Positions 1 to 64,000 of a stretch of 64,000 nucleotides of DNA are shown here, piece by piece. Under the pieces are notes generated by a model. It worked only from the letters and a program-made list of their open reading frames with translations. It was not told the DNA's origin and ran no database searches. The translations under genes and the position numbers were made by a program. The DNA is taken from assembly GCF_016807805.1 (NCBI RefSeq), contig NZ_CP063362.1:1-64000 (forward strand), written 5' to 3'. Positions within the stretch are counted from its first letter, which is position 1; every line of letters begins with the position of its first letter. Origin of the DNA: Xanthobacter dioxanivorans (GTDB lineage: Bacteria > Pseudomonadota > Alphaproteobacteria > Rhizobiales > Xanthobacteraceae).

Positions 1-120
1 CATGTGAGCCAAACCGCTTCAAGCCGCCGGATTGGAAGAGGGCTGAAATCGCGTCATCGACCCTGTTGCCGTGTTGCGGGCATGCGATCATAAAAATGTG
101 CCAACCGCTGTGGAGCGCCC

Positions 121-983
121 GTGAGTTCCCTCCAGATTCGCCACACCACGACCTATCGCTTTCACCGGCGGGTGACGTTCGGCCCTCATCGCCTGATGTT
201 GCGCCCACGTGAAAGCCGCGACCTGCGCGTGATGTCCAACACCGTCCGGCTGACGCCGCAGGCGACCGTGAGCTGGGCGCACGACGTCTCCGGCAACGCG
301 GTGGCCACCGCCACCTTCCACGTCGGCGGCACCCTCCTGGTGGTCGAGAGCGTCACCGACCTGCAGCTGGACGCCGTGGCCTGGCCGGTGTTCGACATCG
401 CCGGCTCCGCCGTCTCCTTCCCCTTCCGCTATTCCGACGACGAGTGGACCGATCTCGGCGCCCTTGGTACGCCGCAATATCCCGATCCGACCGGTCGCCT
501 GCGCGCCTGGGCCCAGGGCTTCGTGCGGTCGAGCCCCACCGACACCCTGTCGCTGCTCCAGGACCTCAGCGCCGGCGTGTCCCAGGCCATCAACTATCAG
601 AGCCGCGACGAAGAGGGCACGCAGACCCCGATCCAGACCCTCCAGCGCGGATGGGGCTCGTGCCGCGACTTCGCCGTGCTGTTCGTGGAGGCCACCCGCA
701 GCCTCGGCTTCGGGGCGCGCATCGTGTCCGGCTATCTCCACAATCCCGACCAGACCCTCCAGGGGGTTGCCGGCGCCGGATCCACCCATGCCTGGGGAGA
801 GGTGTTCGTGCCCGGCGCGGCTGGATTCCCTTCGACCCCACCAACCGCAGCATGGGCGGATCGAATCTCATCCCCGTTGCCGTGGTCCGCGACATCCGCC
901 AGGCCATTCCGGTGGCCGGCACCTTCATCGGCGACACCAATGCTTTCAAGGACATGACAGTGGAGGTCCGCGTCACCTCGTGA
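121..983 (+). pseudogene. Transglutaminase-like protein, one frameshift
   Basis: A bacterial transglutaminase-like protein of the small-cysteine-protease superfamily; such proteins are thought to cut or cross-link peptides, but the substrate is unknown. It begins at a GTG. The N-terminal beta region (about residues 1-110) opens with a HTTTYRFH motif typical of the transglutaminase N-domain. The core has the catalytic Cys in GWGSCRDFAVLF, the His in STHAWGEVF and the Asp in WIPFDPTN. The Asp motif lies in another frame: one G appears to be missing near 828, where GCGGCTGG should read GCGGGCTGG. Restoring it gives an uninterrupted protein of about 287 residues ending at the TGA at 983, the normal family length. 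It stands alone, with no close operon partner visible. Confidence 0.8.
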
Positions 984-1209
984 AGCGCCGCCCCCATCGC
1001 GGGTCGGGGGGATCAAGGCGCGCAGCCCGCCGCGCCTAGGGGCGGCGGCGGTGGAGGCCCCCATCCTCGGCCTCGGCCTTGCGCCACGCCACCCGATCGG
1101 GCGGTAATCGACACGGTCGTACGGCGCGGATCGATCGCCCCGCCAGAGTGGCGGGGCAGCAAATATTCGCGCAGGGCCGACCCGCCTGCGCTTCCATGAG
1201 AGTAAGCCC

Positions 1210-2035
1210 ATGATCACCTCGCCCGATCAGAATCCCCCCTCGCTGACCGAGCTTGCGGGATCCCCGCCGCTCCACCTCCCGGCCGGGCGGCTGGACGGCT
1301 GCATCTGTCTCGTCGTCGGTGCCACCAGCGGGATCGGCCATGCGACGGCTTTGCGGATGGCGAAAGAGGGCGCCGCCGCCGTGGTCGTGGCGGGTCGGCG
1401 GCAGGCGCTGGGCGAAGCTCTCCGAAGCCCTTCGCCGGGCGGGCACGCAGGGCCTGTTCGTCGCCGCCGACGTCACCCGCGAGGCGGATCTGGCCCGCCT
1501 GGTGGAGGAGACCATGGCACGCTTCGGCCGCCTGGACACGGTGTTCAACAATGCAGGCTTCCAGGAGCGCCGCGCACCGCTGGCCGACCAGACCGACGCC
1601 GTCTATCAGCAGGTCTTCGACACCAATGTGCGGGCGGTGTTCAACGCCATGCGCCACCAGGTCCCCGCCATCATCGCCTCGGGCGGCGGCGCCATCGTCA
1701 ACAATACGAGCGTGAGCGGGATCAGGAACCCCAATCCCGGCCTCTCGCTCTACAGCGCCTCCAAGGCGGCGGCCATCTCCCTGACCCGCGCCGCCGCCAT
1801 GGAATATGCCCAGTCGGGCGTGCGCATCAATGCCGTCGCGCCGGGCCGCGTGGTCACCGACATGATGCTCGCCTCGGGCATCGCCGACATGCGGGCCGTG
1901 GGGGCGGGGCTGCCCCTGCGCCGCATGGGCCATCCGGAGGAGGTGGCGGCCGCGGTCGTCTGGCTGCTGTCGCAGGAGGCAAGCTTCATCGTCGGCCATG
2001 TGCTTTCGGCCGACGGCGGCTTCCTCGCTGGCTGA
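1210..2035 (+). pseudogene. Short-chain dehydrogenase/reductase (SDR), one frameshift
   Basis: A classical SDR NAD(P)-dependent oxidoreductase, with cofactor motif GATSGIGHA near residue 37, NNAG in the middle, and the catalytic Ser-Tyr-Lys set (NTSVSG, then YSASK). The C-terminal GHVLSADGGFLAG is the usual SDR ending. The first third and the rest lie in different frames. Removing one G from the GGG at 1410-1412 joins them into a 274-residue protein reading RRQALAKLSEALRRAG through the joint, which is what a normal SDR helix looks like. The substrate cannot be told. It is not in an obvious operon; the next gene is convergent. A sequencing error is more likely than a true pseudogene. Confidence 0.8.
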
Positions 2036-2355
2036 TGGACCGGCGGCCCCCTCCGCCCGTCGCCACGATCCCGGCGGCGCAGGCCTTCCGTCCGCGGCCC
2101 GATAGCCGACGAAGTCGGAGCCGCCGCGCACCGGCAGCAGCCTTCCTCGCCCGCCGGCACCGCCTTGCTGTTAAGGGCTGCGAGCATGGCCGGCAGCACG
2201 AAGGCCGGAGATGAAGCCCAACTGGTGGGCCGTGGGTGAGGGCATGTGGATCACCTCCGCCGGCCCGGGTGCAGACGCTCGACGAACGGCGCGAGTTGGC
2301 GAGCAGGGTGTTGGAGCGGCCCCCTTGGCTCGTCAGTGGTGCCCGAGGCCCGGCG
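2036..2355. other. Intergenic gap between convergent genes
   Basis: GC-rich sequence between the convergent SDR and lytic transglycosylase genes. Several open frames cross it, but none has a ribosome binding site or recognisable protein motif, and no clear terminator hairpin with a T-run is visible. Confidence 0.5.
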
Positions 2356-3591
2356 CTATCTCGCCGCGCCCATGGACTGGAGCACCGCCTCGCTCGGCCA
2401 GCAATCCACCTTCAGCCCGGCGGATTTCTGGTAGGCGCCGAGGGCCGCGCGGGTCAGCATCCCCGCCTTGCCGTCGATCTTGTCGCCGTAGAGGCCCATG
2501 CGGGTCAGGTGCTTCTGCATCGCCACCACCGAAGTGGTGCGCAACTGCGTCGAGGCGGTCCACGGCGTCACGAACGGCTGCGGGTCCACCATGCGGTCGG
2601 AGAGATGGCCGACGAACAGCACGTAGAGATCGGAGAAATTGTATTCCTTGATCACGAAGTAGTTCTTCGTGGTGAGGAAGGAGGGGCCATAGGTGCCCTC
2701 GGGCTGCAGCAGCGACGCCGGCTGCCCCTGCTCGGCGGCGGAGAGCCTCTCGACCGGGGCGAAGCCTGAGCGCAGCCACTCGCCGATCGGCCTTTTGACT
2801 TCGGGCACGCCCAGGGTGCAGTCGGCGTTCGCCGGCGCGCGGACCTCGTAGGCCCAGCGCACGCCGGGCTGCCAGCCCTTGTCGGCGAGCTGCTTGGCGG
2901 CGGACGCCAGCGCATCCGGCACCGAGCGCCAGATGTCGACCCGGCCATCGCCGTCGAGATCGACGCCGTGCTTGTAGTATTCGGAGGGCAGGAACTGGGT
3001 GAGGCCGGTGGCGCCTGCCCAGGACGAGCGGAAGTCCTTGCGCGCCACCGCGCCGTCATCGAGGATCTTCAGCGCCAGGATGAACTCGTCGCGATACTGA
3101 TCCTTGCGGCGGCCCACATAGGCCTGCGTCGCCACCACGCGCAGCGTGTCATGGGGGGAGGTGTAGCGGCCGTAATCGGTCTCCCGGCCCCACAGGGCCA
3201 GCACCATGGTGGCCGGCACGCCGAACTGGCCTTCGATCCGGTCGAGCGCGGCCCGGTGCTTCTGCATCAGCCTCCGCCCCTCGGCGGCGAGCCGCGCGAT
3301 GGTGGATTCCTTGACGTAGCTGGCCGGCACCTGCACGAACTCCGCCTGCGCCGATGCGCCGGTGGCGGGCCGTCCCGGCAAGGCGAGATCCGGCAGCTTG
3401 TAGTCGGGCTCCAGGCCGCGCGTCTCACGCTCGAACGTCTCGCGCGAGACCCCGGCCGTCTGCGCCTGCGGCCACAGCGAGGCGATGAATTGCGTGAAGG
3501 CGGCGTCCGCCGCGCGGGCGGGCGCCTGCAACGCCAGCGCCGCCAGCAGCACGGCGAGGAAGAGGGTGCGGCTGCCCGGTCGCACGGTCAC
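2356..3591 (-). CDS. Lytic murein transglycosylase, MltB family
   Basis: A periplasmic lytic transglycosylase that cleaves the MurNAc-GlcNAc bond of peptidoglycan, forming 1,6-anhydro ends. It has 411 residues with a signal peptide (about 1-27, ending APARAADA), an MltB-type SLT domain (about 30-330) with the catalytic Glu in LWGRETDYG, and a C-terminal peptidoglycan-binding domain (about 345-405, MQKHLTRMGLYG and DGKAG). The sequence GLTQFLPSEYYKHGVDLDG is a hallmark of this family. It is monocistronic and housekeeping in nature, separated from the aromatic operon upstream by about 90 bases. A membrane-bound MltB has a lipobox; none is seen here, so this is the soluble type. Confidence 0.9.
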   Translation of the reverse strand: MTVRPGSRTLFLAVLLAALALQAPARAADAAFTQFIASLWPQAQTAGVSRETFERETRGLEPDYKLPDLALPGRPATGASAQAEFVQVPASYVKESTIARLAAEGRRLMQKHRAALDRIEGQFGVPATMVLALWGRETDYGRYTSPHDTLRVVATQAYVGRRKDQYRDEFILALKILDDGAVARKDFRSSWAGATGLTQFLPSEYYKHGVDLDGDGRVDIWRSVPDALASAAKQLADKGWQPGVRWAYEVRAPANADCTLGVPEVKRPIGEWLRSGFAPVERLSAAEQGQPASLLQPEGTYGPSFLTTKNYFVIKEYNFSDLYVLFVGHLSDRMVDPQPFVTPWTASTQLRTTSVVAMQKHLTRMGLYGDKIDGKAGMLTRAALGAYQKSAGLKVDCWPSEAVLQSMGAAR

Positions 3592-3680
3592 ACCTGGATT
3601 TCGAAAAGGTGCATGCGCAACGCTAGCACGGAGCGGCGCGGCCGTGAACGCGCCACGGGCCGGTCAGTTCACCGGCCGCA

Positions 3681-4529
3681 TCACGCCCAGGCCCGCACCC
3701 GTTGCCTCTGGGTTCCAAGCGTCGCGATGCCGAGCTCCATCACGTCGCCGGCCTTCAGGTAGACCGGCTCCGGCTTCTGCCCCATTCCCACGCCCGGCGG
3801 CGTGCCGGTGGTGATCACGTCACCCGGAAGCAGGGTCATGATCCGGCTGATGTAGCTCACCAGCGACGCCACGTCGAAGATCATCGTCCGCGTGTTGCCG
3901 CTCTGCATCCGCCGCCCGTTCACGTCGAGCCACATGTCCAGCGCCTGCGGATCGGGGACGTCGTCGATGGTGACGAGATAGGGTCCGATCGGCCCGAAGG
4001 TGTCGAAGCCCTTGCCCTTGTCCCAGGTGCCGCCGCGCTCCAGCTGGTATTCGCGTTCGGAAACGTCGTTCACCAGGCAGTATCCCGCCACGTGACGAAG
4101 CGCCTCGTTCTTCGGGACGTGGCGCGCGGTCCGGCCGACGACGATGCCCAGCTCGACTTCCCAGTCGCCCTTGGTCGAAGCCGGCGGCAGGACCACATCG
4201 TCGTTCGGCCCCACGATGCAGCTGGTGGCCTTGGAAAAGATGACGGGCTCGCCCGGCAACGGCATGTTGGCCTCGGCGGCGTGATCCGCATAATTCAGGC
4301 CGACCGCGACGAACTTGCCCACTTGGGCAACCGGGCATCCCAGGCGGGGCTCCCCCTCCACAAGGGGCAGCGCGGACAGATCGAGCGCGGCCAGGCGGGC
4401 GAGGCCGGCGGGCAAAAGGACCTCGCCCGCGATGTCCGGAATTTCCCCCGAGAGGTCGCGGATGCGGCCGTCGCCGTCGAGGATGCCGGGCCTTTCCTGC
4501 CCGGCGGGACCAAAGCGCAAGAGCTTCAT
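3681..4529 (-). CDS. Fumarylacetoacetate hydrolase (FAH) family protein
   Basis: An FAH-fold enzyme of 282 residues. The family hydrolyses, decarboxylates or tautomerises 2-oxo acids using a divalent metal. Metal-binding acidic residues are visible in GDWEVELGIVVG (two Glu) and VNDVSERE (Asp), and the oxyanion-type GTPPGVGMGQKPEP segment is typical. The N-domain runs to about residue 60 (RLGCPVAQVGKFVAVGLNY begins the core). The ATG at 4529 is preceded by a purine-rich AAGGAAG. It is the last gene of the meta-cleavage operon, 80 bases after the transporter. In that context it may act on a keto-enol ring-cleavage product as an isomerase or decarboxylase, or on a side-pathway dicarbonyl; the exact reaction is not determined. 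Confidence 0.85.
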   Translation of the reverse strand: MKLLRFGPAGQERPGILDGDGRIRDLSGEIPDIAGEVLLPAGLARLAALDLSALPLVEGEPRLGCPVAQVGKFVAVGLNYADHAAEANMPLPGEPVIFSKATSCIVGPNDDVVLPPASTKGDWEVELGIVVGRTARHVPKNEALRHVAGYCLVNDVSEREYQLERGGTWDKGKGFDTFGPIGPYLVTIDDVPDPQALDMWLDVNGRRMQSGNTRTMIFDVASLVSYISRIMTLLPGDVITTGTPPGVGMGQKPEPVYLKAGDVMELGIATLGTQRQRVRAWA

Positions 4530-4609
4530 TTCATCTTCCTTCCCCTGGAGCCGCCGCCGTTCGTCCGGTGATCCCGGGCCCTCGGCGTCACCGGGAGCCC
4601 GGGCGCGCC

Positions 4610-5812
4610 TCAGGCGAGGGCCGGGCGGAACCGGCGCGCCACCAGGGCGAGGGTGCCCAGCCCGCACGCCAGGATGATCGGCACCAGCAGCAGCATCACG
4701 TCCGCCGGCGAGCTTCCGTATGCCACCAGGACACCCGCGAGCAGGGGACCCGCCATGGAGCCGAGGCGACCAACGGCGACCACGACGCCGACGCCGGTTC
4801 CCCGGATCTCCGCCGGGTAGCATTGCGGGGCGATGCCGTAGAGGATCGACTGGACGCACAGCACGCCGACACCCACCAGGGTCACGGTGATCAGCATGGT
4901 GGCCAGCGCTGGCGGCAGAAGGCCGAGCATCGTGAGGGCGGCGGCGACGAAGGCGAAGCTGGCGCCGATGGCGACCACCCGCTGGCGACCGTCCAGGACC
5001 CGCCCGCCGATGAGGCTGCCCACGGTGCCGCCGAGGCTGTAGAGGATCAGCGCCAGCGACGCCTCGCTGCGCGAGAAGCCCTGCGCCACCAGCAGCTGCG
5101 GCAGCCAGTTCATCAGCAGGTAGACCACCATCAGGCCCAGGAAGAACGCGCTCCACAGCAGCAGCGTGCCGACCATGGCGTCCGGCCGGAAGACCTCGGT
5201 CCATGGCGTCTTCCGTTCGGACGAGCCCGGCGTCGTCTTCAGGGCCGGCAGGCCGGCGAAGATGAACGGCACGAGCAGCAGCGGCAGGATGCCGCCCACC
5301 AGGAAGATGGCCCGCCAGTCACCACCGTGGAGGTCGAGCAGGGCAATGAGGCTCGCCACCGCCGCGCCCAGGGGCATCCCCGCATACATGAGGGCCACCG
5401 CCCGTCCCTTGCGGTCCGGGCCGACCGCCTCCGAGGCGATGGACACGAGGTTCGGCAGCGCCCCGCCGAGACCCACCCCGGTGAGGAAGCGCAGCGCGAT
5501 CAGCATCTCCACGGATGTGGAGAGGACGGTGGCGAGGGAGGCGATCCCGAACGCCACGAGCGCGATGACGAGCCCGGCGCGCCGGCCCCAGCGATCGGCC
5601 ATATAGCCGCCCGCGAGCGCGCCGAACATCAGCCCGAAGGTGGCCGAGGAAAAGAACAGGCCCATCTGCTGGGGCGTCATGTGGAAGGCCGGCCCGATCT
5701 TGGGGGCGGCGATACCGGCTGCCTGCAGATCAAAGCCTTCGATCACCGCGGCAAGAGACACGTAAAGCAGCGCCCTGCTTCCCGCGGCGGCCGGTTTCAA
5801 AGCTGTCGTCAT
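4610..5812 (-). CDS. MFS transporter, aromatic acid:H+ symporter type
   Basis: An inner-membrane major facilitator transporter of 400 residues with about 12 hydrophobic helices. The loop 2-3 signature GYMADRWGRRAG and the first-helix motif EGFDLQAAGIAAP match the AAHS subfamily (PcaK, MhpT, BenK types), in which a GFD motif in helix 1 is important for aromatic acid uptake. It lies inside the meta-cleavage operon, between the aldolase and the FAH-family gene, so import of the pathway's aromatic acid is the likely role (an MhpT analogue). The gene ends at a GC-rich spacer before the FAH gene. Its long leader contains two short tandem repeats (see separate entries). Confidence 0.88.
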   Translation of the reverse strand: MTTALKPAAAGSRALLYVSLAAVIEGFDLQAAGIAAPKIGPAFHMTPQQMGLFFSSATFGLMFGALAGGYMADRWGRRAGLVIALVAFGIASLATVLSTSVEMLIALRFLTGVGLGGALPNLVSIASEAVGPDRKGRAVALMYAGMPLGAAVASLIALLDLHGGDWRAIFLVGGILPLLLVPFIFAGLPALKTTPGSSERKTPWTEVFRPDAMVGTLLLWSAFFLGLMVVYLLMNWLPQLLVAQGFSRSEASLALILYSLGGTVGSLIGGRVLDGRQRVVAIGASFAFVAAALTMLGLLPPALATMLITVTLVGVGVLCVQSILYGIAPQCYPAEIRGTGVGVVVAVGRLGSMAGPLLAGVLVAYGSSPADVMLLLVPIILACGLGTLALVARRFRPALA

Positions 5813-5920
5813 CCCTTATTCCTCCCGTTTGTCGCCACCTGTTGCGGCCGTTGTTCATGGTTCCGCCGATGGCTGGCCGGCCGGGCGGTTCGGGCCTTGC
5901 CGGCGCGTCCGGTGGGACGC

Positions 5921-5985
5921 ATCGGCAAGACGTATCGGCAAGGCGTATCAGCCAGACGCGCCAGCACGACGCGTCGGCAAGGCGC
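5921..5985. repeat. Five-copy 13-bp tandem repeat
   Basis: Five adjoining 13-base units, consensus ATCGGCAAGRCGY, with a partial sixth copy after them. The first two and the fifth units are nearly identical, the third and fourth are degenerate. It lies between mhpE and the transporter gene, inside the operon. Confidence 0.85.
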
Positions 5986-6002
5986 ATCGAACCTGCGCCC
6001 CG

Positions 6003-6032
6003 CCGGGACTTGCCGGGACTTTCCGGGACTTG
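6003..6032. repeat. Three-copy 10-bp tandem repeat
   Basis: Three adjoining copies of CCGGGACTTG (the second has a T in place of the final G) lie immediately after the 13-bp repeat and before the stop codon of mhpE. Confidence 0.85.
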
Positions 6033-6044
6033 GGCGTCCGGCCG

Positions 6045-7079
6045 TCAGGCGACGGCGCCCCTGGCCTGGAGAAGGTCCAGCGCGACGTCGACGATCATGT
6101 CCTCCTGCCCGCCGACCATGCGGCGGCGACCGAGCTCGGCGAGGATCTCGCGGGTGTCGACGCCGTAGAGCTTCGAGGCATTCTCCGCATGGCGCAGGAA
6201 GCTGGAGTAGACCCCGGCATAGCCGAGCGAGAGGCTCTCCCGGTCCACCCGGACCGGACGGTCCTGCAGCGGGCGAACGAGGTCGTCGGCGGCGTCCATC
6301 AGGGCGTGGAGATCGCAGCCGGTGTCCATGCCCTTGCGGTTGAGCACCGCGATGAGCGCCTCCAGCGGCGCGTTGCCGGCGCCCGCGCCCATCCCGGCCA
6401 GCGACGCATCCACCCGCACCGCGCCGGCCTCGATCCCCGCCACCGCATTGGCGATGCCGAGCGTGAGGTTGTGATGGGTGTGGACGCCGATCTCCGTCTC
6501 CGGCCTGAGCACGTCGCGCAGCGTCCGTACCCGCAGCGTATAGTCCTCCGGCAGCAGCGCGCCGGCGGAATCCGTCACGTAGACGCACTCCGCCCCGTAG
6601 CTCTCCATCAGCCTCGCCTGCTCGGCGAGCGTCTCGGCCGGGATCATGTGGGCCATCATCAGGAAAGTCGCCGTGTCCATGCCGAGGTCACGCGCCGCCT
6701 CGATGTGCTGGCGCGACAGGTCGGCCTCGGTGCAATGGGTGCACACGCGCACCGAACGGGCACCGGCCTCATAGGCCTGCTTGAGGTCGTGCACCGTGCC
6801 GATGCCGGGAATGAGCAGCACGGTGACCACCGCGTGCGTGCATTCCTGCGCCACCGCCGCAATCCATTCGGCGTCGTCATGGGCGCCGAAGCCGTAATTG
6901 AAGGTGGAACCGGTGAGGCCGTCGCCGTGGCTGATCTCGATGGCGTCCACCTTCGCCCGGTCGAGGGCACGGGCGATGGCCCGCGTGGTCTCCAGCGAAT
7001 ATTGGTGGCGGACAGCATGCATGCCGTCCCGAAGCGTCACGTCCTGGATATAGAGCTTGTCGGGATTGGTGTGGGCCAT
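6045..7079 (-). CDS. mhpE: 4-hydroxy-2-oxovalerate aldolase
   Basis: Class II pyruvate aldolase (DmpG/BphI/MhpE family) that splits 4-hydroxy-2-oxovalerate into pyruvate and acetaldehyde, the last carbon-cleaving step of meta-cleavage pathways. The 344-residue protein has the HMGL-like TIM barrel: [13 protein letters not shown] at the start holds the catalytic Arg and metal Asp, and [14 protein letters not shown] carries the two metal-binding His. The C-terminal region (about 285-344) is the communication domain that contacts the dehydrogenase. The ATG at 7079 overlaps the TGA of mhpF by one base, which fits the tight aldolase-dehydrogenase complex that channels acetaldehyde. A GTG one codon upstream is an alternative start. 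Confidence 0.95.
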
Positions 7080-8026
7080 CACGCGGCCTCCTTCGCAAGC
7101 GCGCGGGCGGCCCAGCGATCGGCGGTGGCGAGAGCCGCCGACGTCATGATGTCGAGATTGCCGGCATAGGCCGGCAGGTAGTGCGCCGCCCCTTCCACCT
7201 CCAGCAGGATGGTGGTCTTCAGCCCCGAGGCAGTGCCGATGCCCGGAATGCGCACGGGCGCGTTGTCGCCGATCACCTCGAACTGCACCTTCTGCTTCAG
7301 CCGATAGCCGGGCACGTATGTCCGCACGGTCTCGGCCATCTCCAGGATGGAGGCCTCGATGGCCTCCCGGTCGCCCCCCTGGCTGAGGGTGAAGACCGTG
7401 TCGCGCATGATCAGCGGCGGTTCGGCGGGATTGAGGATGATCACTGCCTTGCCGCGCTCGGCCCCGCCCAGCACCTCGATGGCCTTGGAGGTGGTCTCGG
7501 TGAACTCGTCGATGTTGGCCCGCGTGCCCGGGCCGGCGGACTTCGAGGAGATGGAGGCGACGATCTCCCCGTAGACCAGGCGCTTCACCGCCCGCTTCAC
7601 GGCATAGACCATGGGAATGGTGGCCTGGCCGCCGCAGGTGACCATGTTGACGTTGGGCTCGTCCATATTGGCATCGGCGTTGATGGCCGGGATGGTGAAG
7701 GGGCCGACCGCCGCGGGGGTCAGGTCGATCACCTTCTTGCCGTCCTTCTGCAGCAGTGCGTTGTTGGTGAGGTGGGCCTTGGCGGAGGTGGCATCGAACA
7801 CCACGCCGATCTCGGCGTAATGGGGCAGGCGCCGGAGCCCGTCGATGCCCTCGTGGGTCACCGGCACGTTCAGCCGCGCCGCGCGGGCGAGGCCGTCGGA
7901 CTTGGGATCGATGCCCACCATCGCCCCCATCTCGAGGTGCCTCGACGTGCGCATGATCTTGATCATCAGGTCGGTGCCGATGTTGCCGGACCCGATGATG
8001 GCGGCCTTGATCCTCTGGGCGCTCAT
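7079..8026 (-). CDS. mhpF: Acetaldehyde dehydrogenase (acylating)
   Basis: Converts acetaldehyde, NAD+ and CoA to acetyl-CoA (DmpF/BphJ/MhpF family). The 315-residue length is normal. The N-terminal Rossmann motif is [12 protein letters not shown]; the catalytic Cys is in [12 protein letters not shown]; the segment [16 protein letters not shown] is family-typical. Its start overlaps the end of mhpD by 4 bases and its stop overlaps the start of mhpE, so the three genes are translationally coupled. It forms a complex with the aldolase encoded just downstream, with acetaldehyde passed through a tunnel in known homologues. Confidence 0.95.
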
Positions 8027-8829
8027 GCCTGCTTCTCCGAGGTGCCCGACGTTCCGATGGAGACCTTGACCGAGCCGAGGCCGGCGATGCGTGCTTCGAG
8101 CACGTCGCCCGGCGCGACCGGCACCATGGGGCCGAGCGCGCCGCTCAGCACCACGTCGCCGGCCTTGAGTGGCGTGCCCTGCGCGGCGCAGGTGCGGGCG
8201 AGCCACAGCACCGCCGTCAGCGGATTGCCGAGGCAGGCCGCCCCGCCGCCGAACGACGCCGCGATGGCGTTGCGGTCGAGCACCATGCCGACGCCGGCGA
8301 GGTCCACGTCGTCCAGCCGGCGGGTGGCCCCGCCCATCACGTAGACGCCGCTGGATGCGTTGTCGGCGATGGTGTCGGAGATGCGGATGTCCCAGTTCCT
8401 CACCCGGCTGCCGACGATCTCGATGGCCGGCGCCACGTAGTCGATGGCCCGGCAGACCTCGGTGGGGGTGACGTCCGGCGCGGAAAGGTCCGACTTCAGG
8501 ACGAAGGCGACCTCCGCCTCCGCCTTCGGCTGGAGCAGGCGGATGAACGGCACCTCCTCGCCGTCGCCATATTCCATGTCGGCGAACAGCACGCCGAAGT
8601 CCGGCTGGTCGACACCGAGCTGCTGCTGGACCGCGCGCGAAGTAAGGCCGATCTTGCGGCCCACCAGCCGCCGGCCGGCCTCGATGGCCCGCCCGGTGTT
8701 GAGGAACTGGACCTCGTAGGCGGCCCTGAGGTCGAGGCCGATCAGGTCCCTGACCGGCTCGCATGGCACGCCCGCGCGCGCCGCCTCGGACAGCCGGTCC
8801 GCCGCTTCACGTATCTGCTCTGCGCTCAT
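8023..8829 (-). CDS. mhpD: 2-keto-4-pentenoate hydratase
   Basis: Adds water to 2-hydroxypenta-2,4-dienoate to give 4-hydroxy-2-oxovalerate. It belongs to the FAH-like hydratase/decarboxylase family (MhpD/DmpE/BphH), 268 residues. Seen motifs are [17 protein letters not shown] near residue 57, acidic metal ligands in [11 protein letters not shown], and [11 protein letters not shown] and [15 protein letters not shown] near the C-terminus. It overlaps mhpF by 4 bases and starts 6 bases after mhpC, so it belongs to the same transcript. The related 4-oxalocrotonate decarboxylase is less likely because no oxalocrotonate-branch dehydrogenase is present in the cluster. Confidence 0.93.
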
Positions 8830-8835
8830 CCGAAA

Positions 8836-9702
8836 TCACCTTGAAAGAAATTCGAGCACGAGGGCGTTGAACGCCTTCCAGTGCTCCCACTGGGCCCAGT
8901 GCCCGCAATTGTTGAAGACGTGCAGCTCCGAATTGGGGATGCCGGCGATGAGGCGCAGGCCCACATCCATGGGCACGAAGCGGTCGTTGCGGCCCCAGAT
9001 GATGAGGGTCGGCGCCGCGATCTCGCCGAGGCGCGGGCCGAAATCGGGATACTGCTTCGGGTTGGCCGCGAAGCTCGCGACGAAGTTGTCCAGATGGTCT
9101 CGGCGCTTCAGCATGTTGTCGAGCCGCGTCTGAAACAAGTCTTCGGTGAGATCTCCGGGGTCGAAGACGAAGACATTCATCATCGCCTTCAGGTTTTCGA
9201 TGGTGGGCGAACGGTAAAGCCCATTGAGCAGCTTGATGCCTTCGGTGGGCATGGGGGTGAACGGGCTCACACCGCCGGTGCCGCCGCCCATGAGCACCAG
9301 CCGGCCCACCCGCTCCGGATGATCGAGGGCGAAAGCCACCGCGCTGTGGCCGCCCATGGAATTGCCGAGAATGTGGATCCGCCCGAGGCCGAGCGCATCG
9401 GCGACGCCGGCGAGCACGCGGGCATTGAGGTTCGAGCGCGAGCCGGTGTTGACGATGGTGTCGCTCTTGCTCCAGCCGGGGCAATCCACGAGCAGCACCC
9501 GGAACCCGGCCTCCACCAGCGGCGTGATGTTGCGGTTGAAGTTGGCCCAGCCCGAGGCGCCGGGGCCGGAACCATGCAGCATCACCACCGTCTCGCGGGC
9601 GTTGCCGGGATCGCAGTCATTATAGTGGATGGTGAGCTCGCCCCCGCCCTCGCGGACACGGACGAAACGGCTGGTTTCGGATTCTGTGAAGGACTGGCTC
9701 AT
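8836..9702 (-). CDS. mhpC: Alpha/beta hydrolase, meta-cleavage product C-C hydrolase
   Basis: A carbon-carbon bond hydrolase (MhpC/BphD/HsaD group) that cleaves the ring-fission product into 2-hydroxypenta-2,4-dienoate and an acid. The 288-residue protein has the oxyanion motif [10 protein letters not shown], the nucleophile elbow GNSMGG, the acid in WGRNDRFVP and the final His in [10 protein letters not shown]. The Ser-Asp-His triad is therefore intact, and the lid domain lies between about residues 145 and 210. It is one base from the flavin reductase gene and six from mhpD. The acid product could be succinate or fumarate, as for hydroxyphenylpropionate or hydroxycinnamate, but the side chain cannot be told from sequence. 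Confidence 0.92.
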
Positions 9703-9703
9703 C

Positions 9704-10264
9704 TCACGCTTCCAGGGGGCTGACGCGGCAGAAGGCGCCGTTCACATAGATCAGCGGCTCGCCGCCGGTGGGCTCGGAGGCGTGCAGCACCTCGCACAGC
9801 AAGGCGTGATGGGTGCTCTCGTCGAACACCTTGACCACCCGGCAATCGAAGCTGGCGAGCGCGCCCTCCAGCACCGGGGCTCCGGAAACCCGGCTGTGCC
9901 AGGTGCCGTGCTCGAAGCGGGCGGGGCCGAACACCCCCTCCACCATGCCGGCGAACACCTTGGCGAGGTGCGCCTGGCCTGCCGCGAGCACGTTGATGCA
10001 CAGGGCGCCGCTGGCGAGGATGGAATCGGCGGCGGCCACCTTCTTGTTGACCAGCACCACCATGCGCGGCGGATCGACGGTGACCGAGCAGACCGCCGTG
10101 GCGGTGAGCCCCACCGCCGTCTCGCCATCGCGGCTGGTGATGATGGACACGCCCGATGCCAGGTGCCGCATGCCGGTGCGATGGTCATCGGCGGTGACGG
10201 TGGGCAGGTGGCGCAGCGCTTCGTTCGATGCCCAGTCCAGGCGCTGGTTGATGCTGGATGTCAT
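9704..10264 (-). CDS. Flavin reductase, small component of two-component hydroxylase
   Basis: A 186-residue NAD(P)H:flavin reductase of the HpaC/HsaB family. It supplies reduced flavin to a partner monooxygenase. Seen are the flavin-binding [25 protein letters not shown] and [11 protein letters not shown] segments, the last containing the conserved His near the C-terminus. It follows the large monooxygenase component by 17 bases and precedes mhpC by one base. This pairing replaces the single-protein flavin hydroxylase MhpA of the E. coli pathway, so the aromatic ring is probably hydroxylated by a two-component system as in the Hsa steroid pathway. Confidence 0.9.
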
Positions 10265-10281
10265 GGCAAGGCCCCGCGCGC

Positions 10282-11474
10282 TCACGGCCGCACGCCGAAG
10301 GGGTTTGCCGCCGGCATGGGATTGCCGAGCATCTGCCCGCCGAGGAGGTCGCCGATATTGTCCTGGTTCTGGGTGATGTGGTTGGCACCGACGAGGATGT
10401 CGCGCAGCTGGCGCTGCATGGGGTTGTCCAGCCAGACGCCGCGTGTCGATGTCTTCTTGAAGATCATATGCGCGGCCTCGAAGCATTCGCCGCCGGTGAA
10501 CTGGTTGGTGGCGAAATGGCGTACCCGCACGTCGAGGGGCACCAGCTCGCCGCGCTGGGCATAGCTCCAGGCCTCGTCGGTGTTGTGGAGGATGCGGGCG
10601 GCCGCGCCAAGGATCCTGGCGGAGGCCTCGCCCAGCCGGCCCTTGATGAAGGGATCGTTCACCGCCGCGCCCACGGCCTGGTTCAGGTTCTGCCGCGGCC
10701 GCATGTGCTCGACGTAGAGGTCTTCCATGCCGCGGGCCATGCCGACGATGACGGACGACACCGCCGCATAGAACACATAGAAGAACGGCATCTTGTAGAG
10801 GTTGTCCACGTGGCCGTGGGTGTCCTCGCCATAGGCGGCGATGACGTGGCTGCGGTAGGACGGCACGAACGCCTCCTTGACCACCAGCTTCTTGCTGCCG
10901 GTGCCGGCGAGACCCACCACGAACCAGTCGTCGACGATCTCGAAATCCGCCTTCTGCACCCAGAACGAGCGGAACACCTGCTCGCCATTCTCCACCAGGC
11001 GGCCGCCGAGGAAGGCGCCACCATCGGCATGGTCGCAGCCGCTGGAGGTGAGCCACTCGCCCTTGAGCACGTAGCCGCCCTCCACCGCCGTCACGGTCCC
11101 GAACGGGGCGTAGGAGGAGGAGACGAGACGGCTCGCGTCCTCGCTCCACAATTCGTCGCCGCAGCGCGGGTCCAGCAGGCCCACCTCGAACGGGTGCACG
11201 CCGAGCACCATGACGTTCCAGGCGCTCGACGGGCAGCCGCGGGCCAGCTCCATCAGCACCCGGTTGAGCACGTTGGGGCTCATCTCGTAGCCCCCCAGCG
11301 ACGCGGCTGGAGAATGCGGAAGAAGCCCGCATCCTGAAACGCCTGGATGGTGGCGGGCGGCACCATGCGGGCCTTCTCGACCGCATCGGCCTGCTCACGC
11401 AGCCAGGGAATCATGGCCTGCGCACGGGCGACGATCTCGGCCTCCGTGGGCGTGCATCTCGATCTGTCCAACAT
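10282..11474 (-). pseudogene. Flavin-dependent aromatic monooxygenase (HsaA-like), one frameshift
   Basis: The oxygenase component of a two-component flavin hydroxylase with the acyl-CoA-dehydrogenase fold (group D: HsaA, p-hydroxyphenylacetate hydroxylase C2). It would hydroxylate a phenol to a catechol using reduced flavin from the neighbouring reductase. The N-terminal 64 residues (to LQPRRWG) and the remaining 333 (from SPNVLNRVLMEL) are in different frames. One base is missing from a C6 run (plus strand) at about 11291-11296; with a seventh C the joint reads RRWGGYEMSPN and the protein is 397 residues, the normal size. The substrate and flavin region is in the segment SGCDHADGGAFLGG. The indel lies in a homopolymer, so an active gene in the organism is likely. 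Confidence 0.85.
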
Positions 11475-11519
11475 CTTGATCTCTCCTGGCGTTCCTCGCT
11501 GGGCTTCGCGTGCACGCTG

Positions 11520-12461
11520 TCAGCGTGGCTCGGCGCTCATGACGCCGTAGCCGGCGATCCATTCGTTGATGGGCCGGTAGTAGTCGCGGCGGGCCCGGTA
11601 GCCGCCCTGCGCCGCCGCGAGCGCGGCGAACGCGGCCACCCAGGTGCGCACCTCGTGGGTGGAGCGGCCGGCTTCCTTCGAGATCTCCTCGATGCTGAAG
11701 TCGTCCACCGCGTCGAGGCGGCCGTCCAGCAGCAGGTCGATGAAGGCCCGGTCCCATTCGGCATTGAGCGGCGTCTGCGCGGAAAGGGCCGTGCCGTAGA
11801 TCTTGCCGGCGGCGATGGTGCGTTCCTGCCGCGCCGCGCGTGCTTCCGGGGTGGGATTGCGCCCGCAGATCAGGAATTCGCCGATGGCGTCTGAGGCCCC
11901 CTCCAGCAGCGGCACCGGGGGCTCGTGGGACAGCCCACCGGTTCCCACCACCAGGACCCGCTTGTCGAGGGTGGCGATGAAGCGTCCGACCACCTCCCCG
12001 AGCTGGCGGATCCGTCGGTAGGGCGCGAAGGGCGGGGCGGCGGAATTGATGATGATGGGGATCACCGGGTAGCGCGTCAGGCTACCGGTCAGCTCCTCCA
12101 GGGTCTGCGTGCAGCCGTGGTCGACCTGGAGGCGGTGGGACAAGGCGATGTCCACGTCGCGATCCAGGATGAAGCGCGCCAGATCGAGCGCCAGATCGCG
12201 CGCCACCGAAAGCGGGCCCGGCAGCGTCATGTAATCGCCGACCGATTCGGCCGCCGTTGCAATGACGAATGGCGGCATGAGGTCGTAAAACAGGCCGTTA
12301 TAGTGATCCGGCGCGAAGATCACGATCAGTTCGGGGTCGAACGCTTCCACGTCGGCGCGGGAGCGGGCCAGGACGGCGTCGACTTCGGCGATCACCTCCG
12401 GCGCGGGATCGTTGAGGCCGCGCAGGGGCGTGTGCGAGAGGCACTTGAGCTTGATGGTCAT
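11520..12461 (-). CDS. mhpB: 2,3-dihydroxyphenylpropionate 1,2-dioxygenase-like extradiol dioxygenase
   Basis: A class III (LigB-type) extradiol ring-cleavage dioxygenase of 313 residues, closest in layout to MhpB, which opens the catechol ring of 2,3-dihydroxyphenylpropionate next to a hydroxyl group. The N-terminal SHTPLRGLNDP carries an iron-ligand His, APDHYNGLFYDLMPPF a second His, and GTGGLSHEPPVP the C-terminal active-site His. It is the first gene of the operon, 45 bases before the monooxygenase gene. MhpB itself, rather than the related CarBb or LigB groups, is favoured by the length, motifs and the MhpC-D-F-E neighbours. Confidence 0.92.
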   Translation of the reverse strand: MTIKLKCLSHTPLRGLNDPAPEVIAEVDAVLARSRADVEAFDPELIVIFAPDHYNGLFYDLMPPFVIATAAESVGDYMTLPGPLSVARDLALDLARFILDRDVDIALSHRLQVDHGCTQTLEELTGSLTRYPVIPIIINSAAPPFAPYRRIRQLGEVVGRFIATLDKRVLVVGTGGLSHEPPVPLLEGASDAIGEFLICGRNPTPEARAARQERTIAAGKIYGTALSAQTPLNAEWDRAFIDLLLDGRLDAVDDFSIEEISKEAGRSTHEVRTWVAAFAALAAAQGGYRARRDYYRPINEWIAGYGVMSAEPR

Positions 12462-12797
12462 GCTGGCTCCCTCGACCGTGGAAGCTGCGGGCCATCGACG
12501 GCGCGTGGCTCGCTCCTCCCTTCCCGGTCGCGTTTTTCATTCTGATCGCGTGCACTGTAGGAGCGGCGGCGCGGCAGAAGGAATATCAAAGCGCCCGGAT
12601 GTGCACTTGGTGCACACGCTTGATAATCAAAGCATTTTTCCGGACTGCGGGAGAAGGAGCACGGCTCCCGCCGACACGGGAATTCAGCGATCGCACGTGT
12701 TTCCGGCCGGTCCGGCGACCGGAGCCGGTGCCCCTGCCCGGTGCGGGCCGCCGCGATTTTTGCGGTATGCTGGCAAAAAAATCGGGAGCGAAACATC
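12462..12797. promoter_or_regulatory. Divergent promoter region, mhp operon and IclR gene
   Basis: The gap between the divergent mhpB and iclR starts holds three copies of the palindromic hexamer GTGCAC, at 12550-12555, 12601-12606 and 12610-12615; the last two are 3 bases apart. Next to them is TTGATAATCAA at 12620-12630. These are the best candidates for operators of the adjacent IclR regulator. An A+T-richer stretch (12617-12645) probably holds promoter elements. Confidence 0.55.
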
Positions 12798-13583
12798 ATG
12801 GCGGAAGCCAGCCGCTACAAGAGCGTCCGGGGGCTGAGCCGCGGGCTCGCTCTCCTCAACGTCCTCAACCGCATCGACGGAGGCGCCAGCGTGGCGCGCC
12901 TGGCGGAGCAGACGAAGCTGCACCGCACCACCGTGCAACGTCTTCTGGAAACCTTGCAGGCGGAAGGCTATGTCCGTCGCAGCGAGTCCGACGACAGGTA
13001 TTGCCTGAACCTTCGCGTGCGGGAACTCAGCGAAGGCTTTCGCGACGAGCACTGGATCTCCGCGCTCGCCTCCCCTTTGCTGGGACAGTTGCTGAAGGAG
13101 GTCGTCTGGCCGACGGACCTGTGCACCTTCGACGTCGACGCCATGGTGGTCCGCGAGACCACGCATCGCTTCAGCAAGCTGTCGTTTCATCGCTCCATGA
13201 TCGGCCGGCGCCTGCCGATGCTGCAAACCGCCAGCGGCGCGGCCTACCTGGCGTTCTGTCCGCAAGAGGAGCGCGAGAGCATCATCGAATTCCTGGCGCG
13301 GCAATCGAGAATGGATTGCCGGCTGGCCCGTGACCGGCCGGCGCTGGACGACCTCCTGGCGCGCGTCGTGCAGCGCGGCTATGGCGAGAACCACATGAAC
13401 TGGACCGACGAGCCGAAGATGGCCGGCATCGCGCTTCCCATCCGCGGCCGGCAAGGGCTTCTGGGCTGCCTCAGTCTCGTTTATGTCGCCTCGGCCATGA
13501 CCACGGGGACGGCAGCGTCCCGCCACCTGGAGTCCCTTCGCAGGGTTGTGCAGTTGATAGAATCAGGTTCGGAAAATATGTAG
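12798..13583 (+). CDS. mhpR: IclR-family transcriptional regulator of the mhp operon
   Basis: A 261-residue IclR-type regulator with an N-terminal winged helix-turn-helix (about 10-75; SVARLAEQTKLHRTTVQRLL) and a C-terminal GAF-like effector domain (about 85-255). It faces the meta-cleavage operon and resembles MhpR, the activator of E. coli hydroxyphenylpropionate genes, in size and in the motif WPTDLCTFD shared with aromatic-responsive IclR proteins. The ATG at 12798 follows GGGAGCG. An upstream in-frame GTG at 12741 would add 19 residues with no conserved sequence. It probably binds the palindromes in the 12.5-12.6 kb gap. The gene symbol is by analogy. Confidence 0.85.
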   Translation: MAEASRYKSVRGLSRGLALLNVLNRIDGGASVARLAEQTKLHRTTVQRLLETLQAEGYVRRSESDDRYCLNLRVRELSEGFRDEHWISALASPLLGQLLKEVVWPTDLCTFDVDAMVVRETTHRFSKLSFHRSMIGRRLPMLQTASGAAYLAFCPQEERESIIEFLARQSRMDCRLARDRPALDDLLARVVQRGYGENHMNWTDEPKMAGIALPIRGRQGLLGCLSLVYVASAMTTGTAASRHLESLRRVVQLIESGSENM

Positions 13584-14012
13584 GCTTTATCATTTCATGA
13601 GCATGATATTTATCTATTGTCATTATCATGTATTTATTATCGATATAAATTTTATATCTCGATCTTCTCAAGATGCTTGAGCGAACCGGACCCGGCCGGC
13701 CGCGCGATGATGCCGGCGCGCGGACTTGGTTTCGGGCACCGGGATCGACACCGTGCAGGCGAGCCGCCGCCCCGCCCCACCCCACCAGCCGCAGACCGCA
13801 CCCCATCGGCTGCAACCAACCTGCAACCCACCTGCGGATGCGCTCGCCGGGCGGTACGGAGCATCAGCGCGCCGGATCGTCGCGATGGGGATCGCCGCGT
13901 GGCATGCACGGTGCTTGCCTGTCCCGGAGGCTCGATCATCGGGAAGCCGCCGCCGGACGTGGCGCATTCCCGACAAACGGGCGTCTTCATTCGCGCAGGC
14001 GGAGGCTGTTGC
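13584..14012. other. Intergenic gap with A+T-rich island
   Basis: No gene is seen. The first 80 bases (about 13585-13665) are strikingly A+T-rich in this GC-rich sequence. They hold the perfect inverted repeat GATATAAA-T-TTTATATC at 13642-13658 and TCATG-AG-CATGA at 13595-13606. The rest is GC-rich. A weak sigma-54-like element, TGGCATG-N4-GTGC at 13900-13914, precedes the next gene by about 100 bases; its -12 box is imperfect. Confidence 0.5.
13642..13658. repeat. Perfect A+T-rich inverted repeat
   Basis: GATATAAA-T-TTTATATC, two perfect 8-base arms around one base, in the A+T-rich island downstream of the IclR gene. It could be a regulator site or part of a terminator; no long T-run follows directly. 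Confidence 0.6.
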
Positions 14013-14687
14013 ATGTCCATACACGCGATCCTGACCGACATTGAGGGCGTCGTGGGGCCACTGCGCTTCCTGGAGGAGACGTTGGCGCCCTACGCCCGCG
14101 AGCGCCTCGGCAGCTTCATCGTTGCGCATGCCGAGGATGAGGAGATCGAGGAGGCGCTCGAGGAGGCCGGCCGCCTCATGGGTGGGTTCTCGCTGCGGCC
14201 CGCGGAGGCCGAAGCGCTGCTGCTGCGGTGGATGAAGCAGGGCCGCAAGCCCACCCCCCTCAAGATCATACAGGGGCGGATCTGGCAGGAAGGATACCAG
14301 GCGGGCGCGTTCAAGGGCGAGATCTACCCCGACACCGAACCCAGCCTCGGCGCCTGGAAGGCCGCGGGGATCCGCCTCTTCACCTTTTCCTCCAGCTCGG
14401 AGCTGGCGCAGAAGCTCTGGCTCACCTCGGCCGACGCGGATGCAGCCGGGATGTTCGAAGGCTTCTTCGACACGCGCGTCGGGCAGAAGGTGGAAGAAGA
14501 GGCCTACAAGGCCATCGTCCAGCAGATCGGGCTGTCGCCGGCGGAGATCCTGGTACTGTCGGAAAACGAGGACGAACTGGACGCCGCCAAGGCTGCGGGG
14601 CTCGCCACCACCCGGATCGTCCGGGAGGGCGATGGTGGCGGCAGGCATCCGGTCGCCGCGGACTTCGCATCTCTGGCCCTCGCCTGA
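14013..14687 (+). CDS. MtnC-like HAD hydrolase (acireductone synthase family)
   Basis: A 224-residue HAD-superfamily protein resembling MtnC, which enolises and dephosphorylates 2,3-diketo-5-methylthiopentyl-1-phosphate in methionine salvage. Family features are LTDIEG (Asp nucleophile and Glu), PTPLKIIQGRIWQEGYQAG, FTFSSSSELAQKL, FFDTRVGQKVEEEAY and LSENEDELDAAKAAG. Two places differ from usual MtnC: the motif I sequence reads DIEGVVGP rather than DIEGTT, and the acidic motif reads SEN rather than SD. No other methionine-salvage gene is near. It may be a divergent paralogue with another phosphate substrate. The ATG at 14013 follows GGCGGAGG. The ferredoxin gene starts 32 bases after the stop. 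Confidence 0.75.
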   Translation: MSIHAILTDIEGVVGPLRFLEETLAPYARERLGSFIVAHAEDEEIEEALEEAGRLMGGFSLRPAEAEALLLRWMKQGRKPTPLKIIQGRIWQEGYQAGAFKGEIYPDTEPSLGAWKAAGIRLFTFSSSSELAQKLWLTSADADAAGMFEGFFDTRVGQKVEEEAYKAIVQQIGLSPAEILVLSENEDELDAAKAAGLATTRIVREGDGGGRHPVAADFASLALA

Positions 14688-14719
14688 CCCGGAAAGCCCA
14701 GCATCCTGAAGGCTGAGAC

Positions 14720-15049
14720 ATGGCACGCTTCACGGTAGAAACGCGGAACGGCGACCAGCTCGAAATCACGGGCCGGGACGGCACCACGCTCATGAAGGCC
14801 ATCCGCAAGGCGGGCGTGGAAGAGCTGGTCGCCCAGTGCGGCGGCGGGTGCGCCTGCGCGACCTGCCACGTCTACGTGACCCTTCCCGCGGGGACCTCCG
14901 GCCCGGATATCGGACCGGGCGAAAGCCGCATGCTGGCGACGAGCCGCTGTCGCAGCCTCACCTCCCGGCTGTCGTGCCAGGTCAAGCTGGATGCCGGCCT
15001 TGACGGGATGCACGTGGTGATCGCGCCGGAGGAGGCTGGCGATTTCTGA
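14720..15049 (+). CDS. 2Fe-2S ferredoxin (adrenodoxin/plant type)
   Basis: A 109-residue soluble electron carrier with the cluster-binding pattern C-x5-C-x2-C visible in QCGGGCACATCHVYV and the fourth Cys in SRLSCQVKLD. The length and the C-terminal DGMHVVIAPEE match ferredoxins that feed cytochrome P450 or Rieske oxygenases. It follows the MtnC-like gene by 32 bases and is probably cotranscribed, an unusual pair. No oxygenase is adjacent, so the partner is unknown; the Rieske system at 23-26 kb has its own ferredoxin. Confidence 0.9.
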   Translation: MARFTVETRNGDQLEITGRDGTTLMKAIRKAGVEELVAQCGGGCACATCHVYVTLPAGTSGPDIGPGESRMLATSRCRSLTSRLSCQVKLDAGLDGMHVVIAPEEAGDF

Positions 15050-15176
15050 TCCGGACCGCCGGGCGGCCGGCGCGGAGCGCGCGCGCCGCATCGCCCCTTC
15101 GGCCGATGCGGCCCGGATGGAGCCGACCTGAACCGAGCTGCCGAGGGGCGTCAAGCCGGCCGCCGCGGCGGATCGG

Positions 15177-15986
15177 CTACGGTTGCGCCGATGCCGGCGT
15201 GCTCAGGCTCCACATGGCATCGAACATGGAGGCTTGAAAGGCGGCGAACTCGGCGCTGTCGATGATCATCCCGAAACTCTCCCGGGCGGAGGAGATCAGG
15301 GCGACCTTGTTGCCGTAGACGAAGCAGGTCATGGCCAGCGTGTGCGCGCTCGGGGCGTAGCGCAGCTCGCGTCGCTGCTCCTGGCTCGATGGCCAGATCG
15401 GGACGACGTCGCGCTCCGCGGAACGGATGACGCGCAGCCAGATGCCCCGGCGCGCGCGCTCCGACAGGTAGCGCTCCATCTCCTCGAGCCCCGGCTCGGC
15501 CATCAGTTCCTTCATGGAGAGCGTGGCGCGCAGGACCGTGTCGCCGCCGGACAGCGTGTCCCACAGCGTGGTGCGGATGCCGTCCGGGCCGGGATGGAAG
15601 CGGACGTTCGGCTGCCCGCTCTCGTGATGGTACATGGAGCGCAGCACGGGCATGACATCCTCGAGCATCTGCCGGCGCGCCTCGATGCGCTCCAGCAGGA
15701 CGCCGGGATCCTGGGCCACCACGAAGCGCCGCTTGCCGTGGTCCACGAACCGGATGAGCCCCTCGGCCTCGAGCTTTGCCAGCGCGTCGTGCGCCGTGGT
15801 GCGCGCCAGCCCGGCCTTTGCGGCCACCTCCGTGACCGAGGCCCCGCCGAGGCCGACCGCCGTCAGATACAGCTTGTAGAGCGTCCCGGTGATGCCGATC
15901 CGGGCCAGCTTTTCTTCGATGTCCGTCGTCACTTTCAGGTCCCCGATGGGCGAAGCATGGCCGATCTCGTTCGCCGGGTCTATCAT
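15177..15986 (-). CDS. TrmB-like helix-turn-helix transcriptional regulator
   Basis: A 269-residue regulator with an N-terminal winged helix (about 25-90: ASVTEVAAKAGLARTTAHDA) of the TrmB/sugar-specific type and a C-terminal phospholipase-D-like sensor region (about 110-265), containing WDTLSGGDTVLRATLS. It is transcribed away from the ABC transporter-nitrilase operon and probably controls it. The intervening 210 bases carry inverted repeats (see next entries). The effector cannot be deduced. Confidence 0.75.
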   Translation of the reverse strand: MIDPANEIGHASPIGDLKVTTDIEEKLARIGITGTLYKLYLTAVGLGGASVTEVAAKAGLARTTAHDALAKLEAEGLIRFVDHGKRRFVVAQDPGVLLERIEARRQMLEDVMPVLRSMYHHESGQPNVRFHPGPDGIRTTLWDTLSGGDTVLRATLSMKELMAEPGLEEMERYLSERARRGIWLRVIRSAERDVVPIWPSSQEQRRELRYAPSAHTLAMTCFVYGNKVALISSARESFGMIIDSAEFAAFQASMFDAMWSLSTPASAQP

Positions 15987-16195
15987 CGGTTTTATCCGAC
16001 ACTATTCGTTGTGCAACGCACAAAAATTGAGCGAAGTGCGAGCAGAATGGCCGGATAAATCGGCAATTATGCCTGATCTATCGCCACTCTGGCACCCCTC
16101 ATCAATTGACGGATTTTCCCGACATAAATACGCTTGTCCACATGCCTGAATGCATGAACGAGCCCTCGGCGGGCGACGCGAAGGAGGATGTCCTG
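15987..16195. promoter_or_regulatory. Divergent control region with inverted repeats
   Basis: The gap between the TrmB-like regulator and the permease gene contains TTGTGC-N3-GCACAA at 16009-16023, flanked by a wider pair of arms, TTTATCCG at 15991-15998 and CGGATAAA at 16052-16059. Both arrangements could bind a dimeric regulator over the divergent promoters. Confidence 0.55.
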
Positions 16196-17041
16196 ATGGA
16201 AGCGAGAGCCGATGCGGGCGCCCTGGCTGCGGCGCCGGCCCAACGTAAGTCCGCAGCCAGGCCCCTGCCGCTGGCGCGGCTCCTCGCCAACGGGTCGGTT
16301 CGCGCGGGCCTCGGCCTCGCCGCCTTCTTCGCCTTCTGGCAAGCGGTGTCGGGGTTGGGCATCGTCGACGGCTTCCTGCTCCCCTCGCCCCTCGCCGTGG
16401 CGCAGGCGCTGTGGGACCTCGCGCTCGACGGCTCCCTCTGGATTCATCTCGGCGCCAGCCTCCAGCGCGTCGCCGTCGGCTTCCTTCTCGCCTGCATCGC
16501 CGGGCTGGCGCTCGGCCTCGTCTGCGGCTGGTGGCGGACGGTCTCCGACTTCGTGCGGCCCGTGGTCGAGGCGCTGCGGCCGATCCCGCCGCTGGCCTGG
16601 ATCCCGATCACCATCCTGTGGTTCGGGCTCGGCGACGCGGCCTCCTACTTCCTGGTGTTCCTGGGCGCCGTCTTTCCGGCCTTCGTGGCCACCTACACCG
16701 CCGTCCGCGGCCTCGACCGCAACCAGATGAACGCAGCCCTGTGCCTCGGTGCCAAGCCCTGGCAACTGTTCTGGGATGTGCTGATCCCGGCCTCGCTCCC
16801 CATCATCCTGCCGGGCCTCCGCATCGCCCTCGGCGTCGGCTGGATGTGCGTCGTCACGGCGGAGCTGATCGCCGCGCAGACGGGGCTCGGCTACCTGATC
16901 CAGCAGTCCCGCATGCTGTTCCAGATCAACAACGTGGTGGCCGGCATGGTCACCATCGGCCTGGTCGGCTTCGCCATGTCCGCCATCCTCGAGCGGATCG
17001 AGCGTCGCGTGAACGCCTGGGCGCCCTCCGAGCGCAACTGA
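16196..17041 (+). CDS. ABC transporter permease, NitT/TauT type
   Basis: An inner-membrane permease of 281 residues with about six hydrophobic helices and the BPD_transp_1 EAA-type loop (MNAALCLGAKPWQLFWDV). It belongs to the nitrate/sulfonate/taurine permease family. The ATG at 16196 is chosen because the strong AAGGAGG at 16181-16187 lies 8 bases before it; earlier in-frame ATGs at 16142 and 16154 lack such a site. It starts a five-gene operon with ATPase, binding protein, flavin-reductase-like protein and nitrilase. Uptake of a nitrile or another nitrogen-containing compound is inferred from the nitrilase. Confidence 0.9.
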   Translation: MEARADAGALAAAPAQRKSAARPLPLARLLANGSVRAGLGLAAFFAFWQAVSGLGIVDGFLLPSPLAVAQALWDLALDGSLWIHLGASLQRVAVGFLLACIAGLALGLVCGWWRTVSDFVRPVVEALRPIPPLAWIPITILWFGLGDAASYFLVFLGAVFPAFVATYTAVRGLDRNQMNAALCLGAKPWQLFWDVLIPASLPIILPGLRIALGVGWMCVVTAELIAAQTGLGYLIQQSRMLFQINNVVAGMVTIGLVGFAMSAILERIERRVNAWAPSERN

Positions 17042-17051
17042 GGAACGAGCC

Positions 17052-17894
17052 ATGGCCGCGACCGCCGCACGCATCTCCCCGTCCCTCCGGGCCCAGGCCC
17101 CCCAGACGACGCCGGACGACATCCAGATCGACATCCGCAATGTCGGCAAGGTCTACGGCACCAAGGCCTCGGACGATCCCGTCGTCGCGCTGGACGGCGT
17201 GAGCCTGCGCATCCGCCGCGGCGAGTTCATCTCGCTGCTCGGCCCCTCCGGCTGCGGAAAGTCGACCCTGCTCGGCATCATCGCCGGGTTCCAGGCGGCA
17301 TCGAGCGGGCAGATCCTCCAGGACGGCCGCCCGATCGCCAGGCCCGATGCCTCGCGCACGGTGGTGTTCCAGGACTATGCGCTGTTCGGCTGGATGACGG
17401 TGCAGCAGAACATCGAGTTCGGCCTCAAGGCGAAGGGCATGGCGAAGGCCGAGCGCGCCGAGATCGCCCGCGCGCTGATCGCCACCGTTCACCTCACCGG
17501 GTTCGAGGACAAGTATCCGCACCAGATGTCCGGCGGCATGAAGCAGCGCGCCGCCATCGCCCGCGCCCTCGCCCCCGATCCGGACATCCTGTTGATGGAC
17601 GAGCCGTTCGGCGCGCTCGACGCGCAGACCCGCGTGCTGCTGCAGGAGGAGATCGCGCGCATTTCCTCGGAGGCCGGCAAGACGGTGATCTTCGTCACCC
17701 ACGGCATCGACGAGGCCGTGTTCCTGGCGGACCGGGTGGTGGTGATGAGCCCCCGGCCGGGCCGGGTGCGCGAGGAGGTTCTCGTGCCGCTTCCCAGGCC
17801 GCGCACGGCCGAGATGCGGTCCGACCCATGGTTCGTCTCCACGGTCAACGACCTGTGGGAGACGCTCAAGCCGGAATGGCAGAAAGGGGAATAA
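17052..17894 (+). CDS. ABC transporter ATP-binding protein, NitT/TauT type
   Basis: A 280-residue ATPase with Walker A GPSGCGKST, Q-loop VFQDYALFGWMTV, signature MSGGMKQRAAIARAL, Walker B ILLMDEPFGALD and switch His in FVTHGIDEAV. It is the SsuB/TauB/NrtD type that drives the adjacent permease. It lies 10 bases after the permease and 3 bases before the binding protein, so the three form one importer. The first 30 residues are a non-conserved leader. Confidence 0.93.
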   Translation: MAATAARISPSLRAQAPQTTPDDIQIDIRNVGKVYGTKASDDPVVALDGVSLRIRRGEFISLLGPSGCGKSTLLGIIAGFQAASSGQILQDGRPIARPDASRTVVFQDYALFGWMTVQQNIEFGLKAKGMAKAERAEIARALIATVHLTGFEDKYPHQMSGGMKQRAAIARALAPDPDILLMDEPFGALDAQTRVLLQEEIARISSEAGKTVIFVTHGIDEAVFLADRVVVMSPRPGRVREEVLVPLPRPRTAEMRSDPWFVSTVNDLWETLKPEWQKGE

Positions 17895-17897
17895 TCC

Positions 17898-18953
17898 GTG
17901 ACCTCAGGTATCTCGCGCCGCCGCTTCGGCCAGCTCGCCGCTGGCCTCGCCGCCTCCCTCCCGCTCGCGACGCCCTCGATCCTGCGCGCCCAGGAGGGCG
18001 ACGTGGTCCGGATGTGCTGGTTCAACACGACCACCGTGTCGGCCCAGATCGCACATGTCCTGATGCGGACCGACATCGCCGCCCGCAACGGGCTCAAGAT
18101 GGAGATGATCCAGCTCGCCGCCTCCCCCGCCATCACCGAGGCGCTGGTCTCCGGCGCCGGTGACGTGGGCACCCTCTCCGACTTCGCGGCGGTGACCACC
18201 ATGGCCATCGGCGCGCCGGTGACCACCGTCTCCTCGCAGGCGCTCTTCCGCTCGGCGGTGCTGACGACGAAGAAGTCCGGCATCACCAAGATCGAGGACC
18301 TCAAGGGCAAGCAGGTCTACGGGACGTTCGGCATCACCGCATTCCAGAACGCGCAGGAAGCCGTGCTGAAGGCCGGGCTCGTGCCGGGCAAGGACGTCAC
18401 CTTCGTCAATGTCGGCCCGGCGGAGCTCGCCGACGCGGTGGGCGCCCAGCGGATCGACGCCTTCTTCACCTACGACCCGTTCGTCAGCTATTTCGAGAGC
18501 ACCGGCCATGCGCAGGTCGTCTCGCAGAACCTCACGCCGGTCATCGTGCTTTCGGCCAACAACCGCTTCCTCCAGCAGAAGCCGCAGGTGCTGAAGCGCC
18601 TGCTGCTGGCCAATTCGCAAGCCCTGTTCTTCGCCGCGCAGAACAACGAGCTGGTCAATGGCTGGTTCCGCTCGCTGGAGCCGGCCAAGAACATCCCCGA
18701 GGCGGTGCTCCAGAAGGCGTCGAGCTACGACCCGGCCTGGAGCGCCAAGTCCTTCACCGACATCAAGGCGACGCTCTCGCCGGCGCAGATCGCCAAGATG
18801 GAGACGCTGGCGAAGTGGGGCGTGGAGGCGAAGCTGCTGCCGCGGGTGCCCGACGTGCCCAAGTTCGTCAACACGACGATCGCCGGTGAGGTCGACAAGG
18901 AGGCCGCGGCCAGCGGCTTCGACGTGAAAAGCGTGAAGATCATCCGCCCCTGA
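17898..18953 (+). CDS. ABC transporter substrate-binding protein, NitT/TauT type
   Basis: A periplasmic binding protein of 351 residues with a Tat-like signal (RRRFGQLAAGLAASLPLA; cleavage near residue 31), followed by the NMT1/THI5-like fold typical of nitrate, sulfonate and aromatic importers (AGLVPGKDVTFVNVGPAEL). The start is a GTG 3 bases after the ATPase stop. The Tat signal is common for this family. The ligand is unknown; the nitrilase in the operon suggests an organic nitrile or an amide-like compound. Confidence 0.88.
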   Translation: MTSGISRRRFGQLAAGLAASLPLATPSILRAQEGDVVRMCWFNTTTVSAQIAHVLMRTDIAARNGLKMEMIQLAASPAITEALVSGAGDVGTLSDFAAVTTMAIGAPVTTVSSQALFRSAVLTTKKSGITKIEDLKGKQVYGTFGITAFQNAQEAVLKAGLVPGKDVTFVNVGPAELADAVGAQRIDAFFTYDPFVSYFESTGHAQVVSQNLTPVIVLSANNRFLQQKPQVLKRLLLANSQALFFAAQNNELVNGWFRSLEPAKNIPEAVLQKASSYDPAWSAKSFTDIKATLSPAQIAKMETLAKWGVEAKLLPRVPDVPKFVNTTIAGEVDKEAAASGFDVKSVKIIRP

Positions 18954-19073
18954 GCCGGCTCGCCCATCTCCGATGCTCCCGATGGCGCGCCCGGGGCGTG
19001 CGGCGCGCCATCCCCACACCGCCCCACGTCGCCCCGCCCCGGCCCGCCGCGGGCGGGGCGCAGCAGGACAGAC

Positions 19074-19844
19074 ATGACCGAAAATCCGGCACATTCGGCA
19101 GGCGGGCTCCGCGACCACGGGGCCGGCGCGTTCCCCGGCCGGGGAACGCAAGGAGGCCGCGATGGTCCCGCGGATAGCGCGACGGCGGCCACCCGCCATT
19201 TCGATTTCGGCGCCATGCCCGCCGACGCGCGCTACCGGCTCCTGGCCTCGACCATCATGCCGCGCCCCATCGCCTGGGTCGTCACCGCGAGCGCGGACGG
19301 CATCGTCAATGCCGCCCCCTATTCCTTCTTCAACCTCTTCGGCGCCGACCGGCCGGTGGTCGCGCTCGGCATCCTGGCGCGGGCGGATCGGCCCAAGGAC
19401 ACCGCCGCCAATATCCGCGCCACCGGCGAGTTTGTCGTCAACCTCGTGCCCCATGCGCTGACGGAGGCGATGAACGCCACCTGCGTCGACGCCCCGCCGG
19501 AGGTGGACGAGACCGCCCTCGCCGGGCTTGCCACCGTGCCCAGCCTCGCCGTCCGGCCGCCGCGCATCGCCGCGTCCCCGGTCGGCTTCGAATGCCGCCT
19601 CACCCACCTCCTGGAGACCGGTCCCGGCCAGCTCCTGGCGGTGGGAGAGGTGCTGCACGCCCACTACGACCGGCGGGTCCTCGCCGGCGATCCCGAACGG
19701 CCGCGCGTCGATGTTGCCGCCCTCGACCTCGTCGGGCGGATGCACGGCGCCTCGGCCTATACCCGCACCCGCGACCTCTTCGACCTCCATCGTCCGCTGT
19801 GGCATGGCGGACAGGATGGCGGCGCGGCGCATCACAAGGAATGA
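19074..19844 (+). CDS. Flavin reductase-like FMN-binding protein
   Basis: A 256-residue protein whose residues 45-220 match the flavin-reductase-like split-barrel family (MPRPIAWVVTASADG, NAAPYSFFNLFGADRPVV, ANIRATGEFVVN). It binds FMN in homologues. The N-terminal 45 residues are rich in Gly and Ala and not conserved; an internal ATG at 19215 could be the true start. It overlaps the nitrilase start by 4 bases, so the two are translationally coupled. Proteins of this subgroup sit beside catabolic genes without a known partner; a supply of reduced flavin to an unseen monooxygenase is possible. Confidence 0.75.
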   Translation: MTENPAHSAGGLRDHGAGAFPGRGTQGGRDGPADSATAATRHFDFGAMPADARYRLLASTIMPRPIAWVVTASADGIVNAAPYSFFNLFGADRPVVALGILARADRPKDTAANIRATGEFVVNLVPHALTEAMNATCVDAPPEVDETALAGLATVPSLAVRPPRIAASPVGFECRLTHLLETGPGQLLAVGEVLHAHYDRRVLAGDPERPRVDVAALDLVGRMHGASAYTRTRDLFDLHRPLWHGGQDGGAAHHKE

Positions 19845-20815
19845 GCGAGATGTCCAGGATCAAGGTGGCCGCGGTCCAGGCCGCAACCGTTCCCTTCGAC
19901 GGCGCGGCCGCGACCGCGCGCACGGTGGCGCTGATCGCCGACGCGGCCGCGACCGGCGCCAGGCTCGCGGTGTTCCCGGAGGCCTTCATCGGCGGCTATC
20001 CCAAGGGGCTCGACTTCGGCTGCGCCATCGGCCGGCGCACGCCCGAGGGCCGGGCGGACTTCGCCCGCTACGTGCGCGGGGCCATCACCGTGCCCGGGCC
20101 CGAGGTCGACCAGCTCGCCGCCGCCTGCGAGGCGCACGACATCCACGCGGTGATCGGGGTGATCGAGCGCGACGGCGGGACGCTCTACTGCACGGCGCTG
20201 TACGTGGGCCCCGGAGCGCTCCTCGGCAAACACCGCAAGGTCATGCCGACGGGTTCCGAGCGGCTCGTCTGGGGCTTCGGCGACGGCTCGACGCTGACGG
20301 TGGTCGACACGCCCCTCGGCCGGATCGGCGGGGCGATCTGCTGGGAGCACTACATGCCGCTGATGCGGGCCGCCTACTATGCCAAGGGCGTCCAGATCTG
20401 GGCGGCACCGACCGCCGACGACCGCGAAACCTGGGTTTCCACCATGCAGCACGTGGCGATGGAAGGCCGCTGCTTCGTCGTCGGCGCCTGCCAGGTGATG
20501 CGCCGGTCGGATTTCCCGGACGATTATGCGAGCCGCATCGACGCGGCCCCGGACGAGTGGATGATGCACGGCCGCTCCGTCATCGTCGGGCCGCTCGGCG
20601 AGGTGCTGGCCGGCCCGCTGGTCGACCAGGAAGGCATCCTGACGGCCGAGATCGACTTGGATGACCTGCTCGGCGCCCGGCTCGATTTCGACCCCGTCGG
20701 CCATTACGCCCGGCCCGACCTCTTCAGCCTCGCCGTCGACGAAGCCCCGCAGCTCCCGGTGGTGGCGCTGACTGACGGCGGAAGGTCGGAAATCAGCGCC
20801 GGCGGCAAGGCGTAG
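19841..20815 (+). CDS. Nitrilase (carbon-nitrogen hydrolase)
   Basis: A 324-residue nitrilase-superfamily enzyme of branch 1 (true nitrilases and cyanide-converting enzymes), which hydrolyses R-CN to the acid and ammonia through a Cys thioester. The triad is visible: Glu in FPEAFIGGYP, Lys in GKHRKVMPTGSERLVWG, Cys in GGAICWEHYMPL. The tail lacks the long extension of spiral cyanide dihydratases. Its ATG overlaps the preceding stop by 4 bases. With the ABC importer it forms a likely nitrile scavenging unit giving ammonia and a carboxylic acid. Aliphatic or arylacetonitrile preference cannot be told. Confidence 0.92.
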   Translation: MSEMSRIKVAAVQAATVPFDGAAATARTVALIADAAATGARLAVFPEAFIGGYPKGLDFGCAIGRRTPEGRADFARYVRGAITVPGPEVDQLAAACEAHDIHAVIGVIERDGGTLYCTALYVGPGALLGKHRKVMPTGSERLVWGFGDGSTLTVVDTPLGRIGGAICWEHYMPLMRAAYYAKGVQIWAAPTADDRETWVSTMQHVAMEGRCFVVGACQVMRRSDFPDDYASRIDAAPDEWMMHGRSVIVGPLGEVLAGPLVDQEGILTAEIDLDDLLGARLDFDPVGHYARPDLFSLAVDEAPQLPVVALTDGGRSEISAGGKA

Positions 20816-20871
20816 ACGGGGAAGAGCAGACCCCGGCCGAGCCGCCAATCCGTCGGGGCAGGTGGCTCGTC

Positions 20872-21204
20872 TCAGCCAAAAAGGTGGCGCAAGACGGCCG
20901 CCATATGAAGAATAGCCATAGCGATTACGGCGCCGCTGGTGGCGCCGATCATCCTGATGCGAGTGCGGATCAATGCTTCCTCATCGCCGGGATTGAGAAA
21001 GGTTCGGAGCCTGCTTGTTCGGAACAATGCCAGTGCAGCAGTGGCGGCCAGCGCAGCGGCCGCAAGATGCAGGAGGCTGCTGCGCCCCATGCCCATCCGG
21101 ACACTCAGCAGCGCAACGAGCATCATGACGAACCCGGTGCGTGACCAGGCGAGGCCTGTACGCTCGGGCTGCAGTCCCTTGTCAGCTCCCCGGTCCACGC
21201 GCAT
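20872..21204 (-). CDS. DUF202 membrane protein
   Basis: A small inner-membrane protein of 110 residues with three hydrophobic segments and the DUF202 signature LQPERTGLAWSRTGFVM near the N-terminus. The function of the family is unknown. The ATG at 21204 is chosen because DUF202 proteins begin close to this motif; an upstream in-frame ATG at 21273 would add 23 residues. It follows a second DUF202 gene, so the two form a pair that may make a heteromeric membrane complex. Confidence 0.75.
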   Translation of the reverse strand: MRVDRGADKGLQPERTGLAWSRTGFVMMLVALLSVRMGMGRSSLLHLAAAALAATAALALFRTSRLRTFLNPGDEEALIRTRIRMIGATSGAVIAMAILHMAAVLRHLFG

Positions 21205-21293
21205 GCCAACCACCCAGAGAACGCGTTCTCGATCTGAGAGCGAGGGGGCGATTCCCCGCGCGAATGGATGCAATCTGCTCGGGAAATCGCCCT

Positions 21294-21668
21294 CTAGTGC
21301 ACGAGCATCAGGACCGCCAGCCCGGCGGCGAACAGGGTCGTGAAGACCGTGAGCAGGGGCAGAAGCGAGCTGAGCGGCAGATCCGCCTCATGCCGCATCG
21401 CCTGCTCGGCCCGAGCCCAGCGCCGGTACGCCGTCCCGGCCAGCACGCCGCCTGCACAGAAAAGAACGAGGGAAAGAACCGCCCGGATCTGCGGCGAGCC
21501 CAGATGCGACGCGAACTGATCGATGCCGATCGCCCCAGCGATGAGCGCCAGGGCCGTCCGGATCCAGGCCAGGAAGGTCCGCTCATTGGCGAGAGAGAAG
21601 CGGTAGTCGGGCCGCGTCCCCAATTGCCACCACTTCAGGGGCGTTGCGGGCTTGAGCGAAGGCGTCAT
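21294..21668 (-). CDS. DUF202 membrane protein (YidH-like)
   Basis: A 124-residue membrane protein with three predicted helices and the DUF202 signature FSLANERTFLAWIRTALALIAG. This is the YidH-like subtype, while the neighbour is shorter and resembles YidG; the pair is arranged as in E. coli yidH-yidG. The ATG at 21668 gives the usual short N-terminus. Function is unknown, and it does not appear linked to the surrounding catabolic operons. Confidence 0.8.
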   Translation of the reverse strand: MTPSLKPATPLKWWQLGTRPDYRFSLANERTFLAWIRTALALIAGAIGIDQFASHLGSPQIRAVLSLVLFCAGGVLAGTAYRRWARAEQAMRHEADLPLSSLLPLLTVFTTLFAAGLAVLMLVH

Positions 21669-21786
21669 GGCGGAAGCAGGTGTCCTGAGGATGAAAAGCT
21701 GGGGGATGACGACTGGATAGGCGAGCCACGCCATGGTGTTTCAAGCGATCAAGATCGGCCAAGCACCTCGATCAGCTTGAAACAAT

Positions 21787-23241
21787 CTAGTACATCGAGA
21801 AATATTCATCATGCTCCCACTCCGACACCGTGCGCAAATAGCGAAGCCATTCCGCGCGCTTGAGGGTGGAGATGTAGGAGACGAAGCCTTCCCCCAGTCT
21901 CTTTTTGTAGAGAGATCCGGATTCAAAAGCCTCGATCGCAGCGATCATGCTCGGCGGAAGCGCTTTCGCATCCGAGGCATAGGGGTTTTCGGACGGGGCG
22001 GGAGCGCAAAGCTCGTCTTCGATGCCGGACAAGCCGGACAGGATTTGGGAGGCGAAGAAATAATACGGGTTGGCCGTCGTCTCCGCCACGCGGTTCTCGA
22101 TGCGGCTTGCCGTATCGCCGGCGTTGAGCAGGCCGCGTATCATCGCCCCGCGATTGTCGAGGCCCCACTGGATTCGGTCTGGCGCGAGCTGGAAGGGTTG
22201 GTATCTCTTGTAGCCGTTCACCGTCGGCGTCGTGAGGATGCAGCTCTCCTCGGCATGGGCGAGAAGGCCCGCGATCCAGTGGCTCGCCAGCGCTGTCGGC
22301 ACGTTGTCCACGTCGGGGATGAACAGATTCCTGCCCGAGGCGACGTCGGTCAATGACTGGTGCAAGTGCCAGCCGCTCGCCGCGCAATTCTCGACGCGCG
22401 GCCGGCACATGAACGTGGCGTGGAGCCCGCGGCGGGCGCAGACTTCCTTCACGAGCGCGCGAAACCGCATCATGTTGTCGGCGTGGGCGAGGGGCGAATC
22501 CGGATCGAAGGTGAACTCGAACTGGCTTGGCCCCATTTCGACTTCCGTGGACCGGAGCGGGAGGCCCAGCGCCTGGCAGTGGCGCCGCAGCTCGTCCATC
22601 ACCGGCTCCAGCCGGTCATAAAGCGTTTCCGAAAGAAACTGGTATCCCTGGGCGAGGAGACGCGTGGCCGGCGGCGCGCCGGGCAAGCCCGCGTCCGAAT
22701 GGCGAAGTCGTTCCTCGTCGACCTGGAAGACGTGGAATTCCACTTCAAGGCCGACATTCAGGGCGTAGCCTTTTTCGGCCAGCGCCCGGACGGCGTTCTT
22801 CAGGATCGTGCGCGGCGCAAATGGAATTTCGGCGCCCGACTTGAAGATCACATCGCAGAACATCCAGGCCGAATGGTGGGCCCACGGCAGCCTTTGGAAC
22901 GTGGTCGGGTCGGGCACGAGAAGCACGTCGCCGGCACCATTCAGGGGCCCGGCCTCGCCGGACCAGACCGGGAAAACCGTCCGGTTCGACGTATCCTTCA
23001 GCAGCAACGTGGACGGGACGGTCATGCCCGAGCGGAAGACCGACTCGAGCGCATCGATCGCCAGCGTCTTGCCGCGCAGCAGCCCATGCGGGTCGGCGAA
23101 AAGGATCCGCACGGTCTCCAGTCGGCTGTCTTTCGTCGAGGCGATGACCTCAGCCGCGGTTTTCACCGCGTTCGGGTCCAGGAGTCCCATCCTGGCCAGA
23201 TTCCCCGATAGCAGGCGGCTCTCGCAGGTTGCGATCGTCAT
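21787..23241 (-). CDS. Glutamine-synthetase-like gamma-glutamyl-amide ligase
   Basis: A 484-residue member of the glutamine synthetase superfamily. Metal and nucleotide sites are visible in GLEVEFHVF, EVEMGPSQFEFTF, SGWHLHQSL and NRVAETTANPYYF. This divergent type (PuuA, IpuC, aniline-pathway AtdA1/TdnQ) joins glutamate to an amine rather than ammonia. It is the last gene of a minus-strand cluster with a Rieske oxygenase, a reductase, a ferredoxin and an ABC importer. That layout suggests an imported amine is first capped as its gamma-glutamyl amide and then oxidised, as known for isopropylamine and aniline. The actual amine is unknown. Confidence 0.85.
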   Translation of the reverse strand: MTIATCESRLLSGNLARMGLLDPNAVKTAAEVIASTKDSRLETVRILFADPHGLLRGKTLAIDALESVFRSGMTVPSTLLLKDTSNRTVFPVWSGEAGPLNGAGDVLLVPDPTTFQRLPWAHHSAWMFCDVIFKSGAEIPFAPRTILKNAVRALAEKGYALNVGLEVEFHVFQVDEERLRHSDAGLPGAPPATRLLAQGYQFLSETLYDRLEPVMDELRRHCQALGLPLRSTEVEMGPSQFEFTFDPDSPLAHADNMMRFRALVKEVCARRGLHATFMCRPRVENCAASGWHLHQSLTDVASGRNLFIPDVDNVPTALASHWIAGLLAHAEESCILTTPTVNGYKRYQPFQLAPDRIQWGLDNRGAMIRGLLNAGDTASRIENRVAETTANPYYFFASQILSGLSGIEDELCAPAPSENPYASDAKALPPSMIAAIEAFESGSLYKKRLGEGFVSYISTLKRAEWLRYLRTVSEWEHDEYFSMY

Positions 23242-23279
23242 GTGACCTCCAGATCAAGCGGGCGGCGGAAAGGGAGCGG

Positions 23280-24617
23280 CTATGCCGCCCCTCCGGCGTC
23301 GAGGGAAAGGCTGGCGTCCCAGCTGCAGCGCGTCCGGCGGTCCGCATCGGATTCCAGCCACGCCCGCTCCCATGCCCCGTCCTTTGCGATCGCGTCGGTC
23401 GACACCGGACCCTGGATATGGTTCAGCGCGTCCTGCATCATCGGCAGGGCCGTCGTGTCGCCCTGCTTTACGGCCTCGATCGCCTGACGCAGCATCTTGC
23501 GGTACCGAATGATGCCGATATCCGACTTTCCAAGATGTTCCTCGGTGCGGTCCTGGATCCGCCCCATGCTTTCCACCGCCCACTGATCGTGAACATTGAT
23601 GTCGAGGCCCATGCCCGTGTAGGTGATGCTTCCCTGCTCCTCGGGATTGTAGCCATAGCTGTTGCGCTTGTTCTTGACCGGCGCATAGTCGGGCAACGTG
23701 TGTTCCCGCAGCCGCTGCTCCCGCATCAGCGCCTTGTCCACCGGCGCACCGAAGCTGGTGAAGATCGAATACCAGTAGCAGGTCTCGTCATCGACCGGGA
23801 CGTGCCACTGGGTGATGGTCATCTCGCGCGACATGGGAATGCAGATGGCCTCGGGGAAGATCTGGTTGGTGACGCGCACATGGGTTTTGCCATCGCCCAT
23901 GTGCCGCAGCGCCAGCAGCCGCAGACCATATTCGGTTTCTTCCACGCGGATCTCCGGACGCGGATAATCACGCAGCAGCTGGGTCATCGGAATCTCGGTG
24001 TCCGCGGCGGTGTCGCGAAACTGCTTGCCGTAGCTCGCCGCCGGATCCTCATCCTGAAGGAAGCGATGGAGAAAGCTCGCATGCGCCGGGTCGATGCCCA
24101 CTTCCATCGCCTGCAGCCAGTTGCACTCCCACAGCCCCTTGAAGGCGAAGACGTGGGTGTCGGGCGCCCGGAAGCAGTCGAAGTCGGGAAAGGCCGGCGG
24201 CGTGCCCGGACCCATATAGGCGAATATGATCCCGCTCTTTTCGATGACCGGATAGCTCTTGGTCCGGATCATCTCATGGCTTCGGCTGCCCTCCGGTTCG
24301 GCCGGCTGCTCGACGCACTGCCCATTCCGGTTGAAGTGCCATCCGTGGAACGGGCAGCGCAGTCCGTTGTCCTCCAGCCGCCCGAAACACATGTCCGCCC
24401 CCCGGTGGGGGCAATGGCGGCCGATGAGGCCGAGCTTGCCTTCTGCGTCGCGGAACAACACCAGTTCCTCGCCCAGCAGCCGCACGGGCACCACGGGGCG
24501 ATTGCCGGCGAGTTCATCGACAAGCGCGGCAGGCTGCCAGTACCGGCGCAGGACTTCGCCGGCATCGGAGCCGGGACCCACGCGGGTGAAGCTCACATTG
24601 AGGGCTTCGCTGATCAT
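23280..24617 (-). CDS. Rieske non-heme iron oxygenase, alpha subunit
   Basis: A 445-residue ring-hydroxylating-type oxygenase. The Rieske cluster ligands are CPHRGADM and CPFHGWHF (about residues 69-92), and the catalytic iron motif D-x2-H-x4-H is DPAHASFLH. The layout is the phthalate-dioxygenase/O-demethylase type without a beta subunit. Electrons would come from the ferredoxin and reductase encoded just upstream, 27 bases away. With the gamma-glutamyl ligase 38 bases downstream, oxidation or N-dealkylation of a glutamylated amine is proposed. An O-demethylase or simple aromatic dioxygenase role remains possible. Confidence 0.88.
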   Translation of the reverse strand: MISEALNVSFTRVGPGSDAGEVLRRYWQPAALVDELAGNRPVVPVRLLGEELVLFRDAEGKLGLIGRHCPHRGADMCFGRLEDNGLRCPFHGWHFNRNGQCVEQPAEPEGSRSHEMIRTKSYPVIEKSGIIFAYMGPGTPPAFPDFDCFRAPDTHVFAFKGLWECNWLQAMEVGIDPAHASFLHRFLQDEDPAASYGKQFRDTAADTEIPMTQLLRDYPRPEIRVEETEYGLRLLALRHMGDGKTHVRVTNQIFPEAICIPMSREMTITQWHVPVDDETCYWYSIFTSFGAPVDKALMREQRLREHTLPDYAPVKNKRNSYGYNPEEQGSITYTGMGLDINVHDQWAVESMGRIQDRTEEHLGKSDIGIIRYRKMLRQAIEAVKQGDTTALPMMQDALNHIQGPVSTDAIAKDGAWERAWLESDADRRTRCSWDASLSLDAGGAA

Positions 24618-24644
24618 TTGTCTCTCCTTCGAAATCCGTTGCGG

Positions 24645-25874
24645 TCAGGCGGCCGGGGCGGCGATGCGGCGGCAGGCGCCAAGCGGCGTGGTGGCGTCTT
24701 CGGCACCCTCCGGGTCGAGCAAGGCGCCTTCGGCGATGAGTTGGCGCGTGGCCATGTGGTCCGCCGGAGCGTTGATGGAATAGGCGGCGCGGATGCGGTC
24801 GCCCTGCAGCGTGAGCACCGAGAACTTCCCGGAGCCCGGCTCACCGCGCACGAGGGTCCGGCCGTCGCATGGCAGACCGGCCATCTGCAGCTTCAGGTCG
24901 AACTGGTGCGACCAGAACCACGGCACGCTCCCGTAAGGCGTGCCCTTGCCGAGCAGATCGAGGGCGGCGGCACGCCCCTGGTCGACCGCGTTCTGGATGG
25001 ATTCCACACGGACATATTGCGAAGCGAGAGCCGACGGAAAGGCGGTGCAGTCGCCCACCGCGGAGATGCCGGCGACGGAGGTTCGCATGCGATCGTCCAC
25101 GCGGATGCCCCCCAGGCAGGTTTCGAGGCCGGCCATGTGCGCGAGAGAAAGATCCGGCTCGCTGCCGATCCCCACCAGAACGATGTCGCAGGGCAGGCTG
25201 CCGCCGCCCCGCAGATGGACGGCGATCGCCCGCTGGTCGCGCTCCTCGATCTCGAACGCCTCGACGCCCTTGTGGATATGTACGCCGGCGCCGATGTGGC
25301 GGGCCTCGATGAAGTCGGAGATTTCCTGCGGCACCGACCGGGCGAGAAGGCGTGGCGCGCGCTCGACAAGATTGACGTCGCAACCGGCCGCGGCCGCCGC
25401 GGCTGCGACCTCGAGGCCGATGAAGCCGCCACCGATGATGACGAGGCGCCGGCGCGCCGAAATGGCGGAGCGCAGCGTCAGCGCATCCTCGAACGCGCGC
25501 AGGTAGACGATGTTGTGCGCGGACGTGCCGGCCAGGCGCCGCGGTCCGGCGCCGGTCGCAAGGATGAGATGGTCATACCCCATCGCATCTCCGCCCGCCT
25601 CGATCCGCCGCGCGGTGGCATCGAGCCCGCAGACCCGGGTTCCGCGCCGCAGTTCAATGCCATTCTTGTCGTAGAAGCCTTCAGGCTTCAGCAAGACCGG
25701 CGCGGCCTCGCCGCCGGCCAGCAGGCCCTTGGAGAGAGGGGGGCGATGGTAGGGGAAGCCGGCCTCGCCGGAGAACAGGATCACCTCGCCGCGCCAGCCC
25801 TCCTGGCGCAAGGTCTGGGCCGTCTGCACCCCGGCATGGGCGGCCCCCACGATGATGACGCGGCCGGCCGTCAT
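24645..25874 (-). CDS. Ferredoxin-NAD(P)+ reductase, FAD-dependent
   Basis: A 409-residue reductase of the putidaredoxin-reductase/BphA4 type that passes electrons from NAD(P)H to the ferredoxin of the adjacent gene. It has the N-terminal FAD motif IIVGAAHAGVQTA, the NAD motif VIIGGGFIGLEVAAAAAAAG and the second FAD motif GISAVGDCTAFP. The first dinucleotide motif reads GAAHAG rather than GAGxAG, as seen in several members of the group. The ATG at 25874 overlaps the ferredoxin stop by 4 bases. It serves the Rieske oxygenase downstream. Confidence 0.92.
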   Translation of the reverse strand: MTAGRVIIVGAAHAGVQTAQTLRQEGWRGEVILFSGEAGFPYHRPPLSKGLLAGGEAAPVLLKPEGFYDKNGIELRRGTRVCGLDATARRIEAGGDAMGYDHLILATGAGPRRLAGTSAHNIVYLRAFEDALTLRSAISARRRLVIIGGGFIGLEVAAAAAAAGCDVNLVERAPRLLARSVPQEISDFIEARHIGAGVHIHKGVEAFEIEERDQRAIAVHLRGGGSLPCDIVLVGIGSEPDLSLAHMAGLETCLGGIRVDDRMRTSVAGISAVGDCTAFPSALASQYVRVESIQNAVDQGRAAALDLLGKGTPYGSVPWFWSHQFDLKLQMAGLPCDGRTLVRGEPGSGKFSVLTLQGDRIRAAYSINAPADHMATRQLIAEGALLDPEGAEDATTPLGACRRIAAPAA

Positions 25875-26188
25875 GGCTCCTCCGGAATGCAAAAGACGGC
25901 GCCGGACAGTTCTGCGGTCACCGGGATCTGACAGGCGAGGCGGCTTCCCGGCCGCCGCGCAACGACGGTGCCTTCGAGCATGGCGTCTTCATCGTCTCCC
26001 ACCTCCCGCAGGCCTTCGGGTGCCACCACATGGCAGGTGGCGCAGGACAGGCATCCGCCGCACTCGCCTTCGATGGCCGGAATGCCGCCGAGGACGGCCG
26101 CCTCCATCACGGATCCGCCGATCCGCGCCTCGGTGCTGGTTCGCGAGCCGTCCGCCCGCTCGAAGATCAGTGTCACCGTCTTGTTCAT
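25871..26188 (-). CDS. 2Fe-2S ferredoxin for the Rieske oxygenase
   Basis: A 105-residue plant/adrenodoxin-type ferredoxin. Cluster ligands are in GECGGCLSCATCHVV (C-x5-C-x2-C) and SRLACQIPV. It is translationally coupled to the reductase (4-base overlap) and is the likely electron donor to the Rieske oxygenase. Using an adrenodoxin-type rather than a Rieske-type ferredoxin is common for alpha-only oxygenases. The DUF3604 gene ends 33 bases before it. Confidence 0.93.
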   Translation of the reverse strand: MNKTVTLIFERADGSRTSTEARIGGSVMEAAVLGGIPAIEGECGGCLSCATCHVVAPEGLREVGDDEDAMLEGTVVARRPGSRLACQIPVTAELSGAVFCIPEEP

Positions 26189-26221
26189 GTCCGGTCCTTC
26201 CAGATGCCTCTGGACCCTTCG

Positions 26222-27697
26222 TCAATCAATGAAAACTGGACTCGTCCACGCCATCTGCCCATTTTTCTGCGTCACTCTCAGGTAGAGGAAGGATGGTTGC
26301 TTCGACGCGGCGAGCGTATGCTCCTTCTTCATGTGCGATTGCGATTGAGTGACAGCGTGGTGAAGCTGAAAGCTCTCGCAAGGGTACGCGCCGGTGTGCA
26401 CTTCCGCCGACCGCTGCAGCAGGTCGGCGATGCGGAAGCGGCGCTGCATCGGTGCCGGGGCGCGAAGCTCCACCGAGAGTTCGGCGTCGGGTTCCGGCAG
26501 AACCTCCAGAACGACGGCCTGGTTGGGATTGTTGAGAAATGCGTCCTTCCGCGACGTGTACGACACGATGTGCAGCCCATCCTCCTTCCGGGACAGCCGG
26601 TGGCGGCGGTCCTCGTCGAAGGGCCCCGATGTGAGGCAGGGGAAATGCCGCAGGAGGCGCGCGCCGGTCAGTTGCAGATCGAACTCCCAATCCACCACCC
26701 GGGACGCTCCGAGATCCCCCCACGGACCCCAGCCCCACTCCATGCGGAGCTGAACCGGATCGCGTCCGGCTCCCGCCCTCTCGGCCGGACAATCGACCGC
26801 GACGACCTCGTTGTTGAGGACGAGCTCGATCCGGTCAATGGTGTCACGGCAACGCACGTCGTAGGCGACATCGAGCGTGTCGGTGGCGGAGATTTCGCTG
26901 CCCATGAGCGCGCCGTTGACGGTGAAGTCGATCTCGATCCGGTCGCCGGTGAGCGCATAGGTCCGCCGGTTGCGAATGGCGTCCAGCACCCCGCCGCGGC
27001 TCAGATCGCCCACCAGCGCGGCCATCACCCCCTCGCCCCATGCGCCGGGAAAGCCGCGATGATTGTCGGTCGAGGCGGTGAAGCCGAAGCGCAGGCCCCG
27101 GCTCAGCGCGTGTTCGATGGTCTGGGTGGTGGACCGGCCACCGGGGGAACCGATTTTCATCGGAAACGGGCTGTGGTCGCTCTCCGAGCAGCCGTGCATC
27201 GAGTAGATCTCGACGACAGGGGCGAGCGCGGGATCGTATTCATCCCAGTTGAGCCCCCGCCATCCACGCGGATACGCCACATGATGCGGAACCAGAAGCG
27301 CACCGTTCTGGCGGGCAAACGCACGCAACCCTTCGATATCCTGGGCATAGCACATCTGGCGGTCGTCATCGGAAAAGATAACGCACTGGTCTCCATATGT
27401 ATTCGAGTGCCATTCGAACCCAAGAAAAGCCACGAATTCTTCGGGGCGGTTGGCGTCCGCGATCGCCCGCTGCACGCGAGGCCAGGTTTCGGCGAGACGT
27501 GCGAAGCCATCGGTGAAATGCTTGAAGCGCCCATCCGTGTTCACTTCAAGATCATGCCAACTGGAATGACCGGTGAAGGCGAAAAAATCCAGGTGAGTTT
27601 GGGCGATATCGAGGCTGCGCTCGATACTACCCTTGCCATACCCATGCGCGTTATGGTTGTGTATATCGCCGAAAACGATACGATAATCGCTTGTCAT
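26222..27697 (-). CDS. PHP-like metal-dependent hydrolase (DUF3604)
   Basis: A 491-residue protein beginning with a PHP-type metal motif GDIHNHNAHG, followed by FFAFTGHSSWHD, LLVPHHVAYP and TASTDNHRG, which supply further His and Asp metal ligands. The N-terminal 300 residues form the catalytic domain; the rest is beta-rich. DUF3604 proteins have no agreed function but often accompany uptake and catabolic genes. It sits between the binding protein and the ferredoxin, so it is part of the amine cluster. Hydrolysis of an amide, phosphoester or other bond in the imported compound or in a gamma-glutamyl product is possible, but this is inference. Confidence 0.75.
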   Translation of the reverse strand: MTSDYRIVFGDIHNHNAHGYGKGSIERSLDIAQTHLDFFAFTGHSSWHDLEVNTDGRFKHFTDGFARLAETWPRVQRAIADANRPEEFVAFLGFEWHSNTYGDQCVIFSDDDRQMCYAQDIEGLRAFARQNGALLVPHHVAYPRGWRGLNWDEYDPALAPVVEIYSMHGCSESDHSPFPMKIGSPGGRSTTQTIEHALSRGLRFGFTASTDNHRGFPGAWGEGVMAALVGDLSRGGVLDAIRNRRTYALTGDRIEIDFTVNGALMGSEISATDTLDVAYDVRCRDTIDRIELVLNNEVVAVDCPAERAGAGRDPVQLRMEWGWGPWGDLGASRVVDWEFDLQLTGARLLRHFPCLTSGPFDEDRRHRLSRKEDGLHIVSYTSRKDAFLNNPNQAVVLEVLPEPDAELSVELRAPAPMQRRFRIADLLQRSAEVHTGAYPCESFQLHHAVTQSQSHMKKEHTLAASKQPSFLYLRVTQKNGQMAWTSPVFID

Positions 27698-27733
27698 TCT
27701 GCTACGCTCGTATTTGCGAATCGAAATCTCGAT

Positions 27734-28690
27734 TCAGCGTGCCGCGATGATGGCGGCGTTGATGTCGATCGGCGCTTTCAGTGTTCCGTAATGGATCATC
27801 AGTTCCATGGTGCGCCGGACGGATTCAACATTCACGACATCCGGAAACTTCCAGCGCGCCTGCTTCACGATCGCCTTGATTTTCTCCGGCTCGATCGAGG
27901 TGTATCCAGAGACCATGGAAATATAGGCATCCGAGCCGAAGTTCTCGTTGCTCCACGCGATTCCCTTCCGCAGCCCTGCGACGAAAGCTGAAATCAATTC
28001 GGGATGCTCGGCGGCAAAGCGCTCGGTGACCACGTAAACGGAGGTGGCCGTGCGCAGGCCGCCTGCGGAATAGGGCCACCCCAAGGCCTTGACCGCCTTG
28101 TCCTGAAGGAGATCGCCGAGGTAGGGCTGGCTCACCATGGCGGCGTCGATCCGGCCGTTCAGCAACGCGTCGGGCATCTGCGGGAAAGGCACCTCGACGA
28201 AGTTCACGGCGCGTGAATCGCCGCCATTCTGGTCGATCCACGAGCGGGCATAGAGCCAGATGATGTTGTTGCGCGTGTTGACGCCAACGCGCTTGCCGGA
28301 GAGATCCGCACCGGAAGTGATGCCGGATGCGGCGAGCGTCACCAGTCCCGCGCTGTCGGGCGGGGTTCCGATCGTCTCCTGGGCGGGTGCGATGATCCGC
28401 AGGGGCAATCCGCGCTCAAGGCCCTGAAGGACGGAAACCACATTGGTGAATGCGATCTGCACGCTCCCGGCGAGCAACGCCGGAATCCCCTGGGCGCCCC
28501 CCTGCGACGGCGTGCCGTCAAGGGTGAGGTTCTGGTCGGCGAAGTAGCCCTGCGTCTGCGCCGCCTGGAAGGGAATGATGTCGAAGATGGGGATCAGGCT
28601 GACTCTCAGAGCCGTTTTCTCGGCCGCATGGACCTGCGTGACGAGGGCCTGGAGAAGGATGATCGCAAAGAAGACTGATCGACGAAGCAT
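27734..28690 (-). CDS. ABC transporter substrate-binding protein, NitT/TauT type
   Basis: A periplasmic solute-binding protein of 318 residues with a Sec signal peptide (about 1-22, ending VHAAEK) and the NMT1/SsuA-like fold (GYFADQNLTLDG, SVQIAFTNVVSVLQGL, DLSGKRVGVNTRNN). It lies after the permease in a cluster of two permeases and one ATPase on the minus strand. The ligand is not evident; an organic amine or similar nitrogen compound is inferred from the glutamyl ligase and oxygenase downstream. Confidence 0.88.
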   Translation of the reverse strand: MLRRSVFFAIILLQALVTQVHAAEKTALRVSLIPIFDIIPFQAAQTQGYFADQNLTLDGTPSQGGAQGIPALLAGSVQIAFTNVVSVLQGLERGLPLRIIAPAQETIGTPPDSAGLVTLAASGITSGADLSGKRVGVNTRNNIIWLYARSWIDQNGGDSRAVNFVEVPFPQMPDALLNGRIDAAMVSQPYLGDLLQDKAVKALGWPYSAGGLRTATSVYVVTERFAAEHPELISAFVAGLRKGIAWSNENFGSDAYISMVSGYTSIEPEKIKAIVKQARWKFPDVVNVESVRRTMELMIHYGTLKAPIDINAAIIAAR

Positions 28691-28725
28691 GACGGTCCCC
28701 GCTCATTTTCTTGAATGTGTTTCGA

Positions 28726-29479
28726 TCAGGCGTTGTTACGCGCCCAGAATGTCAGCCAGCTCTCCAGCCGGTGAAACAAGAACGCCTGGAGGAGACCGAG
28801 AAGCGAGACGACAACGACCCAGGCGTACATTTCCGGGAGCATGAACGCTCTCTGCATGTCGACGATCTCGAAGCCGAGCCCGCCATTGCTGGCAAGCATG
28901 TCGCCGAGAATGGCGACGACCAGGGCAAGTCCCAGCGCGACCCTCGCCCCGGCGAGGATCATCGGCGTGGCGCTCGGCAGAATGACCTGGAAGATGGTCC
29001 GCGCCGGTCCAACCCGGAAGGTCCGGGCCGTCTGCAGCACCACCGGGTCGATCGTCTTCACCCCCCGATCGTATTGATGAGGATGGGGAAAAACGCCGCC
29101 ATGGTGATGATGACGATCTTCATCTCGGCGCCAAAGCCGAGAAACAGCATCAGCGGGGGAATGAGGGCCGGCTTGGGTATGGGGCGGATGATTTCGACCA
29201 GGGGATCGAAGAGATTGTAGACGCGCTCATCCGCGCCCATGGCCAGTCCCAATGCAATGCCAAGCACGCAGGCCAGGGTAAATCCGGCCAGCAGCAGGCC
29301 CAGGGTTTGCCCGAGCGGGGCGAGCACGCGCCCCTCCGAGAACATCGAGGCGAGCGTGAGCGCGACTTGGGAAGGGGCCGGCGCCATGTAGGGGCTGACG
29401 AAGCCTCCCCGCACCGCCATTTCCGCGCAGGCGAGCAGAACGACGACGAACCCGCCTCCGACGAGGAAAGCGTAGCGGC

Positions 29480-29483
<4 letters not shown>
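28726..29483 (-). pseudogene. ABC transporter permease, NitT/TauT type, one frameshift
   Basis: An inner-membrane permease whose two halves lie in different frames. The first half (from SRYAFLVGGGFVVVLL) ends in FPILINTIGG; the second continues with KTIDPVVLQTARTFRVGP, the EAA loop. One C is missing from the C6 run at about 29066-29071 (plus strand); adding it gives an uninterrupted 252-residue permease of normal length. Its start overlaps the ATPase stop by 4 bases. A second, intact permease of the same family lies upstream of the ATPase, so the importer may use two different membrane subunits. Confidence 0.85.
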
Positions 29484-30304
<821 letters not shown>

Positions 30305-30319
30305 CTTCCACACTCCCGA

Positions 30320-31114
30320 CTAAAGATGCGCCCAGTGCAGGACACGCATTTCCCAGGCTCTGAACAAGGCATTCGTCGCGTACCCAAGTGCTGCGAGCGC
30401 TAAAATTCCCGCATACATTTCGCTTGGACGCATCGCATACTGCATATTTAAGATGTAGTATCCAATTCCACCCGATCCAGCGATCATCTCCGCAACGACG
30501 GTCGTGATAAGAGCGATGGAAATACCAGTTCTCATTCCCGTAAACACATAGGGCAGGACCGCAGGCAGGGCCACGCGCAGCAGGGTCGACGTCCGGGAAA
30601 TTCGGAATGTCCTCGCGACGTCGAGCAAGGTCGGATCAATGGAAAGCGTTCCGGACAATGTATTGACCACGACCGGGAAAAATACTGCGAGGCTGATGAT
30701 CGATATCTTGAGCGCGTTATCGATGCCCAGAATGAAGATCAGGGGAGGAATAATTGCCGCCGCCGGGATCGGCCGCAGGGCTTCGACGACCGTTCCGATC
30801 GTCCACCGCAGCGGAGCGAACAGGCCCATCGCAAGTCCGCAGGCAACCCCGGCCAGGGAGCCGAGCACGAAGCCCGATGACATGCGGAGAATGCTCTCGC
30901 CGAGGGCCGTAAGGATCTGGCCGTCGACCATTCTCCATGCGAGCGTGACCACCACATCGGAAACGGGGGGCCACGAACGGCTTCCCGGGAAAAAGATTCG
31001 GGCCGATATTTCCCACGCGAGCAACATCGCGCAGACAAGAAGGAGGCCCGAAGCTCTTTTTTTGAGGCAATTCACCTGCCACGCTCCGCCATCGAACTGC
31101 CGGTGCCTTGACAC
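30320..31114 (-). CDS. ABC transporter permease, NitT/TauT type
   Basis: An inner-membrane permease of up to 264 residues with about six helices and the EAA loop LLDVARTFRISRTSTLLRV. It is the first gene of the minus-strand amine cluster. The start is a GTG at 31114; the first conserved helix begins near residue 22, so a slightly later start is possible. It is homologous to, but clearly different from, the frameshifted permease on the other side of the ATPase gene. Confidence 0.85.
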   Translation of the reverse strand: MSRHRQFDGGAWQVNCLKKRASGLLLVCAMLLAWEISARIFFPGSRSWPPVSDVVVTLAWRMVDGQILTALGESILRMSSGFVLGSLAGVACGLAMGLFAPLRWTIGTVVEALRPIPAAAIIPPLIFILGIDNALKISIISLAVFFPVVVNTLSGTLSIDPTLLDVARTFRISRTSTLLRVALPAVLPYVFTGMRTGISIALITTVVAEMIAGSGGIGYYILNMQYAMRPSEMYAGILALAALGYATNALFRAWEMRVLHWAHL

Positions 31115-31173
31115 CGCGAATATTGAAGATGATGCGCCGAACCCTTGGATCGCAACATTGGTATTGCTAAACT

Positions 31174-31188
31174 TTCCGCCAGGCGGAA
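31174..31188. promoter_or_regulatory. Palindromic operator, probable IclR-family site
   Basis: TTCCGCC-A-GGCGGAA, a perfect inverted repeat with 7-base arms around one base, in the 141-base gap between the divergent permease and IclR genes. IclR-family operators are often TTCC/GGAA-type palindromes of about this size. It is placed to control both directions. Confidence 0.65.
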
Positions 31189-31255
31189 CGCTCAGAACGC
31201 CGATCTACAAAAATGAGCCTATCATGGGCATGCGAGTGCATAGGGATTGCGCGTC

Positions 31256-32068
31256 GTGACCACCGAACGATCAGACACAATCCGCTCCCTCGCTCGCGGG
31301 TTGCATGTGCTTTCGGCGATCAACCGCCTGGGTGCCGCCTCGCTCAACCAGCTCCACCAGGAAACGCACATTTCCCGCCAGGCGATCCTGCGCATCCTGG
31401 CCACGCTGGAAGAGGAGGGATATGTCCGCCGCTGGCTCAATGACGGGCTCTATCGCATCAGCTCGATCAGCCCCGGAGTCTCCCGGAACTTCGCGCAGCT
31501 CACGCTGATGGCCGACATCATCGCGCCCTCCCAGGTCGAGCTCATGGCGCAGCTGGATTGGCCGACCGACGTGGCAGTGCTGGACGGGGACCGCATGGCG
31601 GTCTGCGAGACGACACGGCGCCAGTCGCCTTTTCCCTTTCCCCTGGTCAGGGCCGGCCACCGCGTTCATATCCTGCAATCGGCGGTCGGCAGGGTCTATC
31701 TGGCTTTTATGGAAGAGCCGGAGCGCGAAGCGCTGCTCACGCGACTGCGCCTGTCCCTCGATCCTTACGACACCCAGTCCCGCAAGCGAGAGGCCGTCGC
31801 AAGGCTGGTGGAGAAAGTGAGAAGCGACGGATTCGGGGTGCGGGAGCCGGGATATGTCGCGCCCGGGAGCGGCCACGGAGCCTCCATGCAGGCGCTCGCA
31901 CTGCCGATCTTCCAAGGCGCTCGTGTGGCGGCCTGCCTGAGCGCGACCTGGTTCGCGCGCGCGCTCTCGGTCGAGGAGTTCGTGGAGCGGCATCTGCATG
32001 ACATCAAGGCTGCGGTGGCCAAGGCGGAGATGCTGATAGCGTCAAGCGGCATCGAACTTCAGGCCTAG
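31256..32068 (+). CDS. IclR-family transcriptional regulator
   Basis: A 270-residue IclR-type regulator with a winged helix-turn-helix (about 10-70; SLNQLHQETHISRQAILRIL) and a C-terminal effector domain (about 85-260). It shares the WPTDVAVLDGDRM segment with the MhpR-like regulator at 12.8 kb, so the two are related. It faces the amine-oxidation and transport cluster and probably controls it through the palindrome at 31174. The GTG at 31256 is chosen; a TTG three codons before is possible. Confidence 0.85.
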   Translation: MTTERSDTIRSLARGLHVLSAINRLGAASLNQLHQETHISRQAILRILATLEEEGYVRRWLNDGLYRISSISPGVSRNFAQLTLMADIIAPSQVELMAQLDWPTDVAVLDGDRMAVCETTRRQSPFPFPLVRAGHRVHILQSAVGRVYLAFMEEPEREALLTRLRLSLDPYDTQSRKREAVARLVEKVRSDGFGVREPGYVAPGSGHGASMQALALPIFQGARVAACLSATWFARALSVEEFVERHLHDIKAAVAKAEMLIASSGIELQA

Positions 32069-32113
32069 CACGCGATCCAACCAGGGGGCGACCCGCCTTG
32101 CGGTTCCCTCCGG

Positions 32114-32164
32114 TCGGGGGGCGCCCCCCGATACCAACGGCCGATGAGGCTCGCTCATCGGCCG
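32114..32164. terminator. Two stem-loops between convergent genes
   Basis: Between the convergent iclR and aldehyde dehydrogenase genes lie a perfect 18-base palindrome (32114-32131, TCGGGGGG joined to CGCCCCCCGA) and then an 11-bp stem, CGGCCGATGAG / CTCATCGGCCG, with a 5-base loop (32138-32164). No T-run follows, but the placement fits a bidirectional terminator. Confidence 0.6.
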
Positions 32165-32184
32165 CACGGCATGCACCACGAAAC

Positions 32185-33696
32185 CTATAGCGCGGCGCAG
32201 ACCGACTTGACCTCTGTGAAGGTGCGGATGGCGTCCGCGCCCTGCTCGCGCCCCCAACCGGACTGCTTGAAGCCGCCGAACGGCAGGGCCGGATCGAAGA
32301 AGTGGTGCATGTTGATCCACACGCTGCCGGCCTTGATCCGTTTCGCCATCTTGTGGGCGGTGGAGAGGTCCCGCGTCCACACGCTGGCGGACAGGCCGAA
32401 GGGGCTGTCGTTGGCGGCCTTCGCCACGGCGTCGAGGTCCTCGTCATCGTAGGACATGACGCACAGGACCGGCCCGAAAATCTCCTCCCGCACCACCGCC
32501 ATGTCCGCGTTGGTGCCGGCGAGAATGGTGGGCTCCATGAAGTGGCCGCCATTGCCCATGCGCCCGCCGCCGGTGACCATCTCCGCGCCGCCCGCCATGC
32601 CCTGGTCGAGATAGCCCATCACCCGCTCCAGCTGGCGTCCGGAAATGAGAGGACCCATGGTGGTGTCCGGCTCCAGCCCATGGCCGATCACCAGCTTGCC
32701 CGCCTCCGCCGCGATGCCCTCCACCACCCGATCGTGGATGGAGCGGTGGACAAAGAGGCGCGAGCCCGCCGTGCAGACCTGGCCCTGGTGGAAGAAGATG
32801 GCCGAGGCGAGCCCCGGAATGGCGCGGTCCAAGTCCGCATCCTTGAACACCACCATGGGCGACTTGCCGCCCAGCTCCAGCGTCACCCGCTTGAGGTTGG
32901 AGGTGGCGGCTCGGGCCACCATCTTGCCCACGTCGGTGGAGCCGGTGAAGGCTACCTTGTCCACGTCCGGATGCTCGGCGAGGGCGGCGCCGGCGGTCGC
33001 GCCGTAGCCCGTCACCACGTTCACCACGCCGGGCGGGAACCCCACCTCCTCGATGATCTGCGCGAGGCGCAGGGTGCTGAGCGGGGTCTGCTCCGCCGGC
33101 TTGATGACGGCGGTGCAACCCGCCGCCAGCGAGGGCGCGAGCTTGTAGGCGGTGAGCACCAGGGGGAAGTTCCACGGCACGATCTGCGCCACCACGCCCA
33201 CCGGCTCGCGCAGCGTGTAGGCATGGAAGTCGCCGGGAGTGGAGACGCCCACGGTCTCGCCGGTGATCTTGCTCGCCCAGCCCGCCATGTAATGGTAGGT
33301 GGTCGCCGAAAGGCCCACGTCCACGTAGCGCGCATAGGCCACCGGCTTGCCGCAGTCGATGGCCTCGATCTCGGCGAGCTCGTCGGCCAGTTCCTCAAGG
33401 CGCGCGGCGAAGCGGCTGATGAGCTTGCCGCGCTCGAGGCCCGTCATCCTGGCCCAAGGGCCTTCCAGCGCCCGCCGCGCGGCGGTGACGGCGAGGTCCA
33501 CGTCCTGCACCCCGCCGGCAGGCACCGAGGTCATGACCTCGCCGGTGGCGGGATCCTCCACGGGGATCGTCTCGCCGGAGGCGGCGTCGCGCCACGCCCC
33601 GCCGATGAGCATGCGATGCGGCCCCGGCACGAAGGTGGCGGCGGCGGTCTTCAGGAGCGCGATGCCCGAGGGCTTCGTCAGGGTGTCGGTGGTCAT
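32185..33696 (-). CDS. NAD(P)-dependent aldehyde dehydrogenase
   Basis: A 503-residue aldehyde dehydrogenase oxidising an aldehyde to the acid. It has the oxyanion Asn in PWNFPLVL, the cofactor motif FTGSTDVGK, the catalytic Glu in ELGGKSPMVVF and the catalytic Cys in HQGQVCTAGSRL; VREEIFGPVLCVM and PFGGFKQSG are family-typical. It follows the GMC alcohol oxidoreductase by 11 bases on the same strand, so alcohol is oxidised to aldehyde and then to acid by the pair. The operon has a sigma-54 promoter upstream (35412-35426). The substrate alcohol is unknown; PEG, choline or small alcohols are all compatible. Confidence 0.93.
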   Translation of the reverse strand: MTTDTLTKPSGIALLKTAAATFVPGPHRMLIGGAWRDAASGETIPVEDPATGEVMTSVPAGGVQDVDLAVTAARRALEGPWARMTGLERGKLISRFAARLEELADELAEIEAIDCGKPVAYARYVDVGLSATTYHYMAGWASKITGETVGVSTPGDFHAYTLREPVGVVAQIVPWNFPLVLTAYKLAPSLAAGCTAVIKPAEQTPLSTLRLAQIIEEVGFPPGVVNVVTGYGATAGAALAEHPDVDKVAFTGSTDVGKMVARAATSNLKRVTLELGGKSPMVVFKDADLDRAIPGLASAIFFHQGQVCTAGSRLFVHRSIHDRVVEGIAAEAGKLVIGHGLEPDTTMGPLISGRQLERVMGYLDQGMAGGAEMVTGGGRMGNGGHFMEPTILAGTNADMAVVREEIFGPVLCVMSYDDEDLDAVAKAANDSPFGLSASVWTRDLSTAHKMAKRIKAGSVWINMHHFFDPALPFGGFKQSGWGREQGADAIRTFTEVKSVCAAL

Positions 33697-33707
33697 GGGA
33701 GCGCTCC

Positions 33708-35339
33708 TCAGGCCACGGCCGCGAGGCCGTAATGGGCCTTGATGATTTCTCCTGCCCGCTCGCCGATGATGACGGTGGGCGCCATGGTGTTGCCGGTGGA
33801 GATGTCCGGCATGATGGAGGCATCGGCGATGCGCAGGCCGTCGATGCCGTAGACGCGCAGGGCGCCGTCCACCACCGACATCTCGTCCCGGCCCATCTTG
33901 CAGGTGCAGCTCTGGTGGAAATAGGTGCCAGCCGCGTTGCGGATGAAGTTCTCCATCTCCGCGCCCTTGAGGGGGCCCGGCATCACCTCGCGCTTGCGGT
34001 AGGGCGCGCAGGCGATGGAATTGCCGATCTCCCGGCACATTTCCACGCAGCGGAGCATGGCCTTCATGTCGGTTTCGGTGGCGAGGAAGTTGGCCTCGAT
34101 GATGGCCTTGTCGAAGGGGTTGGAGGAGGCGAGCCGCACCCGGCCGCGGCTGTCGGGGCGTGCCAGGCCCGGCGCCAGCGTCCAGGCCGAGGCGGTCCCC
34201 ACCGGCAGGTCGAACTGGCTGGCGGTGACCTCCGAGCCGAAGGGCGTCTCCTCCAGCACCGGCATGAGATCCGGCGTCTTGAGGGAAGGATCGCTCTTGG
34301 CGATGAAGACAAACTCGGCCGCATTGTTTCGCGGCGGCTCGGGGGTGATGTATTCCCAGCAGCAGCCGGCGAGCAAGATGTGGTCCTGGAAGTTCTTGCC
34401 GACCCCCGGCAAATGCTGCATCACGTTGATGCCGTGGGCGTGGAGCTCGGCCGCGTCGCCAATGCCGGAGAGCATGAGCAGCTTCGGCGTATTGATGGCG
34501 CCGAGCGAGAGAACGACTTCCTTGTCGGCGCTCACCGTATAGTGCCGGCCACGGCGCAGGAACGACACGCCGGTGACGCGCTTGCCGACGAACTCCAGTT
34601 TCGTCACCTCCGCGCACAGCAGCACGGCGAGGTTGGGCCGGTCCATATAGGGATGGATGTAGGTGGCGGCCATGGAGACGCGCTGGTTGCCGTCCTGCAC
34701 CAGCACGTTGGGCAGGCCGCAGCCGCCCTCCCCTTCCATGGCGGCGCCGTTCATGTCCTCCACATAGGGAATGCCGATGCCCACCGCGCCCTCGATGAGG
34801 CCGGCCACCAGCGGGATCGGATTTTCGGGCTGGAGGATGTTGAGAAGGCCGCCCGAGCCGCGCCGGTGGGTGTCCTTCGGTCCTTGCCAGTCCTCGACGC
34901 GGCGATAGATGGCGAGCGCGGATTCGTAGTTCCACGCAGGATCGCCGGCGGCCTCCGCCCAGCGGTCGAAATCATGCTTGTGGCCGCGCGCCCAGACCGA
35001 GCCGTTGATGCTGGAGCCCCCGCCCAGGACCTTGCCCATGGGCAACAGCGGGGTACGCCCGTTCACCGTAGGCGAGGGCGCGGCCCTGAAGCCCCAATCG
35101 CGCTCGGTGCCGATGTTCCACATCCATTGGGTCGAATCGATCACCGATGGCACCCGATCGCTGCCCCCTGCCTCGATCAGCAGCACACTGACCTCGGGGA
35201 CCTCGGCGAGCCGCCGCGCCACCACGCAGCCAGCGGACCCGCCGCCGCACACAATGAAGTCGTAGCTGCTCCGCACCTGCTCGGTGAACACCTCCCGGTC
35301 GACTTTCAGTCCTGCCAGCATCGTCGCGTCCGTGCTCAT
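33708..35339 (-). CDS. GMC-family alcohol oxidoreductase
   Basis: A 543-residue FAD-dependent oxidoreductase of the glucose-methanol-choline family. The FAD motif DFIVCGGGSAGCVVARRL is near residue 27, GMC signature 1 is MGKVLGGGSSINGSVWARG, signature 2 is GAINTPKLLMLSGIG, and the active-site His region is near FHQSCTCKMG and NTMAPTVIIGERAG. It lacks a clear signal peptide. It resembles choline, PEG and AlkJ-type alcohol dehydrogenases. The ATG at 35339 follows AAGGAG. A sigma-54 -24/-12 element precedes it by about 75 bases. It oxidises an alcohol whose aldehyde is taken on by the next gene. Confidence 0.92.
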   Translation of the reverse strand: MSTDATMLAGLKVDREVFTEQVRSSYDFIVCGGGSAGCVVARRLAEVPEVSVLLIEAGGSDRVPSVIDSTQWMWNIGTERDWGFRAAPSPTVNGRTPLLPMGKVLGGGSSINGSVWARGHKHDFDRWAEAAGDPAWNYESALAIYRRVEDWQGPKDTHRRGSGGLLNILQPENPIPLVAGLIEGAVGIGIPYVEDMNGAAMEGEGGCGLPNVLVQDGNQRVSMAATYIHPYMDRPNLAVLLCAEVTKLEFVGKRVTGVSFLRRGRHYTVSADKEVVLSLGAINTPKLLMLSGIGDAAELHAHGINVMQHLPGVGKNFQDHILLAGCCWEYITPEPPRNNAAEFVFIAKSDPSLKTPDLMPVLEETPFGSEVTASQFDLPVGTASAWTLAPGLARPDSRGRVRLASSNPFDKAIIEANFLATETDMKAMLRCVEMCREIGNSIACAPYRKREVMPGPLKGAEMENFIRNAAGTYFHQSCTCKMGRDEMSVVDGALRVYGIDGLRIADASIMPDISTGNTMAPTVIIGERAGEIIKAHYGLAAVA

Positions 35340-35411
35340 GCTCTGCTCCTTGGCGAAGCCCTGCCGCAACGTGCGGCCGAACCCTTCGGGTCTGTTGCCC
35401 TCGCCTGTGCA

Positions 35412-35426
35412 GCAAGGGGCGTGCCA
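35412..35426 (-). promoter_or_regulatory. Sigma-54 promoter of the GMC-ALDH operon
   Basis: On the minus strand it reads TGGCACG-CCCC-TTGC, an exact match to the -24/-12 consensus with correct spacing. Transcription should begin near 35400, about 60 bases before the GMC start codon. Confidence 0.8.
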
Positions 35427-35872
35427 TTCGTTTCTATACGAACAATCCAGGCCGGCGTGACCGGCCGCGGAGAAGCGGGACGGCGCCGCTCCAGCAATGA
35501 CCAAGGCCGGGATACCATTCGCGCCAAAATGTCGACGAATTCACTTTTCCAATGACCTTGGGTCACATGAATACTGCTTCATCATTGTCGCACGACTTGT
35601 GCCCATTTCATATGCATACAAATGAGAAAGATACCGATCGCCCCGAACGCGGCACGCGGATTGCCAACCCCTGCCGGCGGGCGGCGGGAGGTCCTTCGCC
35701 TTTCCTCGCCCGTCTTTCGGCAGTGCTCGGCGCATCGATTTGATCTGCAGCAAATCCATTGCCTTCAACGCGCTGTTCGTGGCCGGGCCGCAGACTTTTC
35801 GTGCGATCCGTCCAGGAATATGGCTGCCGACGACCGTACCGGCGACGCGAAGAACGTTTGTATAAAAATGAA

Positions 35873-35888
35873 TGGTACGGGCCTTGCT
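35873..35888 (+). promoter_or_regulatory. Sigma-54 promoter of the Amt-like gene
   Basis: TGGTACG-GGCC-TTGCT, one mismatch to the -24/-12 consensus, with the invariant GG and GC 12 bases apart. Transcription should begin near 35899, about 100 bases before the start codon. Confidence 0.7.
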
Positions 35889-36001
35889 AGATGTTCTCGC
35901 GGGGGAGCGCCGTGCTTTTCTCAGCCCCCAGCGGACCGCGAGAGACGCTTCCGCGGTCTGGCGCACGTCACCTATTCGCATCGAGCCGCGGGGACCTGAA
36001 G

Positions 36002-37366
36002 ATGACGACACCATTGCAGACGTTCCCAGAACAGGTCGCGACACACCAGTATCTCGTTGCCTTCTTCTATGCCTTCGCCACCGTGGGCGTGATGCTCGGC
36101 GTGGCGGCGATCATCCTGATCGATGCCGGGCTGGTGAAGCGGCAGAACCTTATCGACACCATCGTCCAGAAGGTGCTCTGCACCTTCATCAGCGGCGCCG
36201 CCTTCATGGTCGTGGGGTATGGCATCTGGAACTGGCAGTACTATCAGGCCTTCGGTGTGCCCGACAGCCTCTCGGCCGCCATCAAGGACTGGTCCATCTT
36301 CGGCAACAACCTGCTGCATTTTTCGCAAAACATCGATCCCAAGGCGGTTGCGGAGGCCGACACCTTCCAGATCTTCAGCGTGTTTTTCTTCGCCTTCGCC
36401 GGGCTGACCGCCGTCCTCATCCAGGGCGCGGGGCTGGAGCGGCTGAAGGCCGGCGCCAACTACATCACATCCGCCGTGGTCGGCGCCATCGTGGTGCCGG
36501 TCGCCGCCTATCTCACCTATGGCTCCGCGAGCCCCCTCACCAATGCGGGGCTGCATGATTTCGTCGGCGCATACTGCCTCTACATGGTGGTGGGCGTTTG
36601 GGCCGTGGTGCTTGCCTGGCGCCTCGGACCGCGCCATGGCGGCGTTTCCGCGCCCGGGCATTTCTCCCTGCTCACCGTGGGCGTGCTGCTGCTGCTGCTC
36701 GCCATTCCCATGTTCGTCATCGGCTGCGGCTTCCTGGTGCCCGAGGCCGGCTATTTCGGCCCGACGCTCGCCACCTCCGGCCTCGGCATCGTCTTCACCA
36801 ACGTCTTCATGTCCTTCGCCGGCGGCGCGCTCACCGGCGGCTTTCTCGCCTACCGCATGCGCAAACCCGCCTTCATCCTGCTCGGACCGGTGGCGGGCTA
36901 CGTGTCCTGCTCGGCGCTGTTCGACGTGGCCATGCCGTGGCAGGCCTTCGCCATCGCGCTGGCCGGGCCGTTCATCCTGGCCGGCGGCGAGCGCCTGCTG
37001 AAGGCGGCGGGCATCGACGAGCCGAAGGTGGCGCCGCTCGCCCTCGGCCCGTCCATCTACAGCGTTCTGATGGCGGGCATCGTCGGGGCCGGCGTGCCGC
37101 AGGGCGGGTTCTTCGGCATCAAGGAAGGCGCCTTCGCGTTCCAGCATGCCGCCGTCAGCTTCGGCATGCAGGTGCTGGGACTGGTGGTGATCGTGGCGCT
37201 GACCGCCGTCACCGCCTTCATCGTGACCTACCTGATCGAGAAGACCGTGGGCCTGCGCGTGTCGCACGAGCAGGAGGTGCGCGGCCTCGACCCGTCCATC
37301 TGGCAGGTGTCCGAAGTTCCATCGCGCGAGCTGGCAGGCCTCACCCCCGCACCCGAGGCTGCCTGA
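36002..37366 (+). CDS. Amt-family membrane transporter lacking twin histidines
   Basis: A 454-residue membrane protein with about 11 helices that aligns with ammonium transporters: LIDAGLVKRQNLIDTI corresponds to the first conserved loop, and LHDFVGAYCLY and AGIVGAGVPQGGFFG correspond to the two pore segments. The twin pore histidines of AmtB are replaced: in the DFAGGTVVH segment the His is Tyr, and in HGVxGIVG it is Val. It may therefore move something other than ammonium, or sense rather than transport. No glnK precedes it. It has its own sigma-54 promoter and faces the alcohol-oxidation operon, so uptake of a small polar or neutral compound linked to that pathway is a plausible guess. Confidence 0.75.
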   Translation: MTTPLQTFPEQVATHQYLVAFFYAFATVGVMLGVAAIILIDAGLVKRQNLIDTIVQKVLCTFISGAAFMVVGYGIWNWQYYQAFGVPDSLSAAIKDWSIFGNNLLHFSQNIDPKAVAEADTFQIFSVFFFAFAGLTAVLIQGAGLERLKAGANYITSAVVGAIVVPVAAYLTYGSASPLTNAGLHDFVGAYCLYMVVGVWAVVLAWRLGPRHGGVSAPGHFSLLTVGVLLLLLAIPMFVIGCGFLVPEAGYFGPTLATSGLGIVFTNVFMSFAGGALTGGFLAYRMRKPAFILLGPVAGYVSCSALFDVAMPWQAFAIALAGPFILAGGERLLKAAGIDEPKVAPLALGPSIYSVLMAGIVGAGVPQGGFFGIKEGAFAFQHAAVSFGMQVLGLVVIVALTAVTAFIVTYLIEKTVGLRVSHEQEVRGLDPSIWQVSEVPSRELAGLTPAPEAA

Positions 37367-37425
37367 TCCACCCGGAAGGTCTCGTGGAGGGGGCTGTTGC
37401 CGTCGCGGAATTGTCCCTTCAAGCA

Positions 37426-37451
37426 ACTGCGGCACTTTCGGGTGCCGCAGT
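37426..37451. terminator. Stem-loop terminator between convergent genes
   Basis: ACTGCGGCAC and GTGCCGCAGT form a perfect 10-bp stem with a TTTCGG loop, followed by CTTTCG. It sits between the convergent Amt-like gene and pcaG and could stop both transcripts. Confidence 0.75.
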
Positions 37452-37530
37452 CTTTCGCAGGAGGCCATCCCGACGGCGAGGGCCGGCCCTCGCCGATCCG
37501 TCGGGGATGACGGCGGTCGGCTCATCGCGC

Positions 37531-38121
37531 TCACATGTCGAAGAACACGGTCTCATTCTCGCCCTGGAGGCGGATGTCGTGGCGATAGATCACGGCCCCC
37601 TCCGGCTCGCTGCGCCGGGCCACCAGGGTTTCGCGGCGCCCGGCCTGCTCGATGGCCTTCAGCACGGGATCCGCGGCGTTCGCCTCGGCCTCGTCGGAGA
37701 AGTACATGCGGGTGTGCAGGTGGATGTTGATGCCGCGGGCGAAAATCAGAAGCGAGACGTGGGGCGCCTGCGGCCGGCCGTCGCGCCAGGGCAGCACCCC
37801 TGGCCTGATGGTCTCGAACGACCACAGGCCGGTGGCGAAATCCGCGGCCGCGCGGCCGAAGCCGAGGAAGCCGGGATTGTCGTGGCGGCCTTCGGCGTCC
37901 GCCTGCCACAGCTCGATCAGGGCGTCCTTCACCGGGTGGCCCGAGCCGTCCCAGACCATGCCTTCGATGCGGATGCGCTCGCCCGGGACACCGCCCGGGG
38001 CGATGACGGAGAGGTCCTCCTGGGTGCGGACGGGAAGCCCGGCCACCGCCGGCACGGTTCCGATATGCACGTAGGGACCGCCGGTCTGGGACGGCGTCTC
38101 CTTCAGATAGGCGACCGGCAT
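37531..38121 (-). CDS. pcaG: Protocatechuate 3,4-dioxygenase, alpha subunit
   Basis: The alpha subunit (196 residues) of the intradiol dioxygenase that opens protocatechuate to 3-carboxy-cis,cis-muconate. Family signs are TPSQTGGPYVHIG at the N-terminus, DALIELWQADAEGRH and SFETIRPGVLPWRDGRPQAPH. The alpha subunit lacks the iron ligands, as expected. Its start overlaps the pcaH stop, giving the order pcaC-pcaH-pcaG on the minus strand, translationally coupled. The ring-cleavage product is handled by PcaB, encoded divergently, and PcaC. Confidence 0.97.
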   Translation of the reverse strand: MPVAYLKETPSQTGGPYVHIGTVPAVAGLPVRTQEDLSVIAPGGVPGERIRIEGMVWDGSGHPVKDALIELWQADAEGRHDNPGFLGFGRAAADFATGLWSFETIRPGVLPWRDGRPQAPHVSLLIFARGINIHLHTRMYFSDEAEANAADPVLKAIEQAGRRETLVARRSEPEGAVIYRHDIRLQGENETVFFDM

Positions 38122-38846
38122 CACAGCCCCTCCCTCTTGTTCTCGAAGAACGTCTGCCGGCGTCCGCGCAGCACGATGTCGAAGCGAAAGGCCAGGGCGT
38201 CGAACGGCATCTGCTGGCCCATGTCGAGCCTCGCGACGAGCGCTTCGATGGCCGCCTTGTCCGGCAGGGTGTTCACGATGGGGCACAAAGGAATGAGCGG
38301 GTCGCCCTCGAAGTAGAATTGCGAGATCAGCCGCTGCACGAAGGCTTCGCCGAAGAGCGAGAAGTGGATGTGCGCCGGGCGCCAGTCGGAGCCATGGTTG
38401 CGCCAGGGATAGGGGCCGGGGCGGATGGTGCGGAAGAAGTAGCGGCCTTCCGGATCGGTCATGCAGCGGCCGGTGCCGCCGAAATTGTCGTCGAGGGGGG
38501 CGAGATAGCTGTCGTTCTTGTGGCGGTAGCGGCCGCCGGCATTGGCCTGCCACACCTCGATGAGGGTGTTGGGCACGGGCCGGCCGGTCTCGTCCAGCAC
38601 CCGCCCGTGCACCACGATGCGCTCGCCGATGGCTTCGCCGCCATGGGAGAAGTTGCGGATGAGGTCGTTGTCCAGCGGGTCGAGGCCGGAGCGGGGGAAG
38701 ACGGGCCCGCTTCTCTCGCCGATGCCCTGCTCCAGGGACACGAGGGCGCAGCGGGGCGAGCGAAGGACGCTGGTCTTGTAGCCCGGGGTGAAGGCGGGCG
38801 GATGCCGGTTGCGGTCGCGGCGGATGAAATCCCCCGTCTCAATCAT
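38121..38846 (-). CDS. pcaH: Protocatechuate 3,4-dioxygenase, beta subunit
   Basis: The catalytic beta subunit (241 residues) of protocatechuate 3,4-dioxygenase. The intradiol signature [18 protein letters not shown] is present. The ferric-iron ligands (two Tyr, two His) are in the region GRYRHKN and [19 protein letters not shown]. It overlaps pcaG by 3 bases and pcaC by 8, so all three are coupled. The enzyme inserts both oxygen atoms between the hydroxylated carbons of protocatechuate. Confidence 0.97.
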
Positions 38847-39261
38847 GGTTTCCTCCCTGTTGTTTGGTATCGTCCCGGGCTTCGGCATAGACGGTCTTGG
38901 CGATCTTGTAGGCGCGGTTCGCCGCCGGCACGCCGGCATAAACGGCCACGTGCATGAGGGCCTCGGCCACGTCCTCGGCGCTGGCGCCGGTGTTGCGGGT
39001 GGCGCGCACGTGCATGGCCACCTCCTCGTCATGGCCAAGGGCGGCGAGGAGGGCGATGGTGATCATGGAGCGCTCGCGCCTTGTCAGGTTCGGCCGGGCC
39101 CACACCGAACCCCAGGCGCCCTCGGTGATGAAGGTCTGGAAGTCCTCGTCCAGGGCGGTGGTGCCCGTCTCCGCCGCGTCCACATGGGCCTCCCCAAGCA
39201 CCGCGCGGCGCGTCGCCATTCCGCTGGTCCAGAGCAAGGAGCGGTCGGAGAGGGAAGGCAC
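38839..39261 (-). CDS. pcaC: 4-carboxymuconolactone decarboxylase
   Basis: A 140-residue decarboxylase of the carboxymuconolactone/AhpD-like family that converts 4-carboxymuconolactone to beta-ketoadipate enol-lactone. Typical segments are [34 protein letters not shown] and the [17 protein letters not shown] region with the active-site His. The GTG at 39261 with AAGGAA before it gives the usual N-terminus; an in-frame GTG at 39330 would add non-conserved residues. It is first in the pcaCHG transcript. No pcaD is seen in this window. Confidence 0.93.
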
Positions 39262-39623
39262 GGCGGGTTCCTTTTCGTAGGGCGGCGGATGAAGGCATGC
39301 GTGAAAAATCGCGCGCGGCCTCGCGGCCACGACCCATCAAGCCTCCATCGAGGAGGACGAAAGTTTCATACGATTTTCGTCATGGAAAATGATATTTTCG
39401 CATTTTAACATGTCAATTTTGATATGTATGCCCAATGAACCGTGCCGCGGAGGCGCTGCACCTCGCCCCGCCGAGGTGGCGCGTGGCGGCGGAACGACTG
39501 ATACGCGCCCCAAGAAACGGGACGCACGACCAGACACCGGAAACCGAACGCCTGCACGACCTTGACGGCAGGGGGCGGCCAAGTGGAGTTTGCCCGGCCC
39601 TTCACCGCCCGCGAGGTAACGCC
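39262..39623. promoter_or_regulatory. Divergent pcaC/pcaB control region
   Basis: An A+T-rich stretch (39360-39430) in the gap between the divergent pcaC and pcaB genes contains GAAAAT-N3-ATTTTC at 39386-39400 and the near-palindrome ACATGTCAA-TTT-TGATATGT at 39409-39428. These are likely promoter and operator positions. No pca regulator gene adjoins it. Confidence 0.55.
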
Positions 39624-40684
39624 ATGAGCGCGTCCGTATTCGAACATCCGTTCCTCGGAACACTGCTGGGCGATGACGAAGTGGCAGCGCACTTCACGGC
39701 CGCATCGGATCTGGCCGCCATGCTGCGCTTCGAGGCGGCGCTCGCCGAGGCCGAGGCGGAGGCCGGCGTCATCCCGCAGGCGGCGGCGGCGGACATTGCG
39801 GATGCGGCGCGCACCCTCCTCCTCGCTCCGGCGGACCTTGCCGCGGCCGTGGCCCGCGACGGCGTGGTGGTCCCGGATTTCGTGCGCCGGCTCCGGACGG
39901 CCGTGGGCGAGCCCCATGCCGCCTTCGTGCACAGGGGCTCGACCAGCCAGGACGTGATCGACACCAGCCTTTTCACGCGGCTTAAGGCGGCTTCCGAGAT
40001 CCTCCTGGCGCGGCTGGACGCGCTCGTCGTCGGCTTTGACCAGCTTGCCGCCGCGTCGGGCGACCTCGTGCTCGCCGGCCACACGCGGATGCAGCGGGCG
40101 CGGCCGATCACCCTCGCCCACAAGATCGCCGGGTGGCAAGATCCCCTCGTCCGCCATCAGGCGCGGTTCCCGGCGGTGGCGGCGGACCTCTTCCGGGTGC
40201 AGCTCGGCGGGGCGGTGGGCAACCGGGCGGAGCTCGGCGAAGCCGCCGACGCGGTGGCGGCCGGCGTTGCCGTCCGCCTCGGCCTCGCGACCGCCGCGCG
40301 CGCCACCCACGCCGAGCGCGACGCCATCGCCGCCTATGGTCACTGGTGCACGCTCATCGCCGGGACGCTCGGCAAGTTCGGCGCCGACATCGCGCTCATG
40401 GCGCAGAACGAGGTGGGCGAGGTGACCATTGCGGGGGCGGTGGCTCCTCCGCCATGCCGGAGAAGAACAACCCGGTCGGCGCCGAGGTCCTGGTGACGCT
40501 CGCGCGCTTTTCCGCCGTGCTCCAGGGCGGGCTCGACCAGGCCCTGGTGCATGAAAACGAACGCTCCGGCGCCGCCTGGACGCTGGAGTGGATGATCCTG
40601 CCCCAGCTCGTCGTGGCGGCCGGCGCCGCCACCCGCACGGCGCTCGCCCTGCTCGGCGCCCTGCGCTTTCCCGCCCCGACCTGA
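39624..40684 (+). pseudogene. pcaB: 3-carboxy-cis,cis-muconate cycloisomerase, one frameshift
   Basis: A member of the fumarase/aspartase superfamily that lactonises 3-carboxymuconate to 4-carboxymuconolactone. It has HRGSTSQDVIDT, LAGHTRMQRARPITL and RAELGEAADAVA. The superfamily signature loop GSSAMPEKNNPVGAEV lies in a shifted frame: one G appears missing from the G5 run near 40434-40438. Restoring it yields 353 residues, typical for bacterial PcaB, ending at 40684. It faces the pcaCHG operon, so the three steps after protocatechuate are covered. The frame break in a homopolymer with both sides conserved favours a sequencing error. Confidence 0.88.
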
Positions 40685-40730
40685 GCGCGACGCGGGGCCG
40701 ACCGCGCCGTGCGTCGCGGCCGCGCAGCGG

Positions 40731-41117
40731 CTATGCGGGTGGCGTGTTCTCGCCGACGCAGATGATGCCGTCCGCGTCCACGATCACCGGAACGGTATCC
40801 AGAGCGCATCCCACTCCGAGGCCCTCCACACCCCTCCCATCGGCGACGCGGAACGCCGCATCGTGGTTGGAACAGCGCACAAGCGTGCCGTCCGCGCTGA
40901 CCACGCGCGTGCTGCGATAGGTAAGCGGCAGGTCGCGATGGGGACACAGGTTCACGAAGGCGGCCACGCCGCCCGACACCCTGACGAGCAGGATCGGAAA
41001 GGCACCCGCCCCGCTGTCGATCTCCACGGCCAGCACGCCCATGACATCGAGTTCGGCCGCGGCGGCGAGCGCCGCGCCCGGCGGCGGAGCGATCCGGCAG
41101 GCGCGGAAATCACCCAT
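40731..41117 (-). CDS. Rieske 2Fe-2S domain protein
   Basis: A 128-residue protein consisting of one Rieske domain. Cluster ligands are visible in NLCPHRDLPL (C-x-H) and VRCSNHDAAFRVADG (C-x2-H). The protein resembles Rieske ferredoxins that donate electrons to oxygenases, but no oxygenase partner is adjacent. It lies 22 bases after hppD on the same strand and is probably cotranscribed with it, an unusual partner. Its role could be electron transfer to a tyrosine- or homogentisate-linked enzyme; this is not shown. Confidence 0.8.
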   Translation of the reverse strand: MGDFRACRIAPPPGAALAAAAELDVMGVLAVEIDSGAGAFPILLVRVSGGVAAFVNLCPHRDLPLTYRSTRVVSADGTLVRCSNHDAAFRVADGRGVEGLGVGCALDTVPVIVDADGIICVGENTPPA

Positions 41118-41139
41118 CCTCAGTCCTCCGGTCCACCAT

Positions 41140-42240
41140 TCAGGCGGTCAGCACACCGCGCTGGATCTGGTCTGCCTCGATGGATTCGAACAGGGCCTTG
41201 AAGTTGCCCTCGCCGAAGCCATCATCGCCCTTGCGCTGGATGAACTCGAAGAAGATCGGGCCGATCACGGTCTTCGAGAAGATCTGCAGCAGGATGCGCG
41301 TGGCGCCGCCATCCACCACGCCCTCGCCGTCGATGAGGATGCCGTGGGTCTTCAGCCGGTCCATGGGCTCGCTGTGGCCGCTGACGCGAGCGTAGGAGCG
41401 CTCGTAATAGATATCCGGCGGTCCGGGCATGAATGCCACGCCGCGGGCGGCGATGGCGTCGGTGGCGGCATAGATGTCGTTGGTGGCGATGGCCACGTGC
41501 TGGATGCCCTCGCCCTTGTACTGAGCGAGATATTCCTCGATCTGGCTCTTGTCGTCCGCGCTCTCGTTGATGGGGATGCGGATCTTGCCGCAGGGCGAGG
41601 TCAAGGCGCGGCTGGTGAGGCCGGTGAGCTTGCCGGCAATGTCGAAATAACGGATCTCGCGGAAATTGAAGGTTTCCGCATAGAATTTGTACCAGGTGTC
41701 CATGTTGCCGCGCCTGACATTATGGGTCAGGTGGTCAAGGTAGTAGAAGCCGACGCCATAAGGCGCGGGGTCCACGTCGCCGAGCCATTCGAAATCGTCG
41801 GAATAAGGCGAGCCCTTCGCGCCATAGGTGTCCACGAAATAGAGCAGCGATCCACCGATGCCGATCACCGCGGGCACGTCTAGGGTCTTGTCGGGGCCGT
41901 TATATTCGGTGGCGCCGAGATCCAGCGCGCGCTTCAGGGCGTGCCCGGCATCCACCACGCGCCACGCCATGGCCGGGGCGCAGGGGCCGTGGGCCTGCAC
42001 GAAGCGGCCGGAATGGCCGTCGTGCTCGCGGTTGACCACGTAGTTGATGTCGCCCTGGCGATAGAGCGAGATATCCCGCGTCTTGTGGCGCGCCACCTCG
42101 GTGAAACCCATGGTCTCGAACAGCGGCCCGAGCACGGCGGGATCGGGGTGGGCGAACTCGACGAACTCGAAGCCGTCGGTTCCGGCGGGGTTGCTGGCGC
42201 TGATGGTGGCCGGCGGCGCGTCGTGCGGGAAAGGTCCCAT
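41140..42240 (-). CDS. hppD: 4-hydroxyphenylpyruvate dioxygenase
   Basis: Converts 4-hydroxyphenylpyruvate to homogentisate, the second step of tyrosine breakdown. It has 366 residues with two vicinal-oxygen-chelate domains; the iron ligands are His in DHLTHNV, His in GIQHVAIAT and Glu in FFEFIQRKG. The ATG at 42240 follows GGGAGGA; the open frame extends upstream without conserved residues. An Lrp-type regulator is divergently encoded 131 bases away, as for many amino-acid catabolic genes. No homogentisate dioxygenase is in the window. Confidence 0.96.
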   Translation of the reverse strand: MGPFPHDAPPATISASNPAGTDGFEFVEFAHPDPAVLGPLFETMGFTEVARHKTRDISLYRQGDINYVVNREHDGHSGRFVQAHGPCAPAMAWRVVDAGHALKRALDLGATEYNGPDKTLDVPAVIGIGGSLLYFVDTYGAKGSPYSDDFEWLGDVDPAPYGVGFYYLDHLTHNVRRGNMDTWYKFYAETFNFREIRYFDIAGKLTGLTSRALTSPCGKIRIPINESADDKSQIEEYLAQYKGEGIQHVAIATNDIYAATDAIAARGVAFMPGPPDIYYERSYARVSGHSEPMDRLKTHGILIDGEGVVDGGATRILLQIFSKTVIGPIFFEFIQRKGDDGFGEGNFKALFESIEADQIQRGVLTA

Positions 42241-42371
42241 GGCATCCTCCCTGGAGCGTGGATGGGGCAGAGTGGGGCAAAGTCGCTGCAAAGGGCGTGC
42301 GAAATTGATCCAGATCAGATAAATATCGCGAGGATTGAGCGTCTCTTGCTTAGTTTTCGCGAGATTTGTGC

Positions 42372-42857
42372 ATGGATATCTTCGACATTCGCATTCTCTC
42401 CGCGCTACAGGATGACGGGCGGCTGACCAATGCCGAACTGGCCGAGAAGGCGGGACTTTCCGCCTCCCAATGTTCCCGCCGCCGCATGGCGCTGGAGGAC
42501 GCCGGCGTCATCGCCAGCTATCGCGCCGTCCTTTCGCCCGAGGCGCTGGGCCTCGACGTGCTGGTGTTCGTGCAGGTGACCCTCGCCACCCACTCGCCGG
42601 ACAATGCCGCGCGATTCCTCGCTTTGGTCGCCAGCCTCGACGAGGTGCAGGAGGCCTATTCCCTCACCGGCGAGGCGGACTATCTCGTCAAGCTCACCGT
42701 GCCGACGCTGAAGGACCTCGCACGGCTCTTGTCGGAAGCCTTCCTGGCACACCCGTCGGTGGCGCATCTGCGCTCCTCCATCGTGCTCGACCGGCTGAAG
42801 CAGAGCGCCCGGCTGCCGCTGGCGCATCTGCGCCGCTCCTCCCGGACGGAGGGCTGA
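42372..42857 (+). CDS. Lrp/AsnC-family transcriptional regulator
   Basis: A 161-residue regulator with an N-terminal helix-turn-helix (about 8-50; LTNAELAEKAGLSASQCSRR) and a C-terminal RAM effector domain (about 65-145; VQEAYSLTGEADYLVKL), the part that binds amino acids. It is divergent from hppD and likely controls it in response to tyrosine or phenylalanine. The ATG at 42372 gives the normal start. Confidence 0.9.
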   Translation: MDIFDIRILSALQDDGRLTNAELAEKAGLSASQCSRRRMALEDAGVIASYRAVLSPEALGLDVLVFVQVTLATHSPDNAARFLALVASLDEVQEAYSLTGEADYLVKLTVPTLKDLARLLSEAFLAHPSVAHLRSSIVLDRLKQSARLPLAHLRRSSRTEG

Positions 42858-42954
42858 TACCAATGGCCCGCGCGGCGCTTGAGCGTACCCACTTGGCATC
42901 GGTCGAAGACCGAGGCTGACGGTATGAGCGCGCCGCGCCCAGCCCGGCCCCCGG

Positions 42955-44430
42955 TCATTGCGAGAGCTTTTCCAGCGCGACGTCCGTGGTGCGTGGTCCA
43001 AGCAGGCCGACCGCCAGCATGGTGATGACCATGCAGGTGGAGGTGAAGAGGAACACGCCCGTCACCCCGGCATGGTTTAGCAAGTATTCGAGGACAAAGG
43101 CGGTGAAGATCGCCGAGAAGCGGCTCCACGAATAGACGAACCCCACGGCCCGGGCACGGATGCGCGTCGGATAAAGCTCGGCCTGGTAGGCATGGTAGGT
43201 ATAGGACAAGGTGTTGGCGGCCAGCGTGATGGTGAGGCCGGCTGCGAGGATGCCGGCCATGCCGGTCTGCTGCGAGAAGGCGAGGCCCGCGACCACGATG
43301 ATGCCCGCCATGGCCAGGATCACGGTCTTGCGCTCGTAGCGGTCGGCGATGATCATCCCGAGCAGCGGGCCGACTGGCGCGGCGATGGCGATGATGCTGG
43401 TGTAGCCGAGGCTCGCGGTGACGGTGATGCCCTGCTTGATGAGCAGAGAGGGCACCCAGTTGGCGAAGCCGTAATAGGCCACCGTCTGGAACACGTGGAA
43501 CAGCAGCATCATGATGGTGCGCTGGCGATAGGGCGGCTTCCAGATGTCGCCGAACCGTTCGTCTTTGACCACCGGCGCGACCTGCTGCGGCTCGGGCGGG
43601 GGCAGGTCCTTGCCGGTCTCCTTGCGGACCTTCTCCTCGAGGCGCGACAGGATGACGTCGGCTTCCGCGACCCGGCCCTTCATGGCGAGCCAGCGCGGGC
43701 TCTCGGGCAGGCGGCGGCGGACCCACCAGATCACCAGCGCGCCACCGGCCCCGATCAGCACCACCCAGCGCCAGCCATCGAAGCCGAGCGGCGCCATCGG
43801 CACGAGCAGGTAGGAGAGAAACGCCACCGTGGGCACGGAGAGGAAGCCGATGGCCTGCGAGAGGGCCGAGGCGCGGCCGCGCATGTGCTTGGGCACCAGC
43901 TCGGTGATGTAGCTGCCGATAGTGACGATCTCGACGCCGATGCCGATGCCGGCGATGAAGCGCCACAGATTGACGTCGAAGGCGGTGGACTGGAACGCCA
44001 TGACGGCGTTGGCGGCCGAGTACCAGAGCAGCGAATAGGTGAACACGGCCTTGCGACCGAACCGGTCCGCCAGGAAGCCGCAGCATAGCGTGCCGAGGAA
44101 CAGCCCCGAGAACAGCGCGGCGATGAAGCTCGCCCGTCCCGAGAACAGCAGCTCGAAGAAATTCCACACCGATGTCGCTTCCGACACCGACGCCGCCTTG
44201 GCGCTCAGGATGCCTGCCTTGACGAGGCCGGGCGTCACGTAGCCGGTGAGGAACAGGTCGTAGAGCTCGAAGAACAGGCCGAGGCTGATCAGCACCACCA
44301 CCCGCCAGACCGGGCGCGAGGCCGGAATGCGGTCGAGCCGGGCGGAAATGGTGCCGGCATCGGGTTCGGTGCGTGGAACGGCAGCCGCGTCCGCGACCGC
44401 CCCCATGTCGAGGGCAGACAAGGCTTTCAT
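42955..44430 (-). CDS. MFS transporter, sugar/metabolite:H+ symporter type
   Basis: A 491-residue major-facilitator transporter with 12 helices. The motif GFLADRFGRKAVF between helices 2 and 3 and PESPRWLAMKGR after helix 6 are typical of the sugar porter/metabolite symporter families. The long N-terminal arm (about 45 residues) is cytoplasmic. It ends a minus-strand group 126 bases downstream of the CoA-transferase gene. It probably imports the organic acid used by the CoA-transferase and lyase encoded upstream. Confidence 0.88.
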   Translation of the reverse strand: MKALSALDMGAVADAAAVPRTEPDAGTISARLDRIPASRPVWRVVVLISLGLFFELYDLFLTGYVTPGLVKAGILSAKAASVSEATSVWNFFELLFSGRASFIAALFSGLFLGTLCCGFLADRFGRKAVFTYSLLWYSAANAVMAFQSTAFDVNLWRFIAGIGIGVEIVTIGSYITELVPKHMRGRASALSQAIGFLSVPTVAFLSYLLVPMAPLGFDGWRWVVLIGAGGALVIWWVRRRLPESPRWLAMKGRVAEADVILSRLEEKVRKETGKDLPPPEPQQVAPVVKDERFGDIWKPPYRQRTIMMLLFHVFQTVAYYGFANWVPSLLIKQGITVTASLGYTSIIAIAAPVGPLLGMIIADRYERKTVILAMAGIIVVAGLAFSQQTGMAGILAAGLTITLAANTLSYTYHAYQAELYPTRIRARAVGFVYSWSRFSAIFTAFVLEYLLNHAGVTGVFLFTSTCMVITMLAVGLLGPRTTDVALEKLSQ

Positions 44431-44556
44431 GGTTTCCTCCCGAAGAACCGGCCTGGGCTGTTCCCGCCCCTTGGCCGTCGCAATGACTTGATCTTGATCT
44501 GGATCTGGCTTCCAGCGCTCCCGCGACCGCCAGTCAGGCTGGCGCGGAAAGGCCGG

Positions 44557-45828
44557 TCAGGCTGGCTCCATGGCTGGCGTGTCCGGCGCCACCAGAACGC
44601 CGGCGACGAGCAAAGCCGAGATATCGGATTCGGAGAGACCGGCTTCGCGAGCCACGTCCCGGCCGTGCTCGCCGATACGCGGCGGCTGGCGGGTGAGGCC
44701 GGGGCGCCCGTCGAACAGGGAGATGGGCAGGGCCGGCAGGCTCGCGGCCGCCACCGCCGGATGGAAGTCGTCGTCCCGGGTCCGCGTGAGGTCCGTCGGC
44801 AGCAGGCCGCCGGAGGCGAGCAGATGCGGATCGTCGAACAGGTCGCCGGGCCGGTTGATGGGGGAGAAGGGCAGGCCGAGCGCCTCGCAGCGCGCCATCA
44901 GCTCGTCCTTGGAAAGGCTCCTGAACACGCGGCCGACACGCTCGAGAATGCGTGGGCGCGCGGCGGCAAGGTCCGCCATGCGGGCAAGGCCGGGATCCTT
45001 GAGGAAATCGTCGAGGCCGAACGCCGTGCAGAAGCCGCGCCACTGAGTCTCGGTCACCACGCCCACGAACACCTGGCCGCCGTCCGCGGTGTCGAAGATG
45101 TCGTAGAGCGGCCAGGGCTTCTTCATGTCCGGGTCGCCGAAGGGAGTGGGATCACGCCCCTCCACCGCTGTGCGTGCCATGTGCTGGGCCACCAGCACCA
45201 TGTTGGTCTCGAACAGGCCGGACTGGACTTGCCCGCCACGCCCGGTGATGTCCCGCTCGCGCAGGGCGGCGAGCACGGCGAAGGCGCCGAACAGGCCGCC
45301 CATGATGTCGTTGACCGAGGAGCCGGCCCGCAGCGGCCGGCCGGGCGGGCCGGTCATGTAGGCGAGACCGCCCATCATCTGCACCACCTCGTCGAGGGCG
45401 GCGCGGTGCTCGTAGGGGCCGGGCAGGAACCCCTTGAGCGAGCAATAGATCAGGCGGGGATTGTCGGCCTTGAGGGCCTCAAGGCCGAGCCCCATCTTCT
45501 CCATGCCGCCGGGCCGGAAGTTCTCCACCAGCACGTCGGCGCCGGCGGCCAGCCTTCTCACCAGTGCGAGGCCGGCCGGGGACTTCAGGTCCACGCACAG
45601 GCTGCGCTTGTTGCGGTTGAAGGTGGGGAAGAAGCCCACCGCCGGCCCGGTGAGCCGGCGGGTATTGTCGCCGCCAGGGGCGGGCTCGATCTTGATCACG
45701 TCGGCCCCGAGGTCGGCGAGGAACATGCCGCAGCTCGGCCCCATGACCATGTGGCTGAACTCGATCACGCGGATGCCGGCGAGAGGCAGGCGGCCGGGGG
45801 CCGGCACGGCAGCGTCGAGGGCGGTCAT
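44557..45828 (-). CDS. CoA-transferase, class III (CaiB/BaiF)
   Basis: A 423-residue family III CoA-transferase that moves CoA between acids through an aspartyl-CoA intermediate. The family N-terminus PLAGIRVIEFSHMVMGP is clear; the catalytic Asp is in SSVNDIMGGLFGAF. It overlaps the HMG-CoA lyase by 4 bases, so the product is probably passed to the lyase: activation of a 3-hydroxy-3-methyl acid to its CoA ester followed by cleavage. Hydroxymethylglutarate or citramalate-type acids are candidates. The succinyl or acetyl donor is unknown. Confidence 0.9.
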   Translation of the reverse strand: MTALDAAVPAPGRLPLAGIRVIEFSHMVMGPSCGMFLADLGADVIKIEPAPGGDNTRRLTGPAVGFFPTFNRNKRSLCVDLKSPAGLALVRRLAAGADVLVENFRPGGMEKMGLGLEALKADNPRLIYCSLKGFLPGPYEHRAALDEVVQMMGGLAYMTGPPGRPLRAGSSVNDIMGGLFGAFAVLAALRERDITGRGGQVQSGLFETNMVLVAQHMARTAVEGRDPTPFGDPDMKKPWPLYDIFDTADGGQVFVGVVTETQWRGFCTAFGLDDFLKDPGLARMADLAAARPRILERVGRVFRSLSKDELMARCEALGLPFSPINRPGDLFDDPHLLASGGLLPTDLTRTRDDDFHPAVAAASLPALPISLFDGRPGLTRQPPRIGEHGRDVAREAGLSESDISALLVAGVLVAPDTPAMEPA

Positions 45829-46799
45829 TGCACAGCCTCCAGGGCCTCATGGACAGTGCTTGAAAGGCGATAGGTGCGCGGAATGCCGGCGGCCGCGACG
45901 CGCCCGTGGAGCCGCTCCGAGGGCAAAGCCTCGGCGAGCACGGCCCGGGCCGCGATGAGGGCGGCAAGGTCGATGCCCGTGTCGAAGCCTTCCAGCTCCA
46001 AGAGATAGACGAGGTCCTCGGTCGCCGCGTTGCCCACCGAGCCGGGCGCGAAGGGACAGCCGCCGAGGCCGCCGAGGGCGCCGTCGAAGCCGCCCACCCC
46101 TTCCTCAAGGCCGGCATAGACATTGGCGAGGGCGGTCCCGAGCGTGTCATGCAGGTGCAGATGGCCGAACCGCGCCGCCCCCACCTCCCGGCGCACGCCG
46201 CGCACCAGCCGCTTCACCTGGGAGGGCGATGCATATCCGAGCGTATCGGCGAGGCTCACGGTGTCCGCGCCCGCGGTGGCGAGGGCGGCCGCGAGACGCA
46301 GCACATCCGCCTCGGGCACGATGCCCTGGAGCGAGCAGCCGAAGGCGGTGGAGATCCCGGCCTCGATCCGCGGGCGGCCGGCCCCCAGCGTTGCCGCGAA
46401 GGCGGTGATGCGGGCGACCTCGGCCACCTGCTCCTCGCGGCTGCGCCGCACGTTGGAGCGGCTGTGCGCCTCGCTGGCGGAGACGGGAACGATGATGACC
46501 TGCGCCCCGGCGGCGGCCGCGTTCTGCGCGCCGCGCAGGTTCGGCGCGAGCGCCACCACCTTCAGGGCCGGATGCTGCCGCCGGACCGCCGCGGTCACGT
46601 CCGCCGCATCGGCCATCTGCGGCAGAGCGGCGGGCGGGACGAAGCTCGCCACTTCCATGTCGCGCACGCCGGCGGCGACCATGGCGTCGATCCACAAAAG
46701 CTTGGCGGCGGTGGGCATGATCGCCTTCGCCATCTGAAGGCCGTCCCTGGGGCCGACCTCGCGGATGGCGAGGACAGGCCGCTTGGCGTCGGGGGCCAT
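45825..46799 (-). CDS. Hydroxymethylglutaryl-CoA lyase family protein
   Basis: A 324-residue TIM-barrel lyase. HMG-CoA lyase splits 3-hydroxy-3-methylglutaryl-CoA to acetoacetate and acetyl-CoA. Seen are REVGPRDGLQ (Arg and metal Asp), GHLHLHDTLGTALAN (metal His pair) and GGLGGCPFAPGSVGN (the active-site Cys loop). It lies upstream of the CoA-transferase and is coupled to it by a 4-base overlap. A LysR regulator is divergent. In some organisms this fold cleaves related 3-hydroxy-acyl-CoAs, so the exact substrate is an inference. Confidence 0.9.
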   Translation of the reverse strand: MAPDAKRPVLAIREVGPRDGLQMAKAIMPTAAKLLWIDAMVAAGVRDMEVASFVPPAALPQMADAADVTAAVRRQHPALKVVALAPNLRGAQNAAAAGAQVIIVPVSASEAHSRSNVRRSREEQVAEVARITAFAATLGAGRPRIEAGISTAFGCSLQGIVPEADVLRLAAALATAGADTVSLADTLGYASPSQVKRLVRGVRREVGAARFGHLHLHDTLGTALANVYAGLEEGVGGFDGALGGLGGCPFAPGSVGNAATEDLVYLLELEGFDTGIDLAALIAARAVLAEALPSERLHGRVAAAGIPRTYRLSSTVHEALEAVQ

Positions 46800-46901
46800 G
46801 GTTTCCTCGTTTATTTTGATGTGTTGATTGGAAAATACATCCGCATAATACGGACGAGAATCGCTCATTGGCGCCCTCACCGTCCGCTATCCACGGATGC
46901 T

Positions 46902-46912
46902 GGGGGGGGGGG
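46902..46912. other. G11 homopolymer
   Basis: A run of eleven G in the divergent gap, 23 bases before the LysR start codon. Such a run may vary in length by slippage or be misread; it lies outside any chosen coding region. Confidence 0.6.
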
Positions 46913-46935
46913 CGCGACGCAGGAGGGCGTGCCCA

Positions 46936-47865
46936 ATGACGACACCACCGGATTGGATCACCCTGCGGCTGTTCCTCACCGCCATAGAGCTTGGCAGCAT
47001 CGCCAAGGCCGCCGATCGCTGCGGCATCGCCAATTCGGCGGCGGCCAAGCGCATCCAGTTGCTGGAAGCGCAGGCCCGGACAGCCCTGGTCGAACGGCAT
47101 GCCCGTGGCATCATCCCGACCGCTGCGGGGGAAAGCTTTGCGCGCCATGCCCGTGGCCTCATCGACCTTGCCAGGCACCTGGAAGACGAAATGGATGCCT
47201 TCGCCGCGGGGGGTGCCGGCACGGTCCGCCTCCTGGCGACGGCATCCTGCATCGGCGGGCACGATCTGGCGGACCTGCTGGCGGGCTTTGCCCGGCTGCA
47301 TCCGCGCATTCTCGTGGATCTGCGCGAGTTGACCAGCGCTGTGATCCTTCAGGACCTGATCGAGGGTCGGGCCGATCTCGGGATCGTCACCACCAATGCC
47401 CGCATCCCGGTCGGGCTCGAAGCGCAACCGTGGCGGGAGGATCGCCTGCTCGCCATCGTCTCCGCCGACCATCCGCTGGCAGGCCGAAAGAGCGTGAAGT
47501 TCAGCGAGGTGCTGGAGCATCCGCTCGTGGACGTGCTGGAGATCGGCGCCCTGTCGCTGCTACTTGCCGAGGCGGCCCAGGCCCTGGGCCGCAAGCCCTA
47601 TTATCGCTACCATGTCACCTCCATGGACGCCGCCCGCCGGCTCGTTGCGGCGGGCCTCGCCGTCAACGTGATGCCGGATCACATGATCGCGCCCTATGCG
47701 GAAAATCTCGGCCTGCGGGGCATTCTCATCGACGAGCCCTGGTCGCTCCGGCGGTTGCGGCTCGTGTCTCGCGTCGGCGGCGTCTCGCCGGGCCCCGCCC
47801 GCCTGCTCGCCGACCATCTGTTGAACGCTCCGACGACGAGTGCCGGCCCCTCATCCCCGGCGTGA
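46936..47865 (+). CDS. LysR-family transcriptional regulator
   Basis: A 309-residue LysR-type regulator with an N-terminal helix-turn-helix (ITLRLFLTAIELGSIAKAAD, about 10-60) and a periplasmic-binding-protein-like effector domain (about 90-300). The start at 46936 is supported by AGGAGGG 8-15 bases upstream; an earlier in-frame ATG at 46897 lies before the G11 run. It is divergent from the lyase-transferase operon and probably controls it. The effector is likely a CoA-linked or free acid of that pathway. Confidence 0.9.
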   Translation: MTTPPDWITLRLFLTAIELGSIAKAADRCGIANSAAAKRIQLLEAQARTALVERHARGIIPTAAGESFARHARGLIDLARHLEDEMDAFAAGGAGTVRLLATASCIGGHDLADLLAGFARLHPRILVDLRELTSAVILQDLIEGRADLGIVTTNARIPVGLEAQPWREDRLLAIVSADHPLAGRKSVKFSEVLEHPLVDVLEIGALSLLLAEAAQALGRKPYYRYHVTSMDAARRLVAAGLAVNVMPDHMIAPYAENLGLRGILIDEPWSLRRLRLVSRVGGVSPGPARLLADHLLNAPTTSAGPSSPA

Positions 47866-48250
47866 TGCCGGCGCTCAACCGCGACGCCGTTTTCCCGAAC
47901 CTCGGCGCGAGGCGAGCCGGGCAGGCGATGTGCCATCGGCAGGCGGTGATTGACGACAATGGCGCCTCTATGGCGCTGGTGATGGGTCCGCGCGAGCGCG
48001 ACCCGCCCCATGGCCGAGCGCCTTGATCGCGTCCACCACTTCATCTGTGACAGCCTGCGTAACGAGGCGCCCGCCCGCAGATGGGGGAGGAGGTGGGTTC
48101 ACGGACCATCGCTCCAAGACCGACCCCGCCCACGTCAGCGGGGCCGATCTTCGTTCCGCGGCTCAAGCTCCGCAACGATACCCATATTGCCCGAGGTCTA
48201 CATGGGCGTCCCGGATCTGGTGCAGACAGAATATTTCTGGGGACTTTACG
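47866..48250. other. Intergenic gap between convergent genes
   Basis: 385 bases without a gene between the LysR and alcohol dehydrogenase stop codons. A small stem, CCCCGC-N8-GCGGGG, at 48124-48143 is the only structured element; it may assist termination. Confidence 0.5.
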
Positions 48251-49285
48251 CTATCCGATGATCACTTTCAGCGCTTTGGTGGACGAGGCCTTCTCGAACG
48301 TCTCGTAGGCGTCGAGGATGTCGGCCAGGGCGAAGCGATGGGTTATCAGCTTGCGCGGATCGAGCTTCTTCGACTGCACCGTCTTCAGCAGCATCGGCGT
48401 CGTCACCGTGTCCACCAGCCGCGTGGTGAGCGTGATGTTGTGGGCCCACAAGCGTTCGAGGTGAAGGTCCGCCTTCGTGCCGTGGACGCCCACATTGGCG
48501 ATGGTGCCGCCAGGTGCCACGATGTCCTGGCACAGCACGAAGGTGGCAGGAATGCCGACCGCCTCGATCGCGGTGTCCACGCCGATGCCGCCGGTCAAGG
48601 CCATGACCCTCTCGACGGCGTTGTCCCGGCCGCTGTTGACCGCCTTCGTCGCGCCGAAGGTCAGGGCGACCTCGAGGCGGTTGTCGTCCAGATCGATCAT
48701 GATGATTTCGGCGGGGGAATAGAACTGCGCGGTCAGAAGCGCCGCAAGGCCCACCGGTCCTGCCCCGACGATGGCCACGGTGCTTCCCGGCTGCACCTTG
48801 CCGTTCAACACGCCGCACTCGAAGCCGGTGGGGAGGATGTCGCTGAGCATGACGAGGGATTCCTCGTCCATGCCTTCCGGGATGTGGTGCAGGGACGTGT
48901 CGGCGAACGGGATGCGGACATATTCGGCCTGCGTGCCGTGGATGGTGTGGCCGAGCATCCAGCCGGCGACGGAGCAGTGGGAATACATGCCGCGCTTGCA
49001 ATATTCGCAGCGGCCGCAGGACGAGATGCAGGAAATGAGGACATGGTCCCCCTTCTTGAAGGCCGAGACCGCCTGACCGACCTCCTCGATGACTCCAACG
49101 CCCTCGTGGCCGAGCACGGTACCGGGTTTCACGGTGGGCACGTCGCCCTTGAGGATGTGCAGATCGCTGCCGCAGATGGTGGTGCGCAGGATCTTCACCA
49201 CGGCGTCAGTGGGCTGTTCGATCCGCGGATCCGGCACCTCCTCCAGCGCCTTCTTGCCGGGACCGCGATAGACTAGACCCTTCAT
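48251..49285 (-). CDS. Zinc-dependent secondary alcohol dehydrogenase
   Basis: A 344-residue medium-chain zinc alcohol dehydrogenase. Catalytic zinc ligands are in ICGSDLH and LGHEGVGVI, structural-zinc cysteines in SSCGRCEYCKRGMYSHC, and the NAD motif is VGAGPVGLAAL followed by IDLDDNRLE. It resembles dehydrogenases acting on 2-propanol and other secondary alcohols. The adjacent ketone-carboxylase operon would take up the ketone it forms, so a secondary alcohol to ketone to beta-keto acid route is proposed. Its own sigma-54 element sits about 75 bases before the start. It is monocistronic. Confidence 0.9.
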   Translation of the reverse strand: MKGLVYRGPGKKALEEVPDPRIEQPTDAVVKILRTTICGSDLHILKGDVPTVKPGTVLGHEGVGVIEEVGQAVSAFKKGDHVLISCISSCGRCEYCKRGMYSHCSVAGWMLGHTIHGTQAEYVRIPFADTSLHHIPEGMDEESLVMLSDILPTGFECGVLNGKVQPGSTVAIVGAGPVGLAALLTAQFYSPAEIIMIDLDDNRLEVALTFGATKAVNSGRDNAVERVMALTGGIGVDTAIEAVGIPATFVLCQDIVAPGGTIANVGVHGTKADLHLERLWAHNITLTTRLVDTVTTPMLLKTVQSKKLDPRKLITHRFALADILDAYETFEKASSTKALKVIIG

Positions 49286-49645
49286 CAGGGGCCTCCCTTT
49301 CCAGTGTCGATGAATTGGCGGCACGCTGGGCAACGGCCGCATGCCGCGTCGCCTCGTGGGCAAGAGTGGTGCCATGGCTGCCCGCCGTGCATTCGCGCGC
49401 TCCTTCGGTGCCACGCGGCGTCTGCACTGTCCGCAATTGCGACGCCGGCGGACGAATTCCGGTCGTCCGGACGGGTCCGGCTGGGGCTGGGGTACGCCCC
49501 GCAGGCAAGGGCCACGCGCCGTCGCGCCTGGCGCCGTCTTCTCCGCGTGCGACGCGACCGGTCCGGCCGCGTGAAACAAGGAGCTGAGGCCTGCGTGAAC
49601 TGGCAAAGCGAGGCAGAAGCGTGCGGGGCCCGTCGCCCGGCGCGG
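49286..49645. promoter_or_regulatory. Control region of the alcohol dehydrogenase gene
   Basis: 360 bases without a gene, upstream of the minus-strand dehydrogenase. It holds the sigma-54 element at 49360-49374 and the perfect palindrome CGCAATTGCG at 49432-49441, about 90 bases before the predicted start site and so well placed as an activator site. Confidence 0.6.
49360..49374 (-). promoter_or_regulatory. Sigma-54 promoter of the zinc alcohol dehydrogenase
   Basis: On the minus strand it reads TGGCACC-ACTC-TTGC, matching the -24/-12 consensus at all invariant positions with correct spacing. Transcription should begin near 49348. Confidence 0.78.
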
Positions 49646-50860
<1,215 letters not shown>

Positions 50861-51292
50861 GGGCGGTCTCGAAGGTTTGGCGCCGGGGCGCGACGATGGC
50901 GGTGCGCGCAGCAACGCGCGTGCCAGCGCCGGAATGCCGACCCCGGCGGGACCGCGAGCAACCGGAGCGTTCGAATTTCGGCCCCTGCCACGTTCGAAAA
51001 TCGAACGCCATCGGACGGATGCCGCACCGTAGCCGGGCGGAGAAATCGCTCGAACATCCCGCCCCGCGGGAGACGTGCTGCGTGGCATGATCGATGCTAG
51101 TATCGCACTTCGGCATGGTCTGCCCCGCAAGCGCGGGACGGGCCGCCGCAGGCTCGCGCAACGGAGGCTTCAGCGCGCGCCGCGGCTGCCACAAGAGCGA
51201 AAAGAAGACGTCCGCCCAAGAAGATGCAGACAGCAGATTTGCCCGGGGCGGCGCACCGGCCGGCCCTCGGGGCCGCTGGGGGAGGACGCAAA
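50861..51292. promoter_or_regulatory. Divergent region between cobW and the activator
   Basis: 432 bases without a gene. It holds the cobW sigma-54 element at 50911-50925 and, about 100 bases before the predicted cobW start site, the perfect palindrome CGTTCGA-AAA-TCGAACG at 50991-51007. An extra half-site, CGTTCGAA, lies at 50968-50975. This is a good position for an enhancer-binding site of the adjacent activator. Confidence 0.65.
50911..50925 (-). promoter_or_regulatory. Sigma-54 promoter of the cobW gene
   Basis: On the minus strand it reads TGGCACG-CGCG-TTGC, an exact match to the -24/-12 consensus. Transcription should begin near 50899, about 40 bases before the start codon. Confidence 0.8.
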
Positions 51293-53324
51293 ATGCCTTT
51301 CGGACGGCCCGGACAGAAATTCTCGGTACCCGAGAACGACGACAAGGTGATGGTGTCGTGGGAGCGCTTCCTCGGGGGCGACGAATCCACGTCCGACGCA
51401 TTGCGCCGGCTCGTGGACGATTCCTGGCGACGCTGCCTCAGCAACAGCGTGGACCCGCAGCGGGCGCAAGCGCCCCCGCCCATGCGGGAGGATTCGCTGC
51501 ACTCCCTGCGGGATGACTGCCGCGAGCTGCTGGAGGCGAGCCAGCCGGTGATGGCCTCGGCCCGCGAGTTCCTCGCCGAGACCGGAACGGTGATGGTCCT
51601 CACCGACGGCGCCGGTGTCATCCTCAACCTCGAGGGGGACCTGCGGCTGCGCGATGCGGCGGCGAACATCCACCTGCTGTCCGGCGCCAGCTGGAGCGAG
51701 ACGGCCTGCGGCACCAACGCCATCGGTACCGCCATAGAGATCGGCCAGCCGGTGCAGATCCATTCGGCAGAGCACTATTGCTCCGGCATCAAGCGCTGGT
51801 CATGCTCGGCCAACGTCATCCGCGACCCGTATGACGGTGCCATCCTCGGGGTGGTCGATGTCTCGGGCCTCTCGGATACGTTCAACCGCCACAGCCTCGC
51901 GCTGGTGGTGGCGACGGCCGGGCGCATCGAGAACCGGCTTGCCCAGCAGGAGATGGATTTCCGCCTGCGCCTGCTGGACCACTGCATGGATCGCCTTTCG
52001 GGATCGAGCTCGGACGGCGTGATCGTGTTCGACCGGCGCGGCCGGGCGGTAAAGGCCAATGGCGCCGCCACCGACGCTCTCATCGACCTGCAGCGCCAGC
52101 GTGGGGATGCCTCGGGCGCGGACCTGTCGCGGCTGCGGCTGAACTGGCGCAAGGAGGCGCCCCTGCCGGACGAGCTGCCGCCCTGGCTGCGACGCGAATG
52201 GCTGGAGCCCGTTGTCACCGACGGCGAGCGTCTCGGCATCGTCCTCCGCCTGCCGGCACGCCGCACCGCGCCGGCCCGCCCGGTGGACACCAGCATCGTC
52301 GCCGCGAAGGCGGAGGCGGGCGACGATGCCTTCTCGCGGATCATCGGCGAGGCTCCCGCCCTGCGACAGGCGATCGGCCGCGCACGCCAGCTGGCCAAGA
52401 GCCGGGCGCCGGTGCTGCTGCTGGGCGATACCGGCGTGGGCAAGGACGTGTTCGCCCAGTGTCTCCACGCCGGCAGCGCCGGGCGCGACAATGCGTTCGT
52501 GGCCCTCAATTGCGGCGGTTTTTCCCGCGAGCTGCTGACCAGCGAGCTGTTCGGCTATGCGGAGGGCGCCTTCACCGGCGCGCGCCGCGGCGGGATGATC
52601 GGCAAGATCGAGGCGGCCGACGGCGGCACCCTTTTCCTCGACGAGATTGGCGAGATGCCTAAGGACCTGCAGCCGCATTTCCTGCGGGTGCTGGAAGCCG
52701 GCGAGGTTTACCGCATCGGCGAAACGCGCCCGCGCAAGGTGAACTTCCGCCTGGTGGCCGCCACCAACCGCGATCTGCGGCACGAGGTGGAGGTGGGGCG
52801 GTTCCGCATGGACCTGTTCTATCGCGTGGCGGTCACCAGCATTTCCATTCCCGCCCTGCGGGAGAGGGCCACGGACATTCCGCTCCTGGCCGAGCATCTG
52901 GTGCAGGAACTCGCGCGGCGGCAAGGACTGGAGCCGCGCCGGCTCTCCCCCGGGGATCGAGGTGCTGCAGGCCTATGCCTGGCCGGGAAACGTGCGCGAG
53001 CTGCGCAACGTCATCGAAGGCATGCTCCTCATCGCCGAGGGGGAGGAACTGAGCGAAGCGGACATTCCGGACGAGATCTGGACGCAGCCGGAGAGCGACA
53101 CTGCGCCATCCACCGCGCCGGCCGGGGAGGCAGGGCACCTGCGTGGCCTCAGCGGAATGGAGAATGCCGAGCGCCTGGCGCTCTTGCGCGCCATGCAGAT
53201 GCACAAGGGCAACATGACCGCGGTGGCCCGGGATCTCGGCATCGCCAAGAGCACGGTCTACGCCAAGCTCCGCCGCTTCGGCCTGGAAGGCGTGATGGGC
53301 GAGACGCGTCGCTTCCAACTTTAG
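51293..53324 (+). pseudogene. Sigma-54-dependent activator (AcoR/AcxR type), one frameshift
   Basis: An enhancer-binding activator of sigma-54 RNA polymerase. Domains: N-terminal GAF-type sensor region (about 60-215, GASWSETACGTNAIGTA), AAA+ domain (about 350-590) with Walker A GDTGVGKDVF, sigma-54 contact loop EGAFTGARRGG and Walker B GGTLFLDEIG, and a C-terminal Fis-type helix-turn-helix (KGNMTAVARDLGIAKSTVYA). One extra base in the CCCCCGGGG near 52948-52956 shifts the frame; correcting it gives 676 residues, the normal length. The acetone carboxylase activator AcxR has this layout. It lies just before the carboxylase operon and probably controls the sigma-54 promoters of this window. Confidence 0.9.
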
Positions 53325-53465
53325 AGGGTGGGCCGAGCAGATTTATTTCATCTTCCCGGTGAATCACGCTAATATTGAATGAATAGCACCCGTCATCTGC
53401 CTGACAAACGTCGATATATTGAATAGATCTGATTTCCGGCACTCCGCCGCAAGCCCATCCTCCAA

Positions 53466-53495
53466 ACCGCCGATCTCGATCGGCGGTCTTTTTTT
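53466..53495 (+). terminator. Rho-independent terminator of the activator gene
   Basis: ACCGCCGAT and ATCGGCGGT form a perfect 9-bp stem with a CTCG loop, followed by C and seven T. It lies 140 bases after the activator stop and before the carboxylase promoter, so the two are separate transcripts. Confidence 0.88.
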
Positions 53496-53555
53496 GCCGG
53501 AGCGGGCATGGTGCACTGCGCGCGTCACATGCCTGCGTCGCACAATATAGACCGA

Positions 53556-53597
53556 TTTCCGAACGCGTATTCGCAAAGACGTCGGCAGGTGTCCTGC
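53556..53597. promoter_or_regulatory. Possible activator sites upstream of the carboxylase promoter
   Basis: Two inverted repeats lie about 100-130 bases before the predicted transcription start: TTTCCGAA-N6-TTCGCAAA (53556-53577, one mismatch) and GCAGG-TGT-CCTGC (53585-53597). Either could be the enhancer for the sigma-54 activator. Confidence 0.45.
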
Positions 53598-53668
53598 GCG
53601 AAAAAACCTGACCCGCCGAAATCAGCTCAAATAAATGAAAACCGAAGGTGCAAACGCCTCCTCGGTCT

Positions 53669-53683
53669 TGGCATGCCCCTTGC
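53669..53683 (+). promoter_or_regulatory. Sigma-54 promoter of the carboxylase operon
   Basis: TGGCATG-CCCC-TTGC, matching the -24/-12 consensus with one change outside the invariant GG and GC. Transcription should begin near 53695, about 110 bases before the first start codon. Confidence 0.82.
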
Positions 53684-53803
53684 GATCATCTGACGAGCGT
53701 CTCGGATCGCGCCTCGCCCAGCAGGCGAGCGCTGCCGCGCAGTCGTCCGAAGATGTCGGTTCATGTGGCCGCAGCCAGAGAAAAACGGGAGGAAAATGAG
53801 CGT

Positions 53804-55735
53804 ATGTCCCTTCAGATCAATATCGACAATGGCGGCACGCTGACGGACATCTGTATTCTGTCCGATGACCAGGTGAGGAAAACCAAGGTCCTCACCACGC
53901 CCTACGATCTCAGCAAATGCTTTTTCGAAGGCCTGACCAAGGCCTCTGGCGTGCTCTACGGCGCGCCGGACGTGAAGCGGCTGCTGGAGGAAGTGGATCT
54001 CATCCGCTACTCCACCACCCAGGGCACCAATGCCATCTGCGAGCGCAAGGGCCCGCGGCTGGGCCTCATCCTCGACGCCGCCGCGCACGATCTGCCGAGC
54101 CGCCTCGCGGCCCACGACCAGGACGTGTTCGAAGCCCTGGTGGGCGACCGCATCGCCTTCCTCGACGCCGCCACCATCAGCGGCGAAACGGCGGAGGTGG
54201 AGATTGCGAAGGCCATCAACAAGCTCACCGCCGCTGGCGCCAACCGCCTGGTGGTGAGTTTCGGCGGCACTGATTTCCAGGCGCTGGAGAACCGCTTCCG
54301 CCTCGTCGCCCTGCGCAAGTATCCACGCCACCTGCTCGGCGCCGTGCCAATCCTCTACGGCTCCGACCTCACCACCGACACGGACGGCGAGCGTCGCACC
54401 TGGACGGCACTCATCAACTCCTTCCTCCACCCCTCCATGGAGGCCTTCCTCTACAATGCGGAGAACCGGCTGCGGGCCTACCGCACCAAGAATCCGCTCC
54501 TCATCTTCCGCAACGACGGCGACGCGTCCCGCGTGGCCAAGACGATTGCCATCAAGACCTATTCGTCGGGCCCGCGCGGCGGCATGGAGGGCGTGAAGTC
54601 CTTCTCGCGCCGCTACGGCTTCACCGATACCGTCTCCATCGACGTGGGCGGCACCACCACGGACATCGGCCAGTACATCGGCGGCACGGTGGCCGAAGTG
54701 CGGCGCGGCCACGTGGAGGGCATCTCGGTCTCCTTCCCCCTGTGCGAGATCCTGAGCGCGGGCGCGGGCGGCTCCTCCATCTTCAAGGTGGTGGACGGGC
54801 GCATCGTCATCGGGCCCGAGAGCGTCGGCGCGGTGCCGGGGCCGGCCTGCTTCGGCCGCGGCGGGCGAGAGGCCACCATCACGGACGCGAGCCTTCTGAT
54901 CGGCCTGTTCGATCCCAGCTCCTATTTCGGCGGCGGCATGGGGCTCGATGCAGACCGCGCCGCCGCGGCAGTAACCGCCCACGTCGCCTCCCCGCTCGGG
55001 CTCGGCCTCGACGACGCGCTGCTGCGCATGGAGTTCGCCTATGAGGAGAAGATCGCCGCCGAGCTGCACCGCTTCACCCGGATCTCCGATGAGACGGTGA
55101 TGCTCGCCTTCGGCGGCGCCGGCCCGCTGAACGCCTGTGGCGTTGCGGAGAAGGCGGGCATCCGCCGGGTGGCGATCCCGCAGATGGCGGCGGTGTTCTC
55201 GGCCTATGGCATCGGCGCCTGCGACATCTCCCAGCGCTACGCGGTGACGCTGTCCGATCCCGCGGAGCTCGCCGACACCATCGCCTCGCTGAAGGTGAAG
55301 GCGGCGCGCGACATGTTCGCTGAAGGTTGCGCCGAGGGGGCCTATTCGGTCGAAGCCCGCATCGTCGCCGATTTCGGTGACGGACGCACGCAATCCCACC
55401 TGCTGGGCGACCAGCCGGAAGTTCCGACCGCCTTTGCCGGAGCACGTTCGGTGGAGGTGGAACTGAAGGCGGTCCGGAGCCTGCGCGAAGGCACGGAGCA
55501 GGCCGCCAGCTTCGCCCCGCACGCCCCCGCTGCCGCCCACGGCAAGCGCAACGTGCTGATCCGCGAGCGCGGGCGCATCGACGTGCCGGTCTATCGCCTC
55601 GCCGACCTGTCGGCGGGCGACTGCGCGTCCGGGCCGGCCATTCTCGAGGAAGACTATTTCACCTGCCAGGTGCCCAAGCACTGGCAGTTCGTCATCAGCG
55701 ACGCGGGCGACGTCCTGCTGAGCCGGGAGGATTGA
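53804..55735 (+). CDS. apcA: Acetophenone carboxylase-type subunit, HyuA-like (ApcA)
   Basis: A 643-residue ATP-grasping hydantoinase/oxoprolinase-A-type subunit of the ASKHA fold, one of two such paralogues in the operon. Phosphate-1 motif IDNGGTLTDICI at the N-terminus, phosphate-2 motif IDVGGTTTDIGQY and GAGGSSIFKVVDG are present. In biotin-independent ketone carboxylases this type of subunit helps form carboxyphosphate or the enol phosphate with ATP. The ATG at 53804 follows GGGAGG by 11 bases. The sigma-54 promoter lies just upstream. The five-gene layout (large, small, large, large, fifth gene) matches acetophenone carboxylase rather than three-gene acetone carboxylase. Confidence 0.85.
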   Translation: MSLQINIDNGGTLTDICILSDDQVRKTKVLTTPYDLSKCFFEGLTKASGVLYGAPDVKRLLEEVDLIRYSTTQGTNAICERKGPRLGLILDAAAHDLPSRLAAHDQDVFEALVGDRIAFLDAATISGETAEVEIAKAINKLTAAGANRLVVSFGGTDFQALENRFRLVALRKYPRHLLGAVPILYGSDLTTDTDGERRTWTALINSFLHPSMEAFLYNAENRLRAYRTKNPLLIFRNDGDASRVAKTIAIKTYSSGPRGGMEGVKSFSRRYGFTDTVSIDVGGTTTDIGQYIGGTVAEVRRGHVEGISVSFPLCEILSAGAGGSSIFKVVDGRIVIGPESVGAVPGPACFGRGGREATITDASLLIGLFDPSSYFGGGMGLDADRAAAAVTAHVASPLGLGLDDALLRMEFAYEEKIAAELHRFTRISDETVMLAFGGAGPLNACGVAEKAGIRRVAIPQMAAVFSAYGIGACDISQRYAVTLSDPAELADTIASLKVKAARDMFAEGCAEGAYSVEARIVADFGDGRTQSHLLGDQPEVPTAFAGARSVEVELKAVRSLREGTEQAASFAPHAPAAAHGKRNVLIRERGRIDVPVYRLADLSAGDCASGPAILEEDYFTCQVPKHWQFVISDAGDVLLSRED

Positions 55736-55740
55736 GCAAG

Positions 55741-56139
55741 ATGAAAGTCGCCATGACCGAATATCTCCGGATCGACCTGAAATCGGAGAAGTGGGAATGC
55801 CGCGTGTGCGATCACGAGCTTGCTCCGGCCCGCGGCAACTACAAGGAAGGCCTTCTGGTCCACGATCGCGATCCCCGCGAGATCCATCCGCCGATCATCG
55901 ATCCGGACAAGTATCGCTTCACCTTCAGCCCCGATCCGGAATGGGTTCGCATCCTCGAATATTGCTGCCCCCACTGCGGCACGCAGGTGGAGACCGAATA
56001 TGCCGTGCCCGGCCACCCGCCGCTCCACGACATGGAAGTCGATATCGATGCGCTCAAGGCCCAATGGGCGGCCCGCGGCGAGGCGGCGGCGCCCTATGCG
56101 GGCCCTGCCGTGGCGCGTGACGACGGCCACGGACACTGA
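55741..56139 (+). CDS. apcB: Carboxylase small subunit, acetone carboxylase gamma-like (ApcB)
   Basis: A 132-residue subunit of the acetone-carboxylase gamma family. Two pairs of cysteines, ECRVCDHE near residue 20 and YCCPHCGTQ near residue 78, form a probable zinc site. The size fits the 15-kDa subunit of acetophenone carboxylase better than the about 20-kDa gamma subunit of acetone carboxylase. It starts 5 bases after apcA; a TTG three codons earlier, overlapping the apcA stop, is an alternative start. A stem-loop follows before apcC. Confidence 0.85.
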   Translation: MKVAMTEYLRIDLKSEKWECRVCDHELAPARGNYKEGLLVHDRDPREIHPPIIDPDKYRFTFSPDPEWVRILEYCCPHCGTQVETEYAVPGHPPLHDMEVDIDALKAQWAARGEAAAPYAGPAVARDDGHGH

Positions 56140-56148
56140 AGCCCCGAC

Positions 56149-56184
56149 GGTGCCGCCCATCCCCGCGCGGAACGCGGCGGCACC
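56149..56184 (+). other. Intercistronic stem-loop, apcB-apcC
   Basis: GGTGCCGCC and GGCGGCACC form a perfect 9-bp stem with an 18-base loop in the 103-base gap between apcB and apcC. No T-run follows, so RNA processing or stability control is more likely than termination. Confidence 0.6.
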
Positions 56185-56242
56185 ACGCCACAGCACAACG
56201 AACGCGGCGCGACGCGCCCGCCAGCATCCTCAGGGAGGAGAC

Positions 56243-58399
56243 ATGAAACGCGTTTCCGTGGACATCGGTGGCACCTTCACCGACTGCTTCGTGGTCTGGG
56301 ACCAGCAATATATCGAGGCCAAGGCCCTCACCACCCACCATAACCTCGCCATGGGCTTCAACGAGGCCCTGGGCAAGGCCTGCAAGGTGTTGGGCCTTGA
56401 GCTGGAGGAGATCCTCGGGGCCGCCGACAGTGTGCGCTACGCCACCACGCTCGGCACCAACGCTCTCATCGAGCACAAGGGCCCCAGGATCGGCATGCTG
56501 GTGACGGCCGGCTATGAGGCCACCGTCCCCTTGAGCCGCGCCCGCGGCTATGGCGAGGGGCTCGACAATCTCGGCCAGCAGGACATGCCCAACGCCGAGC
56601 GCCCCGATCCGCTGGTGGAGGCGCACATGATCCGCGGCGTGCGCGAGCGGCTCGATTTCCAGGGCAAGCTCGTGATGCCGCTGGACGAGGAGGACGTGCG
56701 CACCCAGATCCGCGAGCTGGTGAACCGCGGCGCCCAGATCATCGTGGTGGCGCTTGTGAACGCGGTGGTGAACCCCGCGCACGAGCAGCGCATCGAGGAG
56801 ATCATCCTCGATGAATATCCCTCCCACCTGCTCGGCGCCATTCCGGTCATCCTGTCCCACCAGGTGGCCGGGCGCAAAGGCGAGTATGTGCGGGCCACCT
56901 CCGCCATCGTCGACGGCTACCTGCATTCCACCATGTACCACGCCCTCTCGGCGCTGGAGCAGAACCTGCGGGCGCATCGCTACGAAAAGCCCATGCTGGT
57001 GATCCACAATTCCGGCGGCATGGCGCAGCTCAACTCCACCGACGCGCTGCAGACCATCCATTCCGGGCCGGTCTCCGGAATCGGCGCCTCCGAGCATCTC
57101 GCCATGCTCACCGGGCTCGGCAATGTGGTCGCCACCGACATGGGCGGCACCAGCTACGACATCGGCATCGTGGTGGACGGCGGCGTGAAGCATTACGACT
57201 TCAACCCGGTGATCGACCGCTGGCTGGTCTCGGTGCCCATGGTGCACCTCGTGACCCTCGGCGCCGGCGGCGGCTCCATCGCCTCCTACGACCGCATGTA
57301 CAAGACCGTCAAATGCGGCCCCGAGAGCGCCGGCTCCGATCCCGGCCCCGCCTGCTACGACCGCGGCGGCATGCGGCCCACCGTGACCGACGCCGACCTG
57401 CTGCTCGGCTATCTCGATCCGGCGAACTATGCGGGCGGGTCCATTCCCCTCAACCCGCGCCGGGCCAAGGCGGCCATCGAGGACACCCTGTGCGACGACC
57501 TCGACTGCTCGGTGATCGAGGCGGCGCTGCTGATCCGCGAGAAGGTGGACGACAACATGGCCAACGGGCTCTTCACCGAGCTGCGCGCCCGGGGGTACGA
57601 TCCCAAGGACTTCACCATGCTCGCCTATGGCGGCAACGGCCCGCTGCACTGCTGCGGCATCGCCCAGAACCTCAACATCGACCGCATCCTGGCCCCGCCG
57701 CTCTCCTCCGTGTTCTCGGCGGTGGGGGCGGGCAACATGCACCAGCTCCATATCCACGAGCAGTCGCTCTACATGGTGCTGTACGACAGCAACACCCGCG
57801 CCTTGTTCGACGACTATGACCGCTTCAACGCCATCGTCGCCGACCTGAAGGAGCGCGGCACCCAGGACCTGCTGCGCCAGGGCGTGTCGCTCGCCGACAT
57901 CCGCCACAATCTGGAATTGGATATGCGCTACGGCAACCAGCTGGTGCAGACCACGGCGGTGATCCCGAGGCACGAGGTGAGCGGGCCCGCCGACGTCCTC
58001 GCCATCATCGCCCAGTTCTCCGCCGACTACGGCAAGCGTTTCGGCGAAGGCTCGCAGGCGCCGGAGGCGGGCATCCGCATCAACACCATCCGCGTGGCGG
58101 CCTACGTCCATCACGAGACGGTGCGCTTCGAGGACATCAAGCCGGTGCCCGAGAGCGAGCGCAAGGCGCCCCCGCCACCGGCCGCCACCCGCATCTGTCA
58201 CTTCGTGGGACAGGACGGCCCGCTGGAGACCCCGGTGTGGAGCCGCACGGACATCGCGCCGGGAACCCAGATCGAGGGGCCGGCCATCGTCGCCTCCGAG
58301 GTCACCACCTTCCTCGTCAATCCGGGCTGGACCTTCGTGGCGGCGAAGCAGGGGGCGTCCTGGTTCCTGCGCGCCAAGGCACCGGGCAAGCCCCACTGA
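56243..58399 (+). CDS. apcC: Acetophenone carboxylase-type subunit, HyuA-like (ApcC)
   Basis: The second and larger HyuA-like subunit, 718 residues, with phosphate-1 motif VDIGGTFTDCFVV at the N-terminus, TLGTNALIEHKGPRIGML, phosphate-2 motif TDMGGTSYDIGIV and GAGGGSIASYD. It is close in length to the beta subunit of acetone carboxylase. The ATG at 56243 is preceded by GGGAGGAG; the open frame extends upstream only as a shadow. Two HyuA-like subunits of unequal length in one operon are a hallmark of acetophenone carboxylase, where they use two ATP per turnover. Confidence 0.88.
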   Translation: MKRVSVDIGGTFTDCFVVWDQQYIEAKALTTHHNLAMGFNEALGKACKVLGLELEEILGAADSVRYATTLGTNALIEHKGPRIGMLVTAGYEATVPLSRARGYGEGLDNLGQQDMPNAERPDPLVEAHMIRGVRERLDFQGKLVMPLDEEDVRTQIRELVNRGAQIIVVALVNAVVNPAHEQRIEEIILDEYPSHLLGAIPVILSHQVAGRKGEYVRATSAIVDGYLHSTMYHALSALEQNLRAHRYEKPMLVIHNSGGMAQLNSTDALQTIHSGPVSGIGASEHLAMLTGLGNVVATDMGGTSYDIGIVVDGGVKHYDFNPVIDRWLVSVPMVHLVTLGAGGGSIASYDRMYKTVKCGPESAGSDPGPACYDRGGMRPTVTDADLLLGYLDPANYAGGSIPLNPRRAKAAIEDTLCDDLDCSVIEAALLIREKVDDNMANGLFTELRARGYDPKDFTMLAYGGNGPLHCCGIAQNLNIDRILAPPLSSVFSAVGAGNMHQLHIHEQSLYMVLYDSNTRALFDDYDRFNAIVADLKERGTQDLLRQGVSLADIRHNLELDMRYGNQLVQTTAVIPRHEVSGPADVLAIIAQFSADYGKRFGEGSQAPEAGIRINTIRVAAYVHHETVRFEDIKPVPESERKAPPPPAATRICHFVGQDGPLETPVWSRTDIAPGTQIEGPAIVASEVTTFLVNPGWTFVAAKQGASWFLRAKAPGKPH

Positions 58400-58408
58400 C
58401 GCCGCGCC

Positions 58409-58436
58409 GCTCCCCCTGCGTGCCGGCAGGGGGAGC
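58409..58436 (+). other. Intercistronic stem-loop, apcC-apcD
   Basis: GCTCCCCCTGC and GCAGGGGGAGC form a perfect 11-bp stem with a 6-base loop in the 89-base gap between apcC and apcD. With the stem before apcC, both large gaps of the operon hold such a structure. Confidence 0.7.
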
Positions 58437-58488
58437 CCCGCGCCGCGCGACCGCGCGACGCCCATCGACATATTCCGGGAGGACCCCC

Positions 58489-60763
58489 ATGAACGACATG
58501 AGCATGACCAGCCGCGGGAAGTTGCCGAGCGCCGAAGAGACAGCGCTCATCCAGAAGTTCCTGAACGACACCACCTTGTTCCTCGGGCCGGACCCCGAGA
58601 TCATGCAGAATCACGACCTCATGCCGCGCTCGGCGGATGAGGAGGAGGCCATCGCCAAGGTCTGCGATGCCCACATCATCGCCAAGATCCGCGACCGCAT
58701 CCAGGCCGGCTGCGACGAAGGCTACGAGATGGTGGAGCAGATGGGCGCCGCACCCGGCGCCAAGTGGGGCGATGTCATCACCGGCGTGTATTCGGCCTCC
58801 GGTGATCTGGCCATCGCCTCCGCCGGCGGCGTGCTGATCTTCTCCGCGCTGGTGCACCACCCCATCAAGTTCATCATCAAGAACTGGATCAACGACCCCA
58901 CCGTCGGCGTGCGCGAAGGCGACGGCTTCATCCACAACGACAGCCGCTACGGCAACGTGCACAACACCGACCAGTCCATGATCCTGCCCATCTTCCATGA
59001 GGGCAAGCTCGTGTGCTGGGTGGCCTCCACCGTGCACGAGGGCGAGAACGGCGCCATCGAGCCCGGCGGCATGCCCTCCATGGCTGAAAGCCCCTCGGAC
59101 GAAGGGCTGAAGATGTCGCCCTTCAAGGTGGTGGAAAACTACCAGATCAAGCGCGACATCCTCACCTTCCTGCAGAATTCGGTGCGCGAGCCGAAGCTGC
59201 AATATGAAGACATGAAGGTGAAGCTGTTCGCCTGCCTGCGCATCAAGCAGCGCATCGAGGAGACGCTGAACACCGACGGCCCCGGCGCCCTCGTCTCCAC
59301 CCTGCGCCTGACCATGGAGAATGTGCGCGCCGAGGTGAAGCGCCGCATTTCCGAATGGCCGGACATGACCGTGCGCACCTACATCATCCAGGACTCGACG
59401 CTGCGCGAGAACTGCGTGGTGAAGATCAATTGCAAGCTCACCAAGACGGGCGACCGGCTGATCTTCGATTTCCGGGGATCCGCCCCCGAGTTCACCAACC
59501 GCGCCACCAACACCATCGTCGCCGGCCTCAAGGGCATGCTGGCGCAGGTGTTCCTGTGCTATGTGTGGCCGGACCTGCCGCGCGGCCAGGCGGCGTTCGC
59601 GCCCATCGAGGTCATCACCGACCCCCATTCCATCGTCAACTGCTCCTATGACGCGCCCAACTCGCAAAGCCTGATGTCCATCTTCACGGGCTTCACGGCG
59701 GGCCAGCACGCGGTAGCGAAGTTCCTTTATTCCTGCCCCGAGAAGTTCACCAAGGTCCACGCGCCGACCTTCAACATGATCAATACGTTCGTGTGGGGCG
59801 GCGTGTCCCAGCACGGCGAGACGCTGGGCAACCTCTGCGCGGACCTCAACGGCATGGGCGCCGGCGCCACCGTGGACCGGGACGGCGAGCATGCCCTGGC
59901 GCCCATCTTCGCCACCATGGCCGACATCGGCGAACAGGAGCTGAACGAGGAGGAGGTGCCGTTCCTCCAGCTCGTGTCCAAGAAGATGACGCGGGACGCC
60001 ATCGCGCCGGGCAAGTATCGCGGCGGCCAGGGCTACACCATGATGGTGGCCACCAAGGATAGCGAGCAATGGGGCTTCATGACCGTGTGTCAGGGCGCCA
60101 AGATTCCCCCATTGCAGGGCCTGTTCGGCGGCTATGCCTGCGGCTGCTATCCGCTTTCCAAGGTGAAGGGCGTGGACGTCTACGACGTGCTCATGAACAC
60201 GCCGGAGAAGTTCAAGCATTCCATCGAGGAGATCATGAACGAGCAGCCCTTCGAGGGCGCGAGCTACACCACCCACCACATGGGCATGGGCTTCGAGATC
60301 TCGAAGCGCGGCGAGCTGTTCATGATCTCGCAGGGGGGGCGCCGGCTATGGCGACCTGCTGGAGCGTGATCCGCGCGGCGTCATCAAGGACATCGAGGAA
60401 GGGCTGATCTCCCCGGAGGTCGCAGCCCGCCTCTACAAGACGGTGTTCGACCCGGAGACCCTGGCCATCGACGAGGCGGCGACCGCGGAGGCCCGCGCCG
60501 CCGAGCGTCGTGCCCGCGTCGCCCGCTCCAGGCCCTATTCCGAGTTCGTGAAGGACTGGAGCAAGCCCACTCCGCCGTCGCACCTGCAGTATTTCGGCGC
60601 ATGGGGCGATGATGTGTCCGTTCTCTACATGGGGGGGCCGGAGAAGACCCGCTCCGCCGACACCCCGCGGCCGAACTACATGCCGCACCCCAAGGATGTG
60701 CGCATCGCCGAGCTGGAAGCGCGCCTCTCCGCCTTCGGCGGCATGGGGGGCGAGAAGCAATGA
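58489..60763 (+). pseudogene. apcD: Carboxylase subunit, HyuB-like (ApcD), one frameshift
   Basis: The hydantoinase-B-type large subunit that carries the carboxylation site in ketone carboxylases. Family segments are SASGDLAIASAGGVLIFSAL, DPTVGVREGDGFIHND, FDFRGSAPEFTNRATNTIV and PHSIVNCSYDAPNSQSLM. The reading frame breaks at the G7 run 60333-60339; with six G the text continues GGAGYGDLLERDP and the protein is 757 residues, close to the acetone carboxylase alpha subunit. Its stop overlaps the next start by 4 bases. The break is only about 140 residues from the end, inside conserved sequence, so a homopolymer miscount is the best explanation. Confidence 0.88.
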
Positions 60764-61602
60764 GCCCGCGTCTCGTGGACGACCTGCCGCGGCCGTCCGG
60801 CGTGCCCGGCCTCAGGATCTGGCTGAAGTCGTCGGGCTATGCCCGGCGGCTTCTCTGCGGGGAGGCCGGAGACCCCTGGGAGAGCGCGCCGCGCTATCTC
60901 TCCTTCTTCACCCAGGCCCACGGCCTCCTGAGGTCGGACGTGGGCGTGGTGGACGTGGGCGATCTCTACCGCTCGTGGCTCGCCCGCCATCCCGCGTTGA
61001 CTGCGGAGATGGCGGCCAAGCCCCGCGCCGCCTTCCCCCTCAAACGGATGCTGGAGGAGGACGGGCCACGCCGTCTGCTCACCGAGGTGGTGGAGGCGGT
61101 GGCGGCGAGCTTGCGTGGGCAGACGCCGCTGGTCCTCGCCATGCCCGCTCCACGGCGCTGGCTTGCCGAGGCGGCCGGCTTTGCCGGGCGCGTGTCCATC
61201 GACATCGACACCGACACGGTGGAAAGCGCCGCCATGTACATGGCAGATCTCGCGCGAGTGGTCTCCGCCCTTCCCATCGGCGGGCTGCTGCTGGAGGAGG
61301 ACGACGCGGCGGAAGACGGAGATATCGAGGCCGTCAGGCCGCTGGCGAATATCGCCCGGCACTATCGCTGGGGGCTTGCTCTGCGCGGGCGGGCGGGACC
61401 CGGTGCGCATGAGCTCGACACCCTCATCTCCACCGCACCGTTAGAAGGCGGAGACCTCGCCCTCGGCCTTGACGTGAGCCGGGATCTCTGGAGCGGGGCG
61501 CCCCTCGCGACCCTCGGCGCGGGGCAATTCTACTTCGCCGAAATTCCCGAGGGGGCGGAGCCGGAATTCGTGCTCCAGCAGCTCTCCCGCCTCAGGGCCT
61601 GA
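60760..61602 (+). CDS. apcE: Fifth carboxylase operon protein (ApcE-like)
   Basis: A 280-residue protein translationally coupled to apcD (ATGA overlap). Its sequence shows no standard motif that I recognise: it begins with a Pro- and Arg-rich segment (RLVDDLPRPSGVPGLRIW), has a middle part with PLVLAMPAPRRWLAEAAGF and a C-terminal DISRDLWSGAP-like stretch. Position and size (about 30 kDa) match the epsilon subunit of acetophenone carboxylase (about 34 kDa), which is needed for activity with the core complex. The fold may be TIM-barrel-like. The assignment is mainly by operon position. Confidence 0.6.
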   Translation: MSPRLVDDLPRPSGVPGLRIWLKSSGYARRLLCGEAGDPWESAPRYLSFFTQAHGLLRSDVGVVDVGDLYRSWLARHPALTAEMAAKPRAAFPLKRMLEEDGPRRLLTEVVEAVAASLRGQTPLVLAMPAPRRWLAEAAGFAGRVSIDIDTDTVESAAMYMADLARVVSALPIGGLLLEEDDAAEDGDIEAVRPLANIARHYRWGLALRGRAGPGAHELDTLISTAPLEGGDLALGLDVSRDLWSGAPLATLGAGQFYFAEIPEGAEPEFVLQQLSRLRA

Positions 61603-61758
61603 CCAACGCGGCGCTCCCGCTCCGTCGGCCCCTCGCATCGGCGGGACCCGACTCCGGGACGCTTTGCGCCCGAGGCGGGCCGGCGCAGCAGACCTGCGTG
61701 CGGTGGGGGGCGGCACGCCGAGGCCGCCCCTTCAACCAACAAAATTCCGGAGGAAATA

Positions 61759-62643
61759 ATGATCCACTTTCTCAGGCGTTCCAGTCTCGCCGTCTTCTGC
61801 GCAGCGCTCGCTGCGGCTCCCGTCAGCGCCGCCGACGTGAATTCGGGCGACTACCTGCCGGCGCCCGCCGGCACCAACCTTCTCGTTTTCTATAGCCAGT
61901 ACGCGACGCGCGACGAATATGTCAGTTCCTCAGGGCAGAATTTCTCCAACGACACCGGCCTCGACTCCTACGTCAACATTCTGCGCTACGTGCATTATTT
62001 CGACATCGGCGGCTTCACGGTGGCACCGCAGGTGCTCATTCCGGCCGGCACGCTCTACAATGGCCGCTTCGAGGGCACCGCGTTCGATGCCGCCGCAGGC
62101 GTCGCCGATCCCATCCTCGCGACCACGGTGTGGGTGGTGAACAACAAGGCCACTCAGACCTACATCGGCATCATGCCGTATCTGTTCCTGCCCGTCGGCC
62201 AATACAGTGCAGGGCAGGTTCTGAACCTCGGCGAGAACCGCTGGAAGCTCGATCTGCAGGTCGGATGGTATCAAGGTCTCACGAACGCGGTCGCGCTCCA
62301 ACTCACCGGCGACGTCGTCTGGTATGGCGACAACACGCAGGGCGGCAATGGCACGCAGACCCTGTCGCAGGATCCCACCTACCAGCTCCAGGCCTGGCTC
62401 TCCTACGCCTTCGCCCCCACCTGGTCGGCCGCCGTGGGCTATTCCCAGTTCTGGGGCGGGACCGAATATCTCGCCGGCATGCCCACGGGCAATGCAACCG
62501 ACCGCTCGCAAGTTCGGCTCGAATTGTCCAAGTTCGTCACGCCGACGTTCCAGGTGCTGGGATTGATCCAGCGGGATGTCGCTGCCTCAGGCGGCTTTCC
62601 GGAGGCTTTCCGCGGCACGGTGCGCCTGCTTCAGGTCTTTTAG
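61759..62643 (+). CDS. Outer-membrane channel, SphA/phenol-meta-pathway type
   Basis: A 294-residue outer-membrane beta-barrel protein with a Sec signal peptide (about 1-25, cut after VSAA) and strands of alternating aromatic residues ending in a C-terminal Phe, as usual for outer-membrane insertion. It belongs to the family found in meta-pathway clusters, whose members are proposed to admit hydrophobic compounds. GGAGG lies just before the ATG. It lies 156 bases after apcE and is probably transcribed with it, which supports a poorly water-soluble ketone or alcohol as substrate. Confidence 0.8.
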   Translation: MIHFLRRSSLAVFCAALAAAPVSAADVNSGDYLPAPAGTNLLVFYSQYATRDEYVSSSGQNFSNDTGLDSYVNILRYVHYFDIGGFTVAPQVLIPAGTLYNGRFEGTAFDAAAGVADPILATTVWVVNNKATQTYIGIMPYLFLPVGQYSAGQVLNLGENRWKLDLQVGWYQGLTNAVALQLTGDVVWYGDNTQGGNGTQTLSQDPTYQLQAWLSYAFAPTWSAAVGYSQFWGGTEYLAGMPTGNATDRSQVRLELSKFVTPTFQVLGLIQRDVAASGGFPEAFRGTVRLLQVF

Positions 62644-62734
62644 CCGAAAGCTTGCCGATGCCAGCGGACGTCCGGAGCGCGCGATGGTTCCGGGGCCATC
62701 CGCGCGGCGGCGCGCCGCCGCCGCATCGCTTTGA

Positions 62735-63131
62735 TCAACCATCTTATCGCTGGCTTCGAGGTGACCTGCGAGGACTGGGATGGACGCTGCCGCGTCGCCC
62801 CCACGCTCAGCGAGCTGTGGGCCGTCGGCCCGCCTTCACGATGTGGCTCTCCGCCCTGCTCCATGCCCATGGCGCGAGGATCGTCCGGGTCAAGGGCCTG
62901 CTGCGCACCACCGCCGGACGCAACGCATTGGTGCTGCACGGCGTCCAGCACATGATGCATCCGCCCCGCCACCTCAGCGAGGCGGAGGACGACGGCAGCC
63001 CGGGTTTTCTGGTCTTCATCACGCAGGGCATCGACAAGGCGCGGATCATCGCAAGTCTCGATGCCTTCCTTCGTGCGGCGCAACGCCTCGCGCCACCGGC
63101 GTCCACCGGGACCCGCTTGGAATGCGCCTAG
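62735..63131 (+). pseudogene. CobW-family GTPase C-terminal remnant
   Basis: The frame ending at 63131 contains TMWLSALLHAHGARIVRVKG, then RNALVLHGVQHMMHPP and FITQGIDKARIIASLDAF, which is the C-terminal domain of CobW/COG0523 GTPases. No GTPase domain precedes it; upstream frames give only short pieces. It is therefore a decayed or truncated second cobW copy. The intact copy is at 49.6-50.9 kb. The remnant is different enough that it is not a recent duplicate. Confidence 0.6.
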
Positions 63132-63149
63132 AGCACGCGCCGCACGGCC

Positions 63150-63869
<720 letters not shown>

Positions 63870-63879
63870 GGCGCCCCCC

Positions 63880-64000
63880 TCAGCTGCCGAAATAGATCTG
63901 CCGCACCTGCGGATCGGCTTGGATCTCGGCCAGGGTGCCCGAGGCGATAATGCGGCCGAAATAGAGCACATGGGCACGGCCCACGATGCGCAGGAATTCC
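63880..64000 (-). CDS. livG: ABC ATP-binding protein, LivG type, C-terminal end
   Basis: Only the last 39 residues are present, cut by the window edge. The segment VLYFGRIIASGTLAEIQADP and the final QIYFGS are the usual LivG ending. It is upstream of livF on the minus strand and belongs to the same importer. Confidence 0.8.
   Translation of the reverse strand, partial: EFLRIVGRAHVLYFGRIIASGTLAEIQADPQVRQIYFGS

Follow-up and report, generated by a model that had tools for sequence, protein, structure and literature searches.

Sigma-54-dependent activator genes located beside HyuA/HyuB-type ketone carboxylase operons are known from Xanthobacter autotrophicus Py2 and Cupriavidus metallidurans CH34, where AcxR accompanies acxABC, and PMC2864759 describes the activator gene next to the carboxylase operon and, in the acxR-acxA region, a promoter reading TGGCATGN4TTGC. 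A table of PMC3676327 lists, for a single fosmid, genes of a CobW-like protein, a sigma-54-dependent activator and acetophenone carboxylase; their closest relatives are in Azotobacter vinelandii DJ and, for one gene, in X. autotrophicus Py2. As far as this table goes, the cobW-activator-acetophenone carboxylase neighbourhood has thus been published before. For this fosmid/A. vinelandii set the table gives gene names only; promoters, boxes and a regulon are not described in that part of the source. No regulon of this kind is described in the titles and abstract beginnings searched.

In the present work we compared a window of 64,000 nucleotides from Xanthobacter dioxanivorans (GCF_016807805.1, NZ_CP063362.1, positions 1-64,000) with related loci. 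It resembles AcxR-acxABC in that a sigma-54 activator gene adjoins a HyuA/HyuB-type carboxylase operon bearing a sigma-54-type promoter, and differs from it in having a five-gene apc-like carboxylase and conserved sites also at the zinc alcohol dehydrogenase (adh), cobW and activator genes. We consider it likely that the window holds two separate sigma-54 modules: a ketone-utilisation regulon with a self-regulated activator (module A), and a pair formed by the GMC oxidoreductase-aldehyde dehydrogenase genes and an Amt-like gene (GMC-ALDH/Amt, module B). For an apc-like ketone carboxylase cluster present in several proteobacterial genera, this provides a testable control map, in which one activator would act through a candidate box on four promoters and is predicted to activate its own gene. 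The comparison can also tell apart neighbouring sigma-54 units that have only the core promoter in common.

Sequences and searches

Sigma-54-type sites were searched in the window and in the whole genome (6.65 Mb) as TGGCAYG-N4-TTGCW with GG and GC in fixed register, and shuffled sequences and the reversed pattern served as controls. The count in wider taxa was limited to loci of at least 60% identity for adh and apcA, 45% for cobW and 50% for the activator, with upstream stretches of at least 200 bases free of N and matches starting no later than query residue 45. The loci compared are related to each other and not independent. The cobW query in one search and the apcD query in another were partly out of frame, and the identities obtained with them were left unused. 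The cobW/activator copies served to train the box matrix, hence only the apcA and adh regions test it.

Genes of the ketone carboxylase locus

48251..49285, - strand: zinc alcohol dehydrogenase (MDR)
49646..50861, - strand: cobW-type GTPase
51224..53362, + strand: activator gene, open frame with GAF and sigma-54 AAA+ (SELFGYAEGAFTGA); from about codon 575 on, no longer in the register of its orthologs
52962..53324, + strand: frame that encodes the activator's Fis-type helix-turn-helix and the remainder of its AAA+ lid (Pfam HTH_8, AAA_lid_14)
53804..55735, + strand: apcA-like (HyuA-type)
55741..56139, + strand: apcB-like (Acetone_carb_G)
56243..58399, + strand: apcC-like (HyuA-type)
58489..60369, + strand: apcD-like (HyuB-type)
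60760..61602, + strand: candidate apcE-like ORF, matched in 23 of 28 loci matching apcC

The operon shares subunit families and the order A-B-C-D with the acetophenone carboxylase Apc of Aromatoleum aromaticum, as given in PMC5214803, and the nearest solved chains of its ApcA- and ApcC-like subunits are those of Apc (5l9w), not of acetone carboxylase. In contrast to Apc itself, the bit scores of the four recognised subunits fall far short of the curated equivalog cut-offs (326/1250, 139/250, 587/1500 and 241/1500 bits for ApcA, B, C and D, respectively), and the candidate E matches no Pfam or NCBIfam family. A true acetone carboxylase (beta subunit found) lies at 3.8 Mb in the same genome with its own AcxR-like gene, the product of which is 42% identical to the window activator; acetone is therefore probably not the main substrate of the apc-like operon. 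A ketone is presumably its substrate, and CobW would supply the metal.

Sigma-54-type sites in the window and the genome

35411..35426, - strand: sigma-54-type site of GMC-ALDH, TGGCACGCCCCTTGCT, exact; kept in L113
35873..35888, + strand: sigma-54-type site of the Amt-like gene, TGGTACGGGCCTTGCT, one mismatch; kept in L113
49359..49374, - strand: sigma-54-type site of adh, TGGCACCACTCTTGCC, two mismatches; 6/6 Xanthobacter sequences
50910..50925, - strand: sigma-54-type site of cobW, TGGCACGCGCGTTGCT, exact; 8/8 Xanthobacter sequences
51083..51098, + strand: sigma-54-type site of the activator gene, TGGCATGATCGATGCT, one mismatch (TTGC reads ATGC); 8/8 Xanthobacter sequences
53669..53684, + strand: sigma-54-type -24/-12 site of the apc-like operon, TGGCATGCCCCTTGCG; 7/7 Xanthobacter sequences, 27/28 loci at up to two mismatches

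An earlier sequence-only reading of this DNA had proposed five of these promoters, and all five sites were found to within one base, on the correct strand before a gene and with the GG/GC register as described; the sixth, before the activator gene, had been overlooked. The claimed 40-120 bases to the start codon agree with the 48-119 bp measured from the -12 end to the preferred start (GMC 71, Amt 113, adh 73, cobW 48-49, apcA 113-119 bp). Two sites had been called exact, which is right for TGGCAYG-N4-TTGCW (GMC and cobW), while against the shorter TGGCAYG-N4-TTGC used in that reading apcA is exact too, making three. On its sequence alone, the adh site would pass unnoticed.

The genome-wide motif check suggested there gave a divided answer. 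At up to three mismatches the window contains 119 matches versus 155 ± 15 in shuffles, so that, with no enrichment of the loose motif within the 64 kb, loose consensus counting is useless as proof of promoters. With no mismatch allowed, the whole genome contains 10 matches versus 1 for the reversed control, two of them inside the window, and, judged from these counts, an exact match to the consensus is both rare and credible. Among the other eight are sites preceding genes whose translations were recognised by eye as NifH-like, IscA/HesB-like and NifB-like, and a NifA-type TGT-N10-ACA was found 73-125 bp upstream of these promoters (3/3 tested). The genome has one rpoN gene. At up to one mismatch 86 matches stand against 50 for the control; as this excess is less than twofold, one-mismatch sites need outside evidence, and conservation supplies it.

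Conservation of the module A sites

The Xanthobacter counts listed above refer to the named loci holding the respective gene, the window included; in all of them the site is present, with variable N4. In wider taxa, at up to two mismatches, the site was found in 12/14 (adh), 24/32 (cobW), 45/78 (activator) and 27/28 (apcA) loci, versus 1.5-2.6% of shuffled upstream regions. Four loci have a one-mismatch adh site at nearly unchanged spacing (68-71 bp), and in seven no cobW site was found at up to three mismatches. Matches on the opposite strand at up to one mismatch occur in 12/32 (cobW), 5/14 (adh), 6/78 (activator) and 0/28 (apcA) loci, probably in part due to divergent promoters. The idea that the sigma-54-type sites are chance matches could draw on the unenriched loose matches and on the less than twofold excess at one mismatch, but in view of the position-specific conservation, across genera and in L113, we find it hardly credible.

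Activator orthologs of at least 77% identity occur in 9/14 Xanthobacter genomes, and the activator match of one compared genome has an internal stop. One locus (L036) has cobW, the activator and apc, and adh is absent from it.

Candidate upstream activator boxes

49448..49466, no strand assigned: candidate weak adh upstream activator box, about 84 bp before the -24; conserved block; p 0.003 in the window
50967..50985, + strand: upstream activator box 1, between cobW and the activator; conserved block in 8 aligned sequences
50990..51008, - strand: upstream activator box 2, inverted to box 1; contains the palindrome GTTCGAAAATCGAAC (50992-51006)
53548..53566, + strand: candidate apcA upstream activator box, about 113 bp before the -24; conserved block

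The inverted box pair CGTTCGATTTTCRRNCG is conserved between cobW and the activator gene in the 8 aligned sequences. Its palindrome GTTCGAAAATCGAAC is the sole exact GTTCGAN3TCGAAC copy in the genome, and with one such copy and seven places at one mismatch this core was rejected as a general box. The longer pattern, at up to three mismatches, has 12 genomic matches versus 5 for the control, and none of those 12 is the apcA or adh box of the window.

Related boxes appear to precede apcA and, more weakly, adh, and for these two the shared-box link is less firm. In the window, the apcA box has a matrix score of 8.4, the 15th in the window, and four mismatches from the consensus, with stronger copies in relatives; the adh box has 6-7 mismatches from the palindromic consensus. 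Among apcA regions, the best matrix hit reaches p<=0.05 in 7/7 from Xanthobacter and 14/21 from elsewhere; for adh the corresponding counts are 6/6 and 4/8, as compared with 2/8 unrelated sigma-54 promoters that reach p 0.04. The conserved apcA block leads its region in 5/7 Xanthobacter loci and is not the top hit in the window and L035; the adh hit of L051 is at a different place, and some hits in other genera are at odd distances.

The most probable course of control would be the following. The activator, a GAF-AAA+-Fis protein of the AcxR/AcoR type whose GAF domain probably detects the ketone or alcohol, would bind boxes related to CGTTCGATTTTCRRNCG about 50-115 bp upstream of four sigma-54 promoters. 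From these promoters the apc-like operon, adh, cobW and the activator's own gene would be transcribed, with the cobW and activator promoters served by one shared box pair. Such a positive feedback loop would turn on the route from a secondary alcohol through the ketone to a carboxylated ketone, the substrate being presumed. Conservation argues for binding firmly at cobW/activator, more weakly at apcA and most weakly at adh. One activator with one inverted box pair for two divergent promoters might be of use in ketone biosensors.

Frame of the activator gene

The window activator has a GAF domain and an AAA+ domain with GAFTGA. It is the only one in the window among 15 PF00158 stretches found in the genome. 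The sequence-only reading had regarded it as the sole activator, which is correct within the window; ten further strong matches lie elsewhere in the genome, and the frameshift of the gene itself had escaped notice. In this assembly the frame is broken between the AAA+ core and the Fis-type helix-turn-helix, before the DNA-binding domain, the helix-turn-helix being in another frame, whereas in the seven named Xanthobacter orthologs the frame is open, with both parts in one frame (as in L032).

Two explanations of the break are considered: an indel that the assembly introduced into a stretch of C and G, or control that this strain has recently lost. The latter would make the activator a real pseudogene and its targets silent, so that module A would be dead here, which is compatible with the regulon working in other strains. 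We treat this as a minor but real possibility: the position of the break favours it, while the C/G run in which it falls, the conserved helix-turn-helix still encoded past it and a second sigma-54 activator at 881.8-882.3 kb, likewise split over two frames in the same assembly, speak against it, the last suggesting assembly indels.

The GMC-ALDH/Amt pair

32185..33696, - strand: aldehyde dehydrogenase, after GMC
33708..35339, - strand: GMC oxidoreductase
35427..35443, - strand: promoter-proximal element GTTYGTATARAAAYGAA, abuts the GMC -24
35856..35872, + strand: second exact copy of the GTTYGTATARAAAYGAA element, abuts the Amt -24
36002..37366, + strand: Amt-superfamily protein, divergent clade

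The listed Amt ORF starts at 35891, nearly on the -12 element, and 36002 is the better start. Both promoters of module B are conserved and of sigma-54 type, and one and the same A/T-rich element adjoins the -24 of each. This 17-bp element is exact at two places in the genome only, both against the GMC/Amt -24 boxes; two further places have two mismatches, versus 3 control matches. The pair occurs in 2/14 Xanthobacter genomes (2/41 relatives, 1/385 in the class and 2/391 in the family, these sets overlapping), and both sites are kept in L113, the only other genome found with it.

The sequence-only reading had joined all five promoters in one regulon under the activator at 51-53 kb, marking the link of this pair as inference. 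For adh, cobW and the apc-like operon the connection to the activator (51.2-53.3 kb) stands, through neighbourhood, conserved sites and the shared box, less firmly for apcA and adh. Extending it to GMC-ALDH/Amt seems quite unlikely to us. The promoter type is the same, the two sets are 15 kb apart, both include alcohol- and aldehyde-oxidising enzymes and the window has only one sigma-54 activator; against this, the GMC/Amt intergenic region lacks the module A box in both carrier genomes (best-hit p 0.55 and 0.47, by a test too blunt to exclude a very weak box), the promoters have a private element, and the pair is found in 2/14 Xanthobacter genomes versus 9/14 for the activator, on different contigs in the second carrier. 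With the module A boxes missing, a different activator probably controls GMC-ALDH/Amt.

Candidates for that role were rejected from the regions of both carrier genomes: NifA, which recognises TGT-N10-ACA, for lack of this pattern, present at the three nitrogen-fixation-type promoters, and NtrC for lack of its GCAC-N7-GTGC. The two regions have no dyad with 5-base exact arms in common.

As the halves abut exactly in the window and the 17-bp element is exact nowhere else in the genome, the GMC/Amt sites might, rather than being sigma-54 promoters, belong as its right half to a 33-bp operator (17-bp element plus TGGYACGN4TTGC) for some other regulator. We hold this to be quite unlikely: in L113 N4 differs while TGG..TTGC is kept, and at both promoters one extra base separates the site from the 17-bp element, which points to a -24/-12 signature rather than one rigid operator.

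With the sites read as sigma-54 promoters of a separate module, an unlikely and tentative extension is that they form an unusual class, in which GTTYGTATARAAAYGAA lies directly against the -24, where activators normally do not bind, and which would couple alcohol oxidation to an Amt-superfamily protein no longer conducting ammonium. That protein belongs to the superfamily of canonical AmtB channels; unlike them, it scores 126 bits versus the 343-bit cut-off of the amt subfamily. Its clade has invariant (90% or more) Tyr194 and Gly349 aligned with histidines of a solved ammonium transporter, at two pore positions which we take to be important in ammonium channels, and this makes the formerly proposed uptake by the Amt-like protein doubtful. 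Three relatives of the protein, of about 37% identity, are encoded on plasmids.

Sigma-54-type sites in the window and in the genome

All five -24/-12 elements that the sequence-only reading had placed before the GMC-ALDH, Amt-like, adh, cobW and apcA genes are present there in the correct orientation. With the best start codons (36002 for the Amt-like gene) the distance from the end of the -12 element to the start is 71 bp for GMC, 113 bp for Amt, 73 bp for adh, 48-49 bp for cobW and 113-119 bp for apcA. A sixth site, absent from that reading, precedes the activator gene itself at 51083-51098. A match density above chance was not seen by loose counting (up to three mismatches), which gave 119 matches in the window versus 155 +/- 15 in shuffles, but it holds for exact TGGCAYGN4TTGCW: the genome (6.65 Mb, five contigs, the window being bases 1-64000 of contig C1) carries 10, two of them inside the window, versus one for the reversed pattern. 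Allowing one mismatch leaves a small excess of 86 matches over 50 in the control, so the Amt, activator and apcA sites rest on conservation; the putative adh site, with two mismatches, likewise draws its support entirely from conservation.

The eight exact sites outside the window lie upstream of genes for NifH-like, IscA/HesB-like and NifB-like proteins among others, the remaining ones being four ABC-transporter-like genes (L114, L118, L119, L120) and one ORF of unclear type (L121). These genes were named by eye from translations, and the family library was run on the L114 ATPase only.

Conservation of the ketone-carboxylase module

The activator shares 77-91% identity with its counterparts in seven named Xanthobacter loci. 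The order adh, cobW, activator, apcABC and candidate E gene is found in four of the seven (L032, L033, L035, L051); contig ends interrupt the gene set in L031 and L034, and L036 (X. agilis) has the remaining genes, with adh absent. Parts of the set also occur in Zoogloea, Azotobacter and others. Among Xanthobacter sequences holding the gene in question, the window counted, the site is kept before apcA in 7/7, cobW in 8/8, adh in 6/6 and the activator in 8/8, with varying N4.

In the wider set, comprising all loci that passed the identity limits, a site with up to two mismatches precedes apcA in 27 of 28 loci, adh in 12 of 14, cobW in 24 of 32 and the activator in 45 of 78 (orthologs together with AcxR-like genes adjoining other carboxylase clusters), compared with 1.5-2.6% of shuffled upstream regions. 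For cobW no site was found within three mismatches in seven of the loci listed (L045, L050, L052, L054, L066, L074 and L079). Opposite-strand matches with up to one mismatch (cobW 12/32, adh 5/14, activator 6/78, apcA 0/28) probably come in part from divergent promoters.

The activator and its candidate box

The activator combines GAF, AAA+ (with GAFTGA) and Fis-type helix-turn-helix domains. In the window's assembly its frame is broken in a C/G run near 52,950-52,960, which leaves the helix-turn-helix in another frame; the seven named Xanthobacter orthologs read through this position without a break. Assembly indels are the favoured cause, because a second sigma-54 activator gene of the same assembly (contig C1, 881838-882337) is likewise in two frames.

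Alignment of the cobW-activator intergenic region from eight Xanthobacter sequences revealed two conserved blocks, which are inverted copies of GCGTTCGATTTTC:

50967-50985, candidate box 1, cobW/activator, centre 52 bp before the cobW -24 and 108 bp before the activator -24
50990-51008, candidate box 2, cobW/activator, centre 75 bp before the cobW -24 and 85 bp before the activator -24

A matrix built from these copies was run on the other upstream regions. The best match scored p <= 0.05 before apcA in 7/7 Xanthobacter and 14/21 other loci, and before adh in 6/6 and 4/8, respectively; the loci are related to one another, and p 0.04 is also attained by two of eight unrelated sigma-54 promoters. 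The true place leads before apcA in five of the seven, the best match in the window and L035 not being the conserved block, and in L051 the best adh match falls at a different place. The window boxes deviate from the palindromic consensus by 4 (apcA) and 6-7 (adh) mismatches and are not among the genome matches within three mismatches of it. Aligned separately, seven loci share the apcA block (around GACCGATTTTCGAAC), and most of six share the adh block. We take the predicted activator box as firm at cobW/activator, likely at apcA and possible at adh.

Passages of PMC2864759 describe, for C. metallidurans, AcxR-acxABC with a sigma-54 promoter, referring to X. autotrophicus. According to parts of PMC8305402, a sigma-54-dependent regulator gene adjoins an acetone carboxylase operon in Paraburkholderia phymatum; both rise jointly in nodules formed by a nifA mutant, and control of the operon by this regulator is suggested by the authors. 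A metagenomic fosmid tabulated in PMC3676327 lists a CobW-like gene, a sigma-54 activator and acetophenone carboxylase genes, so the gene neighbourhood is already in print; in the literature surveyed, as far as its text goes, we found nothing on promoters, box or autoregulation of the apc-like cluster. The module adds another system to the AcxR kind, and its set of targets is wider.

The GMC-ALDH/Amt pair

The earlier observation is confirmed, and extended to six sites and two modules. Its single-regulon reading is only partly supported: the adh, cobW and apcA sites are kept beside the activator, but the divergent GMC-ALDH/Amt pair lacks the activator box in both carrier genomes (best match p 0.55 and 0.47), where a very weak copy may exist. 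NifA- and NtrC-type sites were not found in this region either. The genome holds 15 PF00158 stretches, taken to represent eleven activator genes, one of them split over two frames, plus three weak matches; an unlinked activator for the pair is therefore easily possible.

Two of 14 Xanthobacter genomes carry the pair, the second being probably X. agilis because a protein so named is a 75% relative. Both sites are kept in this second locus (L113) with different N4 (TGGTACGCCGTTTGCA, TGGCACGAGACTTGCG). The element GTTYGTATARAAAYGAA, exact in the window's genome only at these two places, adjoins both -24 boxes: it abuts them in the window, a single base separates it from them in L113, and the GMC copy of L113 carries one mismatch.

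In L113 (8700-12314) the Amt-like gene is followed by one for a 1204-aa fused HyuA-HyuB (oxoprolinase-type) protein, which, unlike there, is not beside the Amt-like gene in the window. The Amt-like protein (36002-37366) is part of a divergent Amt clade; scoring of 8000 candidates gave 131 relatives at E<=1e-60. Where ammonium channels have their two pore histidines, this clade has Tyr and Gly. The cargo of the Amt-like protein may not be ammonium.

The carboxylase operon and neighbouring genes

Carboxylase genes A-D stand in Apc order and the nearest solved chains of the A- and C-like subunits are Apc. All four recognised subunits score well under the curated Apc cut-offs, and at 3.8 Mb there is a true acetone carboxylase subunit, accompanied by a neighbouring AcxR-like gene and by a sigma-54-type site with two mismatches; we therefore call the operon apc-like, its substrate being likely a ketone other than acetone. 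CobW would supply metal.

Downstream of the operon there is a Phenol_MetA_deg-type gene (61759-62643), which has the same place behind the operon in five of the seven named loci. Also downstream, at roughly 62826-63131, lies a C-terminal domain of CobW for which no N-terminal GTPase domain was recognised; it may be what is left of a cobW gene, or a second copy that is broken. Two adjoining dioxygenase matches on the minus strand (37561-37995 and 38163-38708), with a PCDO_beta_N domain in the second frame, are consistent with the two subunits of protocatechuate 3,4-dioxygenase; they are followed by a lyase and an HPPD-like gene.
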